Shown here one piece after another: positions 1-43,491 of a stretch of 43,491 nt of DNA. The stretch is from the NCBI GenBank assembly GCA_001464865.1, contig LNEG01000166.1, positions 1-43,491 of the forward strand. The letters run 5' to 3'. Below the pieces are notes generated by a model that was not told where the DNA came from, searched no databases, and saw only the letters and a program-made list of their open reading frames with translations. The stretch is from Burkholderiales bacterium Ga0074133 (lineage in GTDB: Bacteria; Pseudomonadota; Gammaproteobacteria; Burkholderiales; Burkholderiaceae_C). The position numbers and the translations under genes are program-made. How positions within the stretch are numbered: the first letter of the stretch is position 1; each line of letters opens with the position of its first letter.

Positions 1-185
1 CCGGGTTTGAGCGCACCGGACTTTTCTGCGTCTTCCACCATGGCCAGGGCAATGCGGTCCTTGATCGATCCGCCTGGGTTGCTGCGCTCGGACTTCACCC
101 ACACGCTGGCGCCCGCACCGAACAGGCGGTTGATACGCACATGGGGCGTGTTGCCGATGGTCTGCAGAATGTTGTCAACTTTCAT
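1..185 (-). CDS. cysK: Cysteine synthase, N-terminal part (runs off the window)
   Basis: This PLP enzyme makes L-cysteine from O-acetylserine and sulfide in the cytoplasm. Only the first 61 codons are present; the rest lies left of position 1. The translation starts [20 protein letters not shown] and contains [14 protein letters not shown], which matches the family's N-terminal TIGNTP motif and the SIKDR motif with the PLP-binding lysine. The ATG at 185 is supported by an AGGAG Shine-Dalgarno about 8 nt upstream on the minus strand. The gene diverges from the RNase P RNA gene. CysM has the same motifs in this stretch, so the choice of CysK over CysM is tentative; the enzyme class is secure. 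Confidence 0.85.
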
Positions 186-281
186 GGCGTCTCCTGAAGG
201 GGAAAGAAGTAAGCTGCGATGCCTTGCCAAGGATCGTGGCCCGGTGGTGAGCGCATTCTGAACCAGCCGGCCAGCTCGCTG

Positions 282-299
282 CGGCATATCAATATGCCG
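282..299. promoter_or_regulatory. Perfect 8-bp inverted repeat between cysK and rnpB
   Basis: CGGCATAT and ATATGCCG face each other across 2 nt in the divergent region between the cysteine synthase gene and rnpB. Position and symmetry suit a protein-binding site for either promoter. The sequence does not match an operator I recognise, so the function is open. Confidence 0.35.
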
Positions 300-318
300 G
301 CCCACGCCAGCCCTGGGC

Positions 319-324
319 GATAAT
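319..324 (+). promoter_or_regulatory. Probable -10 element of rnpB
   Basis: GATAAT lies 8 nt before the predicted first nucleotide of the RNase P RNA, the right place for a sigma-70 -10 box. No convincing -35 hexamer is visible 16-18 bp upstream. Confidence 0.4.
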
Positions 325-331
325 CCACCCC

Positions 332-784
332 GTGAAGCACGCCAGACCGCCGCTGGTGCAATCTGGGAAACCAGGCACTGGAGGAACGTCCGGACTGCAC
401 AGGACAGCGTAGCAGCTAACGGCTGCCCACCGTGAGGTGAGGATCAGAGCAACAGAGACGAGTCGGAACAGGCAGCAAGCCACCGAAGGTGTTCTATCGG
501 TTGCCCGCGCAAGCGGGCACGGCTGGCGCAAGCCAGACGGTTTGTGGCGAAAGCCGCAAAGACCATAGTCACCCGAAGCGGGCGGCGCCCGCTTCGGGTG
601 AAACGGGCAATCTCTACGCGCAGCAATACCAAGTAGGCCAGCGTTGATGTGGTTCCGCAGAGCTGGCGGGTAGGTAGCACCGAGCCGTGGTGGCGACACC
701 CGGCCCAGATTAATGGCGGTCACACTGCGGGCCTTCGCGAGAGGGTCGGCAGCGCACAGAATCCGGCTTATCGGCGCGCTTCAC
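332..784 (+). ncRNA. rnpB: RNase P RNA (M1 RNA, bacterial type A)
   Basis: This is the catalytic RNA of RNase P, which removes 5' leaders from pre-tRNAs together with the RnpA protein. Conserved type A landmarks appear in order: a 5' GTGAAGC strand that pairs with the 3' GCGCTTCAC (P1); GGAGGAACGTCCGGACTGCACAGGACAG-like core positions at 379-406; AGAGCAACAGAGA near 446; GCCCGCGCAAGCGGGC (P11 region) near 502; and ACAGAATCCGGCTTATCGG near 757, the classic 3' core. The length of about 453 nt exceeds the E. coli RNA (377 nt). Part of the excess is a perfect 14-bp hairpin with a 3-nt loop at 570-600. Ends are set by the P1 pairing and could shift by a few nucleotides. Confidence 0.95.
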
Positions 785-826
785 ACTTTCTTTTGGCATG
801 GGCAGGTCGTCTGCCATGCTGCTCCC

Positions 827-868
827 GAGCCCCTTTGCAGGCCTCCCGGTTCGCGCCGCCAGGGGCTC
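827..868. other. Inverted repeat at the rnpB / M48 convergent 3' ends
   Basis: GAGCCCCT at 827-834 and AGGGGCTC at 861-868 form a perfect 8-bp stem that overlaps the stop codon of the M48 gene and lies just beyond rnpB. A second, bulged hairpin (GCATGGGCAG / CTGCCATGC) is at 797-820. Neither is followed by a T-run on either strand, so they may be processing or Rho-linked structures rather than classical terminators. Confidence 0.35.
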
Positions 869-2042
869 AGCTGCTGCCGCAGTGCGGTGCGTGGCCGCGT
901 TCCAGTTCGGTCGCCCGTTCCACGGTGTCGGGGTGGCTGCTCAGCAGCGACCATACCGGGTGCGCGTCGCCTTTTTTCTCCTTGCCAGCCCCACCACCTG
1001 CCGTGTCCGCCTGGCCCGTGGTTTCCTTTTTGTCCCCGTCCCGCGCCACGGCCAGCAGCAGCTGCGCCATGGGCACGGTGGGCAGCGCGGCCTTTTGCAT
1101 GGCGGCAATGGCGTAGCAGTCGGCTTCGCGCTCGTGGTTGCGACTGTAGGCCAGGCCGGTCAGCAGCGATGCGCCGGTGGATACCACCGAAGACACATCC
1201 CCCAGCGCCAGCCCCAGGCCCACGTTGAGCACGCCCTGCTCGACCACCATGCGCGCGCTGTGACGGTGCATCACGTGGCCGATCTCGTGGGCCAGCACGC
1301 CCACGAGGGCCTCGTCGGGCAGGCCCTTTTCGGCAGCGGCCTTGACCATGCCGTCGGTCATCACGATGCGGCCACCGGGCAGGGCAAAGGCATTGGCGCC
1401 CATGCCGGAGCGGAAGTCCAGCGCGAGAGCCGGCCGGTAGCCGGGGTAGCGGTGCGGCGTGGCGGAAGTCTGCTGCACCAGTGCGTCGAACCGGGCCTGC
1501 AGTTCCTGCTGCCGCGCGGCGGGCAGCTTGCTGGGCTTCAGGGTGCCTTCGTCCATCTGCCGCATCACGTTGTCGGCCATGCGGGTTTCCCAGCCCAGGG
1601 GAACGAACCGCGTCAGCTGGGTAGCCGCCCACGGCGTGCCGTAGCGGTAGAACAGCGTGAGGCCGATGACGGCAGCCAGCGTGACGCCCAGCAGCACGGG
1701 CCAGCGCGTCTGCATGCGCTGGGCGATGCCCGGGCGCTCGCCCGCCGCGGCCAGCGCGGCGCGCCAGGGGCCCATGGCGTCGATCTCCAGGCTGCCGTGG
1801 TCGCGCAGGTCCACCACCACGCGCACCTGCGGGCGCTTGTCGTTCCAGGCCTCGGGCCAGCCGACGTCACCGTACGCAAAGACAACGGGGGCTGCGCCGG
1901 GCGATGACAGGGGGTGCAGCCGCAGCGCGGGCCCCTGGGGCGTGGGCTGCAGGCCCACCAGCACGGGCCGCGACTGGCTGCTGCGCCCGTCAAACCAGCG
2001 GCCCGGCAGCAGGTCGCCGGGGGCTGAAGCGGCGACGTTCAT
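867..2042 (-). CDS. M48-family zinc metallopeptidase, membrane anchored
   Basis: This is a probable zinc-dependent endopeptidase acting at the cell envelope. The 391-residue protein has an N-terminal beta-rich domain (about 1-100), one transmembrane helix at about 114-135, and a C-terminal M48 peptidase domain. The zinc motif HEIGH is at 252-256 inside AHEIGHVMHRH, and the downstream ligand Glu lies in EREAD at 304-308, so the active site is intact. The start at 2042 (MNVAASAPGD) is chosen because the open frame upstream runs through a low-complexity stretch and a dispersed repeat; its Shine-Dalgarno is weak. The exact substrate cannot be told. M48 members include quality-control proteases such as HtpX and BepA/LoiP. 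Confidence 0.85.
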   Translation of the reverse strand: MNVAASAPGDLLPGRWFDGRSSQSRPVLVGLQPTPQGPALRLHPLSSPGAAPVVFAYGDVGWPEAWNDKRPQVRVVVDLRDHGSLEIDAMGPWRAALAAAGERPGIAQRMQTRWPVLLGVTLAAVIGLTLFYRYGTPWAATQLTRFVPLGWETRMADNVMRQMDEGTLKPSKLPAARQQELQARFDALVQQTSATPHRYPGYRPALALDFRSGMGANAFALPGGRIVMTDGMVKAAAEKGLPDEALVGVLAHEIGHVMHRHSARMVVEQGVLNVGLGLALGDVSSVVSTGASLLTGLAYSRNHEREADCYAIAAMQKAALPTVPMAQLLLAVARDGDKKETTGQADTAGGGAGKEKKGDAHPVWSLLSSHPDTVERATELERGHAPHCGSS

Positions 2043-2100
2043 GCTCGCTGCCACGCTATGCCTTGCCCCGTTGCCGGGGCTTGCAACCGGCGTACTCGTA

Positions 2101-2200
2101 GCGCGGGCCGCCGTGCAAGGGCCGCCCCGCCGCACGGGCGGCGTCCCCCTTCCCGGGCGCAGCGCGAGAGAAGGGGGAAGCGGTGAAGCCGCTCAGGGGG
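2101..2200 (-). repeat. GC-rich ~100-bp dispersed repeat, copy A
   Basis: Read on the minus strand, this closely matches 7928-8034 (copy B). Shared blocks are CCCCCTGAG, a short hairpin, TTCCCCC, CTCTCGC, AGGGGGACG and GGGGCGGCCCTTG. It starts about 13 nt behind the stop of the YjgN-family gene, in that gene's direction. The first hairpin is AGCGG-5 nt-CCGCT here and AGGCGC-3 nt-GCGCCT in copy B, so the stem is kept while its sequence differs. Confidence 0.8.
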
Positions 2201-2213
2201 ATGCCTCTTCACT

Positions 2214-3476
2214 TCAGCCGATCAGGTCAAGCCCGGCCGCGTCGGCCAGGGCGTCGCCCAGCGCGCCCTGCTGCTGGCGTGCCATGGCGCCGGCGATCTG
2301 GTCTACGCCACCCTTGACGTGCAGCGTCACCGATTCGAGTTTCATGCGGTACTCGCTGACCAGCGCAAACGGCCGGTACAGGCCCAGCGTGAGCAGCGTG
2401 AGCAGCATGTTCTTGATGCGCAACAGCACGAAGCGGCCGGTGCGCAGGCGGCACCGGAAGCGGGCCACATGGCTCACCCCCACGTTGCTCCACATGAGCT
2501 GGAACATGCGGGCCTCGCGGTACGCGCGGGCCGGTGCCGACGCCAGGAACATCAGGAACACGACGCCGACGAACGCCACGATGATGAACAAGAACAGCCA
2601 CAGGCCCAGGTTGCCGCCCGGCTTGCCGAAGAACGCCAGCGAGCCTCCGGCCAGCGCAGTGAGCACCAGGCTCAGGCCTGCCACCGTCGCCACAAACACC
2701 GCCACGGTGGCCAGCCAGATCTTCACGAAATCCATGTACACCGGCTTCCAGCGGCCCCCTTCGGTGCCGATGCGCGCCTTGCGGACCAGCAGGCTCTTGA
2801 AGTTGTATTCGAGCCCGATGAAGCACAGGATGGACAGCACGACGCCCAGGGTTACCAGCGCTCCCATGGCGGTCGTGAATGCGGGCAGTTTGCGTGCGGG
2901 TGCATCATCGCCCGCGTCGAGCGCCTGGGCCAGCTCCGGCGACAGTACCTGCAGCCCGGTGAACACGCCAAACCACACGCCGGCCAGCGCAAACACGGGC
3001 CAGCTGGCCAGGTACACCTCTTTCCAGCTGGCGGTGAACTGCAGCCGCAGGCCGCGCCAGCGCGTGGCCCCCAGCCGGAAACGCATGGCGCTGGCCCAGA
3101 TGAAGGGCGCCAGCGCCGCGCCGCCCAGCAGGAACAGCCCCACCGCCAGGTCCTGCCCGGTGTTGGCGGCGATGTTGTAGGCAATGGTGAGCAGCATCAG
3201 CAGCACAAAGCCCATCACCATCTTGCGCTGCTGTGCCGTGAACTCGAGCGGGCTGCCGGCCACGAACGAGTGGCTGTAGAAGTACTGGGCCGTGCGGCGC
3301 CGGGCCCAGGGCGTGTAGATGCCGAGCGTGACGATGGAAAGCAGCACATTGACGATCCACACCCGGAAGTACTCGCCACCGCTGCCGGTGAATTCCATCG
3401 GGTGCGCGTCGATGTTCTGCGAGACAAAGCTCGACATCGGGCCGGCCGGCTGACCGGCCGCGGGCTGCTGTTTCAT
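2214..3476 (-). CDS. YjgN/DUF898-family integral membrane protein
   Basis: The 420-residue polytopic membrane protein has about eight hydrophobic segments. The N-terminal FTGSGGEYFRVWIVNVLLS and the later YTPWARRRTAQYFYSHSF stretch are typical of the YjgN (DUF898) family, whose function is unknown. The start at 3476 (MKQQPAAGQP) is supported by a strong AGGAGGGAG Shine-Dalgarno; the open frame extends 19 codons further without such support. The same-strand M48 peptidase follows after about 170 bp. That pairing suggests an envelope role for both, but this is an inference from context. Confidence 0.85.
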   Translation of the reverse strand: MKQQPAAGQPAGPMSSFVSQNIDAHPMEFTGSGGEYFRVWIVNVLLSIVTLGIYTPWARRRTAQYFYSHSFVAGSPLEFTAQQRKMVMGFVLLMLLTIAYNIAANTGQDLAVGLFLLGGAALAPFIWASAMRFRLGATRWRGLRLQFTASWKEVYLASWPVFALAGVWFGVFTGLQVLSPELAQALDAGDDAPARKLPAFTTAMGALVTLGVVLSILCFIGLEYNFKSLLVRKARIGTEGGRWKPVYMDFVKIWLATVAVFVATVAGLSLVLTALAGGSLAFFGKPGGNLGLWLFLFIIVAFVGVVFLMFLASAPARAYREARMFQLMWSNVGVSHVARFRCRLRTGRFVLLRIKNMLLTLLTLGLYRPFALVSEYRMKLESVTLHVKGGVDQIAGAMARQQQGALGDALADAAGLDLIG

Positions 3477-3537
3477 GAACTCTCCCTCCTGTTTGGGGCG
3501 CAGTGTAGCCCCGACGGCGGTTTTTGGCATCAAACTG

Positions 3538-3586
3538 GCCGGTGGTCCTTTGTTTAATTGCCTGGATAGCTATCTATTTGATAGTG
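3538..3586 (-). repeat. 49-nt dispersed element, intergenic copy 1
   Basis: On the minus strand it reads CACTAT, 8 nt, TAGC, then 26 nt and CCGGCC. Spacing is identical to the other seven copies. It lies in the gap between the RluF-like gene and the DUF898 gene and is clearly richer in A+T than its surroundings. Confidence 0.7.
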
Positions 3587-3611
3587 AGGTGGCAGGGCCT
3601 CGGCAGGGGTT

Positions 3612-4406
3612 CTAGAACTTCTCCCAGGGCTGCAGGTAGCGCCACTGCCCCTCGGGCACCTTGGACAGCGGCACGCGGCCGATGCGGATGCGCTTCAAGG
3701 CCACCACTTGCAGACCCACCGCCTCGCACATGGCCGGTACCTGGCCGGGCCGGATGCCCTTGAGGGCAAAGCGCAGTTTGGTCTCGCTCTGCCAGCTCAC
3801 CTTGACGGGGGGCAGCGGCCGGCCGTTGAACGACAGCCCGTGGCACAGCCGCTGCAGGCCGTGGGGCGCAATGGTGCCCGCCACTTCGACGATGCACTCC
3901 TGCTCCAGCGATTCGATGTCCTCGGCCAGCTTGCGGGCGATGCGCTTGTCCTGCGTGTAGACCACCAGGCCACTGGCCTCGGTGGGCAGCGGCGTGAAAC
4001 ATTCCAGCTGCCGGAAGTGCCGCTGCAGCAGCCGGATGCCCGAGGCGTCTTCAGCCAGGTGCGACTCTGCGCCCAGCAGCGTGACGGCCTGCGGCGCGCC
4101 CTGGCTGCGGCTGCAGTGGGCGGCGGTGCCTGCGGGCCCGGCGGGCTGCGCCAGCCCGGCTTCAAACCCTGGCGGCTTGTGCAGCAGCAGCGTCACGGGC
4201 GTGAGCGCCAGCAGGCTCGCATCGGGGTCCACCGCCACGGCTTGGTCGGGGCGCACACGGGCGCCGGGCAGCTCGACCACCTTGGAATCCACGCTGACAA
4301 AACCGCCCTCAATGAATTGCTCGGCGGTGCTGCGCGAGCAGTTCAGCTGATCGGCCACGCGTTTGGCCAGGCGGATGTGGGAAGGGTCGGAGTGCTTGTC
4401 GGTCAT
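3612..4406 (-). CDS. RluF/RsuA-like pseudouridine synthase homologue lacking the catalytic Asp
   Basis: The 264-residue protein has an N-terminal S4-type RNA-binding domain (about 8-60) and a pseudouridine-synthase-like domain. The C-terminal RIRIGRVPLSKVPEGQWRYL strongly resembles RluF, which modifies 23S rRNA. In active family members the catalytic motif is GRLD followed by GLLL-type residues; here the aligned stretch is FTPLPTEASGLVVYT (137-151), with Pro141 where Asp belongs. The usual NKP motif is HKPPG at 76-80. What is seen is a conserved fold with a lost catalytic residue. It may be an RNA-binding or chaperone derivative, or a protein with another activity. ATG at 4406 is preceded by a weak purine-rich stretch. 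Confidence 0.75.
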   Translation of the reverse strand: MTDKHSDPSHIRLAKRVADQLNCSRSTAEQFIEGGFVSVDSKVVELPGARVRPDQAVAVDPDASLLALTPVTLLLHKPPGFEAGLAQPAGPAGTAAHCSRSQGAPQAVTLLGAESHLAEDASGIRLLQRHFRQLECFTPLPTEASGLVVYTQDKRIARKLAEDIESLEQECIVEVAGTIAPHGLQRLCHGLSFNGRPLPPVKVSWQSETKLRFALKGIRPGQVPAMCEAVGLQVVALKRIRIGRVPLSKVPEGQWRYLQPWEKF

Positions 4407-4513
4407 GGAGGGGAAGGGCGGAGTGAAGGGTACGGGCTCGGCCCAGGGTGCTTTTCTAGCCTGCAAAAGAAAGGCAGGAATCGTTGGTGCTGTGCTGGTC
4501 GACGCGTCGCGCG

Positions 4514-4541
4514 GCGCTTCGACAGGCTCAGCGTGAACGGT
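4514..4541. repeat. Possible short interspersed repeat fragment
   Basis: CGCTTCGACAGGCTCAGCG followed by TGAACGGTT resembles a short repeat that I recall from intergenic regions of many proteobacteria (TTCGACAGGCTCAG...GAACGG). It is a single copy here, in the 166-bp gap between the RluF-like and Nudix/MBL genes. The identification rests on memory of the motif only. Confidence 0.35.
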
Positions 4542-4572
4542 TGTGGTTCGTTGGTATGAATGCGTGGCCGCG

Positions 4573-6282
4573 TCAGTTGTTGCCGGGCTGCTGCGCCCGG
4601 ATTCGCTCCACATGCGCCAGCAGTGATCGCTGTGCCACCGGCCACATGCGCGGCGGCACGTCGTCATACGCGTGGCGCACCCAGTCTTCCATGGTGCCGT
4701 CGGGCTGGGCCTGCATGGCGGCCATGACCTTGGCTTCGCGGGCCAGCCGGTGGGCCTTGAGCCGGGCGATGGACTGGCGCGCGCCCAGCACAGGGCCACC
4801 CAGCACGTAGCCGTGGGCCGGCAGGATGAACTCCACGCCGTGCTGCGCGCAGGCGGCGTCCAGCCGGTCGAGCGAGTCGAGGTAGTCGGCCATGTTGCCG
4901 TCGGGCGGATCGATCACGGTGGTGCTGCCGTTCAGGATGTGGTCGCCGCTGAACAGCAGCGCATCCTCGATCAGCAGCAGGCACAGGTGGTTGGCTGCGT
5001 GCCCGGGGGTGTGGATGACCTGTAGGGTATGGGTTACGGGGCCATCTGGGGTTGGTCCTGCAAGCGTGAGCAGTTCATCATTTTGTAGCGCCCGGTCGGG
5101 TGTGAACTCGCTCGCCGCACGGGCGGTAGGTGCCGAGGGCAGGCCCAGCACCGGGGGGCGCGGCCTGCCGGACTGCGCGCACATCGCCTGCAGCGGGGCC
5201 GCACCGGGTGAGTGGTCGGGGTGCGAATGCGTGCACACGATCATGCGGATGTCGCCACCCGCGGCGCGCCACAGCTTGTCCAGGTGCTCGGGATCGGCCG
5301 GGCCGGGGTCAATGGCGATGAACCCGGTGGCCGGATCGCCCACCAGGTAGCTGTTGGTGCCGGGGCCCGTCATCACGCCGGGGTTGGGCGCGGTCAGGCG
5401 CTGTACGTTGCGCAGCAGCGGCACCGGGCGTTCGGCCTGCCAGTCCAGCGGGTGCACGATCTGCCCGTCGGGGCAGACCAGCGCCAGCTCGCCAAAGGGC
5501 GTTTCGTCCTCCATGTAGCGTGCTTCCTTGCCCGCCAGAACGCCGGCGCGCGGGCAGCTTGCCCACAGGGGCTGTTCATCCGACAGCGCGTCGAACACAT
5601 CCTGCGTGCGGGCAAAGGCCGCCAGCCTCCGCAGTGTGCGGATGGTCGGAAAGATCATGAAGAACTGGCCTGCCTCGTGGCGCGCCAGTGCGTCGGCAGG
5701 GCGCACCCACACCGGCTCGAACTGCTCGGCCTCGTCGGCCACGGGCTCCTGGCCATCGGGCATGCGGGCAACGAGAAACGGCACCTCGAAGCGGCGCGCC
5801 AGATCACGGTCGGCTGTCCAGTGCGCCAGCAGGAACACAGCGTCGGCCGCCGGGCGCAGGCCGCGGTCCTGGCACTGCGCCACAAAAGGCTGGTGGCGGT
5901 CCAGGGCGGCGATGTCGGCAGCATCGGCCCACTGGCCTTTGCGAGGGCCATCGGCATGCCGGGCCAGCAGCACGCCCAGCTCTTCAAAGCTTTCGCGGAT
6001 GGCGGCGATGGCCCGGGTGAGGTGCAGGTCGTCCTGCGTGGGGCGGCGGTCGGCCGCGGCGTGCGTCGAGGGTGCTGCATCCAGCGCGTCGATACCGCCG
6101 CCGGGGAACACATAGGCATTGGGCGCAAAGCTGGCCGTGGGCGAGCGCCGGGTCATCAGCACCTCCAGCCCGCCGGGCGAGTCAGCGCTGGCGGGCGCGT
6201 CGCGCAGCAGCAGCACGGTGGCTGCCGGACGGGTGGCTACGGGTTCGCGGTGGGCGTGCAGTTGCTGGGTGGTGCGGGGCAT
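4573..6282 (-). CDS. Nudix hydrolase / metallo-beta-lactamase fusion protein
   Basis: The 569-residue two-domain protein has an N-terminal Nudix-like domain (about 15-250). GGG at the start of the box and RESFEELGV are separated by an insertion, as in the NUDT19-type Nudix box. The C-terminal domain is metallo-beta-lactamase: THSHPDH supplies the HxHxDH metal site, followed by [16 protein letters not shown] and [10 protein letters not shown], the order seen in LACTB2-like hydrolases. The metal ligands look complete. The start at 6282 ([10 protein letters not shown]) is chosen because upstream frame would overlap dapF on the other strand; no strong Shine-Dalgarno is visible. Its substrate is unknown; a nucleotide or CoA-ester plus a thioester or RNA would be guesses. 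Confidence 0.85.
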
Positions 6283-6346
6283 CGGGCCATTATCGATGCC
6301 GCCCGTCCGGCATGCCTTGATAGGCACCAACAGCCATAATCCGGCC

Positions 6347-7228
6347 ATGCAGATTCGTTTCACCAAAATGCAGGGCGCCGGCAACGACTTCGTGGTGCTC
6401 GACGAAACCGGCGGGCAGCTGGGCCTCACGGCGGCGCAGTACCGCTTTCTGGCCGACCGGCACTTTGGCGTGGGCGCGGACCAGATCCTCACCGTGCGCC
6501 CGTCGCCCGCGCAGGGCATTGATTTTGAATACGTGATCCACAACGCCGACGGCGGCGAGGTGGAGCAATGCGGCAACGGGGCGCGCTGCTTTGCGCGCTT
6601 TGTGCGCGACAAGGGCCTGACCGCCAGCGACACCATCCGTGTGCAGACCAAAAGCGGCGTGATCGCCCCGCGACTCACGCCCGATGGCCGCGTCACGGTG
6701 GACATGGGCCGCCCGGTGTTCGACCCGGCCCGTGTGCCGTTTGAATCCGCCGGGTTGGAGCCCGTGCAACAGGGTTTGGGGCAAAAGTGGCCGCTGCTGC
6801 TTGATTCAAATGGCAGTGGTGCTACTGTATTGGTAGCAGTTGCTTCCATGGGCAACCCCCACGCCATGCAGCTGGTGGACAACGTGGACACCGCACCCGT
6901 GGCCAGCACCGGCCCGCTGATCGAAAGCCACCCGCGTTTTCCGCAGCGCGTGAACGCCGCCTACATGCAGATCGTGGACCGTGGCCATGTGCGGCTGCGC
7001 GTGTACGAGCGCGGATCGGGCGAAACGCTGGCCTGCGGCTCGGGTGCCTGTGCCGCTGTGGCATCGGGCATCCGCCTGGGGCTGCTCGACACCACCGCGC
7101 ATGTCGACACGCGCGGCGGCCGCCTGACCATTGCCTGGAGCGGCAACGAGGCCGACTCCGTTTTCATGACCGGCCCGGCCACCACCGTGTTCGAAGGCCA
7201 GATCGATTTACCTGACTCCCTCTCATGA
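6347..7228 (+). CDS. dapF: Diaminopimelate epimerase
   Basis: DapF converts LL-diaminopimelate to meso-diaminopimelate, the precursor of lysine and the residue MurE later adds to peptidoglycan. The 293-residue protein starts [19 protein letters not shown]. Both catalytic cysteines are present: Cys75 in [13 protein letters not shown] and Cys230 in [11 protein letters not shown]. The start fits the family's usual N-terminus, although the frame is open upstream. The stop overlaps the DUF484 start by 4 nt (ATGA), so the two are co-translated. Residues about 148-164 are encoded by a copy of the 49-nt dispersed element, in antisense orientation, where DapF sequences are variable. Confidence 0.97.
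6790..6838 (-). repeat. 49-nt dispersed element inside dapF (antisense)
   Basis: Minus strand: TGCTAC, 8 nt, TAGC, 26 nt, GCGGC. It has the same spacing as the intergenic copies. On the plus strand it codes for [16 protein letters not shown] of DapF without breaking the frame or disturbing the SMGNPH motif that follows. Confidence 0.6.
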
Positions 7229-7926
7229 CCACGTCCACTCCGTCCTCCATCGCTCCGATCACCGAAGACGACATCGCCCACTTCCTGACGAACACGCCGG
7301 GCTTTTTCGAGCGCCATGCCGAGGTGCTGGCCAGCGTGCAGATCACCAGCCCGCACGGCGCCCGCGCCGTGAGCCTGCAGGAGCGCCAGGCCGAGATGCT
7401 GCGCGAGAAGATCAAGGGGCTGGAACACCGCATCATGGACATGGTGCGCAACAGCACCGAAAACGCGGCCATCGCCGCCAAGGTGCACCAGTGGAGCGGT
7501 GCGCTGCTGCAGGTGAAAGACCCGTTCGACCTTCCCCAGGCCGTGGTGGATGGCATCCGTACGCTGTTCGACGTGCCCCAGGCCGCCGTGCGCGTGTGGG
7601 AAGTGGCCGCGCCGTACATCGATGCCGACTTCACCCAGGGCGCCAGCGAAGACGCGCGCGCCTTTGCATCGTCGCTCACCATGCCGTTTTGCGGCCCCAA
7701 CCTGGGGTTCGAGCCCGCGGGCTGGCTGGCGGCCGCGGCGGGCGAGCCCGCCCAGTCCATCGCCCTGCTGCCGCTGCGCGCGGGCGCCATCGACAGCGCC
7801 ACGCCAGCCTTTGGCCTGCTGGTGCTGGGTTCGCCCGATCCGCAGCGTTTTGATGCCACCATGGGCACCGACTTCCTGGCGCGCATGGCCGAGCTGGCCA
7901 GCGCGGCGCTGATCCGCCTGAAATGA
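7225..7926 (+). CDS. DUF484 family protein (YigA-type)
   Basis: The 233-residue cytoplasmic protein of unknown function belongs to the DUF484 family, a GAF-like fold. It shows the family's opening [20 protein letters not shown] and the coiled stretch around [18 protein letters not shown] (about 50-75), followed by an alpha/beta GAF-like domain. E. coli has the same gene order dapF-yigA-xerC, which supports the call. It overlaps dapF by 4 nt. A GC-rich dispersed repeat starts right after its stop codon and separates it from xerC. Confidence 0.9.
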
Positions 7927-7927
7927 G

Positions 7928-8034
7928 CCCCCTTGAGGCGCTGCGCGCCTTCCCCCCGCTCTCGCTGCGCTGCGCTGCGCGGGCAGGGGGACGACGCCCT
8001 CGCTGCGGGGCGGCCCTTGCTCGGCGCCCCGCGC
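7928..8034 (+). repeat. GC-rich ~100-bp dispersed repeat, copy B
   Basis: It begins 1-2 nt after the DUF484 stop codon and reads in the direction of that gene. It shares long blocks with the minus strand of 2101-2200, including AGGGGGACGACGCC-like and GGGGCGGCCCTTG segments. It contains the hairpin AGGCGC-TGC-GCGCCT and a CCCCCC/GGGGG stem. Confidence 0.8.
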
Positions 8035-8112
8035 CTGGCGCGCGCCGGTTTCAGCCGCCTGGCTGTATTGCAATCCGCTGCCTCGCGTAGCGCCCCGTGC
8101 GCAACTGATCCC

Positions 8113-9090
8113 ATGCCCGACGCCGCCATCGAGCAGCTTCCAACGGACCCCCACGTCCTGCGCTACCTGGAGCATGTGCGGGTCGAAAAACGGCTGGCCG
8201 ATCGCACTGTCACGCTGTACACGCTGGATCTGGAGCGGCTCGCGCAGATGGCTGCGGGCGTGAACCTGCCGCTCCTGCAGCTGCAAACCGCGCACATCCG
8301 CCGCTTTGTGGCGCAGATGCACGGCGCCGGGCGCAGCGGGCGCGGCATTGCGCTCATCCTCTCGGGCTGGCGCGGGTTCTACGTGTGGGCCGGGCGGCAG
8401 GGGCTGGTGGGCCACAACCCGGTGCAGGACGTCCGCGCGCCCAAGGCGCCCAAGCCCCTGCCCAAGGCACTGGGCGTGGACGACGCCGTGCGGCTGGCCG
8501 AGTTCGAGCACGCCGCCGGAGACCCGTGGCTGGAAGCGCGCGATGCCGCCATGGTGGAGCTGCTGTACGGCTGCGGCCTGCGTGTGGGCGAGCTGGCCGG
8601 GCTCGATGCCATCCCCAATGCCGACACCCAGCGGCTGGGCCGTGGCTGGGTGGACCTGGAAGCCGGCGAGGCGCATGTGTTTGGCAAGGGAAGCAAGCGG
8701 CGCAGTGTGCCGGTGGGTGCCGCTGCCACTGCCGCACTGCGCGCGTGGCTGGCGCTGCGTGCAGTGCCCTTCGGTGGCGATGCCTCGCCGCGGCTGGATG
8801 TGGCCCTGTTCGTGGGCCAGCGTGGCAAGCGGCTTGCGGCGCAGTCCATCTGGCTGCGCCTGCGCCAGCGCAGCCAGCAAGCCGGCCTCACCACGCCCGT
8901 GCATCCCCACATGCTGCGCCATTCTTTTGCCAGCCACCTGCTGCAAAGCAGCGGTGACCTGCGCGCGGTGCAGGAGCTGCTGGGCCACGCCAACATCACC
9001 ACCACGCAGGTCTACACCCGGCTGGATTTTCAGCATCTGGCCAAGGTGTACGATGCCGCCCACCCCCGGGCCCGCACGAAGCCTCGTTGA
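8113..9090 (+). CDS. xerC: Tyrosine recombinase XerC
   Basis: XerC acts with XerD at the dif site to resolve chromosome dimers at division. The 325-residue protein has an N-terminal SAM-like DNA-binding domain (about 10-95) and a C-terminal catalytic domain. All catalytic residues are visible: Arg in GCGLRVGEL, Lys in GKGSKRRSVPV, HxxR in HMLRHSFASHL, the second His in LLGHANITTTQ, and the nucleophile Tyr in QVYTRL. ATG at 8113 (MPDAAIEQLP) is preferred because the upstream open frame is the dispersed repeat. Its place behind dapF and DUF484 and its length argue for the housekeeping XerC and against a phage integrase. Confidence 0.95.
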   Translation: MPDAAIEQLPTDPHVLRYLEHVRVEKRLADRTVTLYTLDLERLAQMAAGVNLPLLQLQTAHIRRFVAQMHGAGRSGRGIALILSGWRGFYVWAGRQGLVGHNPVQDVRAPKAPKPLPKALGVDDAVRLAEFEHAAGDPWLEARDAAMVELLYGCGLRVGELAGLDAIPNADTQRLGRGWVDLEAGEAHVFGKGSKRRSVPVGAAATAALRAWLALRAVPFGGDASPRLDVALFVGQRGKRLAAQSIWLRLRQRSQQAGLTTPVHPHMLRHSFASHLLQSSGDLRAVQELLGHANITTTQVYTRLDFQHLAKVYDAAHPRARTKPR

Positions 9091-9201
9091 GAGAATCGTG
9101 CGCCGCCTCCGCGCAGGAGTGCCCGGGGCGCTTGGTCAATGCTGTTGCTCTGCGCCCGCGATGCCCTGGAACCTGCCCCCTGCGCCTGTGATGCGTTTAT
9201 G

Positions 9202-9211
9202 AACAATTGTT
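9202..9211. promoter_or_regulatory. Short palindrome upstream of the IPTL-CTERM gene
   Basis: AACAATTGTT is a perfect 10-bp palindrome in an A+T-rich patch 140 bp before the surface-protein gene. It could be part of an operator. No regulator is identified and the rest of the 263-bp gap (9091-9353) shows no clear -35/-10 pair. Confidence 0.2.
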
Positions 9212-9353
9212 AACTGCTACCGCCGCGCCGGGGCGGCACGGGGATGTCCATAGAATCGCGGCCGGCGGTACGGCCAGATTGTCTTGCGCGCGCTTGCAGC
9301 GCAGGCCGGTGCCTGTATCCAACCGCCACCAATTTCTCTTTTATTGATTGCTT

Positions 9354-11042
9354 ATGCTCCGTTTCAAAGCCTCGTTCTGTGCAGCGAGCATGCCGGCCCT
9401 GCTGCTGGGTGCCGCTGCACTGTTTGCAAGCAATTCCGTCAGCGCGCAGTCGCTGGGCCTGTTCCTTTCACCGCCTGGCGAGCAGAACACGACCCGGGCC
9501 GGTGCCATCGTGGAAGGTTTCTCTGGCGCTACGGGGGCTATCGGCGCAACCGGCAACTTCGCGGTGGGGGCCTGGTCGGGTGTCACTGGTACGGTCAACC
9601 GGGCTGCTGCAAACAGCTTCGGCGGTGCGGGCGGTACCGGAAGCTATCTTGGCCTGTCCAACGGCAGCCAGGTTTCCGTCACCCTGACGGGTGACCGGAA
9701 ATACGTGGGGTTCTGGTGGTCAGCGGGGAACACGGGCAACACCATCGAGTTCTACGACGACACCAACAACCTGCTGGCGACGTTCACCACCAACTCGCTG
9801 ACGACGCTGCTCAGCGGTGGTGGCAACATCACTGCCATCAATGGCAACCAGTATGCGAAGGCGGCGTACTTCGGGAATCCCAATCCCCCCTCAGGCCGCA
9901 ATACGGGCGAGGCCTACGGCTACGTGAATCTGTTGCTGCAGGGCACAACGGTCAGCTTCAGGCGAATCGTCATCCGGCACGCCGGCGGTGGAGGTTTCGA
10001 ACTGGACAACCTCGCAGTGAGCGACTCTGCGACAGTCCCGGGTGCCTGGGTGAACTACGGCACGGTGACCGTCAGTTTGCCGCCGGGAGCCATTGGCTCG
10101 GCGGACGACACGGCCAGTACGGCGCGAGACACAGCGGTCTCTGGCAACGTCGCGACCAATGACACCACGGTGGCAGGCTCAACCTTCGTGGTCTCCACTG
10201 CGCCCACCAATGGTTCTGTGGTCCTTGACCCCGCCACGGGCGCCTACACCTACACCCCCAATACCGGATTTGTCGGCGCAGACACCTTCACCTACCGGCA
10301 ATGCAAGCCGGCACCAGACCAGGCGGTGTGTGTCACCGCCTCGGTCAAGGTGACGGTTGCACCGCGTGCGGTGAACGATACCGGGGCAACGGCGATGGAT
10401 ACGCCGCTCAATGCCTCCGTGGCAACGAACGACTTCGTACTCCCCGGCTCCGTGTTTTCGACCTTCACTCCACCCGCCAACGGGTCTGTGACTCTCAATG
10501 TGGCAACAGGCGCCTACACCTATACGCCGAATGCCGGGTATACCGGCACGGACACATTCGTGTACCGCGTGTGTCTGCCGGCCCCCAACGCCGCGCTGTG
10601 CGACAACGCCACGGCGACGATCACGGTAGCGCCACAAGCGGTGCCGGTCGCCTCCAGCGTATCGGTCAGCGGAACCGCCACGGTCGGCCAGTTGCTCACG
10701 GGCAACTACACGTACAGCGACGTGAACGCGGACCTGGAAGGCATCTCGACTTTTCGGTGGGTGCGTAGTCCTTCCAACAGCGTGGCGGGCGGTGTCGATG
10801 TGGGCAATGCGTCCACCTACACCGCGGTGGCTGGCGATGTTGGCAGCTTCCTGTTCTTCTGCGTGACGCCGGTCGCAGTGACGGGCGCGTCGCCCGGCGT
10901 TGAAGTCTGTGGTCCTGCGGTGCAGGTTGCCGCCGCCGCCGTGTCCCCGGCGTCCATCCCGACACTGTCCGAATGGGGCCTCATCCTCCTGTCGCTGGTG
11001 ATGGGCGCATTTGCCATCGGGTATTCCCGCGTCCGTCGCTAG
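9354..11042 (+). CDS. Secreted protein with Ig/cadherin-like repeats and IPTL-CTERM sorting signal
   Basis: The 562-residue protein has a Sec signal peptide (about 1-29, cleavage after SVSA). A beta-rich domain of about 180 residues (FWWSAGNTGNTIEFYDDT, GYVNLLLQG) resembles exosortase-dependent surface proteins. Two tandem repeats of about 88 residues each carry NGSV, ATGAYTYTPN and DTFxYR, typical of Ig-like/cadherin-like modules. The C-terminus is the tripartite sorting tag IPTLSEWG (535-542), a hydrophobic helix, then YSRVRR. This IPTL-CTERM tag is recognised by an exosortase (XrtH type is the known partner). No exosortase gene lies in the window. A TTG six bases upstream is an alternative start. 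The natural ligand or role is unknown. Confidence 0.85.
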   Translation: MLRFKASFCAASMPALLLGAAALFASNSVSAQSLGLFLSPPGEQNTTRAGAIVEGFSGATGAIGATGNFAVGAWSGVTGTVNRAAANSFGGAGGTGSYLGLSNGSQVSVTLTGDRKYVGFWWSAGNTGNTIEFYDDTNNLLATFTTNSLTTLLSGGGNITAINGNQYAKAAYFGNPNPPSGRNTGEAYGYVNLLLQGTTVSFRRIVIRHAGGGGFELDNLAVSDSATVPGAWVNYGTVTVSLPPGAIGSADDTASTARDTAVSGNVATNDTTVAGSTFVVSTAPTNGSVVLDPATGAYTYTPNTGFVGADTFTYRQCKPAPDQAVCVTASVKVTVAPRAVNDTGATAMDTPLNASVATNDFVLPGSVFSTFTPPANGSVTLNVATGAYTYTPNAGYTGTDTFVYRVCLPAPNAALCDNATATITVAPQAVPVASSVSVSGTATVGQLLTGNYTYSDVNADLEGISTFRWVRSPSNSVAGGVDVGNASTYTAVAGDVGSFLFFCVTPVAVTGASPGVEVCGPAVQVAAAAVSPASIPTLSEWGLILLSLVMGAFAIGYSRVRR

Positions 11043-11311
11043 TCGTCAGCGCTCCAAAAGGTAACCAGGCGCCGTCCTCAAAATCCAGCTGCGCTGGAGT
11101 CTTCGGAAACGGCGGGCCGGGTGCGCCCTGGCTTCAGAAGGCTCTGCCGCATAAGACGGCCCGCTTGTACATGGCCGCCATTGTTCCTAGCGCCGCGCAG
11201 AGCCTGCGCGCCGTACGGCCCCGGCGTACCATCGGAATCCGGAATCCGGGCAGTGCCGCCGTGCGCCTGCACGCGCGGTTGCAGCCTTGGTCGCAGGGCC
11301 GACGCAGCCGG

Positions 11312-12934
11312 TCAACCGGCGTAGGAGAGCGCCCCCGCGATCCGGGGTGCAAAGCGCCCGCCGTCCTCCAGGGTCAGGCGCTCCGGGGGCAGCTTGAACG
11401 TATCGACCGTTGCCACCAGCTCGCATGCCTGCTGGTTGAGCGATGCAGCTGCAGACGCCATTTCCTCGACCAGCGCAGCGTTTTGCTGGGTGGCCTCATC
11501 CATCTGGGAGACGGCCAGATTGATCTGGTCCACTCCCTGGCTTTGCTCGTTGCTGGCCGATGTGATTTCTTCCACGATCACCGTGACTCGCCGGATGGAG
11601 TCGACCACCTCATGCATCTTGGCGCCCGCACGGTCCACCAGCGCTGTGCCGTCCTTGACCCTTTCAACGCTGCCGCTGATGAGCTTTTTGATCTCTCGCG
11701 CTGCGTCTGCCGAACGGCCTGCCAAGTTGCGCACTTCCGAGGCCACCACAGCGAACCCGCGGCCCTGTTCGCCAGCCCGTGCCGCCTCCACAGCGGCGTT
11801 CAGCGCCAGGATGTTGGTCTGGAACGCTATGCTGTCAATGACGCCGATGATGTCCGAGATCTTGCCGCTGCTTTCGTCCATGGCTTTCATGGTGCGCACC
11901 ACATCTGCCACGGCGGCGCCGCCCTCGATGGCCACCGCGGTCGCAGCGGCAGCCAGTTCGTTGGCCTTGCGGGAGTTGTCGGCGTTCTGACGAACGGTGG
12001 AATTGAGCTCCTCCATCGAGGCCGCCGTCTGCTGCAGCGCGCTGGCCTGCTCTTCAGTGCGGGACGACAGGTCATTGTTGCCCTCTGCGATCTGTTGCGA
12101 CGCGCTGGCCACGCTGACGGAGCTTTCATGCACCGTGCCCACCATTTGCACCAGGCTGTGCTGCATGCGCTTGAGCTGTGCCATCAGGCTGGTGGTGTCG
12201 TCCCGCTTGAGTTCGATGGCCACCGTGAGGTCGCCCTGCGCCACACTGGTGGCCAGTGCGGCCGCAATGGCGGGCTCGGTGCCCAGCTGGCGCACGATGC
12301 TGCGTGCCACGTAGTAGCCGAACCCCAGCGCGAATGCGATGCCCGTGGCAATGGCCAGGATGGTGAAGAGCTTGATGGTTTCGTACATCTTGACGGAGCC
12401 CTCGTATTCGGCACGCGCCGTATCCAGCTGCACCTGCACCAGGGCGCCCAGCACCTCCTGCAGCGGGTCGATGGCGGGGTACAGCTCCTTGGCGGCATAC
12501 GCGCTCAGACCCGGGACATCGTTCGCGCGCACCAGCGAGTCGATGGTTTGTACCGCCTTGTCGGCAGACGCCTTGAGCTGCTGGAACTGCTTGACCAGCC
12601 GTACCTCGGCTGGCACCAGCTGGGTCGCCAGATAGGCGGACCAGTTGTCGGCGATGTCTTTTCTGGCTTTCTCGAGCGAGGCCAGCGCCTGCTGCTGCGT
12701 GAAACCTCCGTCACGCACCTTGTGGGCGGCGTCCACCACGTCCACGGCGTAGGCGTCTGACACCAGCTTGATCTGCTTGAGGGGGATCACACGGTCCTGG
12801 TAGACCGTGTTGAGGCCCTGGTTCGCCTCCCGCATTCCCAATAATCCTGCGGTACCGATCGCTGCAGTGAGCAGCACCATCGCCGCCAGCAGCAGGGCCA
12901 GGCGGGTGGAAATCTTGAGTTTGCTGAAACTCAT
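11312..12934 (-). CDS. Methyl-accepting chemotaxis protein (third receptor of the operon)
   Basis: The 540-residue inner-membrane chemoreceptor has a short cytoplasmic tail, TM1 (about 11-33), a periplasmic four-helix-bundle domain (about 35-185), TM2 (about 187-210), a HAMP domain with the SVAQGDLT motif, and a long signalling coiled coil. The hairpin tip contains [20 protein letters not shown] and [15 protein letters not shown], which bind CheW and CheA. ATG at 12934 has an AAAGGA Shine-Dalgarno. The C-terminus lacks the pentapeptide that tethers CheR/CheB in some receptors. The bound ligand cannot be deduced from the sequence. Confidence 0.95.
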
Positions 12935-13078
12935 GGCTATTCCTTTGTTTTCTCGAAAATCTGGACAGAAAGATGTCTGTGTACAGGGCTCCGCTGCAGG
13001 CGCAAGTTGCGCCCACGTTGTGGAAGGGAAGGGTTCAAAGTGGCGAACCGCGCGGCGTATGTGTCCGGATGTGCTGGG

Positions 13079-14740
13079 CTAGGCGATGCCCGTGCGGCTG
13101 AGCGCCAGCTTCTTGAGCGCCCCCGCGGGAATGCGTCGCTGGTCACCCGATGCTGCGGTTGCAACGCGAGGAGCCGCTGCCTGTGGAAGGTCGTCACGGA
13201 CGCGGAAGGCCGCCACCACATCGACCAGTTCCGACGCCTGGGTATTGAGGCTACTCGCGGCTGCGGCCATTTCCTCGACCAGCGCTGCGTTCTGCTGGGT
13301 GGTCTCATCCATCTGGGCCACGGCGTCGTTGACCTGGCTGACGCCCTGACTTTGCTCGCTGCTGGCTGCGCTGATGGCACCCATGATGTCCGTCACGCGA
13401 TGTATGGCGCCCACCACCTCGGTCATCGTCTGGCCGGCGCGGTCTACCAGTGCCGAGCCAGCCTCCACCTGTTCCACGCTGGCTCCGATCAGCGACTTGA
13501 TCTCGCGCGCGGCGTCGGCAGAGCGGCTGGCCAGGCTGCGCACCTCGCCAGCCACCACCGCAAAGCCGCGCCCCTGCTCGCCGGCACGAGCGGCCTCTAC
13601 CGCAGCGTTCAGCGCCAGGATGTTGGTCTGAAAGGCGATGCCGTCGATCACACCGATGATGTCGGCGATCTTGCGCGAGCTGTCGTTGATGCCTTTCATG
13701 GTGCGGACCACGTTGACCATCACGTCGCCGCCCTGCGTCGCCACGCTGGCGGCCGTTTGGGCCAGCTGGTTGGCCTGGTGTGCGTTGTCGGCATTCATGC
13801 GGACGGTAGAGCTCAACTCTTCCATGGATGCAGCCGTTTCCTCCAGTGCGGAGGACTGTGTTTCTGTGCGTAGCGAGAGATCGCGATTGCCAGCGGCGAT
13901 CTGGCTGCTGGCGCTGGCCACGCTCAGCGAGCCCTCGCGCACGCGTGCCACCACCTGCGTCAGTGCGGTCTGCATGCTGTTCAGCGAAGCCAGTAGGGGG
14001 CTGAACTCATCGGTGGCCTTGTCGGTGGCGGAAGCCGTCAGGTCGCCCTGGCTGACACGGGCCGCCACGGCCTGTGCCTGCGAGACACGCGACCGGAGCG
14101 TGCTGGCGATATGCCAGGAGAACAGCATCAGCGCGGCTGCCACGCCCAGGACGGCGGTGACCAGGCCCAGCAGCGTCTGGCGCAGGTCGTCCTTGATCGA
14201 TACCAGGTTGTCTGCAAGCATGTCGCTCTGGTGGTCCTTCTTCTTGGCCACCATGTCGAGCACCGCATTGCGGGCCGGAATCGTCTTCTCAACGAGCAGG
14301 TCGAAGGCGTCATCCCTGAGGTCTTGCTGGATGAGCTGCACGTTCTGGCCCGCCACAGTCCAGAAGTTGTCCAGGGCCACGCCCAGCGCCTTGGCCTGCG
14401 ACTTCTCAAGGTCTGTGGAGGCCTCCTTCTCCAGTGCCAGTCGGTCTGCGTCGATCGCCTGCTTTTTCGCCCCGATGTCCGCCAGGGTGGCCGCAAGGTC
14501 GTCGGGTGTTCGTACCAGCAAGGCGTGGCGCACCTGCAGCGATGAACGTGTGACGTTCAGCTCGATGGACGCCAGCCGCTGCTGCTGTGGCACCAGTTCG
14601 GTGGCCACTTCATGCATTTCCTGATTCACCCCGGACAGCCTTGACCATGCAAAGGCCGTCAGCAGCGCCAGCGCAAGGACCACGAGAATCGATAACAGAT
14701 AAAGGCGTTTGCCGATTCCGAGTGCAGCAAAGAAGTTCAT
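13079..14740 (-). CDS. Methyl-accepting chemotaxis protein (second receptor of the operon)
   Basis: The 553-residue chemoreceptor has TM1 at about 12-32, a periplasmic four-helix-type sensor (35-190), TM2 at about 195-215, HAMP ([11 protein letters not shown]) and an MCP signalling domain with [21 protein letters not shown] at 14740 ([13 protein letters not shown]) is preceded by AGAGGGAA, a good ribosome site; the open frame upstream adds 50 codons that overlap the next receptor gene and is not believed. The signalling domain is nearly identical to that of its neighbours while the sensor parts differ, which points to tandem duplication followed by sensor divergence. Confidence 0.95.
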
Positions 14741-14807
14741 GTTTCCCTCTTGGAATGTTGGTGTCTGCGGGATGGGTGGACGTTGATGTTCAAGGGTGCC
14801 AACGGTG

Positions 14808-16433
14808 TCAGGCCCGGCCAGGTAACAGGGCGGGTGCGGCGACTGGCGGTGTGAATCGCTGGGGCGCTGCGCCACCTTCTGGCGCTTCATGCGGAAGCTT
14901 GAAGACCGCTACCGTCTGTACCAGCGCAGTGGCCTGCTGGTTGAGGCTGGTCGCGGCTGCGGCCATTTCTTCCACCAGGGCAGCGTTCTGCTGCGTGGTC
15001 TGGTCGATCTGCATCACGGCTTCGTTGATCTGGTCGATGCCCTGGCTTTGCTCGCCGGTGGCGGCAGTGATCTCGCCCACCACCTGCGACACGCGGTGAA
15101 TGGCCTGTACCACTTCGGTCATGGTCTGCCCGGCCCGGTCCACGAGCGCTGTGCCGGCCTCCACACGTTCGACGCTGCTCACGATCAGGCCCTTGATCTC
15201 GCGGGCGGCCTCGGCGGAGCGCCCGGCCAGGTTGCGCACCTCGGTGGCCACCACGGCAAAGCCGCGGCCCTGCTCGCCTGCGCGCGCAGCCTCGACCGCA
15301 GCGTTCAGCGCGAGGATGTTGGTCTGGAACGCAATGGAGTCGATCACCCCGATGATGTCGCTGATACGTTGCGAACTGTCATTGATGCCCTTCATGGTGG
15401 CTACCACCTCGGCCACCACATGGCCGCCGCGCGTGGCCACCGTCGATGCATCCAGGGCGAGCGCATTGGCCTGACGGGCGTTTTCTGTGCTGGTATGCAC
15501 CGTGGCGTTGAGCTGCTCCATCGACGCCGCGGTTTCCTCCAGCGCACTGGCCTGCTCCTCGGTGCGCATCGACAGGTCGTTGTTGCCCTGGGCGATTTCG
15601 GCGGACGAGTTGGCCACGCTGTCGCAGCTGTGGCGTACCTGGCCTACCAGCCGGGCCAGCGAGGTTTGCATGGAGTGCAGGGCCTGCAGCAGTTGCGCGG
15701 TTTCGTTCGTACCCCTGAAGGCAATGGGCTGGCTCAGGTCGCCCGACGCCACGGCGCGTGCCGCGGCCACGGCCCGTTGCAGCGGACGGGTGGTGGAGCG
15801 CACGATGAGCACCGCCAGGACGATGCTCAGCACCAGCGCCACGGCCGTGAGTGCCAGCACCAGCACGTTGAGTTGCGTGCCCGCCGCCACGGCCTCGGCC
15901 TGCGCCGTGTCGGCCAGCTTTTCCTGATAAGCGATGAGTGCGCTCAGTGAGTCGAAGTACGCCTTGCGCGGCGCCACCATGGGGCCCGTGAGCACGCTGC
16001 GCGCTTCGTCGATCTTGCCTGCGCGCGCAAAGTCGAAGAATCGCTCCATCTGCCGGGAATAAGCACCGCGTGCACCCAGCGTTTCAGCCAGTGCGGCCTT
16101 GCCCTTGTCGGACGTGATCTGACGGCCAAGTTCGTCGAACAGCCTGGTGATTTCCTGGCGCTTGCCGGTGATCAGGGACTCCTGCGCGCGCAGGTTGTCA
16201 GGACGCGGGTCGAGCACGATCTGGGTGAGCGCCAGCTCGACGGTCACCACGTCTTCCTTGGCCACGTGCAGGTGCAGCACCTTCGGGTAGCGGTCGTCGA
16301 TGATGGTGTGGAATGCCGAATCGGCGCGCTTGGCCAGGGTGAGCGAGAGGCCGCCCATGATGCAGATCAAGAGGCTCATCAGGCCGAAGCCCAGTGTCAT
16401 CCGCGTCGAAATCTTCAGGTCACTGAAATTCAT
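14808..16433 (-). CDS. Methyl-accepting chemotaxis protein (first receptor of the operon)
   Basis: The 541-residue chemoreceptor has TM1 at about 11-33 and a periplasmic helical sensor rich in DDRYPKV and TGKRQEITR-type features, as in 4HB_MCP domains. TM2 is at about 190-210, followed by HAMP ([11 protein letters not shown]) and the MCP signalling domain with the conserved tip. ATG at 16433 has a GGAGGA Shine-Dalgarno and follows cheW by only 26 nt. The receptor ends in a Pro/Ala-rich tail ([13 protein letters not shown]) without a CheR-binding pentapeptide. Its ligand is unknown. Confidence 0.95.
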
Positions 16434-16459
16434 GGCGTGTTCCTCCGGGCGTGATGCCG

Positions 16460-16984
16460 TTAGTGAGCGGATGTAACTTCCGCCACCGCAGTGTTCGCCA
16501 GGAACTTCTCGATGTCCAGCAAGATAAGCATGCGGTCGCCCACCGAGCCGATGGCCAGCAGGTGCTCCGGATCAAAGCCGCCGCGCAGGGCGGGCACGGG
16601 GCGCAGTTGCTCGCGCTCCAGCGTGAGCACATCGGACACGCCATCCACCACAGCGCCGACCACGCGGTGGCCGATGTTCAGGACGATGACGACGGTAAGG
16701 TGGTCGTATTGCACGTCGGTCAGTCCCAGCTTCACGCGCAGGTCGATGATGGGCACGATCACGCCGCGCAGGTTGACCACGCCCTTGAGCTCGCCTGTGG
16801 CATTGGCGATGGTGGTGGGCTTTTCGTACGAGCGGATCTCCTGCACGCGCAGGATGTCCACGCCGTATTCCTCATTGCCGATCTTGAAAGCCAGAAACTC
16901 CCGGATGTCGGTCAGCTGGGCCTGAGTGGCTTGGGAAGCCGATGCGGCCAGCGGGGCGGCTGTTGGAGTGTGGGTGGAGGCCAT
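16460..16984 (-). CDS. cheW: Chemotaxis coupling protein CheW
   Basis: CheW links receptors to the CheA kinase at the inner membrane. The 174-residue protein has an Ala/Thr-rich N-terminal extension of about 25 residues, then the CheW SH3-like domain with EFLAFKIGNEEYGVDILRVQEIR, GVVNLRGVIVPIIDLR and the GAVVDGVSDVL segment, all typical. It is the first gene of a minus-strand operon with three receptors. A strong sigma-70 promoter sits about 30 nt upstream of its ATG. cheA, cheY, cheR and cheB are not in the window, so the coupling partners must be encoded elsewhere. Confidence 0.96.
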   Translation of the reverse strand: MASTHTPTAAPLAASASQATQAQLTDIREFLAFKIGNEEYGVDILRVQEIRSYEKPTTIANATGELKGVVNLRGVIVPIIDLRVKLGLTDVQYDHLTVVIVLNIGHRVVGAVVDGVSDVLTLEREQLRPVPALRGGFDPEHLLAIGSVGDRMLILLDIEKFLANTAVAEVTSAH

Positions 16985-17013
16985 TGTTTGTGATAAAAAT
17001 GATATTTAAATGA

Positions 17014-17043
17014 ATTCTAAGGTGATTCAATCATTTCTGTCAA
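17014..17043 (-). promoter_or_regulatory. Sigma-70 promoter of the cheW-receptor operon
   Basis: On the minus strand TTGACA (17038-17043) and TAGAAT (17014-17019) are separated by 18 bp in an A+T-rich patch. The expected transcript starts about 20 nt before the cheW ATG. It matches the housekeeping consensus and not the flagellar sigma-28 type. Confidence 0.7.
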
Positions 17044-17259
17044 ACGCGTGCAGTCTTCCAGCGCCGAGCGAGCGTCGTGCGGGTTGTCGCATCCGGGACA
17101 TCGGATGAAAAAGGATGTGGGACTTGGGTGACCCCGGGAAAGGGCTGCGTATTGATCCGCCCTGGCCGTCGTCTGTCCGTCACAGAGCCGGGTGCTGCAG
17201 TCGCAGTTTTTTGTGCGTGGTACGGCAGGCCCCGCCTCGCACCCGCGACAATCCGGCGC

Positions 17260-18498
17260 ATGAAAACCCTCAGACTTCGCCCAGGCAAGGAGCGCTCGCT
17301 CCTGCGCCGCCACCCCTGGATCTTCGAGTCGGCCATCGCCAAAGGCGGCGGCGACAGCGGCGAGACCGTGCGCGTGGAGTCGGGCGACGGGAAGTTTCTG
17401 GCCTGGGCAGCGTTCAGTCCCACCTCACGCATCCGGGCCCGTGTGTGGAGCTTTGATGAGTCACAACGCATCGATGCTACGTTTTTTGTAGCTTCATGTG
17501 CAAATGCAATAAGGACCAGAGCCCGCTTTGACCTGAAAAGTGATGGTGTGCGGCTGATTCACGGCGAATCGGATGGCCTGCCAGGCCTCATCGTGGACCG
17601 CTACGGCGACACCCTGGTGGCCCAGTTCACCAGCGCCGGCACCGAGCGCTGGAAGGGCGTGATCGCCGATGCATTGCTCGAGCAGACCGGCCTGGCGCAC
17701 CTGTACGAGCGGTCGGACGCCAGCGTGCGCGCCCTGGAAGGGCTGGAGCCCGCCACGGGCTGGCTGCGCGGTGGGGTCGCGGCAGCAGGGAAGGACGCGC
17801 CACCGCTGGAGCTCACCATCCGAGAGCACCAGTGGCAATTGACCCTGAACATTGCTGAAGGCCACAAGACCGGCTTCTATCTGGACCAGCGCGACAGCCG
17901 CAAGCGCTTTGCCGACTACGTGCAGCGCCTGAACCTGCGCCGTGTGCTCAACTGCTTTTGCTACACCGGCGGCTTCAGCGTGGCGGCACTGGCTGGCATG
18001 GCCGCTGCAGAGCAGGCGGGCGGGCAGGGCGGGGGCGAGGTCGTGTCCATCGACTCATCGGGTCCCGCGCTGGAGCGCGCGCGGGCACATGTGTCGCTCA
18101 ATGGCTTTGACCCTGCCCGGGCGCAGTTCATGGATGCCGATGTGAATGCATCGCTGCGGGAGTTCCTGAAAGACGGGAAACGCTTTGACGCCATCGTTCT
18201 GGATCCGCCGAAGTTCGCGCCGACGGCAGCCCATGCCGAACGCGCGGCGCGTGCATACAAGGACATCAACCGGCTTGCGCTCCAATTGCTGTCGCCGGGC
18301 GGGGTGCTGTTCACTTTCTCGTGCTCGGGCGGCATCAGCGCCGACCTGTTCCACAAGATCGTGGCGTCGGCTGGCGCGGATGCCGGGGTCGATGGCTACA
18401 TCCTCGAGCGCCTGGGCGGCGCGCAGGACCATCCGATGACGCTGGAGTTTCCCGAGGGCGAATACCTCAAGGGGCTGGTGGTGATGCGCAAGGGCTGA
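17260..18498 (+). CDS. rlmI: Class I SAM-dependent rRNA methyltransferase, RlmI-like
   Basis: This is probably the 23S rRNA m5C1962 methyltransferase. The 412-residue protein has an N-terminal PUA domain (about 1-75, with RHPWIFESAI), a central EEHEE-like region with GESDGLPGLIVDRYG, and a Rossmann methyltransferase domain. That domain has NCFCYTGGFSVAAL (SAM motif I), VVSIDSSGPALERA, AIVLDPPKFAP (the catalytic DPPKF motif) and LFTFSCSGG (motif with Cys). ATG at 17260 gives the standard length; upstream frame is open but has no family similarity. Residues 72-88 are encoded by a copy of the 49-nt element. The gene diverges from cheW. Confidence 0.92.
   Translation: MKTLRLRPGKERSLLRRHPWIFESAIAKGGGDSGETVRVESGDGKFLAWAAFSPTSRIRARVWSFDESQRIDATFFVASCANAIRTRARFDLKSDGVRLIHGESDGLPGLIVDRYGDTLVAQFTSAGTERWKGVIADALLEQTGLAHLYERSDASVRALEGLEPATGWLRGGVAAAGKDAPPLELTIREHQWQLTLNIAEGHKTGFYLDQRDSRKRFADYVQRLNLRRVLNCFCYTGGFSVAALAGMAAAEQAGGQGGGEVVSIDSSGPALERARAHVSLNGFDPARAQFMDADVNASLREFLKDGKRFDAIVLDPPKFAPTAAHAERAARAYKDINRLALQLLSPGGVLFTFSCSGGISADLFHKIVASAGADAGVDGYILERLGGAQDHPMTLEFPEGEYLKGLVVMRKG
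17475..17523 (+). repeat. 49-nt dispersed element inside rlmI
   Basis: TGCTAC, 8 nt, TAGC, 26 nt, GAGCC. It matches the intergenic copy before hslU over most of its length, including TAGCTTC and GTGCAA. It encodes DATFFVASCANAIRTRA in the PUA-to-catalytic region and leaves the frame intact. Confidence 0.75.
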
Positions 18499-18670
18499 CG
18501 GCAGCTGCCCCGGCCTCATCGGGGCGGGGCATTGCGGCCGGGCGCTGCGGGGGCTTGACACGATCTGTACACTGAAATTCGATGCCCGCACCTGGTTGCG
18601 GCGCTGGCCGCCCATCGGGCCGCCTCCCCCCGTTCTGGTTCTGATTTGATTTGTTGGAGAGACTGTTTCC

Positions 18671-19744
18671 ATGGCACTGATCCCCGTCACCATCCTCACC
18701 GGCTTCCTGGGCTCGGGCAAGACCACCCTGCTCAAGCGCCTCCTCAGCGAGGCCCATGGCCAGAAGATCGCCGTGATCGAGAACGAATTCGGTGAAGAAA
18801 ACATCGACAACGACATCCTGGTCACCGAGTCCAAGGAGCAGATCGTGCAGATGAGCAACGGCTGCATCTGCTGCACCATCCGCGAAGACCTGCGCGAAAC
18901 GCTGCAATTGCTGGCCGCCAAGAAGCGCAAGGGCCAGCTCGACTTCGACCGCATCGTGATCGAGACCACTGGCGTGGCCGATCCGGGCCCGGTGGCGCAG
19001 ACCTTCTTCATGGACGAAGAAATCGCCGAGACCTACCTCATCGATTCCATCATCACGCTGGTGGACGCCAAGCACGCACCCCAGCAGCTCAACGACCGCC
19101 AGGAAGCGCGTCGCCAGGTGGGTTTTGCCGACCAGATCTTCCTGTCCAAGACCGACCTGGTCAGTGCCGAGGAAACCGATGCACTGATCCATCGTCTCAA
19201 GCACATGAATCCGCGCGCGCCGATGAAGGCCGTGCACTTTGGCGAGGTGCCCCTGGCCGAGGTGCTGGACCTGCGGGGCTTCAATCTGAACGCCAAGCTC
19301 GATATCGACCCTGACTTCCTCAAGGAAGAGGGTGGCCACGACCACCATGACCATGGCCATGATCATGACCACGCGCATGGCGAGCATTGCGACCACCCCT
19401 CGCACAAGCACGGCGACGGCGGCCATGGTCACCACCATCACCACGACGATGACGTCAAGAGCTTTGTCTACCGTTCGGACCGGCCCTTTGATCCGGCCAA
19501 GCTCGAGGACTTTCTGGGTGCAATCGTCAATATCTACGGCCCGCGCATGCTGCGCTACAAGGGTGTTCTCTACATGAAGGGCACCGAGCGCAAGGTGATT
19601 TTTCAGGGCGTTCACCAGCTCATGGGCAGCGACCTGGGGCCCCAGTGGACTGAGGGCGAAGTGCGCAACAGCAAGATGGTGTTCATAGGCATCGACCTGC
19701 CCAAGGACATCTTCCTGCAAGGGCTGGAGCAGAGCCTGGCCTGA
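18671..19744 (+). CDS. CobW/COG0523-family metal-chaperone GTPase
   Basis: This G3E-family P-loop GTPase (357 residues) delivers a metal, most often zinc, to target proteins. Walker A GFLGSGKTT is at 11-19, the metal site GCICC at 64-68, and NKxD-type SKTD at about 158. A His/Asp-rich loop lies at about 219-262 with long runs of HDH and HHHHH. A C-terminal CobW_C domain with YKGVLYMKG follows. ATG at 18671 has a GGAGAG Shine-Dalgarno. No Zur box or cobalamin riboswitch is visible upstream, so zinc control is not shown. Cobalamin genes are absent, so YjiA/ZNG1-like is preferred over true CobW. Confidence 0.93.
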   Translation: MALIPVTILTGFLGSGKTTLLKRLLSEAHGQKIAVIENEFGEENIDNDILVTESKEQIVQMSNGCICCTIREDLRETLQLLAAKKRKGQLDFDRIVIETTGVADPGPVAQTFFMDEEIAETYLIDSIITLVDAKHAPQQLNDRQEARRQVGFADQIFLSKTDLVSAEETDALIHRLKHMNPRAPMKAVHFGEVPLAEVLDLRGFNLNAKLDIDPDFLKEEGGHDHHDHGHDHDHAHGEHCDHPSHKHGDGGHGHHHHHDDDVKSFVYRSDRPFDPAKLEDFLGAIVNIYGPRMLRYKGVLYMKGTERKVIFQGVHQLMGSDLGPQWTEGEVRNSKMVFIGIDLPKDIFLQGLEQSLA

Positions 19745-19839
19745 GCGTGCATCCACAGCAGTGCCGCACCGTTTTCCGGGTGAATCCGACCCGTTTGTGT
19801 TGTATCTGCAACGTTTCCGTTTGCGTCAGCCCAGGTCGA

Positions 19840-19845
19840 TACAAT
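19840..19845 (+). promoter_or_regulatory. Probable -10 box for the dksA leader transcript
   Basis: TACAAT lies about 7 nt upstream of the first base of a long structured element in the 315-bp gap before dksA. The -35 region is poorly conserved. Transcription from here would place the whole stem-loop in the RNA. Confidence 0.4.
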
Positions 19846-19852
19846 CGCGCCC

Positions 19853-20002
19853 CGGCAAGAACCTGTTCAATGCCTTTTGAGGTCGCGCGAGGTGCCTTTG
19901 TTGGTGGGTTGCGCATCCGTGGCATCCTCTGATGCCTGCCTTGCACTCAAATGCGATTTCCCAACCGACATTGAACAGGTTCGAGACCCCGGAAGGCTTG
20001 CC
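19853..20002 (+). ncRNA. Candidate structured RNA or 5' leader upstream of dksA
   Basis: Nested pairings form a rod. GGCAAG (19854-19859 region) can pair with CTTGCC (19997-20002). GAACCTGTTCAATG (19859-19872) pairs perfectly over 14 bp with 19969-19982. GGT-GGG (19903-19908) pairs with CCCAACC (19960-19966) with one bulge, and CGCAT (19912-19916) with ATGCG (19951-19955). The apical hairpin is GGCATC-CTCT-GATGCC (19921-19936). A large one-sided internal loop of about 30 nt occupies 19873-19902. A rod with a wide bubble recalls 6S RNA, but I do not recognise its conserved sequence. It could equally be a regulatory leader of dksA. Confidence 0.45.
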
Positions 20003-20059
20003 ACCCGCCCTTGGCTGCACATGCGCCAGGGCCTGCCCGTATAGCGAGGAGACCAGGAA

Positions 20060-20857
20060 GTGAAAGCCGACACCAGCAAATCCAAGGGGACAGCCACCAA
20101 GGCTGCCCCAGCCGCAGCCAAGAGTGCCGCAGCGGCGCCCAAAACTGCTGCCAAGGCTCCCGCCAAAGCCGCCGCTGCCGCGCCTGCCCCCGCAACGGCT
20201 GCCGTCCCGGCTGCACCAGCCCCGGCCCAGGTGCTTCGCCCTGGCTCCGAGGTGCCAGTGCGCACTACCCGGCCTTCTTCGCGGTTGGCCCAATTGACCG
20301 TACCATCCATGGCCCAGTCGGTGGCTTCCACAGCCGCCAAGGCCAGTTATCTACACACCATGCCCACGACCGTGCAAGCGCAGCCCACGTTCACCGCTGC
20401 GAAAAAAGACCCCAAGCTGGCGAACAACTGGAAGACGAAATCGGCCGCCGAGCTGACCGACGCCGAGGTGATCGCCATGCCTGAGAGCGAGTACATGAAC
20501 GAAAAGCAGATGGCGTTCTTTCGCCTCAAGCTCGTTCAGCTCAAGCAGGAAATCCACAACAGCGCCGGTGAAACCACCGAACACCTGCGTGAAGACACTG
20601 TGGTGGTGCCCGATCCGGCCGACCGCGCCACCATCGAGGAAGAGCACGCTCTTGAGCTGCGCACCCGCGACCGCGAGCGCAAGCTGCTCAAGAAGATCGA
20701 GCAGTCCATCGCCCGCATCGACTCGGGCGACTATGGGTACTGCGATGAAACCGGCGAGCCGATTGGCGTTGGCCGCCTGATCGCACGGCCCACGGCCACG
20801 CTGTCACTGGAAGCGCAGCAACGCCGCGAACTCAAGCAGAAAATGTTCGGTGACTGA
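20060..20857 (+). CDS. dksA: DksA/TraR-family RNA polymerase-binding regulator with long N-terminal extension
   Basis: DksA enters the RNA polymerase secondary channel and works with ppGpp. The 265-residue protein has an Ala/Pro/Lys-rich disordered extension (1-105), then a normal DksA: KSAAELTDAEVIAMPESEYMN, a coiled coil with the tip motif DPADRA (185-190), and RTRDRERKLLKKIE. The zinc-finger region has only one cysteine (YGYCDETGEPIG, Cys228), and RPTATLSLEAQ replaces the second Cys pair, so this is a zinc-independent form. GTG at 20060 follows GAGGAGACCAGGA, a strong ribosome site. An internal ATG at codon 101 would give a DksA of usual length, so two products are conceivable. Confidence 0.93.
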   Translation: MKADTSKSKGTATKAAPAAAKSAAAAPKTAAKAPAKAAAAAPAPATAAVPAAPAPAQVLRPGSEVPVRTTRPSSRLAQLTVPSMAQSVASTAAKASYLHTMPTTVQAQPTFTAAKKDPKLANNWKTKSAAELTDAEVIAMPESEYMNEKQMAFFRLKLVQLKQEIHNSAGETTEHLREDTVVVPDPADRATIEEEHALELRTRDRERKLLKKIEQSIARIDSGDYGYCDETGEPIGVGRLIARPTATLSLEAQQRRELKQKMFGD

Positions 20858-20861
20858 GTGA

Positions 20862-20888
20862 ATCAGCCAGCGCTTCGGCCTGGCTGAT
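20862..20888 (+). other. Stem-loop just after dksA
   Basis: ATCAGCCAG and CTGGCTGAT form a perfect 9-bp stem with a 9-nt loop, 4 nt behind the dksA stop. No T-run follows, so it may stabilise or attenuate rather than fully terminate before the STAS gene 38 bp downstream. Confidence 0.45.
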
Positions 20889-20926
20889 GCACATCACCCC
20901 ATGCGCACACCGTCCCCATCCACGCC

Positions 20927-22705
20927 ATGAGCAAGGAAGAAACCACCCCCGGACTGCTGTCAAAGGTGGTGCGGTTTGTGCGCAATCCCACGGTCAACTG
21001 GACCGAGCTGGACTCGCTGACGGACGACCGCGAGAGCCAGTACAGCAAGCAGATGCTCAAGGAGATGATCGAGCGCAAGCGGCGTAACGACTTTGTCCGC
21101 CGCCGCGAGTTCGACCAGCTGCGCAAGCTGCGCCGGCGCGAGGCCCTGCAGGGCCAGCGCACTGAAGACCCTACCGCCCGTCCCTCGTTCTTCCAGAGCA
21201 GCATGGCCTCGCCCGACGAGCGCGCCGTCACGCTGAAGAAGATCAACGAGATCGAGGCGCAGATGTCGCAGCAATGGTGGAAGAGCAAGCAGGGCTCCGA
21301 TGCGCCCACGGTCGTGGGCGCCATGCCGGCCGGTATCGCCGACGAACAGTCGGGTGAGGATGCTGCGGCTGCCAACGCCCGGGCGTTTGCGCCCACGGCG
21401 CCCGCCAGTTTGCCGGCGCCCCTGCAGGGCAAGCCTGCGGTCCAGTCCCTGTTTGCCGATGACAGCATGACCGTGGCCCATTTTGGCGGGACCGATGCGC
21501 AGATGCAGGCCGGTAGCCAGGCTGGCCGTGGGACGTCGTTGCCTGCGGTCCCCTCGCTGGGCGACCATACGGTGCCGATGACACTCTCCGAACCGGAGGA
21601 ATTTGTGCACGAACCCGACCTCGAAGAAGCGGCGATCCGGTTTGCGAATGGCGATCATGCCGGTGCAGAGTCCGGGTTGCTGGATGTGCTCTCCCAGCAC
21701 CAGCAGGATGCCCCGGAGGATCAGTTCGACATCTGGATGACGCTGTTCGACCTGTATCGCGCAACGGGCCAACACGACCGTTTTGACACGCTGGCCATCG
21801 ACTTCGCAGCCCAGTACGGTCGCTCGGCGCCGCTGTGGTTTTCCATGCCCGCCTTGCTGGGCATGGCTGCGGCGAGCCCCGCTGCCGGGGCAGGCGGCAC
21901 TGCCGTGGCGCCCGGTGCTCCAGTGCGCCGCGATTTCAGCTGGAACGCGCCCGGTACGATGGCCGTGTCTTCGGTGGCAGCACTGCAGGCGTCGCTGGCC
22001 CGCTCGGCATCGCCCTGGACGCTTTCGTGGTCTCGTCTCGTGTCGGTGGACGAGGCCGCCGTGCCACTGCTGGCAGACCAGTTCACCCAGTGGGCCGAGC
22101 GCGAAGGTCAGTTCGTGTTTTCAGGGGTCGAGAGACTGAATGCCTTGCTGGAGGCCAAGGCGCAGTCGGGCGACCGTTCCACCAGCCCCGAGTGGTGGCG
22201 GCTTCGCATGGCCGCCATGCGGTTGATGGGCAAGCCAGACGAGTTCGAGCTCGTGGCACTGGACTACTGCGTCACCTACGAGGTTTCGCCACCGTCGTGG
22301 GTGTCTCCGCGTTGCGGCTACTCGGACAACGAAGGCGGCGCCACTTCGGGCTCGGCACCGCTTGCGGTCGAAAGTGACTTTGGTCCATCAGAAACCTTTG
22401 ATTCGATCATCGGTACTCTGGACAACACGCCCGTGGCAGAACTGAGTGGTCACATCGAGGGCGACGCCGCGTCGCTGCTCGAACCCTTCGAGGCCCTGCT
22501 GCGGCCCGGGATGCCCCTGGCGATCTCCTGCGACAAGCTGATCCGGGTGGATTTTGCAGCCGCCGGATCGGTACTGAACTGGGCGGCCGCCCAGCAGGGC
22601 GCAGGCCATGTGATCCAGTTCCAGAACCTGCAACGCCTGGTGGCCGTGTTCTTCAACGTGATCGGCATCAACGAGCACGCCTGGGTCGTGCCGCGCAAGA
22701 ACTGA
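20927..22705 (+). CDS. STAS-domain protein of unknown function, dksA-hslV linked
   Basis: The 592-residue soluble protein has no signal peptide. Its N-terminus (1-85) is basic and helical (NWTELDSLTDDRESQYSK, ERKRRNDFVRRREFDQLRKLRRRE), followed by a linker rich in Ala and Pro. A helical TPR-like segment (about 225-300, AAIRFANGDHAGAESGLLDVL) comes next, then a degenerate STAS-like region (about 350-405, WTLSWSRLVSVDEAAVPLLAD). The STAS domain ends the protein (about 500-592, VAELSGHIEGDAASLLEPFE and FQNLQRLVAVFFNVIGINEH). STAS domains bind nucleotides or act as anti-sigma antagonists, but no kinase partner is nearby. Role unknown. Confidence 0.8.
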   Translation: MSKEETTPGLLSKVVRFVRNPTVNWTELDSLTDDRESQYSKQMLKEMIERKRRNDFVRRREFDQLRKLRRREALQGQRTEDPTARPSFFQSSMASPDERAVTLKKINEIEAQMSQQWWKSKQGSDAPTVVGAMPAGIADEQSGEDAAAANARAFAPTAPASLPAPLQGKPAVQSLFADDSMTVAHFGGTDAQMQAGSQAGRGTSLPAVPSLGDHTVPMTLSEPEEFVHEPDLEEAAIRFANGDHAGAESGLLDVLSQHQQDAPEDQFDIWMTLFDLYRATGQHDRFDTLAIDFAAQYGRSAPLWFSMPALLGMAAASPAAGAGGTAVAPGAPVRRDFSWNAPGTMAVSSVAALQASLARSASPWTLSWSRLVSVDEAAVPLLADQFTQWAEREGQFVFSGVERLNALLEAKAQSGDRSTSPEWWRLRMAAMRLMGKPDEFELVALDYCVTYEVSPPSWVSPRCGYSDNEGGATSGSAPLAVESDFGPSETFDSIIGTLDNTPVAELSGHIEGDAASLLEPFEALLRPGMPLAISCDKLIRVDFAAAGSVLNWAAAQQGAGHVIQFQNLQRLVAVFFNVIGINEHAWVVPRKN

Positions 22706-22874
22706 TTCCTGGACGGCTGCAGTGCAGGCCGCTGGTGACTGCCTGACGGAGTCCAGCGTACCTGGCAGGGGCTGATGGCGGATTCACGGTGCGTGATCTT
22801 CACACCGGGTGCCGCAGGTCCCTGCGGCCAACGACAGACAGCGCGGGGGTGGGGGGCAGCACATGCCACACCCG

Positions 22875-22902
22875 CTTGCAAAAATCGGCCCAGTCCCCAT
22901 TT
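22875..22902 (+). promoter_or_regulatory. Sigma-32 (heat-shock) promoter of hslVU
   Basis: CTTGCAA (22875-22881), 13 bp, CCCCATTT (22895-22902) fits the RpoH consensus CTTGAAA-N13-CCCCATNT with one mismatch in the -35. It lies directly upstream of hslV, a known heat-shock gene. Transcription would begin near 22909, only a few bases before the annotated ATG. Confidence 0.75.
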
Positions 22903-22911
22903 GCCGCAGCT

Positions 22912-23481
22912 ATGGACTCATCTTCACACGACAACCATCCGGTGTTTCACGGCACCACCATCATCAGCGTGCGCCGCGAAACCCCGCAGGGCGTGCAAGT
23001 GGCTATCGGCGGTGACGGCCAGGTCACGCTGGGCAACATCGTCGTCAAGGGCACTGCACGCAAGGTGCGCAAGCTCTACCACGGCAAGGTGCTGGCCGGG
23101 TTTGCAGGTGCCACGGCCGATGCCTTCACGCTGTTCGAGCGCTTCGAAGCCAAGCTGGAAAAGCACCAGGGCCACCTGACCCGCGCTGCCATCGAACTGA
23201 CCAAGGACTGGCGTACCGACCGGGTGCTGCGCCGCCTGGAGGCCATGCTGGCCGTGGCGGACGCCAGTGCTTCCCTGATCATCACTGGCAACGGCGACGT
23301 GCTGGAGCCCGAGCAGGGCATCGTGGCCATCGGCTCTGGTGGCGCATACGCACATTCGGCTGCAAAGGCGCTGCTGGGCCACACCGACCTGTCGGCGCAG
23401 GAGATCGTCAAGAAGTCGCTCGAGATCGCTGGCGAACTGTGCATCTACACGAACATGAACCACACGATCGAGACTTTGTAG
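22912..23481 (+). CDS. hslV: ATP-dependent protease subunit HslV
   Basis: HslV is the peptidase ring of the HslVU protease and uses an N-terminal threonine. The 189-residue form has a 14-residue leader before the catalytic TTIISVRR; HslV usually has a leader of one to a few residues. Conserved [45 protein letters not shown] and [14 protein letters not shown] are present. The heat-shock promoter predicts transcription from about 22909, which would leave almost no 5' leader for the ATG at 22912. An in-frame GTG at 22942 would give MFHGTTIIS, a more usual length. Neither start has a clear Shine-Dalgarno, so the 5' end is uncertain. Confidence 0.93.
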
Positions 23482-23533
23482 GGCTGCGGACCAGCCCGGC
23501 CGACGCGGTTGCTGGGCACCTGCTGCTTCTTTT

Positions 23534-23582
23534 TGCTCCTATTTTTATAGCTTCTGGTGCAATTAATACATGCGCTGGAGCC
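23534..23582 (+). repeat. 49-nt dispersed element, intergenic copy 2
   Basis: TGCTCC, 8 nt, TAGC, 26 nt, GAGCC in the hslV-hslU gap, ending 22 nt before the hslU start. With the rlmI copy it shares TAGCTTC, GTGCAA and GAGCC at the same positions; with the murD copy it shares TGCTCCT, ATAGC and GCGCTGG. Confidence 0.75.
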
Positions 23583-23604
23583 CACCTATGACCAGGAAGA
23601 CCCC

Positions 23605-24930
23605 ATGTCGTCCATGACCCCCCAGGAAATCGTCTCCGAACTCGACAACCACATCGTGGGTCAGGCCGGTGCCAAGCGCGCCGTCGCCATTGCGCTGCGC
23701 AACCGCTGGCGCCGCCAGCAGGTCGAGGGCAGCCTGCGCCACGAAATCACGCCCAAGAATATCCTCATGATCGGACCGACCGGCGTGGGCAAGACCGAAA
23801 TTGCACGTCGCCTGGCGCGGCTGGCCGATGCGCCCTTCATCAAGGTCGAAGCCACCAAGTTCACCGAGGTGGGCTACGTGGGCAAGGACGTGGATTCCAT
23901 CATCCGCGACCTGGCCGAAATGGCCGTCAAGCAGACACGCGAAGCCGAGATGAAAAAGGTGCGCACCCGCGCCGAGGATGCCGCCGAAGAGCGCATCCTG
24001 GATGCCCTGATCCCGCCCGCCCGCACGGCTGCCGGGGCGGAGCCGGTCGGTGACAACACCGCACGGCAGGTGTTTCGCAAGAAGCTGCGCGAAGGCGCCC
24101 TGGCTGACAAGGAAATCGAGATCGATGTGGCCGAAGCCCGCCCATCGCTCGAGATCATGGGCCCGCAGGGCATGGAGGAGATGACCGAGCAGCTGCGCGG
24201 CATGTTCAGCCAGATGGGCCAGGACCGGCGCAAGACGCGCAAGCTGCGGATTGCCGAGGCGATGAAGCTCCTTGTCGAGGAAGAGGCCGGCAAGCTGGTG
24301 AACGAGGAAGAGATCAAGACCCGCGCGGTGGCCAACGCCGAGCAAAACGGCATCGTCTTCATCGACGAGATCGACAAGGTGGCGGCGCGCCAGGAAAGCA
24401 GTGGGGCCGATGTGTCGCGCCAGGGCGTGCAGCGCGACCTGCTGCCGCTGGTGGAGGGCACCACGGTGTCCACCAAGTACGGAATGATCAAGACAGACCA
24501 TATCCTGTTCATCGCTTCGGGCGCATTCCACCTGTCCAAGCCCAGTGACCTCATCCCAGAGCTGCAGGGGCGTTTTCCGATCCGGGTGGAGCTGGGGTCT
24601 CTGTCGGTGCAGGATTTCGAGGCCATCCTCACACAGACGCACGCTTCGCTGGTCAAGCAGTACCAGGCATTGCTGGCGACTGAGGGCGTCACGCTGGCGT
24701 TCACGCCTGAAGGCATTACCCGTCTGGCACGCATTGCCTTCGAGGTGAACGAGCGCACCGAAAACATCGGGGCGCGCCGCCTGTCCACCGTGATGGAGAG
24801 GCTGCTCGACGAGGTCAGCTTTGACGCCACAAGGCTGGAGGGCCAGACCGTGACGATTGATGCTGCCTACGTGGACGCGCGCCTGGCCACGTTGAGCCAG
24901 GATGAGGACCTTTCGCGCTACATCCTGTGA
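23605..24930 (+). CDS. hslU: HslU ATPase, unfoldase subunit of HslVU
   Basis: HslU is an AAA+ hexamer that unfolds substrates and feeds them to HslV. The 441-residue protein is close to the family length (443 in E. coli). It has Walker A GPTGVGKT (57-64), pore loop [10 protein letters not shown], Walker [10 protein letters not shown], sensor-type [20 protein letters not shown], and the C-terminal tail EDLSRYIL that inserts into HslV. ATG at 23605 has an AGGAAG Shine-Dalgarno; the frame is open 16 codons upstream but that part is the dispersed element. It is likely co-transcribed with hslV from the heat-shock promoter. Confidence 0.97.
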
Positions 24931-24981
24931 CCATACGGATGAGCCTTGAGAGGTCACATTCATAGGCTTCCGTAAGTGCTT

Positions 24982-25051
24982 CTTTTGCAAGGACTTTTGG
25001 CGCGTTCCCGCTTCCGGAGTGGTGCCTAAGTCCTTGATTTCATTGCAAAAG
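24982..25051 (+). other. Imperfect inverted repeat in the hslU-mraZ gap
   Basis: CTTTTGCAAGGACTT (24982-24996) is mirrored by AAGTCCTTG and TGCAAAAG (25028-25051), split by a 7-nt insertion. The 31-nt loop is GC-rich. No T-run follows either arm in a terminator position. It may be a leftover terminator or a binding region upstream of the mraZ promoter. Confidence 0.3.
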
Positions 25052-25067
25052 TTTGTAGGACACCCCC

Positions 25068-25095
25068 TTGTCCGAAGGTCTTTTCCTGCTACAGT
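25068..25095 (+). promoter_or_regulatory. Probable promoter of mraZ and the dcw cluster
   Basis: TTGTCC (25068-25073), 16 bp, TACAGT (25090-25095). The -10 box overlaps the first of four GTG boxes, as expected for a promoter repressed by MraZ. Moderate match to sigma-70 consensus. Confidence 0.5.
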
Positions 25096-25128
25096 GCAAA
25101 AAAGTGCAATTAAGTGGTGAAAAGTGCC
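25092..25128 (+). promoter_or_regulatory. MraZ operator: four GTG boxes at 10-bp intervals
   Basis: GTG occurs at 25094, 25104, 25114 and 25124, each preceded by A and mostly by AA (AAGTG). This 10-bp periodic array on one DNA face is the form of known MraZ-binding repeats (short GTG-containing boxes with ~5-nt spacers) in front of mraZ. It predicts autorepression of the dcw cluster. Confidence 0.75.
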
Positions 25129-25183
25129 TTGATGGCCTCGTCCGGAGGCGTCAGAAGGCAGCAACCGAGTGGGGATTCCGTCC

Positions 25184-25612
25184 GTGTTCCAAGGTGCCTC
25201 GTCGCTCAGTCTCGATGCGAAGGGTCGGCTATCCGTGCCGACCCGGCATCGTGACGTGCTGGCGGCCACCGCGGCGGGCCAGCTCACGATCACCAAGCAC
25301 CCGCACGGCTGCCTGATGGTGTTTCCCCGGCCTGAATGGGAGAAGTTCCGGGAGCGCATTGCCCAGCTGCCCATGTCGGCCCAGTGGTGGAAGCGGATCT
25401 TCCTTGGCAATGCCATGGATGTGGAAATGGACGCCACCGGCCGTGTGCTGGTGTCACCCGAGCTGCGCGAAGCTGCCGGCATCAGCCGCGAAACCATGCT
25501 GCTGGGCATGGGCAACCATTTCGAACTCTGGGACAAGGCCACCTACGACGCGCAGGAGGCCAAGGCCATGCAGGGTGACATGCCAGATGTCTTCAAGGAC
25601 TTCTCCTTCTAA
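25184..25612 (+). CDS. mraZ: Transcriptional regulator MraZ
   Basis: MraZ is a ring-forming AbrB-like DNA-binding protein that represses its own operon. The 142-residue protein has two SpoVT/AbrB-like repeats, each with a DxxGR motif: [11 protein letters not shown] near 9-19 and [12 protein letters not shown] near 77-90. The GTG start at 25184 gives MFQGASS, matching the normal MraZ N-terminus, and has GGGGA 8 nt upstream. A GTG 15 nt further upstream lacks a ribosome site. It is the first gene of the dcw cluster and lies behind its own operator. Confidence 0.95.
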
Positions 25613-25622
25613 GGCGCGCGCA

Positions 25623-26552
25623 GTGACATCAGGCACCCTTCAACACACCACCGTCCTGCTGGATGAAGCCGTCGACGCCCTGCTGGGTGGGGCCGGGCCG
25701 CAACCTGCGGGGACGTTTGTCGATGCGACCTTCGGGCGGGGCGGGCATTCGCGGCTGATCCTCATGCGGCTGGGGCCCGACGGTCGCCTGGTCGCCTTCG
25801 ACAAGGACCCGGAAGCCATCGCCGAAGCAACGCGCATCACCGATGCGCGTTTTTCCATTCGGCATGAGGGCTTTCGCCACCTTGCCGACCTGCCGGCGGG
25901 CAGCGCCGCTGGCGTGTTGATGGACCTGGGCGTGAGCTCGCCCCAGATCGACAGCCCGCTGCGGGGATTCAGTTTCCGTTTCGACGGCCCTCTGGACATG
26001 CGCATGGACACCACGCGCGGAACCAGTGTTGCCGAATGGTTGGCCACGGCCGAAGTCGGTCAGATTGCAGAGGTGATACGTGACTACGGTGAAGAACGGT
26101 TTGCTGGCCCCATTGCAAAGGCGATTGTTGCTTGGCGCGAAGAACGGGGTCCTCTTGCCACCACCGCCGAACTGGCCGACCTCGTGGCTGGCGCGGTCAA
26201 AACCCGCGAAGCGGGCCAGAACCCTGCAACGCGCACATTTCAAGCTCTTCGGATTTTCATCAACGCCGAGCTTGAAGAGCTGCAACAGGCGCTAGAGGCC
26301 AGCCTCTCGGTGCTGGCGCCGGGCGGGCGGCTGGTCGTGATCAGCTTCCACTCGCTGGAAGACCGCATCGTCAAGCAGTTCATTGCCAAGCACTCCAAGG
26401 AGGTCTACGACCGGCGCGCGCCCTTTGCAGCCCCCCAGGCCATGAAGCTGGTGGCGCTGGACCGCATCAAGCCCAGTGCCGCCGAGGTGGCGGGCAACCC
26501 GCGCTCGCGCAGCGCCATCATGCGCGTGGCTGAACGCACGGCAGTCGCCTGA
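25623..26552 (+). CDS. rsmH: 16S rRNA m4C1402 methyltransferase RsmH
   Basis: RsmH (MraW) N4-methylates C1402 in the ribosomal P site using SAM. The 309-residue protein begins at GTG 25623 ([20 protein letters not shown]), which matches the family start HxxVLLxEA. It has the SAM motif [10 protein letters not shown], then [36 protein letters not shown] and [15 protein letters not shown]. The start lies 10 nt after mraZ, with AAGG just downstream of the mraZ stop as ribosome site. It ends 1 nt before the ftsL ATG. Confidence 0.96.
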
Positions 26553-26553
26553 A

Positions 26554-26886
26554 ATGACCCGGTTGAACATCGTCCTGCTGGTGGCCGTGATGGCCAGTGC
26601 GCTGTACCTGGTACACGTGCAGTACGAGTCGCGCCGCCTTTTCACGGAGCTGGACCGCACCACGGCCGAGGCACGCCGGCTGGAAACCGAGCACCAGCGC
26701 CTGCAGGTCGAAAAGCGGGCGCAGGCCACCCCGCTGCGGGTGGAGAAGATCGCCCGTTCCCAGCTCAACATGCGCACAGCCACCCCGGCCATCACGCAGT
26801 ACGTGTCCGATCCAAAGGGCGTGGCCACGGCGGTGCCAGCTGCTGCGGCTGCGTTCGCGCGGCCTGACGGAGCGGTGCAGCCATGA
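26554..26886 (+). CDS. ftsL: Cell division protein FtsL
   Basis: FtsL is a small bitopic membrane protein that forms the FtsQLB complex and activates FtsWI. The 110-residue protein has a single transmembrane segment directly at the N-terminus (about 4-20, NIVLLVAVMASALYLV) followed by a periplasmic leucine-zipper-like coiled coil (ESRRLFTELDRTTAEARRLETE). A Pro/Ala-rich tail ends the protein. The ATG lies 1 nt behind the rsmH stop and its stop overlaps ftsI (ATGA). The sequence is weakly conserved, as usual for FtsL; position in the cluster makes the call safe. Confidence 0.93.
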   Translation: MTRLNIVLLVAVMASALYLVHVQYESRRLFTELDRTTAEARRLETEHQRLQVEKRAQATPLRVEKIARSQLNMRTATPAITQYVSDPKGVATAVPAAAAAFARPDGAVQP

Positions 26887-28628
26887 GCCGCAGCGTGGTC
26901 TACACCGCCAGCCCGCTGCTGGCCAGCAAGACGCCCGTGTGGCGCAGCAAGTTCATCGTGGCCGTGATTGCGCTGGGCTTTCTGGGCCTGGGCGGCAGGG
27001 CCGCATACGTGCAAGTGTTCGGCAATGATTTCTTCCAGCGGCAGGGCGAAGTGCGCTTTGCCCGTACGCTGGAACTGCCGGCCAACCGCGGCAAGATTCT
27101 TGATCGCAATGGGTTGATCCTGGCCTCCAGCGTGCCAGCGGCCAGCATCTGGGCCATTCCAGAGGACGTGGATCAGGACAATCCCGAGGTGCGCACCAAG
27201 CTCAAGCAGCTGGCCAGGCTGCTCGACATGCCCCTGGCCGACCTCCACAAGAAGCTTGCCGACGAGGACAAAACCTTTGTCTGGATCAAGCGCCAGCTCG
27301 ACTGGGACGTGGGCCAGAAGATCACCGCACTGGATATCAAGGGCATTTACCAGCGCAAGGAATACAAGCGCCAGTATCCTGAGGGTGAGGCCGCTGCGCA
27401 TGTGGTGGGCTTCACCAATGTGGAAGACCAGGGCCAGGAAGGCATGGAGCTGGCCTTCAACAAGGCGCTGGGTGGCAAGCCCGGTTCGCGCCGCGTGATC
27501 AAGGACCGCCTGGGCCGCGTGGTTGAGGGTGTCGGCGAAACCGTGCCCCCGGTGGACGGCAAGGACATGCAACTGTCCATCGACAGCAAGGTGCAATTCT
27601 TTGCTTACCAGAAACTGCGCGACCAGGTGGCGGCGCACAAGGCCAAGGCCGGCAGCGTGGTGGTGCTTGATGCCCACACCGGCGAAGTGCTGGCCCTGGC
27701 CAACTACCCCAGCTACGTGCCCGACAAGCGCCAGAACCTCACCGGCGAGCAGCTGCGCAACCGCGCGCTTACCGACACCTTCGAGCCGGGCTCCACCATG
27801 AAGCCCATCACCATCGGTCTGGCGCTCGAATCCGGCCGCGTGCGGCCCGAGACGGTGGTGGATACCAACCCTGGCCGCATCAACATCACCGGCTCCACCA
27901 TCAGCGACACGCACAACTACGGCGTGCTCACGGTAGAGGGCGTGATCCAGAAGTCCAGCAACGTGGGCACCACCAAGCTGGCCATGCAGATGCCCGCCCG
28001 CGAGATGTGGGAGACCTTCTCGGCCGCCGGCTTTGGCCAGAAGCCGCAGATCGACTTCCCCGGTGCGGTCAGCGGCCGGCTGCGCCCCTACAAGAGCTGG
28101 CGCCCGGTGGAGCAGGCCACCATGTCGTACGGCTACGGCCTGTCGGCCAGCCTGTTCCAGATGGCGCGCTCGTACACCGTGTTCGCTAACGGCGGCCGCG
28201 TGATCCCCGCCACCATGCTCAAGACCGACCAGCTGGCCGTGGGCGTCCCCGTGTTTTCCGAGCGCACGGCCGACCAGGTGCGCAAGATGCTGCAGATGGC
28301 CGCCGGCCCAGGCGGCACCGGCCAGAAGGCACAGACCCTCGGTTACTCGGTCGGCGGAAAGTCGGGCACGGCGCGCAAGCAGGTGGGCAAGAACTACGCT
28401 GTCGGCAAGTACCGCGCCTGGTTCACGGGCATGGCGCCCATCGACAAGCCCCGCATCATCGTGGCGGTGATGATTGATGAGCCCAGCAACGGCGTGTACT
28501 ACGGCGGTGCCGTGGCCGCGCCAGTGTTCAGCGAAGTGGTGCAGCAGACGCTACGCATGATGGGCGTGCAGCCCGACATGGCCGTCAAGCCGCAGATCGT
28601 TGCCAATGCCGTGGAGGAGTCGCTGTGA
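26883..28628 (+). CDS. ftsI: Septal peptidoglycan transpeptidase FtsI (PBP3)
   Basis: FtsI cross-links septal peptidoglycan together with FtsW. The 581-residue protein has a short cytoplasmic tail, one membrane anchor (about 23-42), a PBP dimer domain with ANRGKILDRNG (67-77), and a transpeptidase domain. The three active-site motifs are intact: STMK (304-307, nucleophile Ser), SSN (358-360) and KSGT (493-496). Its ATG overlaps the ftsL stop, and its own stop overlaps the murE GTG. It is a target of beta-lactams such as aztreonam and piperacillin in related bacteria. Confidence 0.97.
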   Translation: MSRSVVYTASPLLASKTPVWRSKFIVAVIALGFLGLGGRAAYVQVFGNDFFQRQGEVRFARTLELPANRGKILDRNGLILASSVPAASIWAIPEDVDQDNPEVRTKLKQLARLLDMPLADLHKKLADEDKTFVWIKRQLDWDVGQKITALDIKGIYQRKEYKRQYPEGEAAAHVVGFTNVEDQGQEGMELAFNKALGGKPGSRRVIKDRLGRVVEGVGETVPPVDGKDMQLSIDSKVQFFAYQKLRDQVAAHKAKAGSVVVLDAHTGEVLALANYPSYVPDKRQNLTGEQLRNRALTDTFEPGSTMKPITIGLALESGRVRPETVVDTNPGRINITGSTISDTHNYGVLTVEGVIQKSSNVGTTKLAMQMPAREMWETFSAAGFGQKPQIDFPGAVSGRLRPYKSWRPVEQATMSYGYGLSASLFQMARSYTVFANGGRVIPATMLKTDQLAVGVPVFSERTADQVRKMLQMAAGPGGTGQKAQTLGYSVGGKSGTARKQVGKNYAVGKYRAWFTGMAPIDKPRIIVAVMIDEPSNGVYYGGAVAAPVFSEVVQQTLRMMGVQPDMAVKPQIVANAVEESL

Positions 28629-30151
28629 TCCTCGCCGCGCCTGCCATTGCGACGCTCGTCTCTGCATCCGCTGCGGTGGACTGGCTGCGCGCACGTGTCA
28701 CCGGCACGCTGCACACCGACAGCCGCCGCATCCAGCCCGGTGATGGCTTCATCGCCTGGCCCGGCGCCGCCACCGACGGGCGTGCCCATGTGGCCGATGC
28801 ACTGGTACGCGGTGCGACGGCCTGCCTGGTGGAGCAGGCCGGCGTGGAGGCCTTCGGTTTTGCGGGCGACCATCTGGCTGCGCTGTACGGTCTGAAGGCG
28901 GCTACGGGCCCCATTGCTGCGCAATGGTTTGGCGCGCCCACCCAACGCCTGGATGTCCTTGCGGTCACCGGCACCAACGGCAAGACCAGCACAGCATGGT
29001 GGCTCGCTGGTGCCATCAACGCGCTATCGAAAAAAGAGCTGCCAGGCAATCAGGGATGCGCGCTGGTAGGCACTTTGGGCTCTGGTGTTCCGCCAGAGCT
29101 CGAATCCACCGGCATGACCACGCCCGACCCGGTGCGTCTGCAGCGGGCGTTCAGCACGTTCGCGGCCGCCGGGCTGTGGGCCTGCGCCATCGAGGCATCG
29201 TCCATCGGCCTGGCCGAGGCGCGGCTCGATGGCACACAGATCCGCGTGGCGGTTTTCACCAATTTCACGCAAGACCACCTGGACTACCACGGCACTATGG
29301 CCGACTACTGGCTGGCCAAACGCGCGCTGTTCGACTGGCCGGGCTTGCAGGCGGCGGTGATCAACACCGACGACGCTGCCGGGCTGCAACTGCATGGCGA
29401 GTTGCGCGGTGGCAGCCTGGACCTGTGGTCCGTGTCGGCGCATGGCGCCGCCCGTCTGATGGCGCGAGACATCACGCTGGGCGCGCAGGGCCTGCAGTTC
29501 ACCGTGGTGGAGTACGGCGCAGGCCAGCATCTGCTGCAGACGCAGGTCATCGGCCACTACAACGTGCAGAACCTGCTGGGCGTGATTGCCACGCTGCGCA
29601 GCCGCGGCGTGCCGCTGGATGCGGCCGTCCAGGCGTGCGCGGGCCTGGCGCCCGTTCCCGGGCGCATGCAGCGCCTGGTGGCGCGAGGCCAGCCCCTGGT
29701 GGCGGTGGACTACGCCCACACGCCCGATGCACTCGACAAGGCTCTGCAGGCGCTGCGCCCCCTGGCGCAGGAGCGCAACGGCCAGCTGTGGTGCGTGTTC
29801 GGTTGCGGCGGCGACCGCGATGCCGGCAAGCGCCCGCTGATGGGCGCGGTGGCGCAGCAGCATGCCGACCGGGTGCTGGTGACCAGCGACAACCCGCGCA
29901 GCGAAGACCCTGCTGCCATAGTCCACCAGGTTCTGCAGGGCACGATTGCCGGCACCACCGTCAGCGCCGAGCTGGACCGCGCTCGCGCCATTGCGCAGGC
30001 CGTGGCTGCCGCGGCGCCGCAAGACGTGGTGCTGATCGCCGGCAAGGGCCACGAAGACACGCAGGAAACCGCAGGCGTGCGCCAGCCGTTCTCGGACATG
30101 GCCCACGCGCAATCCGCGCTGCGCGCCCGGGGAGCCACCACATGGGCATGA
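28625..30151 (+). CDS. murE: UDP-MurNAc-tripeptide synthetase MurE (meso-DAP type)
   Basis: MurE adds meso-diaminopimelate to UDP-MurNAc-L-Ala-D-Glu in the cytoplasm. The 508-residue protein has an N-terminal UDP-binding domain (HTDSRRIQPGDGFIA), the ATP motif GTNGKTS (116-122), TNFTQDHLDYHG in the central domain, and DNPRSEDP near the C-terminus. DNPR is the meso-DAP specificity motif, so the peptidoglycan is of the DAP type. GTG at 28625 overlaps the ftsI stop by 4 nt. Residues 132-149 are encoded by a copy of the 49-nt element and look like a small insertion after the ATP motif compared with the E. coli enzyme. Confidence 0.97.
   Translation: MILAAPAIATLVSASAAVDWLRARVTGTLHTDSRRIQPGDGFIAWPGAATDGRAHVADALVRGATACLVEQAGVEAFGFAGDHLAALYGLKAATGPIAAQWFGAPTQRLDVLAVTGTNGKTSTAWWLAGAINALSKKELPGNQGCALVGTLGSGVPPELESTGMTTPDPVRLQRAFSTFAAAGLWACAIEASSIGLAEARLDGTQIRVAVFTNFTQDHLDYHGTMADYWLAKRALFDWPGLQAAVINTDDAAGLQLHGELRGGSLDLWSVSAHGAARLMARDITLGAQGLQFTVVEYGAGQHLLQTQVIGHYNVQNLLGVIATLRSRGVPLDAAVQACAGLAPVPGRMQRLVARGQPLVAVDYAHTPDALDKALQALRPLAQERNGQLWCVFGCGGDRDAGKRPLMGAVAQQHADRVLVTSDNPRSEDPAAIVHQVLQGTIAGTTVSAELDRARAIAQAVAAAAPQDVVLIAGKGHEDTQETAGVRQPFSDMAHAQSALRARGATTWA
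29022..29070 (+). repeat. 49-nt dispersed element inside murE
   Basis: CGCTAT, 8 nt, GAGC, 26 nt, G-T-AGG. It shares AGCTGCCAGG and GCGCTGG-type blocks with other copies. It encodes NALSKKELPGNQGCALVG just after the ATP-binding motif; the frame is kept. Confidence 0.6.
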
Positions 30152-31635
30152 CCGCGACTCCTCCGATGAATCTGATGAACTTGATGACCCTGAGCGAGGC
30201 CTTCGCCCTGGTGCGCCAGCGCGTGCCTGCCGCGCGGCTGGTGGGTGACGGCGCGACACTCCTCACGCGCGTGCACACCGACACGCGCAGCCTGCAAGCC
30301 GGCGACCTGTTCGTGGCACTCAAGGGTGAACGCTTCGATGCCAACGCGTTTTTGACCGACGCGCGCGCGGGCGGTGCCTCTGCAGCCATCGCCCATGGTG
30401 GCCTGGAAGCGGCAGGGCTGGCAGGCATTGAGGTGCCCGATACCCTGGCCGCGCTCGGCGCTCTGGCCACCGGCTGGCGCGCCGGCTTCAGCCTGCCGCT
30501 GATCGGCGTGACCGGCAGCAATGGCAAGACCACCGTGACGCAGATGGTGGCGTCCATCCTCAAGGCCTGGAAGGGCGATGCAGCCTTTGCCACGCAAGGC
30601 AATTTCAACAACGACATCGGCGTGCCGCTGATGCTGATGCGCCTGCGCGCCACACACACCGCAGCGGTGATCGAGATGGGCATGAACCACCCGGGCGAAA
30701 TCGCCCGTCTGGCGGCCATGGCACAGCCCACGGTGGCGCTGGTCAACAACGCGCAGCGTGAGCACCTGGAATTCATGCACACCGTGGAAGCGGTGGCGCG
30801 CGAGAACGGCTCGGTGTTTGCCAGCCTGCCCGCACATGGCGTGGCCGTGTTCCCTGCGGGCGATGAATACACCCCCCTGTGGTGCAGCCTGGCGCAGGGC
30901 CGCCGCTGCATGACCTTTGGTGCGGGTGGCGACGTGACCTGCCGCAGCGCAGCGTGGAAAAACGGCGCGTGGGCCGCCACGCTGGGCACGCCGCAGGGCG
31001 ACGTGGATGTGCGCCTGCACATCGCCGGCCGGCACAACGTCACCAACGCCGTGGCCGCCACGGCCTGTGCGCTGGCTGCGGGCGTGCCGCTTGCCGCCAT
31101 TGCCGAGGGGCTGGGCGGCTTCGCACCGGTCAAGGGCCGCTCGCGTGCGTTCAGCGTGCAGTGCGCGGGCCGCGAGATCACCGTGGTGGACGACACGTAC
31201 AACGCCAACCCCGACTCCATGCGCGCTGCCATCGACGTGCTGGCCGAGCTGCCCGCACCGCAATGGCTGGTGGTAGGTGACATGGGCGAGGTGGGCGACC
31301 AGGGCCCGCAGTTTCATTCCGAGGCCGGTGCGCATGCGCGTGCTGCGGGCATCCACCATCTCTTTGCGCTGGGCACCTTATCGGCCCACACCGCAGCCTC
31401 CTTCGGGTCCGCTGCCCGCCACTTCGACAGCATGGATGCCTTGCTGGCCGCCGTCAAGGAAGCGTTGCCCGGCGCCGGCAGCGTGCTCGTCAAGGGCTCG
31501 CGCTTCATGGCGATGGAGCGGGTGGTGGAAGCCATCGCCGCGGCAGGGCGGGCAGCGCACAGCCCGCAAGAGCCCGGACAGAACAACAACAAGCAGAAAG
31601 ACACGCTGGAGGGAACCCATGGCGCAACCCACTGA
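30142..31635 (+). CDS. murF: UDP-MurNAc-pentapeptide synthetase MurF
   Basis: MurF adds D-Ala-D-Ala to the UDP-MurNAc-tripeptide. The 497-residue protein has a UDP-binding domain with HTDTRSLQAGDLFVALKGE, the ATP loop TGSNGKTT, TQGNFNNDIGVP and EMGMNHPGEI, and a C-terminal domain with DDTYNANPDSM and GDMGEVG. ATG at 30142 has GGGGAG about 8 nt upstream and overlaps the murE stop region; an ATG 6 nt later would overlap by 4 nt and is an alternative. The C-terminal 25 residues are Gln/Asn/Lys-rich and not conserved. Confidence 0.97.
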   Translation: MGMTATPPMNLMNLMTLSEAFALVRQRVPAARLVGDGATLLTRVHTDTRSLQAGDLFVALKGERFDANAFLTDARAGGASAAIAHGGLEAAGLAGIEVPDTLAALGALATGWRAGFSLPLIGVTGSNGKTTVTQMVASILKAWKGDAAFATQGNFNNDIGVPLMLMRLRATHTAAVIEMGMNHPGEIARLAAMAQPTVALVNNAQREHLEFMHTVEAVARENGSVFASLPAHGVAVFPAGDEYTPLWCSLAQGRRCMTFGAGGDVTCRSAAWKNGAWAATLGTPQGDVDVRLHIAGRHNVTNAVAATACALAAGVPLAAIAEGLGGFAPVKGRSRAFSVQCAGREITVVDDTYNANPDSMRAAIDVLAELPAPQWLVVGDMGEVGDQGPQFHSEAGAHARAAGIHHLFALGTLSAHTAASFGSAARHFDSMDALLAAVKEALPGAGSVLVKGSRFMAMERVVEAIAAAGRAAHSPQEPGQNNNKQKDTLEGTHGATH

Positions 31636-31680
31636 CACCACACGCTCTGGCCCGGTCACGCCCACCTCGCGAGGTGCCGC

Positions 31681-32859
31681 ATGCTGCTGATGCTGTCGCA
31701 ATGGCTGCAGGGCCTGTCACCCGAACTCGGGTTCTTCCGGGTGTTCCAGTACCTCACGTTCCGCGCGCTCATGGCTGCGGTGACGGCGTTGCTCATCGGT
31801 CTGGTGGCGGGCCCCAAGGTGATCCGCGTGCTCACCTCGCTCAAGATCGGTCAGCCCATCCGCGGCTATGCGATGCAGACGCACCTGTCCAAGAGCGGCA
31901 CGCCCACCATGGGTGGTGTGCTCATCCTGCTGTCGATCGCCATTTCGACCCTGCTGTGGTTCGACCTGTCCAACCGGTTCGTGTGGATCGTGCTCATCGT
32001 CACGCTGGGCTTTGGCGCGATTGGCTGGGTGGACGACTGGCGCAAGGTGGTCAACAAGGACCCCGAGGGCATGCGTTCGCGCGAGAAGTATTTCTGGCAG
32101 TCCGTGATCGGGCTGGTGGCGGCGCTGTACCTGGTGTTCAGCATTTCCGAGAACTCCAACGCCCGCGTGTTCGAGCTGTTCATCAGTTGGGTGCAGTCGG
32201 GCTTCTCGCTGGACCTGCCACCCAAGGCGGGCTTGCAGCTACCGTTCTTCAAGGAAATCAGCTACCCGTTGGGCGTGCTCGGTTTCGTGATCCTGACCTA
32301 TCTGGTTATCGTGGGGTCGAGCAACGCTGTCAACCTGACCGACGGGCTCGATGGCCTTGCCATCATGCCGGTGGTGATGGTGGGCTCGGCGCTGGGCGTG
32401 TTCGCGTACGTCACGGGCAGCTCGGTGTATTCCAAGTACCTGTTCTTTCCGCACATTCCCGGCTCGGGCGAGCTGCTGATCTTCTGCGCGGCCATGGCCG
32501 GTGCGGGGCTGGCTTTCCTGTGGTTCAACGCGCATCCCGCCCAGGTCTTCATGGGTGACGTGGGCGCGCTGGCACTGGGCGCGGCGCTGGGCACCATTGC
32601 CGTCATCGTGCGGCAGGAAATCGTGCTGGCCATCATGGGCGGCATCTTCGTGGTCGAGGCGCTGTCGGTGATGCTGCAGGTGATGTGGTTCAAGTACACC
32701 AAGCGCCGCTACGGCGAAGGCCGCCGCCTGCTGAAGATGGCACCCCTGCACCACCACTTTGAAAAGAGCGGCTGGAAGGAAACGCAGGTCGTCGTGCGCT
32801 TCTGGATCATCACCATGCTGCTGTGCCTGGTGGGCCTGTCGACCCTGAAACTGCGATGA
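31681..32859 (+). CDS. mraY: Phospho-N-acetylmuramoyl-pentapeptide transferase MraY
   Basis: MraY transfers phospho-MurNAc-pentapeptide to undecaprenyl phosphate, making lipid I at the inner membrane. The 392-residue protein has about ten transmembrane helices and all signature loops: [17 protein letters not shown] (Mg-binding DD pair), [19 protein letters not shown] and [12 protein letters not shown] at 31681 has a GAGGTG site 7 nt upstream. The 45-bp gap after murF is the longest in the mur part of the cluster. Its TGA overlaps the ATG of the long murD frame. Confidence 0.97.
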
Positions 32860-34883
32860 ACGCCAGCGACTCCCTCCGTCCCCTGCCACCCCTTGGCGCT
32901 GCCGTGCCCGAGGGTGTGGTCACGCCTGCGCCCGCGGTCACCGACGCGGGCGAACTGCAGCGCGCAGAAGATGGCGGTGCGGTGGGGGCAGCAGCCGGTG
33001 TGGATGAGGCGATGGGGCTCCATGCCGGGCAGCCCGTACCAGAGGGCTTCGATGCCGCGGGGGAAGTCGCCGACTCTTCAGACGCCGCCGCGGGCATGCC
33101 CGCGGATGGCGAACCCGGGGCGCCAGCCGACCCTGTGGCTCAGCCCGAACCCGCGGTCGCGGAGGCCGAAACTGTAGTCGCACAGCCGCAGCTGACAGCG
33201 GCGCGGGATGCCGCAGCGTTCGTGGCACAGATCTTTGCCGACGTGGCTGCACCTGAGGTGGCCGCGCCGCCCGAACTGCCACCCGATAGCGACGCCGCCG
33301 CGGACGAAACCGAAGTTCCGGACGCACCCCCGCAGCCCGTGGGTCGCCCCGGCGAGGGCATGGCTCCGCTGGAAGGGCAGAACATCCTCATCCTGGGCCT
33401 TGGGGCCTCGGGCGTGGCCATGGCGCGCTGGTGCGTGCGCTGCGGTGCCCGCCAGGTCACGGTGGCCGACACGCGCGCGGCGCCGCCCCAGTTGCCTGCC
33501 CTGCAGCAGGAGCTGCCGCAGGTGCGCTTTGTGCCGGGTGCGTTCGACGCTGCTCTGGTCGATGGGCAAGACCTGCACGCCGTCTACCGCTCGCCCGGCC
33601 TCAGTCCGGCAGTGGTTGCTCCTGTAGTGATAGCAGCTAAGGAAAATGGAATAAGCGCTGGCGGCGAATTGAGCCTGTTTTCTGCGGGTCTTTCCTTCCT
33701 GCAGGCATCGCACGGCTACGCGCCGGCGGTGCTGGCGATTACCGGCACCAACGGCAAGACCACGGTGACCTCGCTCACCGGGCAGCTGGTGGAACGCTCC
33801 GGCAAGCGCGTGGCGGTGGCCGGCAACATCGGCCCCACGCTGCTCGACACGCTGGCAGCCCGCATCGACGCCGGCACGCTGCCCGACGCATGGGTGCTGG
33901 AGCTCTCCAGTTTTCAGCTCGACGAGATCACGGGCTTTGAGCCCACGGCCGCCACGGTGCTCAACATCACGCAGGACCACCTGGACTGGCACGGCGACAT
34001 GGCCGCCTACGCCGCAGCCAAGGCCCGCATCTTTGGCGAAACCGGGTTGATGATCCTCAACCGCGAGGATGAGGCAGTCATGCGGATGCTGCCGACTCCA
34101 GTGAAGGTCAAGCTGCAGAAACCCCAGGTGCGCGAGCACATCACCTTCGGTGCCGACATGCCTCGCCGCCCCGGTGACTTCGGTATCGAAGTGGTCAGCG
34201 GCATGCCCTGGCTGGTGCGTGCCATGGATGCCGATGAAACCCGCAAGCGCAGCCGCCAGGCGCAGGATGAAGACCTGCACATCCAGCGCCTGATGCCCGC
34301 CGATGCACTGCGCATCCGCGGCCGGCACAACGCGGTCAATGCGCTGGCCGCACTGGCGCTGGCATCTGCCGCCGGCTGCACCCTGGCCCCCATGCTGTAC
34401 GGCCTGCGCGAGTACCGCGGCGAGCCGCACCGTGTGGAGCCAGTGGCCATCATCAACGGCGTGGAGTATTTCGACGACAGCAAGGGCACCAATGTGGGCG
34501 CCACCGTGGCGGCCCTCACCGGCCTGGGCGCCGAGCGCCGGCTGGTGGTCATCCTGGGGGGCGAAGGCAAGGGACAGGACTTTGCCCCGCTGGCAGCCCC
34601 CGTGGCTCGCTTTGCGCGGGCCGTGGTGCTGATCGGGCGGGACGCGCCGCTGATCCGTGCCGCGCTGGCCGATGCCGGCGTAGCACTGGTCGATGCAGCC
34701 ACGCTGCCCGAGGCCGTGCAGCTGGCGTCACGTCGCGCCCACCACGGCGACGCCGTGCTCATGTCACCGGCCTGCGCCAGTTTTGACATGTTCAGGGATT
34801 ACGAACACCGTGCCCACGTCTTCTGCGACACGGTACGCAGCCTGGCGGACGACGCCGGCGTTTCGCTGGAGGGCAGGGCATGA
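32856..34883 (+). CDS. murD: UDP-MurNAc-L-Ala-D-Glu ligase MurD with an N-terminal extension
   Basis: MurD adds D-glutamate to UDP-MurNAc-L-Ala. From the ATG at 32856, which overlaps the mraY stop as ATGA, the product is 675 residues. The first 168 are rich in Ala, Pro, Glu and Asp and are followed by a canonical MurD core beginning [18 protein letters not shown]. Core motifs are [39 protein letters not shown] and [12 protein letters not shown]. MurD is normally 440-510 residues. A start at 33360 (codon 169) would give a 507-residue protein; the perfect overlap with mraY favours the long form, but this is not proven. Residues 254-270 come from a 49-nt element. Confidence 0.93.
33617..33665 (+). 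repeat. 49-nt dispersed element inside murD
   Basis: TGCTCC, 8 nt, TAGC, 26 nt, GCGGC. It shares TGCTCCT, TGATAGC and AATAAGCGCTGG with the intergenic hslU-side copy. It encodes [17 protein letters not shown], in the region where E. coli MurD has HPSLSAAADAGIEIVG, with no length change. Confidence 0.75.
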
Positions 34884-36157
34884 CCGCTCCTGCCAGTCAG
34901 GGAAACTTCATGCAACGCACCAGCGCGTGGTTCTCGGCACTCACCGGCCAGGGCGGCGAGGTGCTGCCCGTGCGCGTGGGGGGCACCGAATACCGCCGTG
35001 CCACGGGCACCACACCCGCGAGCGTGCTGGGCTTTGACCAGGCGCTGCTGTGGGTGGTGGTGGCGCTGCTGGCCTGGGGCCTGGTGATGGTGTATTCCGC
35101 CTCGATTGCGATGCCGGACAACCCGCGCTTTGCCAACTACGCCTCCACGCACTTCCTGACCCGGCACATGATGTACCTGGTGGTGGGCTTTGTGGCGGCG
35201 CTGCTGGCCTTCCAGATACCCATGGCGGTGTGGGAGCGCATGGCGCCGTGGCTCTTTGTGTTTGCCCTGGTGCTGCTGATTGCCGTGCTCATTCCGGGCG
35301 TAGGCAAGGTGGTCAATGGTGCGCGCCGCTGGCTGTCGTTCGGACCCATCGGCTTCCAGCCGTCCGAGGTGGCCAAGTTTGCCGTGCTCATCTATGCCGC
35401 CGACTACATGGTGCGCAAGATGGAAGTGAAAGAACGGTTCTTCCGCGCCGTGCTGCCCATGGGCGCTGCCGTGGCTGTTGTGGGTGTGCTGCTGCTGGCC
35501 GAGCCCGACATGGGCGCCTTCATGGTGGTGGCGGTGATCGCCATGGGCATCCTTTTCCTGGGTGGCGTCAACGCACGCATGTTCTTCCTGATCGCGGCCA
35601 TCCTTGTCGGCGCCTTCGCCCTCATGATTGCCAGCTCGCCCTGGCGGCGGGAACGTGTGTTCGCGTATCTGGACCCGTTCAGCGAGGCGCATGCGCTGGG
35701 CAAGGGCTACCAGCTGTCGCACTCGCTGATCGCCATCGGCCGTGGAGAGGTCTTCGGCGTGGGCCTGGGCGGCAGCGTCGAGAAGCTGCACTGGCTGCCC
35801 GAAGCCCACACCGACTTCCTGCTGGCCGTCATCGGCGAAGAGTTCGGCCTGGTGGGCGTGCTCACGCTGATCGTTATGTTCTTGTGGATGACCCGCCGCA
35901 TCATGCACATCGGCCGCCAGGCCATTGCGCTGGACCGCGTGTTCTCGGGCCTCGTGGCGCAGGGCGTGGCCATCTGGATCGGGTTCCAGGCCTTCATCAA
36001 CATGGGCGTGAACCTGGGCGCGCTGCCGACCAAGGGGCTCACCCTGCCGCTGATGAGCTTTGGGGGGTCGGCGATCCTGATGAATCTGGTAGCGCTGGCG
36101 GTGGTGCTGAGGGTGGATTACGAGAACAAACTACTCATGCGCGGAGGCCGCGTATGA
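34880..36157 (+). CDS. ftsW: Septal peptidoglycan glycosyltransferase FtsW
   Basis: FtsW (SEDS family) polymerises septal glycan with FtsI. The 425-residue protein has a cytoplasmic N-terminus of about 55 residues and ten predicted transmembrane helices. It shows [53 protein letters not shown] and [19 protein letters not shown], all SEDS signatures. The conserved Asp of the catalytic loop is in AEPDMG. ATG at 34880 overlaps the murD stop; ATG at codon 11 (MQRTSAW) is a possible alternative. It ends overlapping murG. Confidence 0.96.
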
Positions 36158-37224
36158 GCACGCAAAAGACTGCCCTCATCATGGCCGGTGGCACCGGTGG
36201 CCACATCTTCCCGGGCCTGGCCGTGGCCGAGGAACTGCGCACGCGCGGCTGGCGCGTGCACTGGCTGGGCGCCCCTGGCAGCATGGAGTCGCGCATCGTT
36301 CCCACGCACGGCTTCCCGCTCGAGCTGATCGACTTTGGCGGTGTGCGCGGCAAGGGCATCGTCACGCTGGCCCTTTTGCCCCTGCGCCTGCTCCGCGCCT
36401 TCTGGCAGGCGCTGCAGGTCGTGCGACGCGTCAAGCCCGACGTGGTGGTGGGCCTGGGCGGCTACATCACCTTTCCCGGCGGGATGATGGGTGTGCTGTG
36501 GGGCAAGCCATTGGTGCTCCACGAGCAGAACTCGGTGGCGGGCATGGCCAACAAGGTGCTGGCCGGTGTGGCCGACCGCGTATTCACCGCATTCCCCGAA
36601 GTGTTCCCGAAGGGCCAGTGGGTGGGCAACCCGCTGCGTGCAGCTTTCACACGGCAGCCGGGACCTGCAGAACGCTTTGCCAGCCGTACCGGCCCGTTGC
36701 GGCTGCTGGTGGTCGGCGGCAGCCTGGGCGCTCGCGCACTCAACGAGATGGTGCCCAAGGCCATCGCGCTGATCCCGGCTGATCGCCGCCCGCTGGTGGT
36801 TCACCAGAGCGGTGCCACGCAGATCGAATCACTGCGCGCCAACTACACGGCGGCCGGTGTGGATGCAGAACTCACGCCTTTCATCGAGGACACCGCCAGC
36901 GCCTTTGCCGCGGCCGACATGATTGTGTGCCGCGCCGGTGCCAGCACCGTGACCGAAATCGCCGCGGTGGGTGCAGCGGCCGTGTTTGTGCCATTCCCTT
37001 CCGCTGTGGATGACCACCAGACTACCAACGCCCAGTTCCTGGTGGACGCGGGCGGCGGCTGGCTGGTGCAGCAGCGAGACCTGACCGCCGAAATGCTGGC
37101 AGATATGCTATTGAATACAGAGCGCTCCACCCTTATGGAAAAAGCGCTTCACGCCAAAAACATGCAAAAAATCAACGCCACCCGCGAAGTGGTGACTGCC
37201 TGCGAGGAGCTGGCACAACCATGA
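36154..37224 (+). CDS. murG: UDP-GlcNAc transferase MurG
   Basis: MurG adds GlcNAc to lipid I, forming lipid II at the inner face of the membrane. The 356-residue GT-B protein has the N-terminal [59 protein letters not shown] and the donor site [24 protein letters not shown] with [11 protein letters not shown] at 36154 has GGAGG upstream and overlaps the ftsW stop. Near the C-terminus, residues 318-334 come from the 49-nt element, at about the same length as in the E. coli enzyme. Confidence 0.97.
37106..37154 (+). repeat. 49-nt dispersed element inside murG
   Basis: TGCTAT, 8 nt, GAGC, 26 nt, CACGC. It contains the near-palindromic pair AGCGCT ... AAGCGCTT, a recurrent feature of this element. 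It encodes [17 protein letters not shown] near the MurG C-terminus. Confidence 0.65.
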
Positions 37225-38654
37225 AACACGCCATTCGCCACATCCACTTCGTCGGCATCGGCGGCGCCGGCATGAGCGGCATCGCCGAGGTACTGTTCAA
37301 CCTGGGCTACCGCATCTCGGGCTCTGACCTGGCCGACAGCGCCACGTTGCGCCGCCTCCACGACCTTGGCATCAAGACTTGCCTGGGCCACGCTGCAGCG
37401 CACATCGAGGACGCGGATGCGGTGGTCACGTCCACCGCAGTCACACCGGACAACCCCGAGGTCATGGCCGCCCGCGCCAAGAAAATCCCGGTGGTGCCGC
37501 GTGCGCTGATGCTGGCTGAACTCATGCGCCTCAAGCAGGGGATCGCGATTGCCGGCACCCACGGAAAGACCACCACCACCAGCCTGGTGACCTGCGTACT
37601 GGCCGAGGCCGGGCTCGACCCGACCTTCGTGATCGGCGGCAAGCTCAACAGCGCGGGCGCCAATGCCAAGCTGGGCAGCGGCGATTACATCGTGGTCGAG
37701 GCCGACGAATCCGATGCATCGTTCCTGAATCTGCTTCCCGTGATGGCCGTGGTGACCAACATCGATGCCGACCACATGGAAACCTACGGGCATGATTTCA
37801 ACCGGCTCAAGGGTGCCTTCATCGACTTCCTGCACCGCATGCCCTTCTATGGCACGGCTGTGCTGTGCGTGGACAGCCCCGCAGTGCGCGACATCTTGCA
37901 GAGCGTGACCTGCCCGATCACCAGCTACGGATTTTCCGAGGATGCCCAGGTACGGGCCATCAATGTCCGCGCGCAGGCTGGACAGATGCACTTCACGGTG
38001 CAGCGCCGCAACGGCGTCACGTTGCCCGACATGGACATCGTGCTCAACCTGGCAGGCGAGCACAACGTGCTCAATGCGCTGTCGGCCATCGCGGTGGCGG
38101 TAGAGCTCAACATCCCCGACGAAGCCGTGCAGCGCGCGCTGGCCAGCTTCAAGGGTGTGGGCCGCCGCTTCCAGCGCTACGGCGAGCTGCCTGCCAAAGG
38201 CGGAGGCCAGTTCACCGTGATCGACGACTACGGGCACCACCCGGTGGAGATGGCTGCCACGCTGGCCGCTGCGCGTGGCGCTTTCCCGGGCCGCCGCCTG
38301 GTGCTGGCGTTCCAGCCGCACCGCTATAGCCGCACGCGTGACTGCTTCGAGGATTTCGTCAAGGTCATCGGCAACGCCGATGCTGTGCTGCTGACCGAGG
38401 TGTATGCGGCCGGCGAGGCGCCCGTGGTGGCGGCTGACGGCCGTTCGTTGACGCGCGCGCTGCGTGTGGCGGGCCGTGTGGAGCCTGTGTTCGTGGACAA
38501 CGTGGCGGATCTGCCCCAGGCCATAGCCGACAACGCACGTGACGGAGACGTGGTGATGTGCATGGGGGCTGGCTCCATCGGTGCGGTACCTGGCAAGGTG
38601 GTTGATTTGCTACAAAATAGTGAGCTGAAAGTGCTTGAAGGGAGTGCGGCATGA
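37221..38654 (+). CDS. murC: UDP-MurNAc-L-alanine ligase MurC
   Basis: MurC adds L-alanine to UDP-MurNAc, the first peptide-forming step. The 477-residue protein opens with [18 protein letters not shown] (UDP-MurNAc binding). It has the ATP loop [57 protein letters not shown] and the C-terminal [10 protein letters not shown] and [18 protein letters not shown] at 37221 overlaps the murG stop and its stop overlaps ddl (ATGA). The last 14 residues, from LLQNSELK on, are encoded by a 49-nt element copy. Confidence 0.97.
38608..38650 (+). repeat. 49-nt dispersed element (5' two-thirds) at the end of murC
   Basis: TGCTAC, 8 nt, GAGC and about 25 nt that match less well. It provides the last codons of murC and runs up to the ddl ATG at 38651. 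The 5' half is clear; the 3' boundary is not. Confidence 0.5.
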
Positions 38655-39640
38655 CCCTTCCAGATTCCAGTATCGACGTCAAGGCGCTGGGCAAGGTGGC
38701 CGTGCTGATGGGCGGCGAGTCGGCCGAGCGCGAGGTGTCGCTCATGTCCGGCAGCGGCGTGCTGCAGGCACTGCGTGCCAGTGGCGTGGACGCCCATGCG
38801 TTCGACCCCGCCACCAATGCCTTGAGCGACCTCAAGCGCGACGGGTATGCGCGCTGCTTCATCGCGCTGCATGGCCGCCATGGCGAAGACGGAACCGTGC
38901 AAGGTGCCCTCGAGCTGCTGGGCATTCCGTACACAGGCCCAGGCGTGATGGCATCGGCCATTGCCATGGACAAGGTCATGACCAAGCGTGTGTGGCTTGC
39001 AGAAGGATTGCCCACGCCGCGCTATGTGTGGCTGGCACCCGATTGCCAGCAGCCCGAGGTGGTGCGCGCAGTCCCGGGCGAACTGGGCCTGCCGCTGATC
39101 GTCAAGCCACCTCGCGAGGGCTCGTCCATCGGTGTGACCAAGGTGCGCGAGCCTGCGGAGATGCAGGGTGCAGTGGAGATGTCCGCGCGCTACGACCCAG
39201 ACGTACTGTGCGAGGAGTTCATTGACGGTGAGGAAGTGACCTGCCCGGTGCTGGGTCATGGCGCACAGGCCCGTGCGTTGCCGGTGATCCGCATCGTGGC
39301 CCCCGACGGGGCGTATGACTACCAGAACAAGTACTTCACCGACGACGTGAAGTACCAGTGCCCGAGCGGACTGCCCGAAGCCGAGGAACGCGAGATCCAG
39401 CGCATCGTGCTGGAGGCCTACCGCACGCTCGGATGCCGTGGCTGGGGCCGCGCCGACCTGATGATCCGCGCCAGCGACCGCAAGCCCTTCCTGCTGGAGA
39501 TGAACACCTCGCCGGGCATGACTGGCCATTCGCTGGTGCCCATGTCGGCGCGTGCGTCGGGCATCAGCTACGAGGAACTGTGCCTGCGCATCCTGGCCGC
39601 TGCAGCACTCGATACACCCGCAAGGCCAAGGGCTGCCTGA
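38651..39640 (+). CDS. ddl: D-alanine-D-alanine ligase
   Basis: Ddl joins two D-alanines for the pentapeptide end that MurF attaches. The 329-residue ATP-grasp protein has [86 protein letters not shown] and [19 protein letters not shown], which hold the substrate and Mg-binding residues. ATG overlaps the murC stop by 4 nt. Its stop overlaps the ftsQ ATG by 1 nt (TGATG). DdlB-type by position in the dcw cluster. Confidence 0.97.
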
Positions 39641-40449
39641 TGACCAATACGCTGCCCGCACCGCTGGACGTCAAGCTCATGAACCTGACCGCTTCGGTCC
39701 TGGTCATGGGCTGCGTGCTGCTCGTGCTGGCAGCAGCCGCGTGGTGGGTGCTGCGCTATCCGGGGTTTGCCGTGGCGCGCATCGTGGTGCAGGGCGACCT
39801 GGTTCACAACAACGCCGTCACGCTGCGTGCCAATGTGGCGCCGCACCTGACGGGCAACTTCTTCACGGTGGACCTGCGCGCTGCGCGCGATGCCTTCGAG
39901 CAGGTGCCATGGGTGCGCCGCGCCGAAGTGCGCCGGGTGTACCCCGCTAGCCTGGCGGTGCAACTGCAGGAGCATGAAGCCGTTGCGTACTGGGGGCCGG
40001 AGTCGGGGGCTGCGTTGGTCAACCGGTTTGGTGAGGTGTTCGAGGCCAACACCGGCGATGTGGAGCAGGACGGGCTGCCGCGCTTGCTGGGGCCGGAGGG
40101 CAGCTCGATGGAAGTGCTGGAAATGCACGGCCTGCTCAGGCCAGTGTTCAAGTCGCAGGGGCTGGTGGTCGAGACCCTGGAGCTGACAGGACGTGGTGGC
40201 TGGCGCGTCACGCTCGACACCGACGCCGTGGTGGAACTGGGCGGCGGCACGCCGCACGATGTAGTGCAGCGCACCCAGCGCTTCGCGCGCACGCTGACGC
40301 AGGTGGCAGCTCAATACGGACGTCGGGTCGATGCGCTGGAGTCGGCCGACCTGCGCCACGTTGGCGGATATGCCTTGCGTATGCGTGGCGTCACTACCGT
40401 GGCCGTGGGCGATGTGCCCGCGGCCGTGGTCGGAGTGCGCAGGAGGTGA
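39640..40449 (+). CDS. ftsQ: Cell division protein FtsQ
   Basis: FtsQ is the hub of the FtsQLB division complex. The 269-residue protein has a short cytoplasmic tail, one transmembrane helix (about 18-42, LTASVLVMGCVLLVLAAAAW), then a POTRA domain (about 46-115, FAVARIVVQGDLVHNNAVTL) and the beta domain with WVRRAEVRRVYPASLAVQLQEHEAVAYWG. It overlaps the ddl stop by one base. Its TGA is followed by an AGGAGG-led small ORF before ftsA. Confidence 0.95.
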   Translation: MTNTLPAPLDVKLMNLTASVLVMGCVLLVLAAAAWWVLRYPGFAVARIVVQGDLVHNNAVTLRANVAPHLTGNFFTVDLRAARDAFEQVPWVRRAEVRRVYPASLAVQLQEHEAVAYWGPESGAALVNRFGEVFEANTGDVEQDGLPRLLGPEGSSMEVLEMHGLLRPVFKSQGLVVETLELTGRGGWRVTLDTDAVVELGGGTPHDVVQRTQRFARTLTQVAAQYGRRVDALESADLRHVGGYALRMRGVTTVAVGDVPAAVVGVRRR

Positions 40450-40454
40450 TGACG

Positions 40455-40571
40455 ATGAGACAACACACAAGGCGGGGTGGCGCTGGCGCCCGGCAGACGA
40501 TCCGCTCGCAGGGCTTCCGGGCACCTGTGCTCACGGCGCAGCCGGACAGAACAGAAAAGTGCAGAGGCTGA
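40455..40571 (+). CDS. Small ORF (38 aa) between ftsQ and ftsA
   Basis: The ATG at 40455 lies 8 nt behind AGGAGG (40441-40446), the best ribosome site in this part of the cluster. The frame is open for 38 codons (MRQHTRRGGAGARQ...) and stops with TGA at 40569-40571, 2 nt before the ftsA ATG. The product is basic, with 8 Arg, and has no recognised domain or membrane segment. It could be a real microprotein, or a translated leader that keeps ribosomes moving into ftsA. Chance is possible because the frame is short; the ribosome site and end position argue against it. Confidence 0.4.
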   Translation: MRQHTRRGGAGARQTIRSQGFRAPVLTAQPDRTEKCRG

Positions 40572-40573
40572 AT

Positions 40574-41803
40574 ATGGCAAGAGAATACAAAGACGTCGTG
40601 GTGGGGCTGGACATTGGCACCGCCAAGGTGATGGCCGTGGTGGCCGAGGTGCTGCCCAATGGCGAGCTCAAGCTGGCGGGCCTGGGCGTGGCCCCGAGCA
40701 ATGGTCTCAAGCGCGGCGTGGTCGTCAACATCGACGCCACCGTGCAGAGCATCCAGCAGGCACTGAAAGAAGCCGAGCTGATGGCCGACTGCAAGATCCA
40801 GCGCGTGTACACCGGCATTACCGGCAGCCATATCCGTGGCCTCAATTCCAGCGGCATGGTGGCTGTCAAGGACAAGGAAGTCACCTCAGCCGACGTGGCG
40901 CGTGTGGTCGAGACCGCCAAGGCCATCAACATCAGCAGTGATCAGCGCCTGTTGCTGGTGGAGCCGCAGGAGTTCGTGATCGACGGGCAGGATGTGAAAG
41001 AGCCCATCGGCATGAGCGGCATCCGCCTGGAAGCCAAGATCCACATCGTGACTGGCGCCCAGAGCGCGGCCGAGAACATCATCAAGTGCGTGCGTCGCTG
41101 CGGCCTGGAGGTGGAGCAGTTGATGCTGAACCCGCTGGCCAGCAGCCAGGCGGTGCTGACCGACGACGAGCGCGAACTCGGCGTGGTGGTGGTGGATATC
41201 GGTGCGGGCACGACCGACGTGGCCATCTTCACAGGCGGCGCGATCCGCCACACAGCCGTCATACCGATCGCCGGTGACCTCATCACCAGCGACATCGCCA
41301 TGGCGCTGCGCACCCCCACCAAGGACGCAGAAGACATCAAGGTCGAAAGCGGCTATGCCAAGCAATTGCTGGCCGACCCCGAGAGCCAGGTCGAAGTGCC
41401 CGGACTGGGCGACCGCAGCCCGCGCATGTTATCGAAGCAGGCGCTGGCGGGCGTGATCGAGCCCCGCGTGGAAGAAATCTTTTCGCTCGTGCAGCAGGTG
41501 ATCCGCGAGTCGGGTTACGAGGAAGTGCTGTCGTCGGGCATCGTGCTCACGGGCGGCAGCTCGGTCATGCCCGGCATGATCGAACTGGGCGAGGACATCT
41601 TCTTGAAGCCCGTGCGCCGCGGCATTCCCAAGTATTCCAGCGCCCTGTCGGACATGGTGGCCCAGCCCCGTGCAGCCACCGTCATGGGCCTGCTCGAAGA
41701 AGCCCGCCTGGCCCGCCTGCGCGGCTTCAAGGTGGCGCAAAAGAGCGGTTCCATGAAGACCGCCTTTGGCCGCTTCAAGGACTTCATCGTGGGGAATTTC
41801 TAG
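40574..41803 (+). CDS. ftsA: Cell division protein FtsA
   Basis: FtsA is an actin-like ATPase that anchors FtsZ to the membrane and recruits later division proteins. The 409-residue protein has VVGLDIGTAKVMAVVAE (phosphate 1), GITGSHIRGLNS, the SHS2 insertion domain (about 85-165), VVVDIGAGTTDVAIFTGG (phosphate 2) and GIVLTGGSSVMPGM. The C-terminus, TAFGRFKDFIVGNF, is the amphipathic membrane-targeting helix. ATG at 40574 has AGAGG about 8 nt upstream. It is separated from ftsQ by 124 nt, unlike the overlapping upstream genes. Confidence 0.97.
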   Translation: MAREYKDVVVGLDIGTAKVMAVVAEVLPNGELKLAGLGVAPSNGLKRGVVVNIDATVQSIQQALKEAELMADCKIQRVYTGITGSHIRGLNSSGMVAVKDKEVTSADVARVVETAKAINISSDQRLLLVEPQEFVIDGQDVKEPIGMSGIRLEAKIHIVTGAQSAAENIIKCVRRCGLEVEQLMLNPLASSQAVLTDDERELGVVVVDIGAGTTDVAIFTGGAIRHTAVIPIAGDLITSDIAMALRTPTKDAEDIKVESGYAKQLLADPESQVEVPGLGDRSPRMLSKQALAGVIEPRVEEIFSLVQQVIRESGYEEVLSSGIVLTGGSSVMPGMIELGEDIFLKPVRRGIPKYSSALSDMVAQPRAATVMGLLEEARLARLRGFKVAQKSGSMKTAFGRFKDFIVGNF

Positions 41804-41805
41804 CC

Positions 41806-41958
41806 ATGAAACATCCCCTCTGGCTCGCCCGCGGCAGTCCCCATCGAATGCCTCGGGAGCGATGGCGATGCACCGGCCCGCCACACGCCCGAGCTGACAG
41901 ACAAAACCTCAACATTTGGCAATTGCAACCGTATCTAGAACCAGGAGCTCCAAGATGA
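41806..41958 (+). CDS. Small ORF (50 aa) between ftsA and ftsZ, overlapping the ftsZ start
   Basis: Open frame from ATG 41806, 2 nt after the ftsA stop, to TGA 41956-41958, which overlaps the ftsZ ATG as ATGA. The translation (MKHPLWLARGSPHRMPRERW...) has no recognised domain. The ribosome site is weak (GGGGA at a long distance). The end-to-end fit between ftsA and ftsZ suggests a coupling ORF, but a chance open frame in GC-rich DNA is quite possible. Confidence 0.25.
   Translation: MKHPLWLARGSPHRMPRERWRCTGPPHARADRQNLNIWQLQPYLEPGAPR
41909..41937 (+). promoter_or_regulatory. Possible ftsZ promoter
   Basis: TCAACA (41909-41914), 17 bp, TATCTA (41932-41937), in the most A+T-rich part of the ftsA-ftsZ gap and 18 nt before the ftsZ ATG. 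That would leave a leader of about 10 nt that cuts into the AGGAG ribosome site, which argues against it. Weak. Confidence 0.2.
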
Positions 41959-43196
41959 CCATTGAAATGATCGAAGCCGAAGAATTCAACCAGGGCACCC
42001 AGATCAAGGTGATCGGCGTGGGCGGCGGCGGCAGCAACGCCGTCGAGCACATGATTGCGCGGTCCGTGCAGGGCGTGGAATTTGTCAGCGCCAACACCGA
42101 CGCTCAAGCGCTGACGCGCAGCTCGGCCCACCGCGTCATCCAGCTCGGTGGCAGCGGTCTGGGTGCAGGCGGCAAACCCGAAAAGGCACGCGATGCCGCC
42201 GAGGCCGCCGTGGAGGACATCCGCGACGCCATCCAGGGCGCGCACATGCTGTTCATCACCGCTGGCATGGGCGGCGGCACCGGCACCGGCGCTGCACCCG
42301 TGATTGCGCGCGTGGCCAAGGAAATGGGCATCCTCACCGTGGGTGTGGTCACCAAGCCTTTCGACTGGGAAGGTGGCCGTCGCATGAAGAATGCTGACGA
42401 CGGTTTGGCCGAGCTGGAAGCCAACGTCGACTCGCTGATCGTGGTGCTCAACGAGAAGTTGCTGGATGTACTGGGCGACGACATCACCCAGGACGAAGCC
42501 TTTGCACACGCCAACGACGTGCTCAAGAACGCCGTGGGTGGCATTGCTGAAATCATCAACGAGTACGGCCAGGTGAACGTCGACTTCGAAGACGTGCGCA
42601 CCGTGATGGGCGAGCCCGGCAAGGCCATGATGGGTACGGCCACCGCCAGTGGCCCCGACCGCGCGCGCATCGCCGCCGAGCAGGCCATTGCCTGCCCGCT
42701 GCTCGAAGGCATCGACCTGTCGGGCGCCAAGGGTGTGCTGGTGCTGGTCACGGCCAGCAAGGGCAGCCTCAAGCTGTCTGAATCGCGCCAGGCGATGAAC
42801 ACCATCAATGCCTACGCATCCACCGACGCACACGTCATCTTCGGCGCCGCCTACGACGAGAACCTGGGCGATGAAATCCGCGTGACTGTGGTGGCTACCG
42901 GCCTGTCGCGTGCGAACGCACGCCGTCAGCCCATCTCGGTGGTGCAGGGCGGCCTGCGTACCGGCACGGACAACATGGCCTACCAGATCCCCGTGGCAGG
43001 CGTGGGCGCCATGGGCGTCGCGGCTGGCGTCCCCGGTGGCCATGTCGGCGGATCGCAAACCGACTACGGCAGCATGTCGGTGCCGAGCGTGTGGCGCACC
43101 AACCGCACCCAGGCCGCGGCCCGTGTGGACGCGCTCTCGTCCGGCGGCATGGACGATCTGGAGATCCCTGCCTTCCTGCGCAAGCAGGCGGACTGA
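41955..43196 (+). CDS. ftsZ: Cell division GTPase FtsZ
   Basis: FtsZ is the tubulin homologue that forms the Z ring. The 413-residue protein has IKVIGVGGGGSNAVEHMI, FVSANTDAQAL, the tubulin signature GGGTGTG (106-112), the T7 loop NVDFEDVRTVM, and the C-terminal peptide LEIPAFLRKQAD that binds FtsA. ATG at 41955 has AGGAG 5-8 nt upstream. The linker before the C-terminal peptide is Gly/Ser-rich and short. It is the last gene of the cluster and is followed by a strong terminator. Confidence 0.98.
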   Translation: MTIEMIEAEEFNQGTQIKVIGVGGGGSNAVEHMIARSVQGVEFVSANTDAQALTRSSAHRVIQLGGSGLGAGGKPEKARDAAEAAVEDIRDAIQGAHMLFITAGMGGGTGTGAAPVIARVAKEMGILTVGVVTKPFDWEGGRRMKNADDGLAELEANVDSLIVVLNEKLLDVLGDDITQDEAFAHANDVLKNAVGGIAEIINEYGQVNVDFEDVRTVMGEPGKAMMGTATASGPDRARIAAEQAIACPLLEGIDLSGAKGVLVLVTASKGSLKLSESRQAMNTINAYASTDAHVIFGAAYDENLGDEIRVTVVATGLSRANARRQPISVVQGGLRTGTDNMAYQIPVAGVGAMGVAAGVPGGHVGGSQTDYGSMSVPSVWRTNRTQAAARVDALSSGGMDDLEIPAFLRKQAD

Positions 43197-43208
43197 TCGG
43201 GGCGGCCT

Positions 43209-43228
43209 GAGCGGCCCGGTGGCCGCTC
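43209..43228 (+). other. Stem-loop 12 nt after ftsZ
   Basis: GAGCGGCC and GGCCGCTC form a perfect 8-bp stem with a CGGT tetraloop. No T-run follows. It probably protects the 3' end of the ftsZ mRNA or aids the main terminator 50 nt later. Confidence 0.45.
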
Positions 43229-43276
43229 GGGCAAGCCACGGCAGCGCGGAGTTTTCGCCCCGCGCCGAGATCGACC

Positions 43277-43312
43277 AAAAAACCCTGCCAGTGCGAACTG
43301 GCAGGGTTTTTT
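43277..43312 (+). terminator. Rho-independent terminator ending the dcw cluster
   Basis: CCCTGCCAGT (43283-43292), GCGA loop, ACTGGCAGGG (43297-43306), flanked by six A and six T. The symmetric A/T tracts make it effective in both directions, so it also stops transcripts coming from the minus-strand gene at the right edge. Confidence 0.95.
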
Positions 43313-43359
43313 CATGGCTTGCGGGGATCGATATGAGTCGCGTCTGTCTTTGATGGGTT

Positions 43360-43425
43360 GCAGGGCGCTTTCAGGTATCGAGGCCCCATGAGGGCCCCCC
43401 GAGAGGGCCTTGCGCGGCGCCCTGC
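43360..43425. repeat. Nested GC-rich inverted repeat downstream of the edge gene
   Basis: GCAGGGCGC (43360-43368) pairs perfectly with GCGCCCTGC (43417-43425). Inside are AGGCCC/GGGCCT and GGCCC-5 nt-GGGCC pairs. It lies about 25 nt behind the stop of the minus-strand gene at the window edge. It has no clear T-run and may be a REP-like or 3'-UTR element. Confidence 0.45.
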
Positions 43426-43447
43426 CGGTACTCCCGGTGCAGAGCGG

Positions 43448-43491
43448 TCAGAAAGATTCCCAGTCGCCGTTGTCGTCCCCGCCCGCCTTGG
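43448..43491 (-). CDS. C-terminal end of a gene, probably a chemotaxis receptor with a CheR-binding pentapeptide
   Basis: Only 13 codons and a TGA are present. The minus-strand frame reads KAGGDDNGDWESF and then stop. A disordered linker ending in xWxxF (here DWESF) is the form of the pentapeptide tether (NWETF in E. coli Tar) that docks CheR and CheB on methyl-accepting chemotaxis proteins. The remaining gene lies beyond the window. With so few residues the call is a pattern match only. Confidence 0.4.
   Translation of the reverse strand, partial: KAGGDDNGDWESF

Follow-up and report, generated by a model that had tools for sequence, protein, structure and literature searches.

The window, by which we mean the whole 43,491-nt stretch of DNA that was analyzed, carries dapF, a SAM methyltransferase gene, hslV and hslU, and the genes murE, murD, murG, murC and ddl, and in and between these genes lie eight copies of one sequence motif (Table 1). 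The original prediction described an element of about 49 nt with fixed internal spacing, two copies being intergenic and six inside genes. Every copy was found where it had been placed, and the spacing and the division between genic and intergenic copies held, the intergenic ones being those at 3538 and 23534 and the one at 6790 lying antisense in dapF; the length did not, since the motif is actually about 66 bp long. The tail of the copy at 3523..3588 overlaps the called ORF start of the DUF898 gene, the dapF copy is immediately ahead of the best-matching DAP_epimerase stretch (Pfam DAP_epimerase 6e-61), and the copy in the methyltransferase gene falls between the PUA_3 and methyltransferase domains (Pfam). 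The hslV-hslU copy ends 7 bases upstream of the hslU ATG, and the murE copy sits in a variable-length loop following the GTNGKT motif.

Table 1. Motif copies in the window and their scores with two PWMs
Position	Strand	Location	G022 PWM (bits)	Own-genome PWM (bits)
3523..3588	-	Intergenic, between S4-domain gene (3612-4799, -) and DUF898 gene (ORF 2214-3533, -)	21.9	62.2 (copy is in the training set)
6775..6840	-	In dapF (ORF 6119-7228, +), antisense	9.9	52.8
17473..17538	+	In SAM methyltransferase gene (17077-18498, RlmI-like)	30.0	61.7
23532..23597	+	Intergenic, hslV/hslU	33.2	57.1
29020..29085	+	In murE	3.6 (weakest)	21.3
33615..33680	+	Overprinted in murD	30.4	47.8
37104..37169	+	Overprinted near murG 3' end	39.3	55.9
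38606..38671	+	Across murC end and ddl start	12.7	34.3

Detection, abundance and placement of the motif

An ungapped PWM of 68 columns, trained solely on G022, another Acidovorax genome, returned exactly these eight copies as its top eight hits in the window. The hits that followed scored -5.8 and -22.0 bits, and the best score in the reversed window was -23.4 bits. The G022 training blocks (800 kb), which were picked at places with strict hits already known, gave 118 copies at 8 bits, with copy scores ranging from 20 to 93 bits, whereas Markov shuffles (2.4 Mb) and reversed sequence gave 0; hits above 0 bits in reversed sequence amounted to one in 1.6 Mb. This count against shuffled sequence bears out the claim that the family is real and beyond chance, and its link to the Comamonadaceae was also correct, the family being present there with its fixed spacing in genes and between them. 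The copies are A+T-rich, as had been noticed in the window, with a mean GC of 43% in the 118 G022 copies vs 64% genome-wide.

The window's own genome contained 51 copies in 358 kb, comprised of 129 kb of contigs selected because they had a strict hit (22 copies), the 43 kb window (8) and 185 kb of unselected contigs (21). In G022, 40 spread stretches held 107 copies in 800 kb, or about 700 per genome, and the density across five genomes was 0.10-0.14 per kb. Five of 40 Acidovorax genomes are motif-poor, with 1-7 hits among the matches listed; the per-genome hit counts in the three genome surveys come from the best 128, 102 or 25 scored candidates. The motif occurred in 4 of 72,556 plasmid records and was not found in the 50,697 phage records searched.

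Intergenic copies are mostly 3' of genes, in convergent and tandem arrangements and away from promoters. Because the G022 gene calls came from a home-made codon caller, the genic and intergenic counts for that genome are approximate: divergent intergenic regions are avoided (5 copies vs 19.9 expected), and gene copies divide into 8 co-oriented and 13 antisense. Spacing is roughly random, with a gap CV of 0.91 and 0.80 in two blocks (random 5-95% range about 0.80-1.19); regular spacing was not seen in either block, the second lying at the lower edge of the random range. A replication-oriented signal of the KOPS or Chi kind was rejected because the strand is not consistent per replichore.

Architecture, shared sites and dialects

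The motif is a bipartite double-stranded DNA motif of ~66 bp, found at hundreds of chromosomal places, many of which are common to several species. It extends from -3 to +62 counted from the G of GCTAY and is laid out in three parts: GCTAY-N7-RTAGC forms the outer block, some 27 bp make up the central block, and GGCC with A/T tracts comes last; the tail GGCC-TTT-AAA belongs to the motif, and two-fold symmetric preferences are centered around positions 8 and 31. Five genomes gave 57 directed comparisons, and in 49 of these the site was occupied in both genomes, a count in which many pairs are entered in both directions and at least one pair is non-colinear (length difference 745). The hslV-hslU site has an orthologous copy in 37 of the 64 named loci covering it, and among these 37 copies high-information positions have an identity of 0.76, low-information positions 0.32 and the flank 0.30 (loci with a copy only, score above 30; a threshold of 8 gives the same result). 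Orthologs of the murE copy score higher than the copy itself, up to 41 bits, while murC-ddl and murD orthologs reach 52 and 75 bits.

Relative to a sister species, the central block has switched dialect in place and the outer-left block is unchanged. For copies seeded with the G022 profile, the own genome diverges from G022 by 0.131 over the central block, where the null reaches at most 0.017, and by 0.012 over the outer-left block, where it reaches at most 0.014; such seeding favors outer blocks that look alike and disfavors change in the central block. At position 23, C is found in 99% of G022 copies vs 2 of 21 copies in unselected own contigs, and the central stem, or palindrome, of the G022 dialect is lost in the own-genome dialect. 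Decay of the copies in the window genome, an explanation drawn from their low G022 scores, was rejected once the own-genome PWM revealed a dialect instead.

Origin of the motif and the explanations considered

Where it could be tested, the motif arose via point mutation instead of insertion, essential genes included. Alignments were gap-free for 43 of 43 motif-bearing and 27 of 27 motif-less relatives of murD (72/72 alignments), for 47 of 47 and 10 of 10 in murG (64/64), and for 38 of 38 and 5 of 7 in murC (46/48); in none of these three genes was an in-frame insertion adding residues, of the Rickettsia palindromic element type, found. The murE alignments had no gaps for 26 of 45 relatives with the motif and for 5 of 29 without it, and are uninformative on insertion because the copy sits in a loop of variable length. 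The methyltransferase copy aligns gap-free with L091, the sole relative found. When five G022 gene copies were compared with PDB homologs, no run of extra residues was longer than 5, or than 3 if only the closest homolog is considered, compared with the 17-22 residues that an inserted motif would bring. Among 11 copies with an empty ortholog, the length difference was at most 10 bp in seven, -74 in one, which comes close to the 60-70 bp of a precise empty site, and -22, -39 and -117 in the remaining three.

These results bear on the idea of a repeated element of the REP/RAYT type, for which the original prediction suggested looking for a RAYT or other mobilizer, and more generally on a palindromic repeat, whether of the REP, MITE or Rickettsia palindromic element type, spread by a transposase such as RAYT. 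The high copy number, the palindromic parts and the intergenic preference 3' of genes all fit a mobile repeat, as does the finding that 37 of 40 Acidovorax genomes encode a Y1_Tnp protein. With all scores pooled, pairwise identity also has a wider spread than permuted columns give (sd 0.082 vs 0.054), an excess explained by score differences between copies, since in all five score bins the spread falls inside the column-permuted range; the exception is a single pair (0.91, top score bin) that exceeds it and has 3' flanks alike. There is no element-sized insertion at the three informative dcw genes and five further genes, the dialect changed in concert and in place, the nearest motif copy is 0.4 to 3.4 kb away in seven RAYT neighborhoods (one seen from one side only), and a RAYT is present in all five motif-poor genomes as well. 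With no insertions at the sites that could be tested, no copy lineages apart from one pair and no RAYT link, we rejected mobility, which we now regard as extremely improbable.

An RNA element, either a structured mRNA site or an intrinsic terminator made of two hairpins and then a T run, has only a slim chance of being correct. In 60 of the better-scoring copies of the G022 dialect, pairing is seen in 90.5% of stem cells, and the covariation score was 0.092 vs 0.083 when shuffled, with 16 of 500 shuffles as high, which is weak at best; cells changed on both sides numbered 8 of 840 for 4.8 expected, a level that 40 of 500 shuffles reached. In the central stem, several pairs are Watson-Crick somewhat above the prediction from independent columns (27-35, 139 vs 124.0; 19-43, 154 vs 140.6; 26-36, 154 vs 142.4), an excess that can stem from score differences between copies, but the five outer-stem pairs have none (e.g. 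4-12, 121 vs 130.5 expected). The strongest column coupling is AAA-or-TTT within the tracts, and mutual information of stem pairs is 0.00-0.08. TTT at 51-53 is somewhat commoner when a gene reads into the motif (33/62 vs 7/24), yet 13 of 21 gene copies are antisense, the own-genome dialect lacks the central stem, and the hslV-hslU copy of the window showed no terminator-like site. An Rfam search of the window found nothing but RNase P at the gathering threshold and no family match for the motif.

Among readings that involve a DNA-binding protein, a chromosome-organizing or nucleoid site is rather unlikely. An intracellular dimer or tetramer would bind two palindromic sub-sites about 23 bp apart together with A-tracts, and would condense or insulate the chromosome from about 700 positions. 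The two-fold symmetry, the placement off promoters, the scarcity on plasmids and phages and the conservation of individual sites agree with such a role, while the near-random spacing, the inconsistent strand rule, the lost central palindrome of the own-genome dialect and the five same-genus genomes of 40 with so few hits among the matches listed do not; in-place rewriting of hundreds of sites would also be hard under ordinary per-site selection. Enterobacterial BIMEs bind gyrase, and a site for gyrase or another topoisomerase, acting like BIMEs but evolved via point mutation, is a further candidate that we consider very unlikely. In the available text of PMC3733652, REPs have the same convergent and tandem 3' placement and avoidance of promoters, but strict multi-block specificity with dialects would be unexpected for a conserved topoisomerase.

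A candidate self-DNA signal and its relation to known systems

An origin by point mutation even in essential genes, together with the dialect switch, points to recognition of self-DNA by some protein. We infer, with a confidence just short of even, that the most likely role of the motif is that of a self-DNA signal with uptake-sequence-like action, read by a DNA-binding protein. A sequence-specific protein would target the motif via base contacts and A-tract shape, a conserved surface reading the outer parts and a species-specific surface the central block. Fragments with good matches would be preferentially taken up or recombined, as with the uptake sequences of Pasteurellaceae and Neisseriaceae, and such biased recombination would spread matches to wherever they are tolerated, including inside genes. 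A change in receptor specificity would then rewrite the central block everywhere, yielding dialects.

More tentatively, the Comamonadaceae may have evolved, independently, a third way of marking their own DNA across the genome, with a signal longer than the known ones, whose outer frame stays constant and whose central code can be switched, both read by a putative receptor; the dialect written at a given site, those in essential cell-wall genes included, might then differ from one Acidovorax species to another. If true, a large environmental family would be added to those with uptake-sequence-like systems; the other outcome would be a new chromosome-organizing code. Under either role a specific DNA-binding protein is predicted, and the dialects predict that the binder's specificity differs between strains mainly at the central block. 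The findings also suggest that a signal at the DNA level can influence which residues essential proteins carry.

The presence of the competence core genes does not follow that of the motif: among the 40 genomes ComEA was found in 40, DprA in 40 and ComEC in 37, and in the five motif-poor genomes in 5, 5 and 4, so that one of the three ComEC gaps falls there. GspH did not discriminate between motif-rich and motif-poor genomes, and among the 12 papers listed by a literature search no title concerned transformation in Acidovorax and related genera. The length and partial two-fold symmetry of the motif suit a dimeric cytoplasmic protein equally well.

Our literature search turned up part of the motif in a single paper. 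Tong, Schliekelman and Mrazek (2017; PMC5217627) list GCTTAT(N)5AAGCG of Acidovorax ebreus TPSY as a 'potential novel motif', with 114 copies, of which 107 are intergenic (44 convergent, 4 divergent, 59 co-oriented) and 5 in genes. This corresponds to the central block (positions 24-39) of the G022 dialect, so the original statement that no named family is known holds for the whole motif, while a fragment had been catalogued earlier among uncharacterized spaced motifs; the available text of that paper gives the fragment only, without the outer blocks, an overprinting test, dialects, family range or function. The Polaromonas naphthalenivorans motif ATAGCT(N)22CAAAAG in the same source may be another dialect.

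Like REP/BIME sequences (GTAG and CGTC families, in the available text of PMC3733652), the motif includes short palindromic units 3' of genes, mostly outside divergent regions; unlike REPs, which are held there to be miniature transposons of RAYTs, it has no insertion or RAYT link. The main text of PMC3733652 has no mention of Acidovorax, Comamonas, Delftia, Variovorax, Polaromonas or Burkholderiales. Rickettsia palindromic elements likewise place palindromic sequence inside protein genes, but they add peptides in frame (PMC3733652, available text), and no element-sized addition was present at the sites tested here.

Compared with the USS of Pasteurellaceae (Hin and Apl types) and the DUS of Neisseriaceae, our motif is longer (66 bp vs about 10-31), about 7-fold sparser or more (0.10-0.14 vs about 1 copy per kb), partly palindromic, and not linked here to competence gene loss. 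As far as the available texts go, its consensus is relaxed where that of USS is very strong, and USS and DUS are reportedly spaced somewhat more regularly than random, unlike its roughly random spacing. The accessible parts of the literature describe USS as substitutions, not insertions, weaker and rarer in a species with competence-gene defects (PMC1626085, PMC3630211, PMC7811141, PMC2346458), and uptake sequences as passing the no-insertion test and having dialects (PMC1626085, PMC3630211). The motif resembles both systems in having far more copies than chance (hundreds to thousands for uptake sequences) and, to judge from the same partial texts, in being mainly non-coding with many copies in genes and in having dialects or types that differ among relatives; it shares with USS a core plus A/T-rich flanking motifs and an origin by point mutation.

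Detection and anatomy of the motif

The original prediction described eight copies of an element of about 49 nt with fixed internal spacing, and all eight are present in the window as described. We used an ungapped position weight matrix (PWM) of 68 columns, trained on 800 kb of G022, a motif-rich Acidovorax relative available as a single contig of 5.05 Mb; the eight best-scoring places that it returned on the window were the same eight copies, with a clear score gap below them. The comparison with shuffled genomes that had been proposed as a check bore the family out, with 118 copies in the 800 kb of G022 and none in either 2.4 Mb of shuffles or the reversed sequence. Forty additional 20-kb stretches distributed across G022 contained 107 copies, from which we estimate about 700 copies per genome. 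The window genome itself (G000, contig C166) is an Acidovorax, and the best 15 named matches listed for murE are all labelled Acidovorax. A first pass with a strict pattern gave 7 matches in the window genome and up to 94 in genomes of the same genus (20 of 40 matched), none for the reversed-pattern control and none in 16 genomes from other families.

The logo, built from 225 copies (222 distinct), extends from -3 to +62, counted from the G of GCTAY, and carries about 65 bits relative to a background of 64% GC. Its parts are listed in the table together with the gene sites and other features of the window. The strongest coupling of positions is between adjacent bases within the A/T tracts, which are all A or all T, and suggests that double-stranded DNA shape matters there. 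For the stem pairs the mutual information is 0.00-0.08; Watson-Crick pairs are not in excess in the outer stem (positions 4-12: 121 vs 130.5 expected), and some central pairs have a small excess (27-35: 139 vs 124.0). In a structure count on 60 copies the covariation score was 0.092 vs 0.083 shuffled, a value that 16 of the 500 shuffles attained, and both sides had changed in 8 of 840 stem cells vs 4.8 expected. The covariation signal in the motif stems is weak, and the central stem is absent from the window genome's own form of the motif.

Motif parts, motif sites in genes and other features of the window
Feature	Window position	Observation
Outer-left block		GCTAY-N7-RTAGC, palindromic, A/T tract within (logo)
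Central block, G022		about TGCTAGCGCTTAT-N5-AAGCGCTAG (logo)
Outer-right part		GGCC; TTT or AAA tract at motif positions 51-53; A tract at 60-62 (logo)
murD		gap-free in 43/43 motif-bearing, 27/27 motif-less and 2/2 intermediate loci
murG		gap-free in 47/47 motif-bearing, 10/10 motif-less and 7/7 intermediate loci
murC		gap-free in 38/38 motif-bearing, 5/7 motif-less (remaining two longer by 3 and 4 aa) and 3/3 intermediate loci
murE	29020-29085	uninformative on insertion: variable loop, up to 6 aa shorter to 11 aa longer
Ornithine carbamoyltransferase, G022		5 extra residues vs 7x99; 3 vs closest homolog 4f2g
MutS, G022		2 extra residues at motif
RsmB, G022		no extra residues
RarA and YbiB, G022		motif region shorter than in solved homologs
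Bacterial RNase P RNA	334-786	Rfam RF00010, 183.7 bits
77-nt inverted repeat	2082-2158 and 7977-8053	81% complementary, arms 5.8 kb apart
Three successive ORFs, minus strand	11312-16433	common 300-nt blocks (11396, 13205, 14901), 70-75% identity; possibly tandem chemoreceptor paralogs

Point mutation and insertion at gene sites

The copies in the division and cell-wall cluster have counterparts at orthologous positions in many Acidovorax, Simplicispira and related loci, and these frequently match the motif better than the window copies do. Alignments of the encoded proteins show that the motif at the informative gene sites was overprinted by point mutation, not inserted. In the murD of one relative (locus L032) the copy scores 75 bits, and the 23 residues that it encodes align gap-free with motif-less relatives such as LAPVLDAARAIGLFVGGELDLFA. 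The gap counts in the table include every alignment spanning the site, split into motif-bearing, motif-less and intermediate loci. We also aligned five G022 gene copies with solved homologs (MutS, ornithine carbamoyltransferase, RarA, RsmB and YbiB), and found at most 5 consecutive extra residues, compared with the 17-22 expected were the motif inserted. The variable-length loop of MurE at its motif site adjoins the nucleotide-binding motif.

A mobile repeat is a further reading of such a family, and no sign of mobile ancestry was seen in the copy lineages, empty sites and RAYT (REP-associated tyrosine transposase) neighbourhoods that we examined. With all scores pooled, the pairwise identity between copies has a standard deviation of 0.082 vs 0.054 in permuted columns; once the copies are divided into five score classes, no class has a spread outside the permuted range. 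One top-class pair (identity 0.91) exceeds the permuted maximum, and its 3' flank is common to both copies. Eleven copies have an empty orthologous place, where the length difference is at most 10 bp in 7, -74 in one, and -22, -39 and -117 in the remaining three. A RAYT had been suggested as a possible mobiliser, a role that the genomes do not support: in seven RAYT neighbourhoods, one of them covered on one side only, the closest copy lies 0.4 to 3.4 kb off, and 37 of the 40 Acidovorax genomes, all five motif-poor ones included, encode a RAYT-type Y1_Tnp protein. This protein is about 240 aa long, mostly single-copy and without link to the motif. In blastn searches with a consensus query, which weak copies would escape, the motif was scarce in plasmids, at 6 places spread over 4 of 72,556 records, and gave 0 matches in 50,697 phage records.

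Range, dialects and shared sites

A scan with a sequence-only profile found at least 126 matches in 34 of the 40 Acidovorax genomes, 89 in the window genome and 1-7 in five. Among 50 genomes reached via named loci there were at least 99 matches in 25 (Simplicispira, Diaphorobacter nitroreducens, Comamonas granuli and four Rhodoferax among them), 1-75 in 12 and none in 13, which include Ramlibacter, Pseudorhodoferax, Rhodoferax lacus and Giesbergeria anulus. A GTDB family sample of 200 genomes gave 73 that match, 37 of these with at least 25 matches, and 59 of its 141 genera have at least one. This range suggests that the motif is old in the family, with repeated losses. In 240 kb of the motif-poor G002 only 7 places exceed 0 bits, and no score is higher than 20. 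Motif loss may be linked to genome expansion: G047, G005 and G055, at 7.5, 7.1 and 6.8 Mb the three largest of the 40 genomes sampled, are all motif-poor, and the remaining two motif-poor Acidovorax have 5.6 and 4.7 Mb.

The low scores that the G022 profile gives to the window copies are not decay but the result of a dialect, a divergent form of the central block. The window genome's own profile finds 51 copies in 358 kb of that genome (reversed control 1), of which 21 lie in 185 kb of contigs not selected for a match, or 0.113 per kb. The central block reads roughly ATAGCAACCAGGGCAAATAAAACAAG in these copies vs ATAGCTGCTAGCGCTTATTCAACAAG in G022; at position 23, C is found in 99% of the copies in G022, in 24% of own copies and in 2 of the 21 unselected ones, 13 of which have G, and at position 26, 89% of the G022 copies have T and 16 of the 21 have A. 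G004 (25 copies) and G018 (20 copies) have in common a third form, characterised by GCGCAT and CTAGCGC; G011 (17 copies) has the G022 dialect; AGC at 14-16 is kept in 98-100% of copies in all five genomes. Own and G022 copies diverge by 0.131 in the central block, where 50 random splits give at most 0.017; the outer-left block, at 0.012, stays below its split maximum of 0.014, and the outer-right part, at 0.027, is slightly over its null of 0.022. For G004 and G018 the null is exceeded only in the central block. Because the own copies were seeded with the G022 profile, similar outer blocks were favoured and their constancy is partly selected; the change in the central block emerged against this bias. 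When each copy was left out in turn, the own profile scored higher for 45 of 51 own copies and the G022 profile for 213 of 225 G022 copies; against the G022 profile, each genome's profile scored higher for 17 of 25 copies in G004 and 15 of 20 in G018. The change of dialect is visible in situ at orthologous places, several of them without length change.

The gap between hslV and hslU has a copy in 37 of the 64 named loci covering the place and lacks it in 27, including Rhodoferax loci whose genomes are motif-rich elsewhere. Over the copy-bearing loci, pairwise identity is 0.76 at high-information positions, 0.52 at middle and 0.32 at low-information ones, with 0.30 in the upstream flank, and it tracks the logo of the G022 copies (Spearman 0.76). 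Among five motif-bearing genomes, 57 directed site comparisons gave 49 sites occupied on both sides, 3 intermediate and 5 empty; the comparison with motif-poor G002 gave 3 occupied, 1 intermediate and 3 empty. There is apparent site turnover upstream of murE. An additional copy about 10 kb upstream lies at similar places, about 180-340, in seven loci (L030, L041, L046, L048, L049, L054 and L061) and is missing from most others.

Placement and likely function

The copies from the 800 kb of G022 comprise 86 in intergenic DNA, 11 across a gene end and 21 within genes, 8 of these last on the coding strand and 13 opposite. Divergent intergenic regions are avoided (5 copies vs 19.9 expected by length) and convergent ones preferred (29 vs 21.6). 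Three copies with their flanks recur, identical or nearly so, near both ends of the G022 contig (1-20000, L171; 5020001-5040000, L170), which looks like the untrimmed end overlap of a circular assembly.

We consider that there is about an even chance that the motif works like an uptake sequence, though we do not class it as one. Taken together, the facts shown for the motif match this class better than the others considered: over-representation, origin by point mutation, tolerance of genic sites and of either strand, avoidance of promoters and scarcity in plasmids and phages, along with A-tracts, shared sites, dialects and near-absence from some genomes. General competence genes do not track the motif, since all 40 genomes have ComEA and DprA, and 37 of them have ComEC. 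The main rival is a chromosome-organising site. The spacing of G022 copies is near random, there is no replichore rule for copy strand in G022, and streaks of the same orientation are local (17 of 19 plus in 2.5-2.75 Mb, 44 of 61 minus in 3.25-3.75 Mb).

No earlier description of the full motif, its overprinting, site conservation or dialects was found in searches of openly licensed PubMed Central papers. For Acidovorax ebreus, Tong, Schliekelman and Mrazek list 114 copies of GCTTAT(N)5AAGCG, which they term a potential novel motif, without a function, and they name Rhodoferax ferrireducens T118 as having the most motif pairs among the genomes scanned (PMC5217627). The A. ebreus sequence corresponds to the central block in the dialect of G022, and its listing independently confirms the placement of the motif.

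Returning to the likeness to uptake sequences, those of the Pasteurellaceae pass the same no-insertion test, have flanking A/T motifs and exist as two sequence types (PMC1626085), and the Acidovorax motif likewise combines a no-insertion outcome with A/T motifs and multiple sequence types. Dialects, also found here, are documented for the Neisseriaceae (PMC3630211). The motif differs from uptake sequences in a density at least seven-fold lower, a greater length, a relaxed consensus and a partial two-fold symmetry.
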